From positions 1 to 43,885 of the forward strand of contig JAGCVD010000006.1 of the NCBI GenBank assembly GCA_017962545.1: 43,885 nucleotides of DNA, written 5' to 3'. Positions 1-43,885 of this stretch are shown piece after piece (the stretch's first letter is position 1; every line of letters begins with the position of its first letter). The DNA comes from Bacteroidales bacterium. Its GTDB lineage: Bacteria; Bacteroidota; Bacteroidia; Bacteroidales; P3. The position numbers and the translations under genes were made by a program. The notes below the pieces were generated by a model. The model saw nothing but the letters and a program-made list of their open reading frames with translations. It searched no databases and was not told the origin of the DNA.

Positions 1-216
1 GATGATGTCGGCCTTGCCTTCGGGGATGACGTCGGCGAAGATGGGCTCCGAGCTGATGCGGAGGTGGCTGAACACCGAGCCGCCGCGCTGGCTCATGCCG
101 TGAATTTCGCTCTGCTTGACGTTCATGCCCAAGTTGAGGGCAGCGTCGCTGATGATTTTGGCCACGGAGACGATACCGTCGCCACCTACGCCGCAAAGTA
201 TGATGTCTTTCTTCAT
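1..216 (-). CDS. iorB: Indolepyruvate:ferredoxin oxidoreductase, beta subunit (3' part outside window)
   Basis: Reading from the ATG at 216 towards base 1 gives 72 residues that run off the window edge. The N-terminus (MKKDIILCGVGGDGIVSVAK, then SEIHGMSQRGGSVFSHLR) is the Gly-rich start of the pyruvate/ketoisovalerate oxidoreductase gamma-type domain. This subunit pairs with IorA to convert aryl pyruvates from aromatic amino acids into aryl-acetyl-CoA, passing electrons to ferredoxin in the cytoplasm. It lies downstream of iorA on the same strand, separated by 157 bases that hold an inverted-repeat element (231-366), so the two are probably co-transcribed. The assignment rests on the N-terminal motif plus the iorA neighbour; the C-terminus is not visible. 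Confidence 0.85.
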   Translation of the reverse strand, partial: MKKDIILCGVGGDGIVSVAKIISDAALNLGMNVKQSEIHGMSQRGGSVFSHLRISSEPIFADVIPEGKADII

Positions 217-230
217 TGTTCTTATTTTTA

Positions 231-366
231 TGTAGTTAAGTAGGTAAGTAGTTATCGCTTCGCGCGCCCTTCGGGCAGTAGTTAAGACAAATGCACCTAC
301 GTCGCGATTTTGCCATAGTGGTTGTATTGCCTTAACTACTTAACTACTGTCTACTTAACTACTCGG
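231..366 (-). repeat. Intercistronic inverted-repeat element, copy 1 (iorA-iorB)
   Basis: In the sense of the ior genes, the 5' arm is built from AGTTAAG words (GTAGTTAAG, CAGTAGTTAAG, ending TTAAGGCAATAC) and the 3' arm from the complementary CTTAACTAC words. The centre is G+C richer. The 3' arm contains a 28-base module (251-278) that reappears at 5223-5250 in the same orientation relative to the genes, with 26 of 28 bases identical. That module can itself form two mini-hairpins (GCCC-GAA-GGGC and CGC-GAA-GCG). No coding potential is seen. It probably folds in the iorA-iorB transcript and could act on stability or on differential expression of the two genes; that role is inference. Confidence 0.7.
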
Positions 367-373
367 TTAATCA

Positions 374-1960
374 TTATTTGTTAGCTGCAATACGTTTCTT
401 GTTCTCCACGATGCAGACGCGCTGCGGGATGATGACGCTGACGCCGTTGTAGGCGATTTCCTCTTCGAGAATCTTCATGAACTCGTCGTGGTTCTTGGGC
501 AGCGGCACGATGGTGCGGATGTGGTCGGGGTCGACACCGAGGCCCTTGCAGATGTTGAAGAGCTTCTGGTTGGCGCTGGAGGGCTGACCGCCGGTCATGG
601 CCGTGATGTCGTTGTCGAGAATCATGATGATGACGTTGGCTTTCTCGTTGACGCAGTCGAGCAGACCCGTCATGCCGCTGTGGCCGAAGGTGCCGTCGCC
701 GATGACGCCGATGGCGGGGAAGATGCCCATCTCGGCGGCTCCCTTGGCCATGGTGATGCTGGCGCCCATACAGACGGTGGTGTCGATGGCACCCATGTTG
801 AAGCCGAGGGTGTAGCATCCGATGTCACCGAAGACACGGCCGTTGGGGTATTTCTTCATCACGTCGACCACGGCCTGGTAGCTGTCGATGTGGGGGCAGC
901 CGACGCAGAGTGCGGGAGGACGGTTGGTGACTACCTCGGGCACTGCGGGACCCTTGGGCATGGGGTTGCCGAGGGCGATGGCGACCTTCTCGGCATTGAG
1001 CTCGCCGTCGCGGCGGATGGTCTCGTCCAAGCGGCCGTGCACGGGCTTGCCCTTGCCTAGGAAGCCTTTGATGTGCTCCTCGACGAAGGGCTGGCCGTCC
1101 TCGAGCACGAGGATTTCCTCGACCTCGTCATAGAGTTTGTTGAGCATGTTGTAAGGCAGCGGGTACTGCGTAATCTTCACCACGGGATAGGGGCATTTGC
1201 CGCCGGGGAAGTTCTCCTGCAGGTAGTTGTAGGCAATGCCGGTGGTGATGATACCGCGCTTGTGGTCGGTGCCGGGGATATACTGGTTGAAGCCGCTCTC
1301 CTCGCTGCTCTTGGTGAAAGCAGGCTGCTTGTCGATGAGGTCGCGGTAGAGGCGCTTGGCGTTGACGGGCAGCAGCACATAGCTCTTGGGGTCGCTGGGA
1401 CTGCTGAGGGGGTTCTGGGCGCGGACGGGCTTGCGCTCGACGCCGGCGCGGCTGTGGGCCAGACGTGTGGGGATGCGCATCAGGATGGGTGTGCCCATCT
1501 GCTCGCTGAGCTCATAGCCGAAGAAGACCATGTCGTAGGCTTCCTGCTGGTTGCTAGGCTCGAGCATGGGAATCATGGCCCAGTGGCCGTAGTAGCGGCT
1601 GTCCTGCTCGTCCTGGCTGGAGAACATGCTGGGGTCGTCGGCCACCACGATGATGACACCCTTGGTGCCGATGATGGAGGCGTTCATGAAGGGGTCGCCG
1701 CAGACGTTGAGGCCCACGTGCTTCATGCAGGTCATGGCGCGCTTGCCGCTGTAAGCCACGCCGATGGAGGCCTCGAGGGCGGTCTTCTCGTTGGCGCACC
1801 AGTTGGCCACCACGCCCTGCTCCTTGGCCTGTTTGCTCTTCATCACGTATTCGGTAATCTGGGTCGACGGGGTGCCCGGGTAGCTGTTGATGGCGCTACC
1901 GCCGGCATCGATAAATGCCTGTGCTATAGCCTCGTCGCCTAAAAGGAGGAGTTTTGACAT
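374..1960 (-). CDS. iorA: Indolepyruvate:ferredoxin oxidoreductase, alpha subunit (short form without C-terminal ferredoxin domain)
   Basis: This 528-residue protein is the thiamine-diphosphate subunit of an aryl-pyruvate oxidoreductase. The N-terminal pyrimidine-binding domain begins LLLGDEAIAQAF with the SYPGTPSTQI motif near residue 27. A CVGCPH motif lies near residue 351, and the TPP/metal-binding part follows (GDIGCYTLG near 377, GDGTFGHSG near 420, then NDITAMTGGQPSS). The protein stops soon after VCIVENKKR. Archaeal IorA proteins of about 600 residues continue into a ferredoxin domain with two 4Fe-4S clusters, and none is present here. That points to a short Bacteroidota form, or to electrons leaving through a separate ferredoxin. 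It has a clear promoter at 2005-2036 and is followed by iorB. It probably takes part in fermentation of aromatic amino acids or, in reverse, in their synthesis from aryl acids. Confidence 0.9.
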   Translation of the reverse strand: MSKLLLLGDEAIAQAFIDAGGSAINSYPGTPSTQITEYVMKSKQAKEQGVVANWCANEKTALEASIGVAYSGKRAMTCMKHVGLNVCGDPFMNASIIGTKGVIIVVADDPSMFSSQDEQDSRYYGHWAMIPMLEPSNQQEAYDMVFFGYELSEQMGTPILMRIPTRLAHSRAGVERKPVRAQNPLSSPSDPKSYVLLPVNAKRLYRDLIDKQPAFTKSSEESGFNQYIPGTDHKRGIITTGIAYNYLQENFPGGKCPYPVVKITQYPLPYNMLNKLYDEVEEILVLEDGQPFVEEHIKGFLGKGKPVHGRLDETIRRDGELNAEKVAIALGNPMPKGPAVPEVVTNRPPALCVGCPHIDSYQAVVDVMKKYPNGRVFGDIGCYTLGFNMGAIDTTVCMGASITMAKGAAEMGIFPAIGVIGDGTFGHSGMTGLLDCVNEKANVIIMILDNDITAMTGGQPSSANQKLFNICKGLGVDPDHIRTIVPLPKNHDEFMKILEEEIAYNGVSVIIPQRVCIVENKKRIAANK

Positions 1961-2004
1961 AATGCTGTATATTTGTTATTAATTAATTACAATGAAATTG
2001 TGTG

Positions 2005-2036
2005 CAAAGTTAGGAAATAAAACCCATACCACCAAA
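2005..2036 (-). promoter_or_regulatory. Bacteroides-type promoter of iorA
   Basis: On the minus strand, TTTG (2033-2036) and TAACTTTG (2005-2012) are separated by exactly 20 bases, matching the -33/-7 pattern TTTG-N19-21-TAnnTTTG of the Bacteroidota housekeeping sigma factor. The predicted start is near 1998-2001, giving a leader of about 40 A+T-rich bases before the iorA ATG at 1960. Confidence 0.8.
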
Positions 2037-2044
2037 TCTTTTTT

Positions 2045-2749
2045 CTATTGCGCTGATTTATAGCGACGGATGAGCAGTATGACCGCCCAACCGAGGGTGA
2101 CGCCGAGGGCGTTGGCGACGAGGTCGTTGATGTCGAAGCCGCGATAAGGGAGCAGGTATTGCACCCCTTCGGTCAGCAACCCTATGGCGACGGCGCAGAG
2201 CCAGGGGTGCCAGCGACGGGGGAAGAGGTCCCACAGGAACAGCGCGCAGGGGATGAACACCGAGGCGTGCAGCAAGTGGTCGGCGCGGAGGCCGAGGATG
2301 TAGTTGTCGAGCGGTATGCCGAGCCCGTTCAAGGGTGCCCACATCAGGATGACAAGCAGGCCGAAGTACCACGGGCGCAACTGCTTCCGTCCGCGGTGGC
2401 CGAACCATCGCAGCACGAAGTGTTTCAACTTGTGGTGCTTCTCTACCGCCACCATGCGCCCCACGATGTCGTCGCGACGGCAACTCTCGGTGCCCACGCA
2501 GTTGTCGCCCTGCAGGGTGTAGACGCCGTCGACGATGGCCACGATGCGATGCAGCCTGTGCTGTCCGCGGTAGCGGAAGAGCACCACGTCGCCTACAGCG
2601 GGCTCGCCAGCCAGATGTTCCAGGATGACGGCGTCGCCCTCGCAGAGGGTGGGCTGCATGCTGCTGCCCACAAGGGTGATCTTCACCCGCTCGCCGGCCT
2701 CAAGCCGCTCCTCGACGGCGGCAAAGAACAAGGTGTTGTCTACTTTCAT
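2045..2749 (-). CDS. S26-type signal peptidase fused to a VanZ-like membrane domain
   Basis: This 234-residue protein joins two families. Residues 1-110 resemble S24/S26 peptidases: GSSMQPTL carries the likely nucleophile Ser30, RLHRIV carries His67 in the place of the general base of SipW/ER-type enzymes (Ser-His rather than Ser-Lys), and QGDNC (80-84) matches a late conserved box. After a basic linker (107-125), residues 126-230 form about four membrane segments with VanZ features (ADHLLH at 156-161, TEGVQYLLPYRGFDINDLVANALG at 193-216). The ATG overlaps the stop of the kinase-like gene upstream (ATGA), indicating translational coupling. The context suggests cleavage or export of a modified peptide, but no substrate is identified. 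A longer open frame upstream of 2749 is the antisense-like shadow of the kinase gene and was not used. Confidence 0.8.
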   Translation of the reverse strand: MKVDNTLFFAAVEERLEAGERVKITLVGSSMQPTLCEGDAVILEHLAGEPAVGDVVLFRYRGQHRLHRIVAIVDGVYTLQGDNCVGTESCRRDDIVGRMVAVEKHHKLKHFVLRWFGHRGRKQLRPWYFGLLVILMWAPLNGLGIPLDNYILGLRADHLLHASVFIPCALFLWDLFPRRWHPWLCAVAIGLLTEGVQYLLPYRGFDINDLVANALGVTLGWAVILLIRRYKSAQ

Positions 2750-3597
2750 GCCATGAGGGTTTGGTGGGCCAGCCTCGCGGCGTCGGCGTCGGGCCGGCAG
2801 CCGAGGCGATAGACGGGTATGCGGCTGATGACGCCGCCGATGAAGTCGACCATGCGGTCGGTGCAGAGTTCGTCGTGCGCCAGCGCGGGCGGGCAGCTGG
2901 GCTGCAGGGCGGTGAAGGCCTCGATGGCACGCAGACGCCGGATGGCGTTCTCGGGGCGCTGCTCCAGGCGCAGCAAGGCCGCCACAGGGGCGCGCTCCTG
3001 CCGGAAGCAGGGCGTCTTGCCGCTCCACGGCGAGCCGTAGACGACCACCTCGTCGCCCTCGACACGCAGCACAGGGCTGTCGTCGTTGAGCAGATGGCAC
3101 CCCTCGATATGCTTTATCCAAAGGCTTGTGTGCGTGCTCTTGCCTGTGCCGCTCTCGCCGAGACACAGCACCGCGCGCCCTCGGCAGACGACCGCGGAGG
3201 CATGCACCGGCACGGCGCCGCGCCAGAGGCCCGCGATGGAGTAGGCCGTCCAGAGGACGTAGCGCAGCACCGAGGGGTCGGGAAGAGGGCTGACGCGCAC
3301 CTCGTCGGGCTTCCGCGGGTCGAAGCGCAGATGCCCCGCGTCGCCGAAGGTGTAGTGATAGACCTCCTCGGCGTCGACACCGAAACGGCATTCCATCATG
3401 CCGTCGACAATGTCGAAGCGGTGCAGCCATCGGCATTCCGGCAGGGTGAAGGTCTCGTCGAGATGAATGGTGACGCCGTCGGCGCGCTCCTCGCGGAACA
3501 CCTCCATGCCGGGCAACGCCAGCGCCCAAGCGAGGCTCTTGCCGCCGCTGAGCGTCAGAGGCAGGCCTCCGATGGTGAATGTCGCGGTGCTGCCCAT
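2746..3597 (-). CDS. HPr kinase-like P-loop protein of a PqqD cassette
   Basis: With the ATG at 3597 the product has 283 residues. The start gives an 8-base gap from the pqqD-like gene; an in-frame ATG at 3648 would overlap that gene by 43 bases and is less likely. A Walker A motif GESGTGKST lies at about 147-155, followed by HTSLW and, near 170, LLNDDSPVLR, the arrangement seen in HprK/PEP-carboxykinase-like proteins encoded beside PqqD-type genes in RiPP-like loci. The N-terminal half has no motif I recognise and may bind substrate. Family membership implies ATP binding; whether it phosphorylates a peptide, or anything, is unknown. It is coupled to the downstream S26-VanZ gene by an ATGA overlap. 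Confidence 0.75.
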   Translation of the reverse strand: MGSTATFTIGGLPLTLSGGKSLAWALALPGMEVFREERADGVTIHLDETFTLPECRWLHRFDIVDGMMECRFGVDAEEVYHYTFGDAGHLRFDPRKPDEVRVSPLPDPSVLRYVLWTAYSIAGLWRGAVPVHASAVVCRGRAVLCLGESGTGKSTHTSLWIKHIEGCHLLNDDSPVLRVEGDEVVVYGSPWSGKTPCFRQERAPVAALLRLEQRPENAIRRLRAIEAFTALQPSCPPALAHDELCTDRMVDFIGGVISRIPVYRLGCRPDADAARLAHQTLMA

Positions 3598-3605
3598 GCC
3601 GAGTG

Positions 3606-3875
3606 TCAGTTGATGATGAGATGTTGTTCGCGCATCTGGAACACCCACTCCGCCGCGTCGATGCGGGCCGTCGACTCGTCGACCTCATAGGTGTCGAGCA
3701 TGGCGCGCACCACATCGTCGAGGGTGAACTCGCGTCCCTTCAGCAGGTTGTATAACTCCAGGGCGCTCTCGTTGAGCGCCACCACCTGCGTCATGTCGGC
3801 GGCGCCGTCGGCCTGCATGATGACGATGTTCTCGCCCGACACATGGCGTACTTTCTTGCTTTCGTCTATCCTCAT
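3606..3875 (-). CDS. PqqD-family peptide chaperone-like protein
   Basis: This 89-residue protein matches the small winged-helix PqqD fold, called the RiPP recognition element when fused to modifying enzymes. The visible pattern is a hydrophobic N-terminal strand (ENIVIMQADG), then VALNESALELYNLLKGREFTLDDVVRAMLDTYEVDE, the helical part typical of the family, and a C-terminal helix ending MREQHLIIN. Family members hold a leader peptide for a modifying enzyme. It is the first gene of a three-gene cassette with the HPr-kinase-like and S26-VanZ genes. No radical SAM enzyme or other classical modifying enzyme is visible within the window. A good start is given by the ATG at 3875, preceded by GGAGGG about 15 bases upstream. 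Confidence 0.8.
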   Translation of the reverse strand: MRIDESKKVRHVSGENIVIMQADGAADMTQVVALNESALELYNLLKGREFTLDDVVRAMLDTYEVDESTARIDAAEWVFQMREQHLIIN

Positions 3876-4026
3876 GGGTGTTTCTTTTTCCCTCCTAACG
3901 CCAGTTTGCCCGTTTTATTGCCACCCAAGTCGAATTATTGACGAAGTCCCAAATGTTAATACATGTTAATCGTGTTGCTTTTTCCCAAAGTGACGTCTCG
4001 ATGCCCAAAATACAGAAAATAGTCCT

Positions 4027-4125
4027 TCAAAATATGATAATATATTGATATACAATGCCGTATGCAGGCAAAATCAATCCAAGTAAGTGATACTCAGTAC
4101 TAAAGAGACACCCCCTCTTACTCAT
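4027..4125 (-). CDS. Possible 32-residue peptide upstream of the PqqD cassette
   Basis: An ATG at 4125, preceded by GGCGAGGGGTAGGTG, opens a frame of 32 codons ending in TGA at 4027. The product begins MSKRGCLFSTEYHLLG and ends in a hydrophobic stretch (YGIVYQYIIIF). A small gene directly upstream of pqqD is where a peptide precursor might sit, and the frame contains one Cys and several Ser, Thr and Tyr residues. Against it: the start codon lies inside a 7-base-period array (4113-4140), the base composition is not gene-like, and there is no clear leader/core division. It may be a chance frame. Confidence 0.2.
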   Translation of the reverse strand: MSKRGCLFSTEYHLLGLILPAYGIVYQYIIIF

Positions 4126-4140
4126 CACCTACCCCTCGCC
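4113..4140. repeat. Degenerate heptad array (ACTCATC type), intergenic
   Basis: Four 7-base units in 28 bases: CCCTCTT, then ACTCATC (4120-4126), ACCTACC and CCTCGCC. The ACTCATC unit and its ACCTACC variant resemble the array inside cutC at 42093-42120, so the same repeat word occurs both between and within genes. Confidence 0.5.
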
Positions 4141-4280
4141 TTAAAAACGCCTTATCAAGACTTACTTTTGTAAGTGTTAATCAGGTGTTTGTTTGGTGTT
4201 AATAATGGTTAAAAATAGGGAATATGTTACGTAGGTACCAGTTGGGTTGTAAGAGGGTGGGGAGGTGGCGCAATGTTTTT

Positions 4281-4312
4281 TTTGCGTGGGTGAAAAGTTT
4301 TTCTTATCTTCG
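4281..4312 (+). promoter_or_regulatory. Bacteroides-type promoter of pyrH
   Basis: TTTG (4281-4284) and TATCTTCG (4305-4312, one mismatch to TAnnTTTG) are 20 bases apart. The predicted start is near 4317, leaving a leader of about 57 bases before the pyrH ATG at 4374. This argues against an in-frame upstream start at 4224, which would precede the promoter. Confidence 0.7.
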
Positions 4313-4373
4313 CACAATGGAATGTTGTGCCGATGGTTGGTGCAATCCGTTGTGTGATAATAATTTACAAGGT

Positions 4374-5081
4374 ATGAAATATAGTAGAGTATTGCTTAAA
4401 TTGAGTGGTGAGTCGCTGATGGGCGCTCAGAGCTATGGTATCGACCCTGCGATGCTGACGCAGTATGCCGCCGACATCAAGGCGGTGGTGGAGCGCGGCG
4501 TGCAGGTGGGCATCGTCATCGGCGGCGGCAACATCTTCCGTGGCCTCAGCGGCGCCTCGAAGGGCATGGACCGTGTGCAGGGCGACTATATGGGCATGAT
4601 GGCCACGCTCATCAACAGTATGGCGCTGCAGGCCGAGCTTGAGAAGCAGGGCCTGAAGACCGAACTGCTCGGAGGCCTCGCCATCGAGCCCATCTGCAAG
4701 GCCATGAGCCGCCGCCGTGCGGTGGAGGCCATGCAGGAAGGCCGCGTCGTCATCATTGGCGGCGGCACAGGCAATCCCTTCTTCACCACCGACACCGCGT
4801 CGACGCTCCGCGCCGTGGAGGTACAGGCCGACGTCATCCTCAAGGGCACGCGTGTCGACGGTGTCTACACCGCCGACCCCGAGAAGGACCCCACAGCCAC
4901 CAAGTACCAGACCCTCACCTACAGCGAGGCGCTGGAGAAGAAGCTCAAGATTATGGACCTCACCGCCTTCGCGCTGGCCGAGGACAACAACCTGCCCATC
5001 TATGTCTTCGACATGAACCGTCCGGGCAACCTGCTGCGCGTGGTGGAAGGCGAGAACGTGGGAACGTTAGTAAGTAAATGA
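4374..5081 (+). CDS. pyrH: UMP kinase
   Basis: This 235-residue enzyme phosphorylates UMP to UDP in pyrimidine nucleotide synthesis. It has the amino-acid-kinase fold: KLSGESLMG at 9-17, the glycine loop GGGNIFRG at 50-57, and [12 protein letters not shown] at 129-140, with a normal length for bacterial UMP kinases. Bacterial PyrH is a hexamer regulated by GTP and UTP. The ATG at 4374 was chosen because the family starts [13 protein letters not shown] and the promoter lies downstream of the earlier in-frame start. The next gene is frr, a common pairing, across a 227-base gap holding an inverted-repeat element. Confidence 0.95.
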
Positions 5082-5090
5082 AAATTAATA

Positions 5091-5272
5091 GTTAAGTAGA
5101 CAGTAGTTTTTCACTGGATAAAATTAATTTCAAAGGAGTTCAAAGCCTGCATGCAGGCGGAAGTAGATAAGACGATACATTATGTCTACTGCAAAAAGGC
5201 AATATATCATTTGTCTTAACTACTGCCTGAAGGGCGAGCGAAGCGATAACTTCTTATCTACTTAACTACTAA
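5091..5272 (+). repeat. Intercistronic inverted-repeat element, copy 2 (pyrH-frr)
   Basis: The 5' arm holds AGTTAAGTAGACAGTAG (5091-5107) and, after an A+T-rich spacer and the palindrome GCCTGCATGCAGGC (5147-5160), GAAGTAGATAAGAC. The 3' arm holds TTTGTCTTAACTACTG, the 28-base module shared with copy 1 (5223-5250), and CTTATCTACTTAACTACT. The orientation relative to the flanking genes is the same as in copy 1. The word GTAGATAAG in one arm is matched by CTTATCTAC in the other, so word variants have changed in step with their partners. No open frame was found in it. Confidence 0.7.
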
Positions 5273-5308
5273 AATGGTCAAGTAATAAAACAATCAAGCA
5301 ATCATATC

Positions 5309-5871
<563 letters not shown>

Positions 5872-5872
<1 letters not shown>

Positions 5873-6603
5873 TGCGCATCGTGCGTTTTGACTCGCTGGA
5901 GTCGACAAACAAGTATTGTGAAGCCCTCGACCTCGCTGAGGTGGAGGACTTCACTTGCTATTGGGCTTTGGAGCAGACGGCCGGCATAGGGCAGCGCGGC
6001 AATGTTTGGGCCTCCGCATCAAGGGAAAACCTTACTTTCAGCCTTGTGCTGCACCCCACGTTCCTCCCCGCCGACCGTCAGTTCAAACTGACGGAAGCCC
6101 TCTCGCTGGCTTTGGTCGACGTCCTTAAGGACTTTAAGGACCTTAAAGACCCTAAGGACCTTAAGGTCAAGTGGCCTAATGATATCCATGTCGATGGGAA
6201 GAAGATTTGCGGCACGCTGGTGAGTACGCGCCTCAGCGGCAACGCCATCTCTTCCGCCGTCTGCGGTATCGGCCTCAACGTCAACCAGACGTCCTTCCCC
6301 GACTGGGTGCCCAATCCCACGTCGCTCTCCCTGCTGACAGGGAGGGAATATGAGTTGGAGCCTCTGTTGCGACAGTTACTAGCGTGTATCGAACGAAGGT
6401 ACAATGAATTGAAGGCCGGCCTCGACCCCGAGCCGGAGTATCTGGAGCACCTGCTGAACCTCGGCCTTCCCGCGCGTTATAGATATAATGAAGAGGAGAT
6501 AGAGGCTACCATCACCGGTGTCGACCCACACGGCCGCTTGCTTCTCACCACCTCCGACGGCCGCCGCATTTCCTGCGGCATGAAAGAAATCACCTTGCTT
6601 TAG
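5872..6603 (+). CDS. birA: Biotin-[acetyl-CoA-carboxylase] ligase with a tripeptide-repeat insert
   Basis: This is a 243-residue monofunctional biotin protein ligase: it lacks the N-terminal DNA-binding domain of E. coli BirA. Visible motifs are STNKY (11-15), the biotin-AMP loop GIGQRGNVW (38-46), KWPNDI (100-105) and GKKICGTLV (109-117). Just before KWPNDI, residues 85-98 read KDFKDLKDPKDLK, encoded by a 9-base-period repeat (6124-6168). This appears to lengthen a surface loop compared with typical ligases and leaves the catalytic motifs intact. It attaches biotin to carboxylase carrier domains. The start at 5872 overlaps the frr stop. The stop (TAG 6601-6603) overlaps the stop of the convergent gene (TAA on minus, 6600-6602). 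Confidence 0.92.
6124..6168 (+). repeat. 9-base-period array inside birA
   Basis: Five units of 9 bases with consensus CTTAAGGAC (variants TTTAAGGAC, CTTAAAGAC, CCTAAGGAC, CTTAAGGTC). The period is three codons, so it is read as Asp-(Leu/Phe/Pro)-Lys repeats. The core CCTTAAGG is palindromic, which makes the whole stretch nearly self-complementary. Two related arrays occur in purL. Confidence 0.85.
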
Positions 6604-7911
6604 CGTAGCAGCGTCACCGTCCCCTTGCCTGAGTGCACACGATTGTCGGCGGCAGTGCGCAGACGGTAGTAGTAGACGTAGGCGCCTTGCGGCAGGCCTC
6701 CGCCGTCCCACCAATCATGTATGTCGCGAGTGCTGTAGATTAACTCTCCACAACGTTGGTAGATGTACATCTCAAACTCTGTCACCTCGCAGGAGGTGAC
6801 ACAGCCGAAGCGATTGTTATTGTCCAGCCCGGGGGTGAACACATTGGGAAACCACACTTCGCAAGGGAGTGCTTCGGGGGTGTGCGGTGTGTAGACGGTA
6901 AGTCGCAGTATCACGGTTGAGTCACAGCCGTTAGCGGAGGGGTAGACGAACGTATAGGTGCCCTCCGTGGTCAGCAAGGTGTCGGCAAAGGATAATGTGT
7001 CGCCGACGGCGATGGTGTTGTAGAGGTGTGTGACAACGGGGTCAGGGACAAAGAGCCGTAGGCGGTAATGTACCATTCCGTGGTTCTCCAGTACTTCGCG
7101 TCCGTAGGTGTGGATGCCCGCTGCCGTGAGGCTGTCGACAGTGAACCCAAAGCCGTTGTAGGGCTGGCCCAGGCAGACGGTGTCGCAATAGTCGATGGTG
7201 TCCATCTCGTTGGCAACACGGAGGTTGTCAATATAGATATGGACAAGGTCCAAGGAATCCATGTTGCAGTTAGGTCTGAATGCTAGGCGTCGAATAGTGG
7301 GAAGTGTGGAATAGTGGGTGCGTAGGTCGAGGCGGTAGTGCTGCCAATGGTTGGTGTCGGCTATATTTCCGGAAAACCATGCAGCGGTGTCGATGACGAT
7401 GTTGGCTATAGGGAAATAATTGCCAGCAGGGTCGTTTTCATCGGTGACATATCCCAGCTGGAGAATGCCTGCATGCCAAGAGAGACCGTCAGGGATGCCA
7501 TCGGTGCCTGTCGAGTTGAACCAACAATACTGCACGTCGAAAGAAATGATGGTAGGTAGTTCGTTGAATGACGGGGAAACCATGTAGGTATAGGATATGC
7601 GGTCGGGCTGCCCTGCCATGGGATGGTGTGCGAATAGGTCAATCGAATGGTCGCCGATACCTGTATGGTTTGGCGCAATCATCGAACGGACAGTATAGAG
7701 GGAACGATATATATATTGGGTCCAGCAGTTGTCTTCCGTCACCAGTGTCATATCCACGGCGCTGCTAGCCCAAGGGGTTTGATAGGAGAAACTGTTGAAA
7801 TTCTGCACATATGGCAGATCCATGGTGCAGGAATAGGATTGCCCATACATGGTAGTTGGAAAGGCCAGCAAAGCCCACAAAACAATGTTATGGTATGAGC
7901 GCGAGTGGAAC
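6600..7911 (-). CDS. Secreted surface protein with T9SS type B (CHU_C-like) sorting domain
   Basis: With the ATG at positions 7911-7913 the protein has about 437 residues. A signal peptide (MFHSRSYHNIVLWALLAF, cleavage near TMYGQS) leads into a beta-rich region that I cannot assign to a function (about 25-240; SYTYMVSPSF and YIDNLRVANE suggest a jelly-roll, choice-of-anchor-like domain). A second segment (245-335) follows, with repeats of the type DTLLTTEGTYTF and NGCDSTVILRLTVY. The C-terminal ~90 residues (VWFPNVFTPGLDNNNRFG, MYIYQRCGELIY, WWDGGGLPQGAYVYYY) match the gliding-motility-associated sorting domain of type B T9SS cargo. It is the last gene of the sigma/anti-sigma operon and begins within the stop of the gene before it (TGATG), so it is a likely target of that sigma system. 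Confidence 0.85.
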
Positions 7912-7912
7912 A

Positions 7913-8407
7913 TCAGCGGCTGTTATGCATGATCTTCTTGACGAGGCGGGCGACGACGGCGTCGTATTCCTCTTCGCTGTCGGCACAGAAGACGTAAACG
8001 GCGCGGCTGAGGTAGGAGATACCCATGTAGCAGCTGGCAGCCATATTGATATTTTCCCCTACAACGGGGGCATTCTCGCGGGGGTTGCTGCGGCTGCGGC
8101 GGGCGAAGAGCACCACGTCGCTGCCCTCACGCAGGCTGGCCTGCTGCTCGGGTGCCAGGTCGCCGATATGGAACTCGCGTTTCATCCAATCCCATCCGGC
8201 ATCGTCTTCGGCGGCGATGACGGTGACGTCGACCTTGGCATTGCTGTCAAGGGCGAAGTTGCTGACCGAGGCCACCTTGACGTTGGGATGTGCGGCATAG
8301 CGCTGGTAGAGGTCGGTCTGTGCCGAGACAGCAAACGAAGCGAGCAGCAACATAAGAAAGGGGATTGCTCCTGTAAACCGTAACCCGTAACCCGTAAACT
8401 TTCTCAT
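7913..8407 (-). CDS. Small secreted protein in an ECF sigma operon (DUF4252-like position)
   Basis: 164 residues from the ATG at 8407, which overlaps the stop of the anti-sigma-like gene (ATGA) and so is well supported. The N-terminus is a signal peptide (cleavage near AVSAQ). The mature part starts LYQRYAAHPNVKVASVSNFAL and is alpha/beta-like, with no catalytic motif I recognise. In other Bacteroidota a small exported DUF4252 protein often follows an ECF sigma and its anti-sigma; the position fits, but I do not claim membership from sequence. The first 12 codons are oddly encoded by a 7-base array (8372-8399), giving KFTGYGLRFTG ahead of the hydrophobic core. Confidence 0.7.
   Translation of the reverse strand: MRKFTGYGLRFTGAIPFLMLLLASFAVSAQTDLYQRYAAHPNVKVASVSNFALDSNAKVDVTVIAAEDDAGWDWMKREFHIGDLAPEQQASLREGSDVVLFARRSRSNPRENAPVVGENINMAASCYMGISYLSRAVYVFCADSEEEYDAVVARLVKKIMHNSR
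8372..8399 (-). repeat. Degenerate heptad array (GKTTACG type) in a signal peptide
   Basis: Four consecutive 7-base units on the minus strand: GTTTACG, GGTTACG twice, and GTTTACA. They encode KFTGYGLRFTG in the n-region of the signal peptide of the gene at 7913-8407. Confidence 0.8.
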
Positions 8408-8886
8408 ACCGTCAGGAATTTCCAGATGTCGCTGATGACCGAGTCGGCCTCGCATTGGTTGTTGCAGACGACCACAGGCTCTTCGGCAGCCTTCTCGATG
8501 GGTTGGACGACGGTGGCGGGACGGACGTCAGCCTTGCGCGCTGTCGTCTTGACGGGGGTAGGAGTGACGGTGGAGGGTTTGGCGGGAACGGCCTGCTCAA
8601 CCGTGGGCTCCGGGACGGCGATGACGGCCTCGGGCGTCGTTGCCTCGGCCACCAGGCTCTGCTCCTGTCGCGGTAGCAGGGTCCACACGGCGGCGCCGGC
8701 CAGAAGCAGCCCCGCCATGGTGAAGGCCACGGAGCGACGGCGGCGCAGGATGCCGGAGGCGCGTTGCTCGGCATCGGCCATCACCTCGTCGCGGTGGGTG
8801 AGCCTGTTGAGCTCAGCCAGCTCGCTGTCGCTAAGCGTCCCCTCGCGGTAGCGCTCCAGCAGTCGTTGTATGGAATCTGTCTTCAT
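8404..8886 (-). CDS. Membrane-anchored anti-sigma-like protein
   Basis: 160 residues from the ATG at 8886, which overlaps the sigma-factor stop by ATGA. Residues 1-45 form a charged helical domain (SIQRLLERYREGTLSDSELAELNRL), as in Bacteroidota regulators that bind an ECF sigma. One membrane helix follows RRRR at about 47-66 (VAFTMAGLLLAGAAVWTLL). The outer part (70-140) is rich in Pro, Thr, Val and Ala and low in complexity. It ends CNNQCEADSVISDIWKFLTV, with a Cys pair that could form a disulfide. The ZAS zinc motif is not visible. The role as partner and inhibitor of the adjacent sigma is inferred from layout. Confidence 0.75.
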   Translation of the reverse strand: MKTDSIQRLLERYREGTLSDSELAELNRLTHRDEVMADAEQRASGILRRRRSVAFTMAGLLLAGAAVWTLLPRQEQSLVAEATTPEAVIAVPEPTVEQAVPAKPSTVTPTPVKTTARKADVRPATVVQPIEKAAEEPVVVCNNQCEADSVISDIWKFLTV

Positions 8887-9341
8887 ATCTCGTGTGTCAT
8901 AGTATACGTTATCTTCTTCTCGGCGTTGGCCAGCAGGCGTTTGACGGTGGATACGCTCAGTCCCACTTTGGTGGCTGTCTCGTTGTTGCTGTAGCCATGG
9001 TCGCGTCGCAGCTCCAGCACGCGGCGTTCCAAGGGCAGCAGCAGTCGACGGCTGTCTCTCAGTTGGCGTTTCAGCTCCTCCTCTTCGTGGCTTGTCTCTA
9101 TCGTCACCTCGTCGTACTGCATCATCTTTCTCCTGTGCCGCAGGATGTTGATGCATTCGCGTTCGGTGGCGCGGAAGCAGTAGGCCACCATGTCGTGCAC
9201 CCCCACTCGTACCAGCGTCTTCACCACGGCCTCCTGCACCGCATCCTTGGCATCATCCTCGTCATTGAGGATGCCTATCGCCCGGCTGTAAAAGTCGAGG
9301 TAGTGCTCTTCGAGGATGTGACGCTTTCGGGCCGTTATCAT
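8883..9341 (-). CDS. ECF-type RNA polymerase sigma-70 factor
   Basis: 152 residues. Region 2 is at about 14-45 (YSRAIGILNDEDDAKDAVQEAVVKTLVRV). Region 4 is at about 100-148 (LPLERRVLELRRDHGYSNNETATKVGLSVSTVKRLLANAEKKI), a helix-turn-helix. The segment between them is short, as expected for an extracytoplasmic-function sigma. It heads a tightly overlapping series with the anti-sigma-like protein, a small secreted protein and a T9SS surface protein, so it probably controls cell-surface or export functions including its own operon. A possible self-promoter lies just upstream: TGAGCC, 17 bases, then CGTC, within an AAAAGGG/CCCTTTT palindrome near 9355-9370. Confidence 0.88.
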   Translation of the reverse strand: MITARKRHILEEHYLDFYSRAIGILNDEDDAKDAVQEAVVKTLVRVGVHDMVAYCFRATERECINILRHRRKMMQYDEVTIETSHEEEELKRQLRDSRRLLLPLERRVLELRRDHGYSNNETATKVGLSVSTVKRLLANAEKKITYTMTHEI

Positions 9342-9373
9342 AACCTATAGACGAAAAAAGGGTCCCTTTTGGC

Positions 9374-9826
9374 TCACGCGTTAACATTATTTAAGAAAAA
9401 AGGGATGTCGGACAACTGGCGCAGGGTGCGGTTTTGGTAGTCTATCTCGATGATTATCTGTTGTTTTCCGTTGGTGAGCAACAGCAGAGGGACTTGCAGC
9501 ACGGTGTTGTAGCGGCAGGCCTGGTCGCAGACTTTCTGGTTGATGGGCACCTCGGGTTGCTTGCATTCGACAATCATGCGGGGCTTAGCGGTGGTGTCGT
9601 AGAGCACGATGTCGCAGCGGCGCGTCATGCCGTTGACGTTGATGGCGCCCTCGACCTGCATAAGTTCGTAGGGGTAGCCGTAGTGGTTGTGCAGCAGCAG
9701 GAGTGTCTGCTGGCGCACCCACTCCTCGGGTGTCAGCGCCACCCAGCGGTGCCGCACGGGGTCGAGCACCTCGCGGCGTCCGTCTTGTTCCCTTGTCAAG
9801 GGTGTGCTATCACTCTCAATTTTCAA
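9374..9826 (-). CDS. Orphan HsdR N-terminal-like protein with PD-(D/E)XK nuclease fold
   Basis: 150 residues from a TTG at 9826. The sequence resembles the type I restriction enzyme R-protein N-terminal domain. Asp72 in RRCDIVLY and Glu87-Cys-Lys89 in MIVECKQP give the D...ExK pattern, and hydrophobic strands follow (VLQVPLLLLTNGKQQIIIEID). There are no helicase, methylase or specificity genes nearby, so it is not a restriction system. Stand-alone proteins of this kind are common in Bacteroidota, with no known job. The start is unusual: it lies inside a 28-base heptad array (9814-9841), with an in-frame stop just upstream, so TTG (or another non-ATG codon) must be used unless translation starts much later. 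Confidence 0.75.
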   Translation of the reverse strand: MKIESDSTPLTREQDGRREVLDPVRHRWVALTPEEWVRQQTLLLLHNHYGYPYELMQVEGAINVNGMTRRCDIVLYDTTAKPRMIVECKQPEVPINQKVCDQACRYNTVLQVPLLLLTNGKQQIIIEIDYQNRTLRQLSDIPFFLNNVNA

Positions 9827-9841
9827 CTTTCAATATTCAAT
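9814..9841 (-). repeat. Degenerate heptad array (ATTGAAA type) over a start codon
   Basis: Four 7-base units on the minus strand (ATTGAAT, ATTGAAA, GTTGAAA, ATTGAGA), directly between the stop of the TonB receptor gene (9842-9844) and the HsdR-N-like gene, whose TTG start lies in the third unit. Confidence 0.8.
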
Positions 9842-12421
9842 TTAGTAGATGGTGCTTTCGTCTCCACCCTCTTCCTCTTGTTGTTGTGGGCGCTGTTTGA
9901 GTCCGTTGTTGATTTTCCATGAAAAGCCGAGGGTTACCACCGGCGAGAGACGCTTGGCTTTGACCACGCGGTTGAAAGTCTGGCTGTAGGTGGTGTGGCC
10001 CCAGCCGCCGGTGCAGAAGACGTCGCTGACGCGCAGGTTGATGGTGCCTCGTTTTTGGAAGACATCTTTCTTGACCGCCAGGTCGACCCAATAGCCAGGA
10101 TCCATCTTTGTCTGCAAGTCGAGCCATGGCGCCCAGTACTGGCCGCTGAGCTGGATGGTCCAGTCGTCAGGCAGCATCATGAAGGAGCTGAACTTGCCGC
10201 TGGCCTGGAACGAAGAGGTGCTCTGGTTGTGGAGCAACTCGGTGCCTTCGATGTGGCTCTTGTAGAGGTTGACGTTGATGTTGATTTTCCACCACTGGAA
10301 TATCTGCCAGTCGAAGATGAACTCCATGCCGTAGTTGTAGCCTGTGCTGAGGTTGAGGCGTGTAGAGGCGCGGTAGCCGTCGTACTCTGGGTTGTAAGGT
10401 TCCCACCAGGCGTAGCGTGCCACGCTGTCGGCGCACCAGGTGAAGCCGTAATGGGTAATCATATTGTTGGTCTGGCGGTAGTAGAGCGAGGTGAAGAGGT
10501 TGACCTTCTTGATGCCGAGGTTGTAGCTGAGCTCGAAGGCATTGGTGTACTCGGGGTCAAGATTGGGGTTGCCGAAACTCATCTGGTTATCCTCGCGGAT
10601 GTCTATGAATGGGTTGAGGTCCCAGAAATGGGGACGATGGACGCGACGGCTGTAGCTCACTTGTGCGCTCTGCAGGTCGGTGATTTTGTACGACATGTGC
10701 ACCGTGGGGTAGAGCTGCCAGTAGGGTTTGTCGATGGCTGCTGTCTGCGGGTGGTAGAGGTCGCGTCCGTAGATGGAGGCATATTCGCCACGCAGACCTG
10801 CCTGCAGCGAGAGGGCGTCGGTGAGGTTGCCGCCCAGGGTGGCGTAGATGGCATGTACCTGCTGGCGGTAGTTGAAATGGGTGGAAGAGAGTGAGTCGTA
10901 ATAGCCGTAGTAGGTGTAGGAGCCACCCGTGTTGTTGTATATTGTGCGATAATAGTCGGCACACTGGTCGGGCCAGTCCATACGGCCCTCGTAGCCGGTC
11001 TCCAGTCGCCAGCCTTCCTTGCCGAAGAACGAATCCAGCGGCCGCAGCCAGTTGAGCTTGAGGTTCAGCGCCTGGTGGTGGTTCTCGGTGATGCTGCGGC
11101 GGCGGTAGTAGTGGTCGTAGTTGGCCAGTGCGTCGGCATAGGTCTGCTCCTGCAAGCCCTCGCCATGCACCTCGCGGGTGCTGAAGGTGGCGTCGAAGGT
11201 CAGCTCTTCGTCTTTGCGGTCGAACTTGCGTGTGTAGAGCAGGTTGAACGAGTGATTGATGTTATTGTTGTCGCTCGTGGCCGTCTGGAGGTAGTCTAGC
11301 GAGTCGTGATAGAGCAGGTCGGTGGCATAACTGTTGCTGTTGCGCTGACGGTTGCCGCCGCGCAGCTGGTAGGAGAGCAGCAGGCTGTTCTTGTCGTTGA
11401 AGTAGTATTCGCCGCCCACCTTCACGCTACCCATGCGGTTGGGGTTGAGGCCGTACTGCTCGATGGTGTTGTGTGAAACGGGAGCCCCTCCCGTGAGGTA
11501 TTCGATGTCCGACTCGCTTTTGTTGCCGCGCTGGCGCAGGCCGGCGTCAGCATTGAAGAAGAGGTTGTACTTCTCGGTGGTGTAGTTGAGGCTGATGTTG
11601 CCCATGGCGGTGGGGATGAACGAAGGCAGCGAGTCGGGCACCATGAAGGGCAGGGGAGCGCCCACGTTGACGTTCACCACGCCGTTGAGGCCCAGGGCAC
11701 CGGCGGTGCGGTCCTTGAGTTTGATATTGATGATGCCGCTCATGCCCTCGGGGTCGTACTTGGCCGAGGGGTTGGTGATGACCTCCACGTTCTCCACCGT
11801 CGAGGCGGGTATCTGCTCCAGCAGGGTGGCCAGGTCGGAGGCCAGCAGCTCGCTGGGACGGCCGTTGACGAGCACCTTGACGTTTGAGGAACCGCGCAGC
11901 GTCACGTTGCCGTCGTTGTCGATGGCCACGCTGGGCACCTGCTCCAGCACGTCGCTGGCGGTGCCGCCGCCGGCCACGATATTCTTGTCGACGTTGACCA
12001 CGCGCTTGTCGAGCTGGTATTCCACCATCGAGCGCTCGGCCACCACCTCGACGGCCTCCATCAGGGTGGCCTGCGGGTTGATGGCCACCTTGCCGAGGTT
12101 CACCGACGAGTGCTCGGCGCTGAGGGTGACGCTGCTTTTGTAGTACTGCGGCTCGTAGCCCACGAAGGTGATACGCAGCAGGTAGCGCCCATAGGGAGCC
12201 TCAATGCGGAAGCTGCCGTTGCTCTCGGTGACGGTGCCGCCCTTGAGGGTCGAGTCCTTGGGGTTGAGCAGCGCCACAGTGGCATACTCGATATTCTCGC
12301 CCGTGCGGGCATCGACCACACGGCCCCGCACGGTGCCCTGCTGGGCAACAGCCGAATTGAAAAATGAAAAATGAAAAATGAAAATAAATATAGTTACTAC
12401 AATGATCCTTATACTTTTCAT
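9842..12421 (-). CDS. TonB-dependent outer-membrane receptor family protein (outer membrane beta-barrel family)
   Basis: 859 residues. After a signal peptide (cleavage near AVAQQ, residue 27) comes a carboxypeptidase-regulatory-like beta-sandwich (GTVRGRVVDARTGENIEYATVALLN, 29-110). A plug domain follows (GGGTASDVLEQVPSVAIDNDGNVTLRGSSNVKVLVNGRP, about 150-190), then a long barrel with many alternating aromatic strands, ending after KRLSPVVTLGFSWKINNG. No SusD partner follows, so it is not a Sus-type glycan pair; the substrate is unknown. Part of the signal peptide (IFIFHFSFFN) is encoded by a 7-base tandem repeat at 12358-12385. It lies downstream of the PAS gene, across a half copy of the inverted-repeat element. 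Confidence 0.9.
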   Translation of the reverse strand: MKSIRIIVVTIFIFIFHFSFFNSAVAQQGTVRGRVVDARTGENIEYATVALLNPKDSTLKGGTVTESNGSFRIEAPYGRYLLRITFVGYEPQYYKSSVTLSAEHSSVNLGKVAINPQATLMEAVEVVAERSMVEYQLDKRVVNVDKNIVAGGGTASDVLEQVPSVAIDNDGNVTLRGSSNVKVLVNGRPSELLASDLATLLEQIPASTVENVEVITNPSAKYDPEGMSGIINIKLKDRTAGALGLNGVVNVNVGAPLPFMVPDSLPSFIPTAMGNISLNYTTEKYNLFFNADAGLRQRGNKSESDIEYLTGGAPVSHNTIEQYGLNPNRMGSVKVGGEYYFNDKNSLLLSYQLRGGNRQRNSNSYATDLLYHDSLDYLQTATSDNNNINHSFNLLYTRKFDRKDEELTFDATFSTREVHGEGLQEQTYADALANYDHYYRRRSITENHHQALNLKLNWLRPLDSFFGKEGWRLETGYEGRMDWPDQCADYYRTIYNNTGGSYTYYGYYDSLSSTHFNYRQQVHAIYATLGGNLTDALSLQAGLRGEYASIYGRDLYHPQTAAIDKPYWQLYPTVHMSYKITDLQSAQVSYSRRVHRPHFWDLNPFIDIREDNQMSFGNPNLDPEYTNAFELSYNLGIKKVNLFTSLYYRQTNNMITHYGFTWCADSVARYAWWEPYNPEYDGYRASTRLNLSTGYNYGMEFIFDWQIFQWWKININVNLYKSHIEGTELLHNQSTSSFQASGKFSSFMMLPDDWTIQLSGQYWAPWLDLQTKMDPGYWVDLAVKKDVFQKRGTINLRVSDVFCTGGWGHTTYSQTFNRVVKAKRLSPVVTLGFSWKINNGLKQRPQQQEEEGGDESTIY
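12358..12385 (-). repeat. Heptad array (TTTTTCA type) in a signal peptide
   Basis: Three TTTTTCA units plus an ATTTTCA unit on the minus strand, 28 bases in all, read as the Phe/His/Ser-rich hydrophobic core of the TonB receptor's signal peptide. The composition is far more A+T rich than the rest of the gene. Confidence 0.8.
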
Positions 12422-12423
12422 TT

Positions 12424-12462
12424 GTCTTAATTCCTTTATCTCCTGTCTCCTTATCTTCTTAC
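12424..12462 (-). repeat. Half copy of the inverted-repeat element (PAS-TonB receptor)
   Basis: On the minus strand this region reads as 8-base-like words (AAGAAGAT, AAGGAGAC, AGGAGATA, AAGGAATT) ending TTAAGACAA directly against the receptor's ATG. It matches only the 5' arm of the full elements; no complementary arm is present. Confidence 0.55.
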
Positions 12463-12464
12463 AA

Positions 12465-12824
12465 TTAATTCTTCGGTTGGCGGACGAAGTGGGGCATCTC
12501 GAAGGGTATCTCGATGGAATACTCGATGAGGCCGCCGAAGGCGCCGTCCTCTTTGTACCAGGGGGTCTGGTAGATAAGTTTCTTCACCTTGCTGCCATCG
12601 GCCAGTGTCTTCTCGATGGTGTAGGCGTTGAGCTGCTGATGCTCCAGCAGTCCTTTGAGCTTGGTCTTGGCGGGCTCGGGGTGGCAGTTCATCAGGTTGT
12701 AGCCGATAATCTTCTGCCCGTGGCTGTTGACGTCGGCGCTGTGCTGGTTCATATCAAGAATATTGCCATCCTCGTCACAGACGGTGATGGCGATATTCTT
12801 AAGATTTTCGAAATAAATATCCAT
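12465..12824 (-). CDS. Small stand-alone PAS-domain protein
   Basis: 119 residues that look like a single PAS fold: FENLKNIAITVCDEDGNILDMN at the N-terminus, GYNLMNCHPEPAKTKLKGLLEH in the middle, and a C-terminal beta part (KKLIYQTPWYKEDGAFGGLIEYSIEIP). A PAS domain binds a ligand or cofactor and passes the signal to a partner. No kinase, cyclase or DNA-binding domain is attached, so the partner is unknown. His and Cys in NCHPEP could bind metal or heme, but that is a guess. It sits between ptb and the TonB receptor on the same strand. Confidence 0.75.
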   Translation of the reverse strand: MDIYFENLKNIAITVCDEDGNILDMNQHSADVNSHGQKIIGYNLMNCHPEPAKTKLKGLLEHQQLNAYTIEKTLADGSKVKKLIYQTPWYKEDGAFGGLIEYSIEIPFEMPHFVRQPKN

Positions 12825-12841
12825 TGCCTGTTCTATTCTTT

Positions 12842-12946
12842 GTAGTTAAGTAGTTAAGAAGAAAAGTAGTTAAGACAAATGTACCATCGTGTGCGCGACA
12901 GGTGCTATTGTCTTAACTACTTAACTACTGTCTCCTTAACTACTAA
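12842..12946 (-). repeat. Intercistronic inverted-repeat element, copy 3 (ptb-PAS)
   Basis: This is the cleanest copy. On the plus strand, GTAGTTAAGACAA (12866-12878) is matched exactly by TTGTCTTAACTAC (12908-12920), with ACC/GGT closing pairs nearer the loop (12883-12885 with 12901-12903) and a G+C-rich loop of 15 bases. Outside this core both arms carry further AGTTAAG / CTTAACT words. A stem of this size should fold in RNA or as a DNA cruciform. The orientation relative to the genes matches copies 1 and 2. Confidence 0.8.
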
Positions 12947-12952
12947 AGGAAA

Positions 12953-13861
12953 TTACTTGCACTGCAGAGCGGCCAGGGCGATGCTGTAGAGCTTGGTCTT
13001 GGCGCTGTCGCCGCGGCTGGTGAGGACGCAGGGGACGCGGGCACCCATGACCATGCAGGCGAGCTCGGCGTGGGCGAACTTGGTGCAGGCTTTGTAGAAG
13101 ATGTTGCCGGCCTCGATGTTGGGAAACAGCAGGCAGTCGGCGTCACCGGCGACCTCGCTGGTGAGCTTCTTGGTCTGGGCGCTCTCCTTGTCGATGGCGC
13201 AGTCGAGGCTCAGAGGACCGTCGACGATGGCACCGGGAATCTGGCCACGCTGGCTCATCATGCCCAGCCAGGCACCTTCGGCGCAGGCCAGCATGCCGGT
13301 CGACACCTGCTCGGTGGCGGCGAGGACAGCCACTTTGGGTTTGGGGTTCTCCAGGCTCTTGGCCACGGCAATCTCGAAGTTCATGATGGCCTGCTTCTGC
13401 TTGAAGTCGGGGGCGGGGATGATAGCCATATCCGAGCAGATGAGCAGCTTGTGGTAGGCGGGAACTTCCATGACGGCCATATGGGTCAGCATGTCGTTCT
13501 TCTTGCCGGGCATGAGACCGCTCTCCTTGTTGAGGATGGCGCGCATGTACTTGTCGGTGCTGAGCAGGCCCTTCATCAGGAAGTCGCCCTTACCCTCGTT
13601 GATGAGCTTTACAGCCAGGGCACCGGCCTTGTTGTCGTTGGCCTCTTGGACGAGTTCGAACTTGTTGGGGTCGATGCCTTCCTCGGCGCAGACCTTCTTG
13701 ATGGTCTCGATGTCGCCCACGAGGGTGGCTTCGACGATGCCGCGGTCGATGGCGGCGCTCACAGCGGCGATGGTGTGGCTGTCGTTGGCATAGGCGGCCA
13801 CCATACGTTTCTTACCTTTCGATTTGACCAGCTCAAGCAGGTCGTCAAGTTTTGTAACCAT
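12953..13861 (-). CDS. ptb: Phosphate butyryltransferase / phosphotransacetylase-family acyltransferase
   Basis: 302 residues from the ATG at 13861 (MVTKLDDLLELVKSKGKKRMVAAYANDSHT). The sequence follows the PTA_PTB family: VLAATEQVSTGM, DGPLSLDCAI, and the C-terminal GDADCLLFPNIEAGNIFYK with LACMVMGARVPCVLTSRGDS. The enzyme exchanges CoA and phosphate on short acyl groups. With an acyl kinase it makes ATP from butyryl- or branched acyl-CoA, fitting amino-acid fermentation alongside iorAB; no kinase gene (buk) is next to it here. The exact acyl specificity is not readable. A longer frame to 14032 crosses the promoter region (TATATTTG at 13910-13917) and was rejected. Confidence 0.85.
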   Translation of the reverse strand: MVTKLDDLLELVKSKGKKRMVAAYANDSHTIAAVSAAIDRGIVEATLVGDIETIKKVCAEEGIDPNKFELVQEANDNKAGALAVKLINEGKGDFLMKGLLSTDKYMRAILNKESGLMPGKKNDMLTHMAVMEVPAYHKLLICSDMAIIPAPDFKQKQAIMNFEIAVAKSLENPKPKVAVLAATEQVSTGMLACAEGAWLGMMSQRGQIPGAIVDGPLSLDCAIDKESAQTKKLTSEVAGDADCLLFPNIEAGNIFYKACTKFAHAELACMVMGARVPCVLTSRGDSAKTKLYSIALAALQCK

Positions 13862-13909
13862 ATTGATATTGTGTTGTTTGTTATTAATAAATGTTGTTCT
13901 ACAAAGTTG

Positions 13910-13917
13910 CAAATATA
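13910..13917 (-). promoter_or_regulatory. -7 box of the ptb promoter
   Basis: TATATTTG on the minus strand fits TAnnTTTG; the -33 region 20 bases upstream is a weak TTTC. It lies about 50 bases before the ptb ATG. Confidence 0.6.
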
Positions 13918-13946
13918 TGAAATTATTTTTTGTTGGAGAAATAAAA

Positions 13947-13978
13947 TTTGCGGGTGTCGGATTTATTGTGTAATTTTG
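13947..13978 (+). promoter_or_regulatory. Bacteroides-type promoter of the glycosyltransferase operon
   Basis: TTTG (13947-13950) and TAATTTTG (13971-13978) with 20 bases between. The predicted start is near 13983-13985, about 20 bases before the ATG at 14004, and it supports that start over a TTG at 13983. The region is divergent with the ptb promoter. Confidence 0.8.
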
Positions 13979-14003
13979 CATTTTGATTAAAAGAGAGAAG
14001 ATT

Positions 14004-14729
14004 ATGTCTGACACACTGGTTATCACGCCCACTTACAACGAGAAAGAGAACATCGAGGCCATCATCCGCAAGGTCTTTTCGCTCCCCAAGGAGTTCGATA
14101 TGCTCATTATTGAAGACAATTCGCCCGACGGCACGGCCGACATCGTGAAGCGTCTGATGCAGGAATTCCCCAACCGCCTGTTCATCGTGGAGCGCAAGGG
14201 CAAGCTGGGTCTCGGCACCGCCTACCTCGAGGGTATGCGCTGGGGCAACGAGCATGGCTACGACTATATGATTGAGATGGATGCCGACTTCAGCCACAAT
14301 CCCGACGACCTCATCCGCCTCTACGACGCCTGTTCCACGGGCAAGGGCGACGTGGTTGTGGGCTCGCGCTATGTCGACGGCAAGATCAGTGTCGTCAACT
14401 GGCCTATGACACGTCTGCTGATGAGCTATTTCGCCTCGAAGTATGTTAAGATGGTCACCGGAATGCGTGTCGCCGACTCCACGGCAGGCTTTGTCTGCTG
14501 GAGCCACCGTGTGCTGGAGAAGATCAAGTTCGACAAGGTGAAGTTCGTCGGCTACGCCTTCCAGATAGAGATGAAGTACACGGCCACGCGCTTGGGTTTC
14601 AAGGTCTACGAGGTGCCCATCATCTTCACCGACCGTGTGCTGGGCGTCAGCAAGATGAGCATGAAGATATTCAAGGAGGCCTTCTTTGGCGTCTTCGACT
14701 TGAAATTTAGAAACTGGAAGAATTATTGA
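14004..14729 (+). CDS. Polyprenol-phosphate mannosyltransferase-like GT2 glycosyltransferase
   Basis: 241 residues with the GT-A fold of dolichol/polyprenol-phosphate mannose synthases: VITPTYNEKENIEAI at the N-terminus, IIEDNSPDGTADIV, GKLGLGTAYLEGM, then MDADFSHNP containing the metal-binding DxD, VVGSRYV, and NWPMTRLLMS with the C-terminal acceptor motif FQIEMKYTA. There is no membrane helix beyond weak hydrophobic stretches, as in the bacterial single-domain type. It transfers a sugar from a nucleotide donor to undecaprenyl- or polyprenyl-phosphate at the inner face of the membrane; the sugar is uncertain. RBS AGAGAGAAG precedes the ATG. The next gene starts one base after the stop. Confidence 0.88.
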   Translation: MSDTLVITPTYNEKENIEAIIRKVFSLPKEFDMLIIEDNSPDGTADIVKRLMQEFPNRLFIVERKGKLGLGTAYLEGMRWGNEHGYDYMIEMDADFSHNPDDLIRLYDACSTGKGDVVVGSRYVDGKISVVNWPMTRLLMSYFASKYVKMVTGMRVADSTAGFVCWSHRVLEKIKFDKVKFVGYAFQIEMKYTATRLGFKVYEVPIIFTDRVLGVSKMSMKIFKEAFFGVFDLKFRNWKNY

Positions 14730-14730
14730 T

Positions 14731-16746
14731 ATGAAAAAGATACTTTTGACTTTTGCGGTGCTGCTGTGCATGGGCACCGCTTTTTCGCAGGAGAAGCTGC
14801 TGCAGTGGAACCAGTTGATGGACCGCAGCCTTTACCCGCAGCGGGAGATGCAGAGTTTCATCTTCGCCCCCGACGGCAAGACCGTCACATACTACAAAGG
14901 CGGCGAGGATAAGGGTTACTACGGTTTCGACGGCAAAAAGGAGTTCAAACTCGCGGACGAGCAGATGGACTTGCGCAAGCCGCAGAACCACGAGCCTAAG
15001 CTTGAGGAGCGTGTGGAACTGAAGGAGGGTAACCTCTATGTCGACGACAAGCTGGTGGAGCGCGGCGACGGTTACAATATCGTGCTTGGCGAGAGTGTGC
15101 ACCGCAACGAGTTCGGCATCAATGGAGGCTTGTTTTGGTCGCCCAATCGCAATCGTCTGGCCTTCTATCGCATGGACCAGAGCATGGTCGTCGACTATCC
15201 TCTCGTCAACACCAAGGCCCGCGAGGCGGAGGTGCGCAACATCAAGTACCCCATGGCCGGCATGAAGAGCCACGAGGTGACGGTGGGCGTGTGGGATTTG
15301 AAGGCCGAGAAGCTGGTGTATCTCAACACGGCCCGCGACACCACCGTGCACGAGCGCGAGATGTACTTGACGAATATTGCCTGGAGTCCCGATGAGAAGT
15401 ATGTCTTCATCGCCAAGGTGAACCGTGAGCAGAACCACATGTGGTTAGAGCAGTACGACGCTGTGACGGGCGCTTTCGTGAAGGTGCTCTTCGAGGAGAC
15501 CGACCCGCGCTATGTGGAACCTTGCGAGCCTATGATCTTCACCCCCAAGGGTGACCAGTTCCTCTGGTTTTCGATGCGCGACGGCTACAAACATCTCTAT
15601 CTCTACAACCTCGACGGCTCGCTGGTGAAACAGGTCACCAAGGGCGAATACGAAGTAGAAGGCTTCATCCAGTTCGACCGCAAGGGCGAGAACATCTTCA
15701 TCTATGCCAACAAGAACAACCTCGCCGGCCGCGACGCCTACCGCGTGAACCTCAAGAAGGGCACCATGGAGTGCATGACGATGACCGAGAACGGGTTGCA
15801 CGGCACCCATAGCGTGGTGATTAACGAGGCTGGCACCAGTTGGGTCGACGTGTGGAGCAGCGTCAGCGTACCCGCACGCGCCGACATGCGCGATTGGAAG
15901 CATAAGAACCCCGTCAAGACCTTCTATGAGGCCAAGAACCCCTTGGAGGATTACGCTATGCCTGACGTCACCCTAGGCACCATCAAGGCCGCCGACGGCA
16001 AGACTGACCTCTACTACCGCCTTATCACGCCTCCAGGCGTGCTGACAAGCTCCTATCTTGATATTAACAAGAAATACCCCACGTTGGTCTATGTCTATGG
16101 CGGCCCGCACTCGCAGCTCGTAACCGACAGCTGGCTCGGCGGTGGCAACCTCTACTTTATGTTCCTCGCCCAGCAGGGCTATGTGGTTTTCACCCTCGAC
16201 AACCGTGGCACCGACAACCGCGGTTTCGAGTTCGAGAGCTGCACGCACCGCCACCTCGGCGAGATTGAGATGGCCGACCAGATGGAGGGCGTGAAATTCC
16301 TCAAGAACCTGCCCTACGTGGACCAAGACCGCATGGGAGTGGAGGGCTGGAGCTTCGGCGGCTTCATGACCATCACCATGAAGCTGGCACACCCCGAGGT
16401 GTTCAAGGTGGGCTGCGCCGGCGGCCCCGTCATCGACTGGAAGTGGTACGAGATTATGTACGGCGAGCGCTATATGGACACTCCGCAGGAGAACCCCGAG
16501 GGCTACGAGGCCAACTCGTTGCTCAACAAGGCCAAAAACCTCGAAGGCCGTTTGCTGGTCATCCAGGGTGCCGAAGACAATACCGTGGTGCCGCAGCACA
16601 GCACCGAGTTTATCGAGCGTTGCATCAACAACTACAAGCAGGTGGACTACTTCATGTACCCCCACCACGAGCACAACGTGCTGGGTCGCGAGCGCCTGCA
16701 CCTCTACAAGAAAATGTTCGATTATTACGAGACTTTTTTGAAGTAG
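14731..16746 (+). CDS. Dipeptidyl peptidase IV-like serine peptidase (S9 family), exported
   Basis: 671 residues with a signal peptide (MKKILLTFAVLLCMGTAFSQ). An N-terminal beta-propeller (about 40-420; FAPDGKTVTYYK, WSPNRNRLAFYRMD, WSPDEKYVFIAKVN blades) precedes an alpha/beta-hydrolase domain. The triad is readable: Ser541 in GWSFGGF, Asp616 in GAEDNTV, and His648 in HHEHNV. These enzymes remove dipeptides, often Xaa-Pro, in the periplasm of Bacteroidota that live on peptides. It follows the glycosyltransferase by one base and precedes ribE across a half copy of the inverted-repeat element. The start codon has no alternative nearby. Confidence 0.92.
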   Translation: MKKILLTFAVLLCMGTAFSQEKLLQWNQLMDRSLYPQREMQSFIFAPDGKTVTYYKGGEDKGYYGFDGKKEFKLADEQMDLRKPQNHEPKLEERVELKEGNLYVDDKLVERGDGYNIVLGESVHRNEFGINGGLFWSPNRNRLAFYRMDQSMVVDYPLVNTKAREAEVRNIKYPMAGMKSHEVTVGVWDLKAEKLVYLNTARDTTVHEREMYLTNIAWSPDEKYVFIAKVNREQNHMWLEQYDAVTGAFVKVLFEETDPRYVEPCEPMIFTPKGDQFLWFSMRDGYKHLYLYNLDGSLVKQVTKGEYEVEGFIQFDRKGENIFIYANKNNLAGRDAYRVNLKKGTMECMTMTENGLHGTHSVVINEAGTSWVDVWSSVSVPARADMRDWKHKNPVKTFYEAKNPLEDYAMPDVTLGTIKAADGKTDLYYRLITPPGVLTSSYLDINKKYPTLVYVYGGPHSQLVTDSWLGGGNLYFMFLAQQGYVVFTLDNRGTDNRGFEFESCTHRHLGEIEMADQMEGVKFLKNLPYVDQDRMGVEGWSFGGFMTITMKLAHPEVFKVGCAGGPVIDWKWYEIMYGERYMDTPQENPEGYEANSLLNKAKNLEGRLLVIQGAEDNTVVPQHSTEFIERCINNYKQVDYFMYPHHEHNVLGRERLHLYKKMFDYYETFLK

Positions 16747-16768
16747 TTAAAGAAGTTAAGACAATAGT
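16744..16768 (+). repeat. Half copy of the inverted-repeat element (S9 peptidase-ribE)
   Basis: GTAGTTAAAGAAGTTAAGAC followed by AATAGT runs straight into the ribE ATG at 16769. It equals the 5' arm of the full elements (compare copy 3) with no complementary arm. The stop codon of the peptidase gene (TAG) lies within the first word. Confidence 0.6.
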
Positions 16769-17380
16769 ATGTTTACCGGAATTATAGAGATGACGGCGAA
16801 AGTTGTCAAGATTGAGAAAGAGAATACCAATTATCATTTCACGCTGGAGGTGCCCTTCGGCGACGAGTTGGCCATCGACCAGAGCATGGCGCACGACGGC
16901 TGCTGCCTCACTGTGGTGAAGGTCGACAAGGAGAAGAAGCAGTATGTCGTGACCGCCATGGACGAGACGATGCTCAAGACCAACCTGGGTACCTGGCAGG
17001 TGGGCACAGAGGTCAACGTGGAGCGCTCCATGCGCATGGACGGCCGCTTCGACGGCCATATCGTGCAGGGTCATGTCGACCAGACGGCCACCTGCACCAA
17101 GGTGGTGGACGACAACGGAAGCTGGCGCTTCTACTTCGAGTACGACGCCAAGAACGCCCCCAGCATCACCGTCCCCAAGGGCAGCATCAGCATCAACGGC
17201 GTGAGTCTGACGGTAGTGGACTCCGAGCCTGGCATGTTCAGTGTGGCCATCATCCCCTACACTTACAAGGTCACCAACTTCCACAACTTCAAGCCCGGCA
17301 CGGTGGTGAATATCGAGTTCGACGTCTTCGGAAAATATGTCCAGCGCCTGCTTGAACAATATCTTGCCGCCCAGAAGTGA
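16769..17380 (+). CDS. ribE: Riboflavin synthase, alpha chain
   Basis: 203 residues starting MFTGIIEMTAKV, the fixed start of the family. Two lumazine-binding barrels repeat the pattern: first domain 1-90 with GCCLTVVKVD, and second 98-190 with GHVDQTATCTKV, KGSISINGVSLTVV and MFSVAIIPYT. The enzyme dismutates two molecules of 6,7-dimethyl-8-ribityllumazine to riboflavin. The C-terminal KYVQRLLEQYL helix fits trimer formation. The stop overlaps the GTG start of the next gene. The other riboflavin genes are not in the window. Confidence 0.95.
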   Translation: MFTGIIEMTAKVVKIEKENTNYHFTLEVPFGDELAIDQSMAHDGCCLTVVKVDKEKKQYVVTAMDETMLKTNLGTWQVGTEVNVERSMRMDGRFDGHIVQGHVDQTATCTKVVDDNGSWRFYFEYDAKNAPSITVPKGSISINGVSLTVVDSEPGMFSVAIIPYTYKVTNFHNFKPGTVVNIEFDVFGKYVQRLLEQYLAAQK

Positions 17381-18018
17381 CACGGCTTGTCATCCTTGAC
17401 TTCGACGGCACGCTGGCCGACACCCAGCCGCTGATCATCAATACCATGCAGCGCACTATCAGTGCGCTGCATCTGCCTCCGCGCACTGACGCCCAGTGTC
17501 AGGCCATGATAGGCCTGCCGCTGAAGGAGTGTTTCACCACCTTGCTGTCCATCGACGACGCCACCGGCGAGCAGTGTGCCGAACTCTATCGGCGCATCTT
17601 TGACGAGGACAACCATCCCGGTGTGGTCACGCTCTTCCCACATGTGCTCGAAACCCTCACCGCTCTGCATGAGCGGGGCCTGTTGCTGGCCATCTGCAGC
17701 AGCCGTGGACGCCCCACGCTTGACGGCTTTGTGCGCATGTTCCATCTGGAACCCTATATCAGCGCTATCGTCAGCGCCAACGATGTGCAGCACCACAAGC
17801 CGCACCCCGAGCCGGTACAGGTCATTCTAAAGCAGTTGGATATTCTTCCCGAGGAGACCTTGGTCGTCGGCGATGCCAGTTATGACATCCTGATGGGTCG
17901 CAATGCTGGCTGCCGCACCTGTGGCGTCACCTATGGAAACCAAAGCGCCGACGTGCTGTCTGCCGCCGGCGCTGATATTCTGGTATCTGATTTCGCCGCC
18001 TTGCTGGAGGCGGTGTAA
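17377..18018 (+). CDS. HAD-superfamily phosphatase (phosphoglycolate phosphatase/PpaX-like)
   Basis: 213 residues from a GTG that overlaps the ribE stop by three bases (GTGA). HAD motif I is DFDGTLAD with Asp8 and Asp10. A helical cap follows (TMQRTISALHLPP...). Motif II is ICSSR near 108. Lys and motif III follow at KPHPEPV and VVGDASYDILMGRNAGCRTCGVTYG. It hydrolyses a small phosphorylated metabolite in the cytoplasm; the coupling to ribE makes a role in removing the phosphate of a riboflavin precursor possible but unproven. Its end lies 8 bases from the convergent purL stop. Confidence 0.85.
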   Translation: MTRLVILDFDGTLADTQPLIINTMQRTISALHLPPRTDAQCQAMIGLPLKECFTTLLSIDDATGEQCAELYRRIFDEDNHPGVVTLFPHVLETLTALHERGLLLAICSSRGRPTLDGFVRMFHLEPYISAIVSANDVQHHKPHPEPVQVILKQLDILPEETLVVGDASYDILMGRNAGCRTCGVTYGNQSADVLSAAGADILVSDFAALLEAV

Positions 18019-18026
18019 CAGCCTTT

Positions 18027-21000
18027 TTACTTGAAGTATTCGACGCCCGACTCGAATATCTGCTGGTCGTCGCGGAAGTTGACATTGAGGGCGCTCCATT
18101 CGGTGCGACGCTCGCTGTGTCCCATCTTGCCTAAGACGCGACCGTCGGGACTGGTGATGCCCTCGATGGCCATGTAGGAGCCATTCATGTTGTACTCCTC
18201 GTCCATGGTGGGGATGCCCTCGAGGTTGCAGTACTGGGTAGCCACCTGACCGTTCTTGAAGAGGCGGTCGAGCCACTCCTGCGGAGCCACGAAGCGTCCT
18301 TCGCCGTGTGAGATGGGGATAGCGTAGACGCCACCCAGCTCGGCTTTGCGCAGCCAGGGGCTGAGGTTGCTGCTGATGCGCGTGTAGGCTATCTTGCTCT
18401 GGTGACGGCCGATGGTGTTGAAGGTCAGCGTGGGGGCGTCGGCGGCCTGCGGACGGATTTCGCCGTAAGGCACGAGGCCCAGTTTCACGAGGGCCTGGAA
18501 GCCATTGCAGATACCCAGCATCAGGCCGTCGCGCTTGTTGAGGAGCTCCATTACGGCGTCGGTGATGCGCGGGTTGCGGAAGACGCTGGTGATGAACTTG
18601 GCGGAACCCTCGGGTTCGTCGCCGGCGCTGAAACCACCGGGAATCATCACTATTTGACTGTTGTTGATGGCACGCACATAGGCGTCTACGCTCTCGCGTA
18701 TCTGTTGGCCGTTCTGGTTGCGGAAGACGATAATCTCGCTCTCGGCGCCGGCACGGTTGAAGGCGCGGGCAGAGTCGTATTCGCAGTTGGTGCCAGGGAA
18801 AGCGGGAATGAAGACGTGGGGCTTGGCCACTTTATGGGAGCAGAGATGGATGTCCTTAAAGCCTTTAAGGCCCATAGAGTCCTTAAGGTCTTTCAGGTCG
18901 CCGGCGCTGGTGGTGCGGGTGGGGAAGACGCCTTCGAGGGTCTTCTGCCAGGCGGCGAGGGCCTCCTCGAGGTCGATGCGCTCGTCGCCCACATAGAAGG
19001 CCGGCTCGTCGATGACGCGGCCAATCTCCGTGCAGCGGAAGGGCAGCTGGTCGGCGGTGATGTTTTCCGCCACCTCGACGACGATGTTGCCATAGTGGCG
19101 GGCGGTGAGATCGTTTGCGCTGGTGAGGCGCACGCCAAGTTTGTTGCCGAAGGCCATCTTGCTGACAGCCTCGATGAGGCCGCCGAAGCCGACGACGAAG
19201 GAGCTCTTCACCTGGTCGGCTAGGATGGCTTTGCGCAGGGCGGCATACTGGTCCATCACGTCGTCGTAGAGCGGCATGCCGTACTGGTCCTCCTTGACGT
19301 CGAGGAGCATCAGACGGCTGCCGGCGCTCTTGAGTTCGGTGCTGACCACATGGTGCACATCGCCCGTGCCCACGGCGAAGGAGCAGAGTGTGGGCGGCAC
19401 ATCGATGTCATTGAAGGTGCCGGACATCGAGTCCTTACCGCCGATGGCGGGCAGTTTGAGACCCATCTGGGCGTTGTAGGCACCCAGCAGAGCAGCGAAA
19501 GGCTCACCCCAACGGTAGGGATCGTTGCCGAGTTTCTTGAAGTATTCCTGGAAGGTGAGACGCACACGGCTGGCGTCACCACCGGCGGCGGCAATCTTGG
19601 CCACGCTGTTCACCACGTTCCAGGCGGCACCGTGGAAGGGACTCCACGACATGAGGTAGGGATCGAGGCCGTAGGACATGAAGGTCACGAGGTCGCAGTG
19701 GCCGTCGAGCAGCGGCAGCGTGGCGGCCATCGCCTGGGTGGGCGACAGTTGATACTTGCCGCCGTAGGGCATGAAGACGCTGCGGGCGCCGATGCTGCTG
19801 TCGAACATCTCGACCAAGCCCTTTTGCGAGCAGACGTTGAGGTCGGCCAATGTCCGCAGCCACAGGCTGCGGATGTTTTCTGGAGTTTCCGGAGATTCCG
19901 GATTATCCGGTTTTCCCGGCATTGTCACGCTCACCGTGGTCTCCTGGTGGGCGCCGTTGGTGTCGATGAAGCGGCGGCTGAGGTTGACAATCTCCTTGCC
20001 GCGCCAGCTGATGACCATGCGGGGCTCTGCAGTGACGGTGGCCACCACCGTGGCTTCGAGGTTCTCCTCGTCGGCATATTTCAGCATCTGGTCGACATCC
20101 TTGGGATCGACGACCACGGCCATACGCTCCTGGCTCTCGCTGATGGCCAACTCGGTGCCGTCGAGGCCGGCGTATTTCTTGGGCACACGGTCGAGGTTGA
20201 TCTGCAGGCCGTCGGCCAGCTCGCCGATGGCGACACTCACGCCGCCGGCGCCGAAGTCGTTGCACTTCTTGATGAGGCAGGAGACCTCCTCGCGGCGGAA
20301 CAGACGCTGTATCTTGCGCTCGGTGGGGGCGTTGCCCTTCTGCACCTCGGCGCCGCAGGTGGTCAGCGACTTGGTGGTGTGCGATTTGGAAGCACCCGTG
20401 GCGCCGCCGATACCGTCACGACCGGTGCGGCCACCCAGCAGGATGATGATGTCGCCGGGGTCGGAGGTGAGACGCTTCACAGCGCGACGCGGGGCGGCGG
20501 CGATGACGGCGCCAATCTCCATACGCTTGGCCACATAGTTGGGATGATAGACCTCGTTCACCAAGCCTGTGGCCAGACCTATCTGGTTGCCGTAGCTGCT
20601 GTATCCGTGGGCGGCGGTGGTGACAATCTTGCGCTGCGGCAGCTTGCCGGGCAGCGTCTCGTTGAGAGGCTTCGTCGGGTCGGCGGCACCGGTGACACGC
20701 ATAGCCTGATAGACGTAGGTGCGTCCCGAGAGCGGGTCGCGGATACAGCCACCGAGGCAGGTGGCAGCACCGCCGAAAGGCTCAATCTCAGTGGGGTGGT
20801 TATGGGTCTCGTTCTTGAAGTTGATGAGCCACTCCTCCTTGTTGCCGTTGATGACGACGGGCACCACGATGGAGCAGGCGTTGATTTCGTCGCTGGGCTC
20901 CTGGTCGTCGAGGATGCCGGCCTTCTTAAGACGTTTGGCGGCGAGGGTGCCGATGTCCATCAGACAGACGAACTTGTCGGTGCGGCCGGCGTACTGCTCC

Positions 21001-21794
21001 TTGTGGTCGGCGAGGTACTGCTGGAAAGCGCCCTCGATGAGGGGACGGTAGAAGCCGTCGTCGAACTTCACATCCTTCAGCTCGGTGGCGAAGGTGGTGT
21101 GACGGCAGTGGTCGCTCCAGTAGGTGTCGAGCACGCGAATCTCGGTCATCGTGGGGTCGCGGTGCTCCTCGTCGTGGAAGTAGCGCTGGATATGCTTGAA
21201 GTCGGCGAAGGTCATGGCCAGGCCGAGGGAGTCATAAAGGTCTTTGAAGTCCTTAAGGTCCTTAGGGTCGTTAAGGTCCTTGTCCTTAAAACCATCAAAA
21301 ACAATCACGTCGGCGGGTTCGTCGAAGTGCTCCTCCAGCGTGGCGGGCTTGGGACCGTCGGCACGGCGGCTGTCGACAGGGTTCACACAGTGCTTCACTA
21401 CAGCCTGACGCTGCTCGTCACCCAGCTGGCCGCTGATGACGTAGGTCGTGGCGCTCTTGATGATGGGCTCTTCGCTGTCGTTGAGCAGTTTGACGCACTG
21501 CTCGGCCGAGTCGGCACGCTGGTCGTATTGGCCAGGGAGATACTCCACCGTGAAGCAGAAGTCTTCCGCCTTGTGCGGGAACTCCTCCTCGTAGACGTCG
21601 TCCACCGGCGGCTCGCTGAAGACCGTCGTCAGGGCGGTCTGGAAGGTGGTGTCGCTCACATTCTCGACGTCGTAGCGTATCAGTACGCGCACCGCCTCGG
21701 CCTCGATGCCGAGGTAGTCGCGCATCTCGTCGTTCAGTTCCTTGGCCTTGACGGCGTAGGGGGCTCTCTTTTCAACGTAGATTCTTCTTACCAT
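18027..21794 (-). CDS. purL: Phosphoribosylformylglycinamidine synthase, single-chain, with three repeat inserts
   Basis: 1255 residues; one chain carries the N-terminal, two PurM-like and glutaminase domains. It converts FGAR, glutamine and ATP to FGAM in purine synthesis. Readable landmarks are TYWSDHCRHTTF near 228-239, KNETHNHPTEIEPFGGAATCLGG near 330-350, and the glutaminase domain from VFIPAFPGTNCEYD (about 1000) with the nucleophile Cys1096 in GICNGFQ and HGEGRF. The N-terminus (RRIYVEKRAPYAVKAKEL) resembles the form found in clostridia and streptococci more than the Proteobacterial type. Three low-complexity segments, each encoded by a 9-base-period repeat, are unusual: about 168-186 (DLNDPKDLKDFKD), 626-639 (KPDNPESPETPEN) and 966-981 (DLKDLKDSMGLKGFKD). 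The second and third lie in domain linkers. It follows the plsC-like gene by 14 bases. Confidence 0.95.
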   Translation of the reverse strand: MVRRIYVEKRAPYAVKAKELNDEMRDYLGIEAEAVRVLIRYDVENVSDTTFQTALTTVFSEPPVDDVYEEEFPHKAEDFCFTVEYLPGQYDQRADSAEQCVKLLNDSEEPIIKSATTYVISGQLGDEQRQAVVKHCVNPVDSRRADGPKPATLEEHFDEPADVIVFDGFKDKDLNDPKDLKDFKDLYDSLGLAMTFADFKHIQRYFHDEEHRDPTMTEIRVLDTYWSDHCRHTTFATELKDVKFDDGFYRPLIEGAFQQYLADHKEQYAGRTDKFVCLMDIGTLAAKRLKKAGILDDQEPSDEINACSIVVPVVINGNKEEWLINFKNETHNHPTEIEPFGGAATCLGGCIRDPLSGRTYVYQAMRVTGAADPTKPLNETLPGKLPQRKIVTTAAHGYSSYGNQIGLATGLVNEVYHPNYVAKRMEIGAVIAAAPRRAVKRLTSDPGDIIILLGGRTGRDGIGGATGASKSHTTKSLTTCGAEVQKGNAPTERKIQRLFRREEVSCLIKKCNDFGAGGVSVAIGELADGLQINLDRVPKKYAGLDGTELAISESQERMAVVVDPKDVDQMLKYADEENLEATVVATVTAEPRMVISWRGKEIVNLSRRFIDTNGAHQETTVSVTMPGKPDNPESPETPENIRSLWLRTLADLNVCSQKGLVEMFDSSIGARSVFMPYGGKYQLSPTQAMAATLPLLDGHCDLVTFMSYGLDPYLMSWSPFHGAAWNVVNSVAKIAAAGGDASRVRLTFQEYFKKLGNDPYRWGEPFAALLGAYNAQMGLKLPAIGGKDSMSGTFNDIDVPPTLCSFAVGTGDVHHVVSTELKSAGSRLMLLDVKEDQYGMPLYDDVMDQYAALRKAILADQVKSSFVVGFGGLIEAVSKMAFGNKLGVRLTSANDLTARHYGNIVVEVAENITADQLPFRCTEIGRVIDEPAFYVGDERIDLEEALAAWQKTLEGVFPTRTTSAGDLKDLKDSMGLKGFKDIHLCSHKVAKPHVFIPAFPGTNCEYDSARAFNRAGAESEIIVFRNQNGQQIRESVDAYVRAINNSQIVMIPGGFSAGDEPEGSAKFITSVFRNPRITDAVMELLNKRDGLMLGICNGFQALVKLGLVPYGEIRPQAADAPTLTFNTIGRHQSKIAYTRISSNLSPWLRKAELGGVYAIPISHGEGRFVAPQEWLDRLFKNGQVATQYCNLEGIPTMDEEYNMNGSYMAIEGITSPDGRVLGKMGHSERRTEWSALNVNFRDDQQIFESGVEYFK
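18851..18899 (-). repeat. 9-base-period array inside purL, linker before glutaminase domain
   Basis: Minus-strand units of the type GACCTTAAG and GGCCTTAAA, read as DLKDLKD and GLKGFKD. It resembles the birA array, with CCTTAAGG cores. Confidence 0.75.
19878..19919 (-). repeat. 9-base-period array inside purL, between the two synthase halves
   Basis: Minus-strand units CCGGATAAT, CCGGAATCT, CCGGAAACT and CCAGAAAAC, read as Pro-(Asp/Glu)-Xaa repeats. This is a different repeat word from the birA type, with the same period. Confidence 0.8.
21235..21292 (-). repeat. 9-base-period array inside purL, N-terminal region
   Basis: Minus-strand units GACCTTAAC, GACCCTAAG, GACCTTAAG, GACTTCAAA and GACCTTTAT, read as DLNDPKDLKDFKDLY, just before the conserved GLAM segment. 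Confidence 0.85.
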
Positions 21795-21808
21795 ATTGTT
21801 GTTTTTTT

Positions 21809-22369
21809 TTATTTCATTTCAATGAATTGCTCCGGACGTTTGGCCATCTTGCTGCGGTAGAGGCTGCGCAGGCGTCGCACGTCGGCCTCGTAGTCGTCTG
21901 TGGGCCAGAGGGTGTCGAACAATCCTATCTCTTTGTGCTCGAAGTCGATGTATACCGGTACGACAGGTACGCTGGCACGGGTGGCTATCTCCCAGAAGCC
22001 CCGTTTCCAGCGGCTCACGGGCTTGCGTGTGGCCTCGGGCGTGAGGATAACGGCGTACTCGCTGTTGTCCACAAAGCCTTGCACGGCTTTTCCCACCAGG
22101 CCGTTCTTGGGGTTGCCACGGTCGATGGGCACGCATCCGTAGTGGCGCAGCAGACCACCGATGGGCCAGCGGAACATCTCTTTCTTGATGAAGATGTGTC
22201 CCGGGGCGCCGACAGTCCACATGTAGGCTATGCCTACCAGGAAATCGGACACGGCGGTATGGGGTGCCGCGACATAAACGCACCGCATCAACTCGGGCCG
22301 CAACCCAGTGTCGGGCAGGCGGAACCGCCAGCCGCAGAGTCTCACGATAGCTATCCAGATGCGCTTCAT
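21809..22369 (-). CDS. 1-acyl-sn-glycerol-3-phosphate acyltransferase-like protein
   Basis: 186 residues from the ATG at 22369 (MKRIWIAIVRLCGWRF). The acyltransferase HX4D motif is HTAVSD with His37 and Asp42. KEMFRWPIGGLLRHYGCVPIDR and the ILTPEATRK block (in place of FPEGTR) follow, then VPVVPVYIDF. This is the short PlsC-like form common in Bacteroidota, which may acylate lysophosphatidate or another lipid at the inner membrane. A -7 box (22379-22386) lies only 9 bases before the ATG, so the leader is very short, and an upstream extension of the frame (to 22507) lies beyond the promoter. It is followed 14 bases later by purL. Confidence 0.85.
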   Translation of the reverse strand: MKRIWIAIVRLCGWRFRLPDTGLRPELMRCVYVAAPHTAVSDFLVGIAYMWTVGAPGHIFIKKEMFRWPIGGLLRHYGCVPIDRGNPKNGLVGKAVQGFVDNSEYAVILTPEATRKPVSRWKRGFWEIATRASVPVVPVYIDFEHKEIGLFDTLWPTDDYEADVRRLRSLYRSKMAKRPEQFIEMK

Positions 22370-22378
22370 AACAAAATG

Positions 22379-22386
22379 CAAAGGTA
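22379..22386 (-). promoter_or_regulatory. -7 box of the plsC-like/purL promoter
   Basis: TACCTTTG on the minus strand fits TAnnTTTG; 20 bases upstream is TTTC as a weak -33 element. The predicted start is within a few bases of the ATG at 22369. Confidence 0.65.
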
Positions 22387-22473
22387 CAAAGATTATGCGA
22401 TATGATGAAAAGAAATTATCAACACCCTGTTTTATATTGGATGTTCTCTCATATTCTTCTGGGGTTGCATATA

Positions 22474-22535
22474 GGTATTTCTTTGGTATTTCTTTGGGAA
22501 AAAGCAAAGAAATACCAAAGAAATACCAAAGAAAT
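22474..22535. repeat. Hairpin made of tandem 11-base units (GGTATTTCTTT)
   Basis: The left arm GGTATTTCTTT occurs twice (22474-22495), ending in GGG. A short A-rich loop follows, and the right arm carries the complement AAAGAAATACC twice, plus a third partial unit. About 23 base pairs match perfectly. It sits between the divergent plsC-like gene and tRNA-Ser, so it is not placed as a terminator for either. No open frame was found. It shares the style (tandem words in inverted arms) of the AGTTAAG elements but uses a different word. Confidence 0.8.
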
Positions 22536-22577
22536 GGCGTGGAAAAGACACAGATATAGGCTGTTGTATTTTTTCTT

Positions 22578-22608
22578 TTTGTTATTTCGGAAAAAGTGCG
22601 TACTTTTG
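22578..22608 (+). promoter_or_regulatory. Bacteroides-type promoter of the tRNA-Ser/serS unit
   Basis: TTTG (22578-22581) and TACTTTTG (22601-22608), 19 bases apart. The predicted start is near 22613-22615, a dozen bases before the mature tRNA. No separate promoter is seen between the tRNA and serS. Confidence 0.8.
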
Positions 22609-22626
22609 CATCTCAATAATGACAAT

Positions 22627-22711
22627 GGAGAGATGGCAGAGCGGTCGATTGCGGCGGTCTTGAAAACCGTTGACCTGCGAGGGTCCGGGGGTTCGAATCC
22701 CTCTCTCTCCG
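22627..22711 (+). tRNA. tRNA-Ser (anticodon UGA)
   Basis: 85 bases fold as a class II tRNA. The acceptor stem GGAGAGA (22627-22633) pairs with TCTCTCC (22704-22710). The anticodon arm GCGGT-CTTGAAA-ACCGT gives anticodon TGA. A variable arm follows, and the T arm has GGGGGTTCGAATCCC. CCA is not encoded. It reads UCA/UCG-type serine codons. It lies 21 bases upstream of the gene for the enzyme that charges it, apparently in the same transcript. Confidence 0.95.
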
Positions 22712-22732
22712 CTTTTTAATATATTCCTAAGC

Positions 22733-24007
22733 ATGCTGCAGTTACAATATATCAAAGAGCATCGTGAGGAGTGCATCTCCCGTTTGAAAATCAAGAATGT
22801 TGCCGACGTCGAAGCCCGTATCGACGAGATTATAGCCCTCGACGCCGATCGTCGCGCCTTGCAGGTGAAAGCAGATGCCGTGAAGGCCGAGCAGAACCGT
22901 ATCGCCAAGGAAATTGGCGGTTTGATGAAACAGGGCAAGAAAGAGGAAGCTGAAGCTGCTAAAGCCCGCACCGCCGAGTTAAAGGCCGAGGAAAAAAGTC
23001 TCGGTGAGCAACAGGCTGCCACTGAGAAGAGCCTCAACGAGAAGCTTATCTCGCTTCCCAACACCCCGCATATCACCGTGCCTTGTGGCAAGAGCGAGGC
23101 CGACAACGTGGTGGTGGCTGAATTCGGACAGAAGCCCGACCTGCCTGCTGACGCATTGCCCCACTGGGAGCTCTGCGCCAAATACGACATCATTGACTTT
23201 GAGTTGGGTAACAAGATTACAGGCGCCGGCTTCCCTGTCTACAAAGGCAAGGGTGCCCGTCTGCAACGCGCCCTCATCAACTTTTTCCTCAACGAGGCCG
23301 CCAACGCCGGCTTCGTGGAGATACAGCCGCCGCTGATGGTCAACGAGGCCAGTGGTCTCGGCACCGGCCAGCTGCCCGACAAGGAGGGTCAGATGTATGC
23401 CATCCCGCTCGACGGCTTCTACATGATACCCACCGCCGAGGTGCCTATCACCAACATCTATCGTGGCTGTGTGGTCGACGCCAAGGAGTTTCCCATCAAG
23501 CGCGCGGGCTACAGCGAGTGCTTCCGCCGCGAGGCCGGCAGCTACGGCAAGGACGTGCGCGGATTGAACCGTCTGCACGAGTTCAGCAAGGTGGAGATAG
23601 TGGTCATCGAGCACCCCGACCGCAGCTACGATATGCTGGAGGAGATGAAGAAACATGTGGGCGGCCTGCTCGACAAGTTGGGCCTGCCGTACCATATCCT
23701 CAAGCTCTGTGGTGGCGACATCAGCTTCACCAGCGCCATGACCTTCGACTTCGAGGTGTGGAGCGCTGCCCAGAAGCGCTGGTTGGAGGTGAGCTCGGTG
23801 TCCAACTTCGAGACCTTCCAGGCCAACCGCATGAAGTTGCGCTTCAAGGACGAGAACGGCAAGATGCAGCTCTGCCACACCCTCAACGGTTCGGCGCTGG
23901 CCCTGCCACGCATCGTGGCGGCTCTGTTAGAGAATAATCAGACTCCCGACGGTATCGTGATGCCCGAGTGCCTGCGTCCCTACCTGGGATTTGATAAGAT
24001 TGACTGA
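22733..24007 (+). CDS. serS: Seryl-tRNA synthetase
   Basis: 424 residues from the ATG at 22733. An N-terminal antiparallel coiled-coil arm (about 25-105, rich in Ala, Lys and Glu: RIAKEIGGLMKQGKKEEAEA) binds the long variable arm of tRNA-Ser. The class II core follows: ALPHWELCAKYDIIDFE, GAGFPVYKGKGARLQRALINF (motif 1), CFRREAGSYGKDVRGLNRLHEFSKVE (motif 2), and the end LCHTLNGSALALPRIVAALLEN (motif 3). The start was chosen because the family begins MLxLxxI and an earlier in-frame start would lie inside the tRNA gene. It is directly downstream of tRNA-Ser(UGA). Confidence 0.96.
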   Translation: MLQLQYIKEHREECISRLKIKNVADVEARIDEIIALDADRRALQVKADAVKAEQNRIAKEIGGLMKQGKKEEAEAAKARTAELKAEEKSLGEQQAATEKSLNEKLISLPNTPHITVPCGKSEADNVVVAEFGQKPDLPADALPHWELCAKYDIIDFELGNKITGAGFPVYKGKGARLQRALINFFLNEAANAGFVEIQPPLMVNEASGLGTGQLPDKEGQMYAIPLDGFYMIPTAEVPITNIYRGCVVDAKEFPIKRAGYSECFRREAGSYGKDVRGLNRLHEFSKVEIVVIEHPDRSYDMLEEMKKHVGGLLDKLGLPYHILKLCGGDISFTSAMTFDFEVWSAAQKRWLEVSSVSNFETFQANRMKLRFKDENGKMQLCHTLNGSALALPRIVAALLENNQTPDGIVMPECLRPYLGFDKID

Positions 24008-24009
24008 TT

Positions 24010-24636
24010 ATGATTGACAACAAGGCGATATTCAATATCAGTTACGGCCTCTTCGTGCTCGTGGCGCGGCAGGGCGACAAAGACAACGCCTGCATCATCA
24101 ACGTGGCTCAGCAGGTCACCAGCGACCCGTTGCAGCTGATGATATGCGTCAACAAGCAGAACCTGACGCACGACATGGTGTTGCGCACCTTGAAGTTCAA
24201 TCTCTGCCCGCTCAGCGAGGAAGCCACCATGAAGCCCTTCCAGCATTTTGGCTTCCAGAGCGGCAAGACGGTGGACAAATTCGCCGAGTGCGAGACCGAG
24301 CTCCGCACGGAGAATGGCTTGCGGTATCTGCCCAAGTATATCAACTCGGTCATCAGCTGTGTTGTCACCAAGAGCATCGACCTCGGTACCCACACCATGT
24401 TTATCGCCCGTGTGATGGAGGCCCAGGTGCTCACCGATAGCCCCTCGATTACCTATGCCTACTACCAGCAGCACATCAAGCCTAAACCAGTGGCCAGTGG
24501 TCGGCAGCCAGAGACCAGCAAGAAGCGCTGGGTCTGTGAGGTCTGCGGTTATGTCTATGAGGGCGACGAAGTGCCCGACGATTTCGTCTGCCCCTGGTGC
24601 AAGCACGGCAAGAGCGACTTCAAGTTGATGGAATAA
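24010..24636 (+). CDS. Flavin reductase-rubredoxin fusion (high-molecular-weight rubredoxin type)
   Basis: 208 residues. Residues 1-155 are a flavin reductase-like FMN-binding domain (NISYGLFVLVARQGDKDNACIINVAQQVTSDP; QHFGFQSGKTVDKF). Residues 173-208 are a rubredoxin with two Cys pairs, [12 protein letters not shown] and CPWCKHGK, that hold one iron. Such fusions pass electrons from NAD(P)H or a flavin partner to oxygen- and peroxide-reducing enzymes in anaerobes, which fits ferritin and rubrerythrin nearby. The linker (about 160-171) is encoded by a 7-base-period array (24487-24521). It starts two bases after the serS stop and is probably co-transcribed. Confidence 0.9.
   Translation: MIDNKAIFNISYGLFVLVARQGDKDNACIINVAQQVTSDPLQLMICVNKQNLTHDMVLRTLKFNLCPLSEEATMKPFQHFGFQSGKTVDKFAECETELRTENGLRYLPKYINSVISCVVTKSIDLGTHTMFIARVMEAQVLTDSPSITYAYYQQHIKPKPVASGRQPETSKKRWVCEVCGYVYEGDEVPDDFVCPWCKHGKSDFKLME
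24487..24521 (+). repeat. Degenerate heptad array (CCAGTGG type) in a domain linker
   Basis: Five 7-base units: CCAGTGG twice, TCGGCAG, CCAGAGA and CCAGCAA. They are read as VASGRQPETSK between the flavin and rubredoxin domains. Confidence 0.7.
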
Positions 24637-24669
24637 AGTAATGAATATAAATAATAGAAAGGATACAAT

Positions 24670-25110
24670 ATGAAAAAGACATTCAAATTCTTTGGAATAG
24701 CTATGCTGTTCGCCATGACGATGATGGCCGTCTCGTGCACCAAGGAGCCGAACAACGCAAACAAGCTTATCGGGACCTGGGAGTGCACTGCCAATAGCGT
24801 GGAAAATCCTGGTATGGGATGGGCTCCAGAAGTGAGCGGCTGCCTGATAGGCCATACGGTTACATTCAAGGAGGACGGTACCTTTAAGGCCACTTCGGCA
24901 CAGTTGTTGGACGGCAGTTCATTGACGGGTTATTGGAGTATTTCCCAAGAGCATTTGTATATCAATAGTGTTAATTGCTGGAAGCTTAAAGGATTCTCCG
25001 AGACCAAGATGAAGATTCAAACCCTCGTTGTCGATGGCGAGATTACGCCTGACGCTGGCGGGAACTTGATATTTGACGGACCTATCGTGCGTGAGTTCAA
25101 GAAGAAATAA
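24670..25110 (+). CDS. Lipocalin-like lipoprotein
   Basis: 146 residues. A lipoprotein signal (MKKTFKFFGIAMLFAMTMMAVSC, lipobox AVSC with Cys23) is followed by CTKEPNNANKLIGTWEC, typical of the small lipocalin-like domains of Bacteroidota. The short beta-strands continue to HTVTFKEDGTFKA, GYWSISQEHLYI and FDGPIVREFKKK. It is probably anchored to a membrane facing the periplasm or the outside. The ligand is unknown. Base composition is a little A+T richer than its neighbours. It lies between the rubredoxin fusion and ferritin genes on the same strand, without a visible promoter of its own. Confidence 0.75.
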   Translation: MKKTFKFFGIAMLFAMTMMAVSCTKEPNNANKLIGTWECTANSVENPGMGWAPEVSGCLIGHTVTFKEDGTFKATSAQLLDGSSLTGYWSISQEHLYINSVNCWKLKGFSETKMKIQTLVVDGEITPDAGGNLIFDGPIVREFKKK

Positions 25111-25130
25111 CCTTTTAAATCCCAATAATT

Positions 25131-25646
25131 ATGCTTAACAAGAAAGTTTCCGACCTGCTCAACGAGCAGATCAACAAGGAGCTCTACAGCGCCTACCTGT
25201 ACCTCGACATGAACAACTACTTCGATAAGCGCGGTCTTGCCGGCTTCGCCAACTGGTACATGATCCAGGCCCAGGAGGAGCGTGACCATGCCATGCTCAT
25301 CTATAAGTATATGCAAAACAACGACTGCCCCATCAAGCTCAACGCCATCGCCATGCCCGACAAGAAATACAAGAAAGACATGGACGTGCTGAAGGCCGGC
25401 CTGGAGCATGAGGAGTATGTCACTGCCAGCATCCACACCATCTACGATGCCGCCTACAAAGTGAAGGACTTCCGCACCATGCAGTTCCTCGACTGGTTCG
25501 TCAAGGAGCAGGGCGAGGAGGAGACCAACGCCCGCGACATGATCACTAAGATGGAGCTGTTCGGCGCCGACCCCAAGAGCCTCTACATGCTCAACCAGGA
25601 ACTCGCCGCCCGCACATACAGCGCCCCGAGCTTGGTGCTCGACTAA
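25131..25646 (+). CDS. ftnA: Ferritin (bacterial non-heme, FtnA type)
   Basis: 171 residues forming the four-helix ferritin fold: LNEQINKELYSAYLYLDMNNYFD with the first iron-binding Glu residues, NWYMIQAQEERDHAMLIYKYM with the ExxH motif, and WFVKEQGEEETNARDMITKME with the late Glu ligands. It stores iron as a 24-mer and limits Fenton chemistry when oxygen enters. The context of rubredoxin fusion and rubrerythrin suggests an oxygen/iron stress group. A strong terminator follows 15 bases after the stop. Confidence 0.95.
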   Translation: MLNKKVSDLLNEQINKELYSAYLYLDMNNYFDKRGLAGFANWYMIQAQEERDHAMLIYKYMQNNDCPIKLNAIAMPDKKYKKDMDVLKAGLEHEEYVTASIHTIYDAAYKVKDFRTMQFLDWFVKEQGEEETNARDMITKMELFGADPKSLYMLNQELAARTYSAPSLVLD

Positions 25647-25660
25647 TTCCTAGATAGGAT

Positions 25661-25694
25661 AAAAAAAACGCGCCCGATGAGGCGCGTTTTTTTT
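25661..25694. terminator. Bidirectional intrinsic terminator (ftnA and the convergent secreted-protein gene)
   Basis: A perfect 8-bp stem AACGCGCC / GGCGCGTT with loop CGATGA, flanked by eight A on the left and eight T on the right, so it can end transcription from both directions. Confidence 0.92.
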
Positions 25695-25713
25695 ATTAGT
25701 TCATTGAATATTT

Positions 25714-26307
25714 CTATAAATCCTCATATATTGAGGCATTCTTTTCTCGGTCATATGTGGCATCATTTATTTTGTCAACATAATACAAACCAAGTTGTCC
25801 GGATTTTAAGATTAGAAGAGTTAGTTCTCCTGTGGCTGTTGTAAAGCGAGTATAGTAGTTACATTTGTCTACTTTTATTGCGGTCATTTCATAACCATCT
25901 CCCTCATAATAAGGGCTAGAGAAACTTTTTCTTTGCAATGTTGGTTTCCCATACTTTACTTGAAGGTTATTTTCTAATTTCTTAAAGTCGGATTTTATAC
26001 TATACCATGAAGTTTGTTCAGGGAATGCAACAACTACCATGTAAACGGTTTTGCTTCGGGAAGTTGTGTATACAGCAACCTCCACGTCTTCTCCGGCAAA
26101 GGAACCTTTCATCATGGCTGCATCATCAGTAACCTTGGTAGTTGTAAATCCCAGTTGATTTAATTGACTAGTGTAAGATTCCAGATTTCCGTCAATGGGA
26201 ATGCCTTTAAAGTCTAAATGAGTGGGATTTTCTTGAGCAAAAGCAATGCCTCCACCTAAAGTTAGAGTAACCAGAAAAGTGATAAGAGATAGTTTTTTTA
26301 ACATCAT
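25714..26307 (-). CDS. A+T-rich secreted protein of unknown function
   Basis: 197 residues with a signal peptide (cleavage near AFAQEN, residue 25). The mature part begins HLDFKGIPIDGNLESYTSQLNQLGFTT, a pattern seen in many uncharacterised Bacteroidales exported proteins. It then alternates strands and loops (VEVAVYTTSRSKTVYMVVVAFPE; KYGKPTLQRKSF; NYYTRFTTATGELTLLILKS). No catalytic motif was recognised. The DNA is strikingly A+T rich: one 60-base line I counted (25741-25800) has 35% G+C, compared with 63% in a line of the rubrerythrin gene. This suggests recent acquisition or relaxed selection. No TAnnTTTG box lies directly upstream, so it may depend on read-through from the small RNA at 26375-26565. 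Confidence 0.75.
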   Translation of the reverse strand: MMLKKLSLITFLVTLTLGGGIAFAQENPTHLDFKGIPIDGNLESYTSQLNQLGFTTTKVTDDAAMMKGSFAGEDVEVAVYTTSRSKTVYMVVVAFPEQTSWYSIKSDFKKLENNLQVKYGKPTLQRKSFSSPYYEGDGYEMTAIKVDKCNYYTRFTTATGELTLLILKSGQLGLYYVDKINDATYDREKNASIYEDL

Positions 26308-26374
26308 AATTGTGCCTATTTACTGTTGGCTCGTCAGTTTTTATTCTCACCAGTGCCGTGGCGAGAGAACAATT
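26308..26374. other. Short spacer between the small RNA and the secreted-protein gene
   Basis: It contains an imperfect hairpin (on minus, TTCTC-T-CGCC ... GGTG-AGAA near 26340-26372) with no T-run after it on either strand, so it is not a convincing terminator. No promoter box was seen. Confidence 0.4.
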
Positions 26375-26565
26375 ATTTAATAAAGAAGCGTGGCACCGAA
26401 TGCCGCTTCATCTGGAAGAGGTCGTGAGAATTACCTTGAACTGAGAAGATGCAAACAGTCCACGCTAATGCACGTGAACCGTGACACTTGCCCTTGCAGT
26501 TCTTGAAATTTCTCACGTTTCTTCCAGCAGTGGCTAGCATTACGCTTCGTGATTTCCTATGAAAT
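26375..26565 (-). ncRNA. Structured small RNA of about 190 bases (6S-like or other Bacteroidales RNA)
   Basis: A strong promoter (26572-26602) sets a start near 26565, and a hairpin followed by a T-rich tail (26374-26409) sets an end. The RNA folds as a long rod on the minus strand. GAAGCGT near the 5' end pairs with ACGCTTC at the 3' end; CTGGAAGA pairs with TCTTCCAG, CGTGAGAA with TTCTCACG, GAACTG with CAGTTC, and TGCAA with TTGCA; the tip GTTCACG / CGTGGAC closes over an 8-base loop. The 3' ACGCTTC strand can alternatively form the terminator hairpin GAAGCG-GCA...TGCC-A-CGCTTC, so two conformations compete. Length and rod shape recall 6S RNA, but I could not match it to a family by sequence. 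A reading frame across it (26373-26654) is not gene-like. Confidence 0.7.
26385..26409 (-). terminator. Terminator hairpin at the 3' end of the small RNA
   Basis: On minus, GAAGCG-GCA / TGCC-A-CGCTTC with loop TTCGG, followed by TTTATTAAATAATT. Its 3' strand overlaps the closing stem of the small RNA. Confidence 0.65.
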
Positions 26566-26571
26566 CGACTG

Positions 26572-26602
26572 CAAAAATACGATAAATATTTCAAACCACA
26601 AA
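26572..26602 (-). promoter_or_regulatory. Bacteroides-type promoter of the small RNA
   Basis: On minus, TTTG (26599-26602), 19 bases, then TATTTTTG (26572-26579): a perfect match to the consensus. Confidence 0.85.
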
Positions 26603-26632
26603 AATAATTTTCGTCATATCGCAAAAAGTACG

Positions 26633-26640
26633 TATCTTTG
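26633..26640 (+). promoter_or_regulatory. -7 box of the rubrerythrin promoter
   Basis: TATCTTTG matches TAnnTTTG exactly; about 20 bases upstream is TTTTC as a weak -33. The leader is about 40 bases. The promoter is back to back with that of the small RNA. Confidence 0.75.
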
Positions 26641-26687
26641 CACTTGAAAAACAACTAGAATATTAACCCTAAAAACCCAAGAACATT

Positions 26688-27227
26688 ATGAGCAAAAAGT
26701 TTATCTGCCCTGTGTGCGGCTATGTGTATGAAGGCGACGAGATGCCTGAGAAGTGCCCCATCTGTGGCAAGCCCATGCAGGAAGTGAAAGAGGATATCAA
26801 GACCTGGGCCGCCGAGCATATCGTCGGCGTGGCCAAGGACGCCCCCGAAGACATCAAGATGGACCTCCGCGCCAATTTTGAGGGCGAGTGCAAGGAAGTC
26901 GGTATGTACCTGGCCATGGCCCGTGTGGCTCACCGCGAGGGTTATCCCGAGGTGGGTCTCTACTGGGAGAAGGCCGCCTTTGAGGAAGCCGAGCACGCCG
27001 CCAAGTTCGCCGAGTTGCTGGGTGAAGTGCTGACCGACAGCACCAAGGAGAACCTCAAGATGCGCGTCGATGCCGAGTACGGCGCCACTGCCGGCAAGAC
27101 CGACCTCGCCAAGCGTGCCAAAGCCCTCAATCTCGACGCCATCCACGACACCGTCCATGAGATGGCCCGCGACGAGGCCCGCCACGGCAAGGCCCTCGAA
27201 GGACTGCTGAACCGCTATTTCAAATGA
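26688..27227 (+). CDS. rbr: Rubrerythrin, reverse type (N-terminal rubredoxin domain)
   Basis: 179 residues. The rubredoxin-like iron site comes first ([13 protein letters not shown] and KCPICGKP, residues 6-30), followed by the di-iron ferritin-like domain with the ligand motifs [21 protein letters not shown] and the C-terminal [20 protein letters not shown]. Classical rubrerythrin has the opposite order, so this is the reverse rubrerythrin form. It reduces hydrogen peroxide (and oxygen, indirectly) with electrons from NADH through a rubredoxin or flavin partner, such as the fusion protein encoded at 24010-24636. An inverted-repeat element separates it from lpxK. Confidence 0.95.
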
Positions 27228-27229
27228 TA

Positions 27230-27340
27230 GAAGACAGAAGAAAAGAAGACAGGAGATAAGACGGTGGCATGCTTGCACTCAAATGATGACATAATGGTAT
27301 TGCCTTATCTCCTTAACTCCTGACTCCTTAACTCCTAAAC
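27230..27340 (+). repeat. Intercistronic inverted-repeat element, copy 4 (rbr-lpxK), reversed orientation
   Basis: The left arm is built from AGAAGAC words and GGAGATAAGAC. The right arm has GGTATTGCCTTATCTCC and then repeats of CTTAACTCC (CTCCTTAACTCCTGACTCCTTAACTCC region, 27308-27336). Read on minus, the right arm equals the 5' arm of copy 1 with GTAGTTAAG replaced by GGAGTTAAG, so the copy is inverted relative to the genes compared with copies 1-3. Confidence 0.6.
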
Positions 27341-27345
27341 AAGAC

Positions 27346-28461
27346 ATGAGCTTCCGCACCACCATATCCTGGCTGCTGTTCCCACTGACCATGTGGTATG
27401 CTGTCGGCGTGGCGGTGCGGAACTTCCTTTTCTCCATCGGTGTCAAGCGGCAGGCAGCGCCCCATATCACCACCATCGGTGTGGGCAATCTGGCCACGGG
27501 CGGCACTGGCAAGACGCCTCATGTGGAGTACCTGCTGGATCTTCTGTCGGACAAGTACCGCACCGCCATGCTCAGCCGAGGCTACAAACGGCAGAGCAAG
27601 GGCTTCGTGGTTGACGATGGCAGTCACGATGCCGCCCTGCTGGGCGACGAGGCCGCCATGATAGCCTGCAAGCACCCTGACGTGCAGGTGGCCGTCTGTG
27701 AGAAAAGAGTGGAGGGTGTACGGCAGCTGATGGCTCAGGAGCGGGTAGAGCAGCAGGGTGATGAGGAGGTGCACGTATCCACTGCGCCCCAACTTATCGT
27801 CCTCGACGATGTCTTCCAGCACCGCTACATCAAGCCCAACATCAACATCCTGCTCACCGAGTTCCGTCACCCGTACTACAACGACCACATCCTGCCCTAC
27901 GGCAACCTGCGCGAGTTCCGCTCGGCGCGTCGCTATGCAGGCATCGTCATCGTCACCAAGTGTCCGGCACGCCTAAACCCCGTCGACAAACATAATATCA
28001 TCAACGACCTGCGGCTGGAGAACTACCAAAAGGTTTTCTTCACCTATCTGCAGTATGGCTCTTTGCAGACCCTCGACGGGAAGCCCGTCGACCTCGACCT
28101 GCGGCGGATGGAGCAGGTGCTTGTCGTCACCGGTATAGCCCACCCCGAGCCCATGCTCGAGGAGGTGCGGAAGAGCTGCAAGCTGCAGCACCTCTGCTTC
28201 GACGACCACCACAACTATACTATGCGCGACGTGGCTCGCATCCGTGCCGCCTTCGACAGCCTGCCGGGCAGTCGCAAGGTTATCCTTACCACCGAGAAGG
28301 ACGCCATGCGCCTCCGCGGTCTTACGGGCGACTTGCCCGTATGTGTGCTGCCTGTCAAGGTGGCCTTCCACAAGGACAACGACATCAACTTCGACCAACT
28401 CATCGAGTCATCGGTCCGCGAGAACATCTCGTTCCTCAGCAAACTCAGCATCTGGGGCTGA
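27346..28461 (+). CDS. lpxK: Tetraacyldisaccharide 4'-kinase
   Basis: 371 residues. After a hydrophobic N-terminal helix (SWLLFPLTMWYAVGVAVRNFLF) comes the P-loop GVGNLATGGTGKTPH (about 44-58), then AMLSRGYKR, GDEAAMIA, VLDDVFQHRYIKPNINILL, GNLREF and, near the end, VILTTEKDAMRL. It phosphorylates the 4' position of the lipid A precursor at the inner membrane. The stretch before VLDDVFQHR (QERVEQQGDEEVHVSTAPQ, about 127-145) is longer than in homologues I recall and charged; it may be a lineage-specific loop. It is convergent with the glutamine synthetase gene, only 10 bases away, with no terminator seen. Confidence 0.93.
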   Translation: MSFRTTISWLLFPLTMWYAVGVAVRNFLFSIGVKRQAAPHITTIGVGNLATGGTGKTPHVEYLLDLLSDKYRTAMLSRGYKRQSKGFVVDDGSHDAALLGDEAAMIACKHPDVQVAVCEKRVEGVRQLMAQERVEQQGDEEVHVSTAPQLIVLDDVFQHRYIKPNINILLTEFRHPYYNDHILPYGNLREFRSARRYAGIVIVTKCPARLNPVDKHNIINDLRLENYQKVFFTYLQYGSLQTLDGKPVDLDLRRMEQVLVVTGIAHPEPMLEEVRKSCKLQHLCFDDHHNYTMRDVARIRAAFDSLPGSRKVILTTEKDAMRLRGLTGDLPVCVLPVKVAFHKDNDINFDQLIESSVRENISFLSKLSIWG

Positions 28462-28471
28462 CCCCAACTAA

Positions 28472-30661
28472 TTAGTGTGAGAAGAGTATCTCCCTGTATT
28501 TCGGCAGGGGCCAGAGTTCGTCGTCGACGATGAGTTCGAGTTTGTCGACGTGGTAGCGGATGGGGTCGAAGTAGGGCAGCACGGTGTCGTGGTAGGCAAT
28601 GGCGCGTTCCCGCTCGTTGGCGATGTGGTTGGCTTGTTTACGGGCCTCGACCATGTTGTCCACATTCTGCTTGATAGAAGCGATGTGCGTTGAGAGCTCT
28701 TCTATCAGCGAGTCGTCGTGCGCCGAGAGGGTGCGGGCTTTGTCAATGTCGTACACCTGACGCATCTTGTAGACGTTATCGAGCAGCGTCGACTGATAGC
28801 GGGTGGCCACGGGGATGATGTGGTTGAGCACGATGTCGCCCAGCACACGCGCCTCAATCTGTACCTTCTTGATGTAGGTGTCCCACTTCACCTCGTTGCG
28901 GGCGGCCAGTTCGGTGCGGTTCATCACGCCGGTGGCCTCGAACATCTGCACCGACGAGGGCGAGGTGTAGGCGTCGTAGATGAGCGGCACACTGCTTTCG
29001 CAATCCAAGCCGCGCCGTTGCGCCTCCTGACGCCATTCGTCGCTGTAGCCGTTGCCGTCGAAGCGGATGGCTTTCGACTCGCGGATGTACTCACGCAGCA
29101 CCTCGAAGATGGCGTGTTCTTTTTGCTCACCTGCCGCCATGCGGGTATCCACCTCCTGACGAAACTCGCGCAGTTGTGAGGCGACGGCGGTGTTGAGGGC
29201 TATCATGGCACAGCCGCAGTTGGCCGAGGAACCCACGGCGCGGAACTCGAAGCGGTTGCCTGTGAAGGCAAAGGGTGAGGTACGGTTGCGGTCGGTGTTA
29301 TCAACTAGCACCTCGGGGATATGCGCCACGCCGAGTTGCATGCGGCGTTTCTCGTCGAGGACGATCTCCTTGTCGGCAATTTCCAGCTGGTCGAGCACCG
29401 CCGACAGCTGACTGCCGAGGAAGACGCTGATGATGGAGGGCGGCGCCTCCTGAGCTCCCAGACGATGGGCGTTGGTGGCGGTCATGATGGAGGCCTTTAG
29501 GAGGGCGTTGTGCTTCTTGACGGCCATCATCACGTTGACCAGGAAGGTGACGAAGCGCAGGTTCTCTTCGGGCGTCTTGCCGGGGGTGAGGAGGCCGACG
29601 CCGGTGTCGGTGCCCAGCGACCAGTTGCAATGTTTGCCCGAGCCGTTGACACCGGCAAATGGCTTCTCGTGCAGCAGCACCTTGAAGCCATGACGGCTGG
29701 CCACCTTGTGCATCAGCGACATCAGTATCAGGTTCTGGTCGACGGCTAGGTTGGTCTCGTTGTAGATGGGCGCCAGCTCGAACTGGTTGGGCGCTACCTC
29801 GTTGTGGCGCGTCTTGCAGGGGATGGCATATTTATAGGCTTCGAACTCAAGCTCCTTCATGAACGACTGCACACGGGCGGGGATGGCTCCGAAATAGTGG
29901 TCTTCGAGCTGTTGGTTCTTGGCCGATTCATGACCTAAAAGAGTGCGGCCCGTCAGCAGCAAGTCGGGACGGGCGGAATAGATGGACTCGTCGACGAGGA
30001 AATACTCCTGCTCCCAACCTAGATAGGAATAGACTTTGCGTACGGCGGGGTCGAAGAGGTGACACACATCGGTGGCGGCACAGTCGACAGCGTGCAACGC
30101 CTTGAGCAGCGGAGTTTTGTAGTCGAGTGCCTCGCCGGTATAGGAGACGAAGACCGTAGGGATGCAGAGGGTGTCGTCGACCATGAAGGCGGGCGACGAG
30201 GTGTCCCAGGCGGTGTAGCCGCGGGCCTCGAAGGTGTTGCGGATGCCGCCGTTTGGGAAACTGGAGCCGTCGGCCTCCTGCTGCGCCAGCAGTTTGCCCG
30301 AGAACTCCTCAATCACGTCGCTCCCCGGCTGACCGGCATACTCGATGAAGGCATCGTGCTTCTCGGCTGTGCCCTCGGTGAGTGGCTGGAACCAGTGGGT
30401 GTAGTGGGTCGCGCCCATGTCGAGAGCCCAGTTCTTCATGCCGACCGCCACGTTGTTGGCAATCTCGCGGTTGAAGGGTGCCCCGTTGTCGAGCACATTG
30501 CAGAACGCCCTGTAGGTCTCTGCCGAGAGGTAGCGGGCCATCTGTTTCCGTCCGAACACATGGTTGCCGTAGTAGTCGGAAACCATACCTGCGGGAGGCT
30601 GGACGGCCACCGCCTTCTTGGCGAAAGCCTCCTGCAGCACTTTGAAACGAAGATTACTCAT
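28472..30661 (-). CDS. glnN: Glutamine synthetase type III
   Basis: 729 residues, the length of the large GSIII class typical of Bacteroides and cyanobacteria, not of GlnA-I (about 470). Recognisable parts are the N-terminal FGRKQMARYLSAETY, GATHYTHWFQPLTEGTAEKHDAFIEY, the catalytic HEKPFAGVNGSGKHCNWSLGTD, and NRTSPFAFTGNRFEFRAVGSSANC. It makes glutamine from glutamate and ammonia with ATP, the main route of ammonia assimilation in these bacteria. It is the third gene after hisS and an outer-membrane protein gene on the same strand. There is no clear TAnnTTTG box just upstream, so it may share their transcript. Confidence 0.97.
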   Translation of the reverse strand: MSNLRFKVLQEAFAKKAVAVQPPAGMVSDYYGNHVFGRKQMARYLSAETYRAFCNVLDNGAPFNREIANNVAVGMKNWALDMGATHYTHWFQPLTEGTAEKHDAFIEYAGQPGSDVIEEFSGKLLAQQEADGSSFPNGGIRNTFEARGYTAWDTSSPAFMVDDTLCIPTVFVSYTGEALDYKTPLLKALHAVDCAATDVCHLFDPAVRKVYSYLGWEQEYFLVDESIYSARPDLLLTGRTLLGHESAKNQQLEDHYFGAIPARVQSFMKELEFEAYKYAIPCKTRHNEVAPNQFELAPIYNETNLAVDQNLILMSLMHKVASRHGFKVLLHEKPFAGVNGSGKHCNWSLGTDTGVGLLTPGKTPEENLRFVTFLVNVMMAVKKHNALLKASIMTATNAHRLGAQEAPPSIISVFLGSQLSAVLDQLEIADKEIVLDEKRRMQLGVAHIPEVLVDNTDRNRTSPFAFTGNRFEFRAVGSSANCGCAMIALNTAVASQLREFRQEVDTRMAAGEQKEHAIFEVLREYIRESKAIRFDGNGYSDEWRQEAQRRGLDCESSVPLIYDAYTSPSSVQMFEATGVMNRTELAARNEVKWDTYIKKVQIEARVLGDIVLNHIIPVATRYQSTLLDNVYKMRQVYDIDKARTLSAHDDSLIEELSTHIASIKQNVDNMVEARKQANHIANERERAIAYHDTVLPYFDPIRYHVDKLELIVDDELWPLPKYREILFSH

Positions 30662-30694
30662 TAATTAGAATAATGATGCTAATATAATTGGGAT

Positions 30695-31666
30695 TTATTT
30701 CTTTATATAGGAAAGGAAGTCCAAATCGATACTTAAAGAGATAAATGGCTTGAGGAGCCATGCTTTGGCAGTGACATCATCGATGCTCTCACCGTAAATA
30801 AGGGGGGTGGAGGTGTCGCGCCCTTCGGCAAGAATCTGGTATTCGGCGACGTTGAACCCCGCCGTGAGGTAGAAGAAGTCCACAAAGCGGAAGCTGGCGC
30901 CGACATAGAAGTTCTTGAAGAGGTTGCTGCCGCCGAAGCCCACGTAGAGCCCCAAGTCGTAGGCGAAGTCTTGGTCAAACTTAGGCAACTCTCCAGTCTT
31001 CAACTGGTGGGGTTTGTTGAAGTAGCTGGTCATATCCCACAGCATCACCGAGGCACCAGTGACATAGTCGAACTCAATATTGCCAGCGTTGCGGTTGGCG
31101 ATGCGTCGGGCGCCGTTGGCGTCGAGACGTATCTCCCAGGCGGGAGTGCGGTAGAAGCGCATGGCCACGCCCTGGATGGGACGTACTTTCTTCTTTCGGT
31201 TGGTGGCGGCGGCCACTTTCTCTTCGGCGGCCTTGGCGCGTTCGGCGAGATACTTGTTGGCCTCCTCTTTGCGCACGGCCTCAATCTCGGCCACACGTAC
31301 GATGCTGCGCAGCGAGTCAACCACACGGATGTAGTAGTTGCGCTCGGCCTCCAGCTTCTCCTTGTCGACGCCGTTGGCCGAGAGTATCTCGCGGTAGAAC
31401 ACCTCTTTCTCCTGCAGCGCCTTGAGGGCTGCGGTGTCGGCGATGCGTACGGTGACGGTGTCGGTACGGAGGATGTAGACGGAGTCGACGCGCAACACCG
31501 TCACTGTATCGGTACGGTAGAGGTAAACGGTATCATATACCGTGAGGGGCACTATGCCAGACTCTTCTTCCCACATCCCTACACCTACCTCGGCGACGGA
31601 GTCGATTACCTGTGCCGAGAGGCCCAGTGGCAGGAAGAGCAACAGTATGTACAGCAGTCGTTTCAT
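30695..31666 (-). CDS. Outer-membrane beta-barrel protein with periplasmic coiled coil, unknown role
   Basis: 323 residues with a signal peptide ([19 protein letters not shown]). Residues 45-75 contain repeated [30 protein letters not shown] phrases. About 78-165 is a charged helix likely to form a coiled coil ([16 protein letters not shown] ... [25 protein letters not shown]). The C-terminal half alternates strands with aromatic ends ([43 protein letters not shown]) and ends [14 protein letters not shown], as in small barrels. The long helix could span the periplasm. The start overlaps the hisS stop (ATGA). No known function. Confidence 0.7.
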
Positions 31667-33015
31667 TGGAGTTTGGCAATCATTTCATCGATGGCGAGTG
31701 TCTGCTGGCTGCCGTCAGCCATGTTCTTGAGGGTCACGGTGCCGTCTCTCATCTCGCTCTCGCCGACAAAAGCCACGAAAGGCACCGCTTTGCGGTTGGC
31801 GTAGTCCATCTGCTTCTTCATCTTGGCGGCATCGGGGTATATGAGTGCCGAGATGCCCGCGGAGCGGAGGCGTGCGACGATGCCTATGCAGGCGGTCTGC
31901 TCGGCAGGGCCGAAGTTGATGAACATCACGCGGGCGGCTTGCTCCAGCCCTTCGGGGAAGGCGTTGAGCTCGGTGAGCACATCGTAGATGCGGTCGGCGC
32001 CGAAACTGATGCCCACGCCGCTGACGTCGGGCATGCCGAAGATGCCTGTCAGGTTGTCGTAACGGCCACCGCCGCAGATGCTGCCCATCTGCACGTCGTT
32101 GGCTTTGACTTCGAAGATGGCACCAGTATAGTAGTTCAAGCCGCGTGCCAGTGTAAGGTCCAGCTCCACAGTGCAGTGCGGTTTCGCCGCACTGATAAGG
32201 TCGAACAACTCTTTCAACTCTTCGGCGCCTTTGCGGCCCACTTCCACATTGGCGAACATGGCTTCCAAAGAGGCTATCTTCTCGGCGGCCGAGCCACCGA
32301 GAGCAAACACTGGGTCAAGGGCTTGTATCTGGTTGGCTGTGAGTCCGCGCTCGGCAAGCTCGGCGCGCACGTTGTCGAGACCTATCTTGTCAAGCTTGTC
32401 GATGGCGACGGTGATATCTACCAGCTTGTCGGGTGCGCCAATCATTTCGGCGATGCCCGCCAGCACCTTGCGGTTGTTGATTTTTACAGTGACGTTGATG
32501 CCCAAACGCAGGAACACGGTGTCGATCATCTGCACCAACTCCAGTTCGTTGAGCAGCGAGGTGCTGCCAATCATGTCGGCGTCGCACTGGTAGAACTCAC
32601 GGTAACGGCCTTTCTGCGGACGGTCGGCACGCCATACAGGCTGCAACTGGTAGCGGCGGAAAGGGAAGACCACTTGGTCGCGGTGTTGCACCACGAAGCG
32701 TGCGAAAGGGACGGTGAGGTCGTAGCGCAGGCCGCGCTCGCAAATCTGCGGCGCCACTTTGTGGTAGTCTTGTGAGAAGTCCACGCCTTCCATGAAGTCG
32801 CCACTGTTCAGCACTTTGAAGAGCAGTTTGTCGCCCTCTTCGCCGTACTTGCCCATGAGCGTCGACAGGTTCTCCAGCGACGGAGTTTCGATGGGCTCGA
32901 AAGCGAAAGCGCGGAACACCGAGCGGATGGTGTCGAAAATATAGTTGCGTCGCGCCATCTCCATAGGAAGGAAATCACGCGTACCTTTTGGTATTGAGCA
33001 CTTAACGTTAGCCAT
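31663..33015 (-). CDS. hisS: Histidyl-tRNA synthetase
   Basis: 450 residues. The class II core starts [16 protein letters not shown] (motif 1 region) with [23 protein letters not shown] and [32 protein letters not shown] form motif 2. The histidine-specific [14 protein letters not shown] and CGGGRYDNL follow, with motif 3 at [11 protein letters not shown]. The C-terminal anticodon-binding domain (about 350-450) ends [11 protein letters not shown]. The start ATG at 33015 is preceded by a -7 box at 33036-33043. It is the first gene of the unit hisS, outer-membrane protein, glnN. Confidence 0.96.
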
Positions 33016-33035
33016 AGTATATATTATTCAATGTG

Positions 33036-33043
33036 CAAAGATA
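33036..33043 (-). promoter_or_regulatory. -7 box of the hisS promoter
   Basis: TATCTTTG on minus, about 20 bases before the ATG; the -33 element is not clear (TTGG about 20 bases upstream). Confidence 0.6.
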
Positions 33044-33162
33044 CATCTTTTTCCAAAACTGGCCAACTTTATCAGTATTAATTTACGACAAAAGAAACGA
33101 CGAAAACCCTATCAGTTCCACCACAGGTGGAAACAATGTGGCGGCATGTCGGTTTTTTTTCG

Positions 33163-33170
33163 TATTTTTG
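33163..33170 (+). promoter_or_regulatory. -7 box of the C25 peptidase promoter
   Basis: TATTTTTG matches TAnnTTTG. The predicted start is near 33174-33177, so translation cannot begin at the in-frame codons further upstream. ATG codons at 33180 and 33192 remain. Confidence 0.65.
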
Positions 33171-33191
33171 CCGCCGATAATGGTTGCCGTT

Positions 33192-36100
33192 ATGGGTCGT
33201 CTCAGGTGTTACATATCGCTGATGCTGTGCCTGTTGTTTTCTTCTTTCGCTATGGCGCAGGAGGCGGGGAATGCGTCGCTGGAGCTTACGGAAAGTTCCG
33301 ACAGCACCTTTCAGGTGACATTCCATATGGGCAATATAACCCTCGTGCCAGCCGCCGATGGATTTGTAGGCTTGGCTGCTGAGGGAATGGTGAATCTTGC
33401 GTCACACGAAGGATTTCCGTCATTGCCGCAGGCCAGCCGTCTTATAGCATTGCCGCGCGGCGCTGAGTTGCGACTGGAGCGGTGGCAGGAAGGCGACGCC
33501 GAAGTGTTGGCGTTGTCGGAAGGCAATGTGTTGTCGCCTTGGCAAGGAGCTTCGGTAAAGGATGCCGACCCTATGGCGGTGGAACCCGACAAGGAGGCCT
33601 ATGCCTGCGATACTTTCGTGCATAGTGGCGCCCCTATTGTGGTGGAGAACCTTGGTGTGATGGGCGACCGTCAGATATTCCGTATCACGGTGCATCCTGT
33701 GGTTTACAACCCTGTTGGCGGCAAGGTGATGCTATGCAAGTCCCTGTCGGCGACATTGTCCACGAATCATTTGTCCTCTATCCTTGATGCCCAGCCCTCG
33801 CGACGTTACCTTATTGTGTCGCGTCCTCAGTTTCGCGAGGGTTTGCAGCCCTTTGTGCGTTGGAAACGACAAGAAGGCTATGAGGTGACGGAGCTGTATG
33901 CCGACACGCATCTGCGCGACAGCGTCAAGGCGTTGGTGAGTTCGGAGTTCGGAATTCAGAGTTCGGAGTTATGGCCGCGTTATGTGCTGCTGGTGGGCGA
34001 CGTGTCGCAGTTGCAGGCTTTTCTTGGTACCACGCATCCCTCTGGGTTGGGCAACCATGTCACCGACCTCTACTATGTTGAGCACACGGGCGACTATCTG
34101 CCTGACGCGCTGCTGGGCCGCTGGCCGGTGAACGACACCGCCGAGTTGCGCGCTGTTGTCGAGAAGACGCTGGCTTACGAGCAAGGCCTGGGTCTTGACA
34201 CAGCCCGTCTGCGGCGCGTGCTGCTGGTGGCTGGTGCCGAGAGTCAGGAGCCGGCACCCGTGACCACTAACGGGCAGGTGAACTATGTGAGCCGTGAAGT
34301 CAAGTTGGCGCACCCTGCCATCGATACCCTCTGTTACTACAATCCGGCTTCCAGTGGCCAACGTGCCGCCATACTGAACGACATTCGGCAAGGTGCTGCA
34401 TGGCTTAACTATACAGCTCATTGTTCCACAGCAGGCTGGACCAACCCCTCGGTCACTTTCTCCAGTATCGACACCATAGACAATCCACAGCCGTTGCTGT
34501 ATATCAACAACTGTTGCTTGAGCAATGCCTTCGACGGCACCTGTTTCGGAGAACAGCTGCTGCGCAAGGCCGGTGGTGGCGCCATCGGCGTTATCGGAGC
34601 CACCAACTCGACCCTGTGGAACGAAGACTATTATTGGTCGGTGGGACCCAAGTATCCTTTCAGCCTGGAGCCCGTCTATGAGGCAAGTCGTCAGGGCGCT
34701 TTCGACAGATGGGTGGGACGTGGCGACGACGTGCAGACGCTGGGGGCCTTGCTGGCAGCGGGTAATTTGGCGGTGACAGCTTTCGGCTCGCCGTATGACA
34801 AGTTCTACTGGGAAATCTACTGTCTGCTGGGCGACCCCAGTCTGATGCCATGGACGGGTGCGCCGCAGGCTATTGAGCTGCATGCCACCCACGGCATCCA
34901 TGACGGCGATGGCACGCTGTACCTTGGCGGCACTGCCGGTGCCACCGTCACAGCCATGCAGCACGACACGATTATCGGTGTCGGTAACATCAATGCCAAC
35001 GGTTTGTTGGCTCTCGGTTTGACACGCTGCCTGGATACCACGCCGCTCGTCGTCACTGCCACAGGCTACGGCTTTAGGCCGCGTGTCGACACACTGACGG
35101 TTGAGACCGTGTCGGGTATCGGCGTGGCGCTGCGTGAGGTGGCGGTCACAGACAGCCTGCTGACCTGCCGTGTGGAGAATGTGGGCACGGTGCCGCTCTG
35201 TGGGCTGCGGGTGGTGCTCAGTCAACTGGAGGTTGACAGTACGGTCGACGCCCTTTTGACGGAACAGCAAGCGGTGGTCGACACCCTGCTGCCGCACCAG
35301 AGCAGCAATGTCTCGCTGCCCGTGCAGGTGGAGGCCATCGGGCAATATCCCTATTGGCAGGCTGAATTGTATGCCTGGGACAGCACCGAAGGAATGCTCT
35401 GCAGCCTTATGTTGCGGCAGTCGATGGAAGTCGCCTATCCTACGGCAACATTCCGTTTGCTGGAACTTTCGGGTAGTGAAGCCCACAGGCTGCTGCCACG
35501 TCACGAATACACCCTTGAGACTACGGTAGAAGGCACTGCCGATGTCGTCGATATGGCCATTACCGCCCTTCCCACGGGCGACACGCTGCACTCTCCGTTC
35601 TCCACCCCCGACACATTGACGCATCTGCATCTTGAGGCATCGTTGTGGCTGGGCAACCATAGAAAGGACTACAATTACTGGCTGGTGGGTGGCGAACGGC
35701 AGGACAGCTTCGAAGAAGGTCTCGCCAACTATCCTTGGCAGGGTGGGGGAACCCTGCCCTGGCAGCTGGACAGCATTATGCCTCGCAGTGGCCGCTACAG
35801 TGTGCGCAGTGGCGTCATAGGCCACCGGCAGACATCGGACCTCGTACTCGAGGTGTTTCTGCCGCAGGCGGACACCCTCAGCTACTGGGCACGTGTCTCG
35901 AGTGAGGAGCGTTACGACAAACTGCTCTTTTCGGTCGATGGTGTAAATCGTGGCAATGCGCGATGGGGCGAGAGCGACTGGAAACGCTACACGACGGTGA
36001 TTGATGCCGGGCGACACATACTGCGTTGGCGCTATGTGAAGGATGAAAGCGGTTCGGAAGGCTGCGATTGTGCCTGGATAGACGATGTGAGCCTGCCATT

Positions 36101-36395
36101 GGCGCTGTGGGATTCGGCGTATGGCTGGTTCGGTGACATACGCACGCTGGGTCTTCATGATGTAAATCAGGAACCGTCAGAAATACACCTCTTCCCCAAT
36201 CCGGCCAACGTCAGGGTCTATATCGACAACCTCCCTGCCGACGGTTTGGCGCAGTTGTTCGACATGCAGGGACGGCTGTTGCTCACTACTTCCAACTCCA
36301 GCCTATCAGTACAGGATTATCCCGATGGCGTCTATCTGTTGCAAGTGATTTCTGCAGGTGGACGTCACCATAGTAAACTCATCATTAGTCATTAA
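33192..36395 (+). CDS. Gingipain-family (C25) cysteine peptidase with T9SS type A sorting domain
   Basis: 1067 residues from the ATG at 33192, chosen because MGRLRCYISLMLCLLFSSFAMAQ is a clean signal peptide; the ATG at 33180 is also possible. A propeptide-like region (about 25-210) precedes RRYLIVSRPQFREGLQPFVRWKRQEGYEV, RYVLLVGDVSQL and the calcium/active-site strand DLYYVEHTGDYLPDALLGRWPV. The catalytic His410 is in YTAHCSTAGW and Cys441/Cys442 in NNCCLSNAF; the spacing of about 32 residues is as in gingipains. Beta domains follow, including a MAM-like FEEGLANYPW...CAWIDDVSLP region, and the C-terminal HLFPNPANVRVYIDNLP...DYPDGVYLLQV type A sorting domain. It is exported and probably held at the cell surface, where it degrades host or dietary proteins. 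It contains a heptad array at 33941-33968. Confidence 0.93.
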   Translation: MGRLRCYISLMLCLLFSSFAMAQEAGNASLELTESSDSTFQVTFHMGNITLVPAADGFVGLAAEGMVNLASHEGFPSLPQASRLIALPRGAELRLERWQEGDAEVLALSEGNVLSPWQGASVKDADPMAVEPDKEAYACDTFVHSGAPIVVENLGVMGDRQIFRITVHPVVYNPVGGKVMLCKSLSATLSTNHLSSILDAQPSRRYLIVSRPQFREGLQPFVRWKRQEGYEVTELYADTHLRDSVKALVSSEFGIQSSELWPRYVLLVGDVSQLQAFLGTTHPSGLGNHVTDLYYVEHTGDYLPDALLGRWPVNDTAELRAVVEKTLAYEQGLGLDTARLRRVLLVAGAESQEPAPVTTNGQVNYVSREVKLAHPAIDTLCYYNPASSGQRAAILNDIRQGAAWLNYTAHCSTAGWTNPSVTFSSIDTIDNPQPLLYINNCCLSNAFDGTCFGEQLLRKAGGGAIGVIGATNSTLWNEDYYWSVGPKYPFSLEPVYEASRQGAFDRWVGRGDDVQTLGALLAAGNLAVTAFGSPYDKFYWEIYCLLGDPSLMPWTGAPQAIELHATHGIHDGDGTLYLGGTAGATVTAMQHDTIIGVGNINANGLLALGLTRCLDTTPLVVTATGYGFRPRVDTLTVETVSGIGVALREVAVTDSLLTCRVENVGTVPLCGLRVVLSQLEVDSTVDALLTEQQAVVDTLLPHQSSNVSLPVQVEAIGQYPYWQAELYAWDSTEGMLCSLMLRQSMEVAYPTATFRLLELSGSEAHRLLPRHEYTLETTVEGTADVVDMAITALPTGDTLHSPFSTPDTLTHLHLEASLWLGNHRKDYNYWLVGGERQDSFEEGLANYPWQGGGTLPWQLDSIMPRSGRYSVRSGVIGHRQTSDLVLEVFLPQADTLSYWARVSSEERYDKLLFSVDGVNRGNARWGESDWKRYTTVIDAGRHILRWRYVKDESGSEGCDCAWIDDVSLPLALWDSAYGWFGDIRTLGLHDVNQEPSEIHLFPNPANVRVYIDNLPADGLAQLFDMQGRLLLTTSNSSLSVQDYPDGVYLLQVISAGGRHHSKLIISH
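33941..33968 (+). repeat. Degenerate heptad array (TTCGGAG type) inside the C25 peptidase gene
   Basis: Four 7-base units: TTCGGAG, TTCGGAA, TTCAGAG, TTCGGAG. Read in frame as SSEFGIQSSEL, just before the conserved strand RYVLLVGD. Confidence 0.85.
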
Positions 36396-36399
36396 AGAT

Positions 36400-37200
36400 A
36401 TGTTCACTCCAGATATCCAGAATTCTTGTAACGACAATCCATTCGGTATGTGGGGCGACTCTTGCCAGTATTACTTCCAGACCGACAGCCTAGAGGTGCA
36501 TGACACCATCCTGCGTCCGTCGCTGTTCAACGGGCATGGGTTGGTACCGCAGCACGATGCCTTGCTACTCCGTGCCGACAGTGGGGCGCCGGTATGGCTT
36601 TTTGTCCTGCTTTTGGCGTTGGTGGCGTTGCTGACACTCTATTATCGTACGAGTAAGTTGCGCTTCAAGAGCTTGATGCCGCTGCTCGTCGACAGCAGGG
36701 CCATGGATCGCACATTACGCAGTAATAACCTGAACGGCAGGATGCGTTTCGTGCCAATGGGATTGTTGATGCTGGCCTGTGTGCTGTTGCCTGTGCACCA
36801 GATGGCGTTGGAGAAAACAGGACTGGGAGGTTACCTGCTCCTGCTAGCCGCTGTGACGGCGTTCTATTTGTTGCGCAACGGGTTGATGCGTCTGCTGGCT
36901 ATAATCTTCGATAACAATTCCGCTGTGGATACCTATATCACCAGCAACTACCTGTATCACTTGGCTCTTGCCACGTTGGCATTGCCGCTGCTGTTCCTTT
37001 TCTTCTACCTGCCTTTTGGAAGAGAAACGATGCTCTATCTGTTGGCCGGTCTTGTGTTGTTAGAATTTATCATGCGGCTGTTTAGAGGGTTGAAACTTTT
37101 TTTAACACAATCTTCTGGCTCGTATGTCTATCTTTTTTACTATCTTTGCATCGTCGAAGTGGTACCCATTTTGATCCTTGTAAAGTGGTTTATTGAATAA
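36400..37200 (+). CDS. DUF4271 membrane protein
   Basis: 266 residues from the ATG at 36400, four bases after the peptidase stop. A cytosolic or periplasmic N-terminal part (1-65) is followed by about seven hydrophobic helices (VWLFVLLLALVALLTLYY; GLLMLACVLLPVHQMAL; YLLLLAAVTAFYLL; and others to VVPILILVKWFIE). The FDNNSAVDTYITSNYLYHLALATLALPLLF segment fits the DUF4271 family of Bacteroidota. It usually lies next to hemD, as here. The function is unknown; the fixed neighbourhood suggests a membrane role tied to heme synthesis. Confidence 0.8.
   Translation: MFTPDIQNSCNDNPFGMWGDSCQYYFQTDSLEVHDTILRPSLFNGHGLVPQHDALLLRADSGAPVWLFVLLLALVALLTLYYRTSKLRFKSLMPLLVDSRAMDRTLRSNNLNGRMRFVPMGLLMLACVLLPVHQMALEKTGLGGYLLLLAAVTAFYLLRNGLMRLLAIIFDNNSAVDTYITSNYLYHLALATLALPLLFLFFYLPFGRETMLYLLAGLVLLEFIMRLFRGLKLFLTQSSGSYVYLFYYLCIVEVVPILILVKWFIE
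37141..37148 (+). promoter_or_regulatory. Possible internal -7 box before hemD
   Basis: TATCTTTG lies in the end of the DUF4271 gene, 86 bases before the hemD ATG; no -33 TTTG is seen at the right spacing. Confidence 0.35.
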
Positions 37201-37233
37201 TAGTCAGACAGTTGCGATAACATACAGTTGAGT

Positions 37234-38325
37234 ATGAAAATCAAAAAAATCCTCGTTTCCCAGCCAGCTCCGGCTGATTTGGAGAAATCCCCCTACCGAA
37301 ATTTGATTCAAAAACATGGCATAGACATCACTTTCTATAAATTTTTTGAAGTGGTGGGCATCAGTGCCAGTGATTTCCGTAGAACACGTATCCATATCGG
37401 TGAATACACAGCCATTATCTTTAACAGCAAACAGTCGATAGACCATTTCTTCCGTATGCTGAAAGAACTTAGGGAGACTGTGGGTGAGGATATGAAATAT
37501 TTTTGCGCTACGGAGTCGATAGCTCTCTACTTGCAGAACTACATCCAGTACCGTAAACGTAAAGTGTTTTTCGGCGCTCAGTATTTCTCTGACTTGGTGG
37601 AGATTATCGGTAAGCATCGTGACGAGAAGTTTCTCTTCCCTTGTTCCGACGAGAAACAGACCGAGTACACCAAGACCCTTGACCGTGCCAAGATAAAGTA
37701 CACCAAGGCGCCGATGTATACCTCGAAAGCCCGCGACCTGTCGCGCTTCAACCTCAACGACTACGATGCCATCTGCCTCTTCTCGCCCGTCGGTGTGCGC
37801 AGTCTGGTCAAGAACTTCCCCGACATCAAGGATCGCAACATCATTATCGCCGCATTCGGCTCGTCAACCCATGCGGCGCTGAAAGAGAATGGCATCAAGC
37901 TCACCATCGCGGCACCCACACAAGTGGCCCCGTCGATGGCTATGGCTCTGGAGAACCATATCCTCGGCAAGCAGCAGGGCAGTGTCATCTCGCTAAAAGG
38001 TGAGTCCAAGCGCTCCAAGAGTTCTGGTTCGGCAGGGATGCCTACCAAGCGTGCCAAGCCTGTGATTGCCAACAAGGAGATTTACAAGCAGCGCATGGAG
38101 GAGAAGAAAGCGCAGGCCGCCGCCCGTCGTGCCGCCCGTGCCGCCGAACGCGCCAGACTTGAGCAGGAGGCCGCCGCCAAGCAAGAGGCTGCCGAGAAAG
38201 CCGCCAAGAAGGAGGCCCTGAAGAAGGCTCCCGTCAAAAAGGAGCCTGCCAAAGTCAAAACGACTAAGAAAGCCCCTGTCAAGAAGGTCGCTGCCAAAGC
38301 CACCAAAACCAAAGAGGTAAAGTGA
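37234..38325 (+). CDS. hemD: Uroporphyrinogen-III synthase with a long lysine/alanine-rich C-terminal tail
   Basis: 363 residues from the ATG at 37234 (an in-frame TTG lies 6 bases upstream). Residues 1-250 are the HemD fold of Bacteroidota: ILVSQPAPADLEKSPY, FKFFEVVG-like segment, IIFNSKQSIDHFF, YFCATESIALYLQNYIQYRKRKVFFG, DAICLFSPVGVRSLVKNFP and IIIAAFGSSTHAALKENGIKL. It closes hydroxymethylbilane to uroporphyrinogen III. From about residue 255 to 363 the protein is almost only Lys, Ala, Glu, Arg, Pro and Thr: a helical stretch (KQRMEEKKAQAAARRAARAA) and then KKAPVKK-type repeats like histone H1 or AlgP tails. Normal HemD ends near 250. The tail could bind nucleic acid or membrane. The stop overlaps the GTG of rnpA. 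Confidence 0.85.
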   Translation: MKIKKILVSQPAPADLEKSPYRNLIQKHGIDITFYKFFEVVGISASDFRRTRIHIGEYTAIIFNSKQSIDHFFRMLKELRETVGEDMKYFCATESIALYLQNYIQYRKRKVFFGAQYFSDLVEIIGKHRDEKFLFPCSDEKQTEYTKTLDRAKIKYTKAPMYTSKARDLSRFNLNDYDAICLFSPVGVRSLVKNFPDIKDRNIIIAAFGSSTHAALKENGIKLTIAAPTQVAPSMAMALENHILGKQQGSVISLKGESKRSKSSGSAGMPTKRAKPVIANKEIYKQRMEEKKAQAAARRAARAAERARLEQEAAAKQEAAEKAAKKEALKKAPVKKEPAKVKTTKKAPVKKVAAKATKTKEVK

Positions 38326-38738
38326 ACCAAGGTTTCCCCAAAGCGGAGCATCTATGCAGCCGCAGGCTGATGGAGAGACTCCATGCCGAGGGGCATCGTC
38401 TGATGGTGTTCCCCTACAAGGTGCAGTGGGTGGAAGAACCCACGCTGAAAGTGCCTTGTCAGGTATTGATAGTGGCGCCCAAACGCAAATTGCGCCACGC
38501 CGTCGACCGCAACAGAATCAAACGGCTTACCCGCGAATGTTACCGCCTTCATAAGGATATCCTGTATCAGGCTCTGCAGGAGAACGGCAAGCATATACTT
38601 CTCTCGCTGAGTTATGTGCATGACGAACTGATGACCTATAGTCAACTTTACCATAAGTTCGACAAGTTGATGGATATAATGGCTAAAGAGTTGTCGCATG
38701 AAGAAACTGTTCAAAGCACTGAAAGGGCTGCTGAGTAA
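38322..38738 (+). CDS. rnpA: Ribonuclease P protein component
   Basis: 138 residues from a GTG that overlaps the hemD stop. The family signature [13 protein letters not shown] lies near 66-78, with the N-terminal [18 protein letters not shown] and the [15 protein letters not shown] strand before it. It binds the RNase P RNA and helps to process the 5' ends of tRNAs. It is followed by yidD, which starts 41 bases before its end, as is usual for this pair. Confidence 0.92.
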
Positions 38739-38940
38739 GCTTATGCTGGCGCTGATAGCCTTCTACCGCACCTGTATCTCACCCTTGCTGCCTCCCACCT
38801 GTCGTTATACGCCCACGTGTTCGCAGTATGCCCAGGAGGCTATCCGCAAGTACGGCCCTTTCAAAGGAGGCTGGCTCGCCCTCCGGCGTATTCTCCGCTG
38901 CCACCCTTTCGGCGGCTCCGGCTACGACCCCGTACCTTGA
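38698..38940 (+). CDS. yidD: Membrane protein insertion efficiency factor YidD
   Basis: 80 residues with the full family pattern: an amphipathic N-terminus ([42 protein letters not shown]) with conserved Cys residues, [30 protein letters not shown] at the end. It helps YidC insert membrane proteins. It overlaps the rnpA gene by 41 bases and is followed by a separate promoter for pepD. Confidence 0.94.
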
Positions 38941-38957
38941 CCTCTGGAAAATAATAT

Positions 38958-38988
38958 TTTGCCATTTCGTTTTTATTGTGTATCTTTG
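38958..38988 (+). promoter_or_regulatory. Bacteroides-type promoter of pepD
   Basis: TTTG (38958-38961), 19 bases, TATCTTTG (38981-38988): a perfect consensus. The start is predicted near 38993, about 26 bases before the ATG at 39019. Confidence 0.85.
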
Positions 38989-39018
38989 CAGTCGGAAATC
39001 AATCAAATACACAATACG

Positions 39019-40485
39019 ATGAAAGATATTCTTAAAGACCTCCGTCCGGCCCGTGTGTGGCACTGGTTCGGTGAAATCATGCAGATTCCGCGCCCCTCGA
39101 AGCATGAGGAACGTATCTCGGCCTATCTTGTGAAGTGGGGTAAAGACCATGGCCTTGAGACCAAGAGTGACAAGTTGGGCAATGTGCTCATCCGCAAGCC
39201 TGCCACCAAGGGCTATGAGAAAAGCCCCATGGTTTGTCTGCAGGCTCACATGGACATGGTCTGCGAGAAGAACAGCAATAAGAAGTTCGATTTCATGAAG
39301 GACGCCATTCAGCCCGTGCTTGATGGCGAATGGCTCACCGCCGACGGTACCACGCTGGGCGCCGACGACGGCATAGGTGTGGCCACCATACTCGCTATCT
39401 TGGAAGACAAGAAGATACAGCATCCTGCCCTCGAGGCGCTCATCACCGTCGACGAGGAGACGGGCCTTACAGGTGCCAACGGCCTCAGTAAGACCTGGCT
39501 CAAGAGCGAGATACTCCTTAATTTCGATGACGAGGACGAGGGTGAGTATTGCATCGGCTGTGCCGGCGGCATCGACACCACTGTGGAGATGGACTATAAG
39601 CTCGTGCCTGCCGTCAAAGGCCACAAGGCTTTCCGTCTGCACGTCAGCGGCCTGAAGGGCGGCCATAGCGGCGACGACATCAACCGTGGCCGCGGGTGTG
39701 CCAACAAGCTCATCAACCGTATCCTCTGGGAGGGCACCAACAAGCACTCCATGCGTATGGCTACTATCGACGGCGGCAACCTGCGCAATGCCATAGCCCG
39801 TGAGGCTGAGGCTGTTGTCACAGTTCCCGAAGACAAGGTGCGCGCCTTTAAGGCCATGGTCACCAAGATGAGCAAGGCCATGATATTTGAGTTCCGCAGC
39901 ACCGAGCCCGACCTCGTGTTCGAGTTGCGCGATGTCGACATGCCCAAGAAGGTTATCGACAAGGAGACTCAGGAGAAGCTCGTCAACGTGCTCTATGCCT
40001 GTGCCCACGGTGTGCTGGCTATGAGCCGCGAGATAGAGAATTTTGTGGAGACCAGCACCAACCTCGCCAGCATCAAGATGGCTCCAGGCAAAGCGGGTGG
40101 AGTGATACATATCGCCACCAGTCAGCGCAGCAGCGTGGAGAGCGCCAAGATGGCTGCCGCTGCCAAGATTGAGAGCACCTTCCGGCTCGCCGGCTGCCGT
40201 GTCAAGCACAGTGACGGCTATCCGGGCTGGACGCCCAACCCCGACAGTCGTGTGCTGAAGGTCGGCGTGGCGGTCTATAAGAAGATGTATGGCAAGGAGC
40301 CTGTCGTCCGCGCCATACACGCTGGTCTCGAATGTGGCCTCATCGGTGAAAAATATCCCAACATGGATATGATCAGTTACGGTCCCACCCTCCGTGGAGT
40401 GCACAGCCCCGACGAGCGCATCGAAATCAAGACCGTCGAGATGTTCTGGAATCAGACCCTCGAAATACTGAAGAAGCTGAAATAA
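39019..40485 (+). CDS. pepD: Aminoacyl-histidine dipeptidase (M20 family)
   Basis: 488 residues from the ATG at 39019 (an earlier in-frame start precedes the promoter). The metal-binding motifs of M20 peptidases are readable: LQAHMDMVCEK (His and Asp), TLGADDGIGVATILAILED (bridging Asp), TVDEETGLTGA (catalytic Glu-Glu), GCAGGIDT, the lid domain GLKGGHSGDDINRGRG, and late IHAGLECGLIGEKYP with PTLRGVHSPDERIEI (His). It hydrolyses Xaa-His and other dipeptides in the cytoplasm, completing peptide use started by the exported S9 and C25 peptidases. Confidence 0.95.
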   Translation: MKDILKDLRPARVWHWFGEIMQIPRPSKHEERISAYLVKWGKDHGLETKSDKLGNVLIRKPATKGYEKSPMVCLQAHMDMVCEKNSNKKFDFMKDAIQPVLDGEWLTADGTTLGADDGIGVATILAILEDKKIQHPALEALITVDEETGLTGANGLSKTWLKSEILLNFDDEDEGEYCIGCAGGIDTTVEMDYKLVPAVKGHKAFRLHVSGLKGGHSGDDINRGRGCANKLINRILWEGTNKHSMRMATIDGGNLRNAIAREAEAVVTVPEDKVRAFKAMVTKMSKAMIFEFRSTEPDLVFELRDVDMPKKVIDKETQEKLVNVLYACAHGVLAMSREIENFVETSTNLASIKMAPGKAGGVIHIATSQRSSVESAKMAAAAKIESTFRLAGCRVKHSDGYPGWTPNPDSRVLKVGVAVYKKMYGKEPVVRAIHAGLECGLIGEKYPNMDMISYGPTLRGVHSPDERIEIKTVEMFWNQTLEILKKLK

Positions 40486-40505
40486 AAAGCCCTTGCGCTG
40501 TTCGT

Positions 40506-41447
40506 TCAGTCGAACATGACGCCAGGGTTCATGGTTGAGGGAGAACTCCAATCGATGCCGTACTTCGCCAGCACGGCACGTTTGACGGACCAGTATTCGA
40601 AGCAGAAGCCCATGCAGCGAGATTCCTCCTTGAGGCGTCGGTCGCACTCTTTCTCAACCTTGTAGATAATCTCTTCCCACTGGGGCGTTCTCTCCACGGG
40701 GTCGAACAAGAGGTGCGCATTGACATAGTCGACCCACCATTCCATGGTCACGGTCGGGTCGATATAGAAGTCAAGCTCGTTCTGTATGCGGTCGGCTTCC
40801 GGCACACCGAGGACGTGTGAGGAGTCGATGGGTTCGTCGTCGGCCGTCTGTGCTTTCATGGCCAGTTTCCTGAGTTGCAGGAATTCCAGACACAGCCTGG
40901 GTACATCACGGGTGTTCAGAAGGTCTTCCAGGAATATGGCGTCGCAGCAGGCCATGATGCCGGTAGCGTCGATATGCTGTCCTTCGATGGGGAAGGATTT
41001 GTTTAATAACTCATACATCTCGCGGGCAAGCGGGATGTTTTTCCAGACGGGATGCCAATCCTCCTTGGCGTTCTTCCTCATTCTCTTGATGAGGGTGAGA
41101 ATCCTTTTGACGGTCTTCTCCTCGTCGGTGGGCGTCTGTTTCTCTTTTATACTCACAAGGTAACTCTCCGCCTCATACAGATAGGGATTGTCCATTCGGA
41201 TTACTGGCGAATGCCAGATATGTCCGGGAGTTACGGTGACAGGCTCGTCGTCATCGAAGAACCGGAACACCAGCTTGCCTTCTTTGAACGAAATAACATC
41301 GACCCTCATCTCTTTTCCGAGGATCTCGAACAAGTTGTAGCCGGGGACGAGCTTCTCTGTGGCGACCTTTCTCATGTAGGTTCCGTTGTTGGCAATTCCC
41401 ATGTCGTTCGTTTGCCAACTGCATCCAACTTTTACTTCATATTCCAT
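40506..41447 (-). CDS. Conserved-looking protein of unknown function
   Basis: 313 residues, soluble, no signal peptide. The N-terminal 85 residues (MEYEVKVGCSWQTNDMGIANNGTY ... VTPGHIWHSPVI) look like a small beta domain. A basic helical segment follows (KRILTLIKRMRKNAKEDWHPVWKNIPLAREMYELL). The rest is helical, ending ECDRRLKEESRCMGFCFEYWSVKRAVLAKYGIDWSSP, with several Cys and many Trp. No known motif. A very good promoter (41537-41568) precedes it, about 90 bases before the ATG. Its position between pepD and cutC gives no hint. Confidence 0.65.
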   Translation of the reverse strand: MEYEVKVGCSWQTNDMGIANNGTYMRKVATEKLVPGYNLFEILGKEMRVDVISFKEGKLVFRFFDDDEPVTVTPGHIWHSPVIRMDNPYLYEAESYLVSIKEKQTPTDEEKTVKRILTLIKRMRKNAKEDWHPVWKNIPLAREMYELLNKSFPIEGQHIDATGIMACCDAIFLEDLLNTRDVPRLCLEFLQLRKLAMKAQTADDEPIDSSHVLGVPEADRIQNELDFYIDPTVTMEWWVDYVNAHLLFDPVERTPQWEEIIYKVEKECDRRLKEESRCMGFCFEYWSVKRAVLAKYGIDWSSPSTMNPGVMFD

Positions 41448-41536
41448 AGGTTGAGGGTGGGTTTTGTTTGCTTATTGTTGTGGTAAAAGGTTGTGGGATA
41501 GTGTGTAATGGGGTGGTGGTGAAACAATGTCAGTTG

Positions 41537-41568
41537 CAAATATATTGATATTTTCCGATGTGTGCAAA
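41537..41568 (-). promoter_or_regulatory. Bacteroides-type promoter of the unknown gene at 40506-41447
   Basis: On minus, TTTG (41565-41568), 20 bases, TATATTTG (41537-41544). The leader of about 85 bases is G/C-poor on one side and CA-rich, with no clear structure. It overlaps the upstream part of the cutC promoter. Confidence 0.8.
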
Positions 41569-41576
41569 TTATTTTG

Positions 41577-41584
41577 TATTTTTG
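41577..41584 (+). promoter_or_regulatory. -7 box of cutC, directly before the start codon
   Basis: TATTTTTG ends four bases before the cutC ATG (41589). If transcription starts where it does at other such boxes, the message has almost no leader. Confidence 0.65.
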
Positions 41585-41588
41585 CAAT

Positions 41589-42293
41589 ATGATTAATGTT
41601 GAGATTTGCACGCCGTCGTTGGCATCGGCACAGGCGGCCAAAGAGGGTGGCGCACAGCGTATTGAGTTGTGCCGCAACCTCGAGTGTGGTGGTCTGACAC
41701 CTGCAGACGATGACATCGCCTATTGCGTGCATAAGTTGGGCTTGCTCACCCATGTGCTGGTGCGGCCCCGAGCAGGCAATTTCTGCAACACTCCCGACGA
41801 GGTGGCGGAGATAGAGCGCACCATTGTGCGCTGCAAGGCGCTGGGAGCTCACGCTGTGGTGATAGGCTTCCTCACAGCCGACGCCCGCATCGATGTGGAT
41901 CTTACGCGTCGCATGGTGCAGCTGGCAGCCCCCATGGAGGTGACCTTCCACCGCGCTTTCGACGAGGCCTGTCAAGACCCGTTGGAGGCCCTGCAAGCCA
42001 TCATCTCGTGCGGTTGCACACGCCTGCTTACTTCCGGCCAAGCTCCCACGGCCCTCGAAGGCGCTGATGTAATCAAGCATTTGGTTGATTATACTCATCA
42101 TTCATCATCTACCACTCACCGCTTCCAAATACTGGCCGGCAGTGGCGTGACGCCTTCCAATGTGTGCGAGTTGATAGCGAAGACGGGAGTGCACGAGGTC
42201 CATGGCTCCTGCAAGACCACGCTGCCTGACGGCACGGTGCAGACCGACGCCGTACAGGTGCGCCAGTTGATTGATAATATTAATTCGCTATGA
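41589..42293 (+). CDS. cutC: CutC family protein (historically copper homeostasis)
   Basis: 234 residues from the ATG at 41589 (MINVEICTPSLASAQAAKEGGAQRIELCRNLECGGLTPADDDIAY), the standard start. The TIM-barrel sequence continues LVRPRAGNFCNTPDEVAEIER, GAHAVVIGFLTADARIDVD, MEVTFHRAFDEACQDPLEAL, GCTRLLTSGQAPTALEG, FQILAGSGVTPSNV, and the last EVHGSC. The copper role in E. coli has been questioned, so the true function is open. About residues 168-178 (YTHHSSSTTHRF) are encoded by a heptad array, in a surface loop before the strand RFQILAGSGV. The stop overlaps the start of the next gene. Confidence 0.92.
   Translation: MINVEICTPSLASAQAAKEGGAQRIELCRNLECGGLTPADDDIAYCVHKLGLLTHVLVRPRAGNFCNTPDEVAEIERTIVRCKALGAHAVVIGFLTADARIDVDLTRRMVQLAAPMEVTFHRAFDEACQDPLEALQAIISCGCTRLLTSGQAPTALEGADVIKHLVDYTHHSSSTTHRFQILAGSGVTPSNVCELIAKTGVHEVHGSCKTTLPDGTVQTDAVQVRQLIDNINSL
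42093..42120 (+). repeat. Degenerate heptad array (ACTCATC type) inside cutC
   Basis: Four 7-base units: ACTCATC, ATTCATC, ATCTACC and ACTCACC, read as THHSSSTTH. It shares the word with the intergenic array at 4113-4140. Confidence 0.75.
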
Positions 42294-43885
42294 AGAGAAT
42301 AGTCCTATTGGCCATAAGTGTGCTGATGTTGGCTTCATGCCAGCGTGACCCGCATTTCATCACCGACAAGAAATATCGTGCCGAGGTCCATGTCGACTTC
42401 GAAACCCGAATGGCCGAGTTTCCGATGCTTCAGCTGCAGTTCGACACACTGTCCGCAATGGAGCGTGAGGCCATGGAGTTTCTCTACGCCTATATGCCGC
42501 TGAGCGACTTGGCGGACTATGAGCCAGAGTTCTACCTGCAGCAGGTGCGCTATGCTTTCAAGGCCCGTGAGGAGATGGCCTGGGGCAAGGACATCCCCGA
42601 GGATGTCTTCCGCCATTTCGTGCTGGTGTACCGCGTGAACAACGAGAACCTCGACACCGCCCGCATGGTCTTCTATCGCGAGTTGAAGGAGCGTGTGAAA
42701 GGGATGACCATTGAGGAGGCTGCCTTGGAAGTGAACCACTGGTGTCACGAGCATGTGGCTTACCGCGCCTCGGATAGCCGCACCTCGGCGCCGCTGGCCA
42801 CCATGCGCACGTCGTTAGGGCGTTGCGGCGAGGAGAGCACCTTCGCCGTCACAGCCCTCCGTGCCGTGGGCATTCCCGCCCGCCAGTGCTACACTCCCCG
42901 TTGGGCGCATTGCGACGACAACCACGCATGGGTGGAGGTATGGGTCGGGAACACGACCGAAGGGAGTGAACCATGCAACAAGAAGTGTTGCAACGGCGAG
43001 TGGAAGTTCCTCGGGGCCTGCGAGCCCGACCCCAAACTGAACATGGGCTGGTTCTCCGTGCCGAGCACCCGTTGCATGATGGTACACACCAAGGCCTTCG
43101 GCAAATACAAAGGCGACGAGGAAGTGGTAAAACGCACCAGTATGTTTTCCGAGTTGAACCTGCTGAGCCATTACGCTCCCACACGTCGTGTCACTGTCAC
43201 TGTAATTGACGGGAATGCCGACCCTGTCGAGGGTGCGCAGGTGAAGTTCAAGTTGTATAACTATGCCGAATACTACACTCTAGCTACCGTAACCACTGAT
43301 GTCGAGGGCAAGGCATCGCTCACCACCGGCCTAGGTGACCTTTTGATATGGGCGACCATGGGACAAACGGCGGACGGCGAGACTCTTTTCGCCTTCGAGA
43401 AAATTAATGTCCGCCAAGATACTACATTGACTTTGCGAACAGACTATGCTTTTAACTTGAAATATGATCAGTCGGTGAGAGTGTTTGAGATGCTTCCGCC
43501 TGTGGCAGGCGACCCCCAGGTGATGGCTACAGATGAGGAGACTGCCGCCAATGCCCAACGGCTGGCCTATGAGGACTCGCTGCGCAACGCCTACACCGCT
43601 ACGTTCCCGACGAGAGATGGTATTAACTGGCGTTATGATGATTGTGCCTGGGATTTCATTCGTAAAAGCGAAGGCAACTACAAAGAAATAATGAAATTCC
43701 TCAACATGCACTTCCAATTTGAGGACGAAGGAGATGATTGTCGACCATACGAACCTACACATCTGTACAATTACCTTGGTACTTTCAGTGACAAAGACTT
43801 GCGCGATATCACATGTGATGTTCTTGCTGCCCATTGGTCGGAGTGTGTTAATGGAGAAGTATGTGTCAAAGGCCTTATGCCGGCC
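42290..43885 (+). CDS. Transglutaminase-like lipoprotein (C-terminus outside window)
   Basis: 532 codons are open to the window end, so the gene is partial at the 3' side. The N-terminus is a lipoprotein signal (MKRIVLLAISVLMLASC, Cys17). A helical region (30-150) precedes the transglutaminase core: RTSLGRCGEESTFAVTALRAVGIPARQCYTPRWAH with the likely catalytic Cys, DDNHAWVEVWV with the His, and FLGACEPDP with the Asp. A beta-sandwich follows (RVTVTVIDGNADPVEGAQVKFKLYNY...). In Bacteroidota such proteins are exported and thought to act as peptidases or to cleave cross-links rather than form them; the substrate is unknown. The ATG overlaps the cutC stop (ATGA). Confidence 0.85.
   Translation, partial: MKRIVLLAISVLMLASCQRDPHFITDKKYRAEVHVDFETRMAEFPMLQLQFDTLSAMEREAMEFLYAYMPLSDLADYEPEFYLQQVRYAFKAREEMAWGKDIPEDVFRHFVLVYRVNNENLDTARMVFYRELKERVKGMTIEEAALEVNHWCHEHVAYRASDSRTSAPLATMRTSLGRCGEESTFAVTALRAVGIPARQCYTPRWAHCDDNHAWVEVWVGNTTEGSEPCNKKCCNGEWKFLGACEPDPKLNMGWFSVPSTRCMMVHTKAFGKYKGDEEVVKRTSMFSELNLLSHYAPTRRVTVTVIDGNADPVEGAQVKFKLYNYAEYYTLATVTTDVEGKASLTTGLGDLLIWATMGQTADGETLFAFEKINVRQDTTLTLRTDYAFNLKYDQSVRVFEMLPPVAGDPQVMATDEETAANAQRLAYEDSLRNAYTATFPTRDGINWRYDDCAWDFIRKSEGNYKEIMKFLNMHFQFEDEGDDCRPYEPTHLYNYLGTFSDKDLRDITCDVLAAHWSECVNGEVCVKGLMPA

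What the first reader, a model, noticed from the sequence alone, without database searches (positions are those of the whole stretch)
4113..42120. A class of degenerate 4 x 7-base tandem arrays, each with its own heptamer, many of them translated
At 4113, 8372, 9814, 12358, 33941 and 42093 the sequence shows exactly 28 bases made of four 7-base units, and at 24487 five units. Units within an array differ by one to three bases, and the heptamer differs between arrays. Six of the seven arrays are read as protein, in signal peptides, at a start codon, in a domain linker or in loops. Since 28 is not a multiple of 3, simple insertion would shift the frame, so they either arose in place or came with extra bases. 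Heptanucleotide repeats (STRR) are known from cyanobacteria, but I know of no described counterpart of this form in Bacteroidales. A shared mechanism (slippage, a template-directed process or a mobile hairpin) is inference.
Basis: partly seen in the sequence, partly recalled or inferred. Interest (0 to 1): 0.72.

Follow-up and report, generated by a model that had tools for sequence, protein, structure and literature searches.

The report
Genome-specific heptamer arrays inside genes
A gut bacterium and its sister species carry many short tandem repeats, usually four or five copies of a seven-base word, at gene ends and even inside housekeeping genes, and different species favour different words, which hints at an unexplained process that spreads a word between unlinked places in a genome.

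Summary
The class is real, though only four of the seven listed arrays stand (8372, 9814, 12358, 33941); 42093 is borderline, 24487 and 4113 are at chance level. In 787 kb of this genome 58 heptamer arrays pass a strict cut-off (74/Mb), against 8/Mb in other families of the order and none in 150 kb of E. coli. About half are translated, nearly always on a stop-free strand; most others lie within 20 bp of gene ends, mainly 3'. Lengths peak at 28-32 bp. "Each with its own heptamer" is wrong: 64 arrays form 16 unit clusters; four hold 45. Favoured units differ between genomes: TTCGGAG here, GAGTGGA in sister G012, GCTTGATT in G022 and some others. At one place in fabG these three genomes each carry an array in a word abundant in that genome; 15 of 19 compared genes have none. 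Of 44 site comparisons, 34 lack an array in the relative. Best reading: long simple sequence repeats with fast turnover, kept where tolerated, whose units also spread between loci by an unknown route. Nearest known: GGGAATC arrays of Xanthomonas. A new variant of a known kind; strain-level activity was not testable.

The parts
8372..8399 (.). heptamer array TGTAAAC CGTAACC CGTAACC CGTAAAC beside a conserved ATG on the - strand; probably read as the start of a signal peptide
   Evidence: 18 of 21 period-7 matches; ATG kept in 8 of 8 aligned relatives; L032 and L034 carry other heptamer-like runs there (by eye), L075, L033 and L039 only 7-8 bases
9814..9841 (.). heptamer array TCTCAAT TTTCAAC TTTCAAT ATTCAAT between an HSDR_N gene and an outer-membrane receptor gene
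   Evidence: 17 of 21; 7 of 9 aligned relatives have 5 bases here instead of 28
12358..12385 (.). heptamer array TGAAAAA x4, read on the - strand in the apparent signal peptide of a TonB-dependent receptor-like protein
   Evidence: 20 of 21; relative L033 has a TGAAAAT array of the same length and register; the other 10 aligned relatives have none, by eye
33938..33970 (.). heptamer array GAGTTCG (TTCGGAG family) translated inside a Peptidase_C25 domain
   Evidence: 17 of 21; domain; none of 12 aligned relatives has an array, by eye; their segment is 22-31 bases
42093..42120 (.). borderline heptamer run ACTCATC in a CutC-family gene
   Evidence: 14 of 21; 7 such peaks in the window against 2.15 expected; 2 of 12 aligned relatives have a non-repeat segment of the same 28 bases
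24487..24521 (.). claimed 5 x 7 array in a flavin reductase/rubredoxin linker: not distinguishable from chance
   Evidence: 12 of 21 at best; 29 such peaks observed, 24.9 expected
4113..4140 (.). claimed 4 x 7 array: not supported
   Evidence: 9 of 21; such peaks are no commoner than in shuffles
6123..6166 (.). 9-mer array (CTTAAGGAC family) in birA directly before the KWPND motif; relatives carry heptamer arrays at the same place
21237..21281 (.). 9-mer array of the same family (AAGGTCCTT) inside a long gene
232..251 (-). octamer array GTAGGTAA (TTAACTAC family), possible left arm of an inverted pair
331..363 (+). octamer array CTTAACTA, possible right arm of the pair
5247..5270 (+). octamer array at the end of a dispersed intergenic element (parts of window 5083-5275 match C2, C12, C18 and C42)
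12842..12874 (-). octamer array GTAGTTAA, left arm of an inverted pair
12912..12944 (+). octamer array CTTAACTA, right arm of the pair
27303..27340 (+). octamer array CCTTAACT, same family
22474..22535 (.). 11-mer hairpin: GGTATTTCTTT x2 facing CAAAGAAATAC x3 between divergent genes

Best explanation
The window arrays belong to a genus-wide population of long simple sequence repeats with a preferred unit of 7 bases and a preferred size of 4-5 units. Shown: they are far above chance; they lie in genes on a stop-free strand or close to gene ends; they come and go between sister species; at birA, where arrays persist, the unit differs between species while the length mostly stays; and each genome favours a few units that are shared by many unlinked sites. 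Inferred: arrays start and grow by strand slippage or a similar copying error during replication or repair; selection removes those that break a reading frame; and new or existing arrays take their unit from other arrays in the same genome, by ectopic template switching or short-patch conversion, which gives each genome its own dialect. No function is needed, and none was found.
For: Abundance: 58 heptamer arrays (score 14 or more) in 787 kb here, 114 in 1,192 kb of G012, 35 in 1,269 kb of the 80 hisS loci; 2 in 243 kb of 16 other families; 0 in 150 kb of E. coli. Coding nulls: 0.0 against 30 (own), 0.0-0.4 against 71 (G012). Size: own counts for 1.6-2.0, 2.0-2.4, 2.4-3.0, 3.0-3.5 and 3.5-4.2 extra units (bins of unequal width) are 6, 7, 14, 19, 22, and in G012 13, 9, 8, 45, 29, where periods 5, 6, 9, 10, 12 and 13 mainly fall; period 11 in G012 shows a lesser rise. 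Frame: sense strand of the unit free of stops in 27 of 29 (own) and 63 of 70 (G012) coding arrays; of intergenic arrays only 3 of 35 and 2 of 51 have units open on both strands. Edges: 22 of 32 and 31 of 42 intergenic arrays lie within 20 bp of a gene end (random placement 17% and 10%), mostly 3' (17 of 22, 23 of 31). Turnover: of 44 site comparisons 34 show no array in the best relative, 7 another unit or period, 3 the same unit. Slippage: an 8-base unit gained or lost and a scrambled heptamer array between L056 and L072 with 98-99% identical flanks; birA of G012 is 7 bases shorter than in L032 and L075 and is the only one of 28 measurable loci whose two sides are in different frames. Dialect (matches in own / G012 / G022): TTCGGAG 43/0/3, GAGTGGA 0/65/5, GCTTGATT 4/4/52; the fabG arrays of these genomes are TTCGGAA, GAGTGGC and GCTTGATT. 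birA: 15 of 32 loci carry an array; 10 of these 15 have the same 24-residue length but differing units.
Against: The inter-locus copying step is inferred from unit sharing alone; no event was caught, no enzyme was found, and selection for a genome-specific binding site would also share units. G001 has the TTCGGA-type fabG array although that word has only 3 matches in its genome. GCTTGATT is not private to G022 (G014 195, G002 57, G019 47). The reversed control for GAGTGGA is high in G002 (54 against 63) and exceeds the match in G022 (29 against 5); the reversed word is itself a heptamer repeat there. Coding arrays sometimes stand where relatives have a non-repeat segment of about equal length (33941 within 6 bases, 42093 equal in two relatives; birA 24 residues also in 5 loci without an array), which slippage alone does not predict. 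MutS-family genes are present (4 matches), so a plain repair defect is not indicated. All genomes are drafts, one per species; the G012 birA shift could be an assembly error.
Confidence: 0.55

Rival explanations
1. Purely local slippage: every array arose from its own local seed by 7-base slippage and homogenised in place; no traffic between loci.
For: Unit number changes by one unit; units differ at a constant length in birA; heptamers are the commonest 5-11-base repeats in many bacteria and polymerase slippage has been proposed (Mrazek 2007 as cited in PMC4679880, passages). Ends of this genome's AACTCCG arrays are not clearly fixed (start phase p 0.055, end phase p 0.44, 13 arrays).
Against: 64 arrays share units: 284 array pairs within one mismatch against a mean of 81 (max 111) for letter-shuffled units; TTCGGAG 43 here and 0 in G012, ACCCACT 110 in G012 and 1 here, in genomes of like G+C. 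fabG gains of 27 and 33 bases are not multiples of 7 or 8.
Confidence: 0.2
2. Mobile palindromic elements: arrays are whole or half copies of short hairpin elements spread by a transposase, like Rickettsia palindromic elements or MITEs.
For: ACCCACT in G012 has fixed ends (start phase p 3e-17, end phase p 2e-11, 30 arrays) and inverted pairs with a loop of about 14-20 bases, also in genes; octamer arrays form inverted pairs and 11-mer arrays form hairpins.
Against: This genome's heptamer families show no shared flanks by eye, only weak flank k-mers and weakly fixed ends at best (the strongest are AAGAATT start p 0.003 and AAAATTG end p 0.005). No Y1_Tnp and no RVT_1 match in G000, nor in G006, G008 and G009, which have 49-289 AAATTGA matches, though these are incomplete drafts; other transposases were not searched.
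Confidence: 0.12
3. Selected sites: the unit is a recognition word (uptake signal, nucleoid or RNA-binding protein) and genome dialects follow the specificity of that protein.
For: Genome-favoured words and clustering at 3' gene ends; a cold-shock protein can bind heptamer repeats (PMC4679880, passages).
Against: Several unrelated units coexist in each genome; arrays are degenerate; half are inside genes; most sites are not shared with the relative compared.
Confidence: 0.1
4. Contingency (phase-variable) loci: unit gain or loss switches genes off and on.
For: 12358 sits in the apparent signal peptide of an outer-membrane receptor, 8372 beside a start codon; birA of G012 is out of frame by one 7-base unit.
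Against: Arrays are short and mostly imperfect; coding arrays are only weakly enriched in the first 100 bases of genes (4 observed, 2.3 expected; 11 against 6.8 in G012); they lie in housekeeping genes such as fabG and birA.
Confidence: 0.05

Closest known systems
GGGAATC heptamer arrays of Xanthomonas (PMC4692102; one section and passages read)
   Same: 186 and 183 dispersed arrays per genome, four units the commonest, degenerate, on average 28 nt from the next 5' gene, 70 and 75 inverted pairs, length and sequence vary between two species
   Different: There one G-rich unit, 7-11% intragenic, and most sites shared by the two species; here several unit families, about half intragenic and in frame, favoured units differ between sister species, and most sites are not shared
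TAACTGA direct repeats of Beggiatoaceae, some Cyanobacteria and five Bacteroidetes (PMC4679880; abstract, passages and one section)
   Same: Heptamers, mostly few units (2-6 in one genome, up to 43 elsewhere), many sets in a genome, present in some Bacteroidetes
   Different: One fixed unit shared across phyla, mostly intergenic, often just upstream of start codons
Heptanucleotide long simple sequence repeats (Mrazek 2007, as cited in PMC4679880) and cyanobacterial STRR (recalled)
   Same: Preferred 7-base unit; slippage proposed
   Different: Nothing on genome-favoured words at a shared codon in what was read here
Rickettsia palindromic elements (PMC10969869, passages)
   Same: Short repeats inserted in frame in unrelated metabolic genes
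   Different: About 150 bp palindromes with a conserved peptide; here about 30-base tandem arrays without conserved flanks in this genome
Minisatellite within a MITE of Porphyromonas gingivalis (PMC4596501; search listing only)
   Same: Tandem repeat within an inverted-repeat element, like the octamer and 11-mer hairpins; Porphyromonas is in Bacteroidales (recalled)
   Different: Not compared in detail; one element, not a class of heptamers

Membership tests
Heptanucleotide long simple sequence repeats (LSSR) | tandem array of a 7-base unit beyond chance | tested here: met
   4 of 7 listed arrays; genome sample far above shuffles
Heptanucleotide long simple sequence repeats (LSSR) | unit number varies between close relatives | tested here: inconclusive
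   one-unit changes at an octamer array and at the birA heptamer array of G012, scrambling at one heptamer array; between species only, no strain data
Xanthomonas GGGAATC arrays | unit GGGAATC or GGGANTN | tested here: not met
   none of the 64 listed arrays has this unit; the large clusters are AAAATTG, AACTCCG, AAAGGTT and AAGAATT
Xanthomonas GGGAATC arrays | mostly four units, near the 3' end of a gene | tested here: met
   modal 28-32 bp; 17 of 22 and 23 of 31 gene-edge arrays at 3' ends; but about half of all arrays are intragenic
TAACTGA repeats | unit TAACTGA | tested here: not met
   not among the 64 listed arrays; nearest seen by eye is AAACTGA
Mobile palindromic element (RPE or MITE) | defined ends and shared flanks among copies | tested here: not met
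   not in this genome's heptamer families; fixed ends are met for ACCCACT in G012
Mobile palindromic element (RPE or MITE) | target-site duplication and a mobilising enzyme | not tested
   only Y1_Tnp and RVT_1 were searched; neither matches in G000
Phase-variable contingency locus | length variants within a population | not testable with these tools
   no reads and one genome per species

The most novel reading that the evidence does not exclude
Genomes of this genus run an inter-locus writing or conversion process that spreads a favoured 7- or 8-base word, as arrays of about 30 bases, into permissive sites, including in frame at the same place of housekeeping genes in different species, so that unlinked arrays evolve in concert within a genome and differ between genomes.
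Probability: 0.35. Interest if true: 0.85.

Novelty: new variant of a known kind. Interest (0 to 1): 0.62.

Why it matters
Why bacteria favour 7-base repeats has been left at 'perhaps polymerase slippage'. This genus offers many sister genomes in which arrays appear, vanish and change their unit at known codons, with a preferred size of four to five units and genome-favoured words. That makes origin, spread and turnover directly testable. It also shows that housekeeping enzymes such as FabG and BirA carry repeat-encoded peptide segments, a simple source of protein variation.

Tried and rejected
Chance: rejected for four arrays and for the class, accepted for 4113 and 24487. Reverse transcriptase or Y1 transposase as a necessary cause: no match to either in G000, G006, G008 or G009; draft genomes, so not excluded. 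Shared flanks: no strong k-mer in this genome. Single origin of the fabG arrays: holding the four array-bearing genes together is rejected on the fabG gene tree without the array columns (p-AU 0.019), but that tree is poorly resolved (2 of 16 inner branches starred, bootstrap not settled). A mutS loss: not seen. The first fabG alignment placed the gap differently (8 against 29 bases, and put the G022 array in the flank), and the first birA alignment drew in a wrong segment for L264; the protein rows and one search are used instead. A passing thought that the GCTTGATT match on G019 contig 74 is the birA array was dropped. Literature: the listed (capped) hits of searches named no report of such arrays in rumen Bacteroidales; only open-licence papers are held and most hits were seen as listing lines. 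Sampling bias: the stretches of this genome were chosen largely from contigs with octamer hits, so octamer densities are inflated; heptamer densities should be less affected. Gene limits come from my own codon-usage gene finder, not a standard annotation. The 44 site comparisons count two sites from both sides (fabG, and one gene on C27), so they are not all independent.


Full report
What was checked. The window is one whole contig (C21) of a draft genome of 1.95 Mb, 81% complete. The 80 best of 192 hisS loci found in named genomes are Bacteroidales or Bacteroidetes drafts (one titled Bacteroidaceae, one 'bacterium P3'), mostly from ruminant gut samples, some from horse faeces, so the organism is most likely a gut, probably rumen, Bacteroidales species. 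Of the seven arrays listed, four are well beyond chance, one is borderline, and two are at chance level.

Is it a class? Yes. In 436 kb of this genome (20 stretches and the window) I found 36 period-7 arrays of score 14 or more, against 0 in an order-3 shuffle. With 787 kb the count is 58 (74/Mb). In the sister genome G012 it is 114 in 1,192 kb (96/Mb) and in the 80 hisS loci 35 in 1,269 kb (28/Mb). In 243 kb from 16 other families of the order it is 2 (8/Mb; that sample has only 39% G+C), and in 150 kb of E. coli 0. In genes, 30 arrays of score 13 or more stand against 0.0 after codon shuffling and 0.0 after synonymous resampling. Units of 8, 9 and 11 bases also occur (25, 14 and 19 in 787 kb); 5, 6, 10, 12 and 13 hardly (0, 1, 3, 5, 0). 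My stretches were chosen largely from contigs with octamer hits, so the octamer density is too high.

Size. For period 7 the number of arrays rises towards 4-5 units (own: 6, 7, 14, 19, 22 in bins from 1.6 to 4.2 extra units; G012: 13, 9, 8, 45, 29; bins of unequal width), where most other periods fall; period 11 in G012 also rises somewhat. In G012 41 of 121 arrays are exactly 30 or 31 bp; in this genome 32 of 64 are 28-32 bp. A slippage process with a preferred length, or a fixed-size product, could give this; I cannot tell which.

Place. By my own gene calls, 32 of 64 arrays lie more than half inside genes. Of arrays wholly inside genes, the sense strand of the unit is free of stops in 27 of 29 (own) and 63 of 70 (G012). 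Intergenic arrays have units with a stop on at least one strand in 32 of 35 and 49 of 51. Of intergenic arrays with a gene on each side, 22 of 32 and 31 of 42 lie within 20 bp of a gene end, against 17% and 10% for random placement, mostly at 3' ends (17 of 22, 23 of 31). This pattern is what one expects if arrays arise widely and selection removes harmful ones.

Units. The 64 arrays fall into 16 clusters within one mismatch. AAAATTG (18), AACTCCG (13), AAAGGTT (8) and AAGAATT (6) hold 45. Pairs of arrays with nearly the same unit number 284, against a mean of 81 and a maximum of 111 when unit letters are shuffled. Favoured units differ between genomes. Matches with up to 2 mismatches in 25 genomes of the genus and 16 of other families (overlapping matches, not arrays): TTCGGAG x3, own 43, three others 3 each, none elsewhere. 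ACCCACT x3, G012 110, G023 38, G019 21, G002 9, own 1, 13 genus genomes in all, other families 0. AAATTGA x3 is found in 20 of 25 genus genomes (up to 289) and in 5 of 16 others with 1-3 matches. GCTTGATT (22 bases), G014 195, G002 57, G022 52, G019 47, own 4, G012 4. GAGTGGA x3, G007 156, G019 90, G012 65, G002 63, own 0; the reversed control is high in G002 (54) and G022 (29), because the reversed word is itself a repeat there. The other reversed controls are low next to the large counts; exceptions are G014 (12 against 8), G023 (15 against 54), G036 (4 against 1) and G040 (38 against 3) and G002 (7 against 9).

Same site, different word. In fabG (identified), 52 of 59 genus genomes have a match; 30 loci were returned, 29 besides our own were used, and 18 of these could be compared, with own added. 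Of these 19 genes 4 carry an array between the conserved EL and (K/H)AKGY; the other 15 have five residues there. The array-bearing genes are own and G001 (TTCGGAA-type unit, +27 bases), G012 (GAGTGGC, +27) and G022 (octamer GCTTGATT, +33). For own, G012 and G022 the word is abundant in the same genome and rare in the other two. G001 is the exception: it has the TTCGGA-type array with only 3 matches of that word in its genome. One clade for the four is rejected (p-AU 0.019), though the gene tree is poorly resolved, so several gains, or gain followed by losses and unit change, are both open.

birA. In 32 loci (31 genomes; L032 and L260 are one genome) 15 have an array right before the KWPND motif: 9-mers in own, G002 and G073, heptamers of differing sequence in the others. 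Of the 15, 10 have the same 24 residues from the LT motif to KW; five loci without a called array have 24 as well. One gene is out of frame: in G012 the array is 7 bases shorter than in L032 and L075 and the two sides of the gene are in different frames, alone among 28 loci where this could be read; the motif was not matched in 3 of 31. That is one heptamer unit, either a slip or an assembly error. At 8372 two relatives carry other heptamer-like runs by eye and others nothing; at 12358 one relative has the array with another base at one unit position.

Turnover. Of 107 array clusters in G012, 24 found an orthologous site, and of 63 here, 20. In these 44 comparisons (two sites seen from both sides) the best relative has no array at 34, another unit or period at 7, and the same unit at 3. 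Where it is absent, the array genome is longer by 3-123 bases at 27, equal at 2, and shorter at 5. Between L056 and L072 an octamer array differs by one 8-base unit and a heptamer array of 61-75 bases is scrambled while flanks are 98-99% identical. One genome per species is held, so strain-level change was not testable.

Mechanism. Best supported: slippage-type birth and growth, selection against harmful sites, homogenisation within arrays, plus spread of a genome's words between loci. The spread is inferred from word sharing, and its agent is unknown. A transposase-borne hairpin could explain ACCCACT in G012, where 30 arrays share start phase (p 3e-17) and end phase (p 2e-11) and often face an inverted partner, but not this genome's heptamers. 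No RVT_1 and no Y1_Tnp match was found here. MutS-family genes are present.

Compared with what is known. Xanthomonas GGGAATC arrays match in number, in the four-unit majority, in nearness to the upstream gene and in inverted pairs, but are one word and 7-11% intragenic (PMC4692102). TAACTGA repeats occur in five Bacteroidetes (PMC4679880). Rickettsia palindromic elements insert in frame but are longer and carry a conserved peptide (PMC10969869). The present case is therefore a new variant of a known kind: many words, half intragenic, genome-favoured, and different at shared places.

Noticed in passing
window 22474-22535: 11-mer hairpin made of facing arrays (GGTATTTCTTT and CAAAGAAATAC); sister copies in the same genome, mostly in gaps between divergent genes.
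   Followed up: partly
L143:10004-10088, L146:9946-10030, L163:16486-16570 and others in G012: About 25 near-perfect palindromes of 81-85 bases built of 11-mers, with matching outer arms (CCTCCGCCATTTTA and its complement): a dispersed element in the sister species.
   Followed up: no
L254 (birA of G012), L162:17443-17464: birA of G012 is out of frame by one heptamer unit of its array; it may be a real slip or an assembly error.
   Followed up: partly
window 232-363 and 12842-12944: Octamer arrays (TTAACTAC family) in inverted pairs about 40-80 bases apart; 87 matches (up to 2 mismatches) in the whole genome.
   Followed up: partly
window 5083-5275: Parts of the pyrH-frr gap match copies on contigs C2, C12, C18 and C42 at 84-93% identity: a dispersed intergenic element.
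   Followed up: no
L128:4397-4666: A higher-order repeat of about 49 bases that contains octamer arrays.
   Followed up: no
L085:9637-9707 and L098:20052-20121: 9-mer arrays at the same site in two species with different units (GTCCGACCA and ACTCCGAGT).
   Followed up: no
L017, L029, L123, L130, L132, L140 (11-mer GGGTCGGTCGA): An 11-mer direct-repeat family, often in divergent promoter gaps; two copies share left flanks (CTGAAAATCAT.TCGGTG); regulator sites or an element.
   Followed up: no
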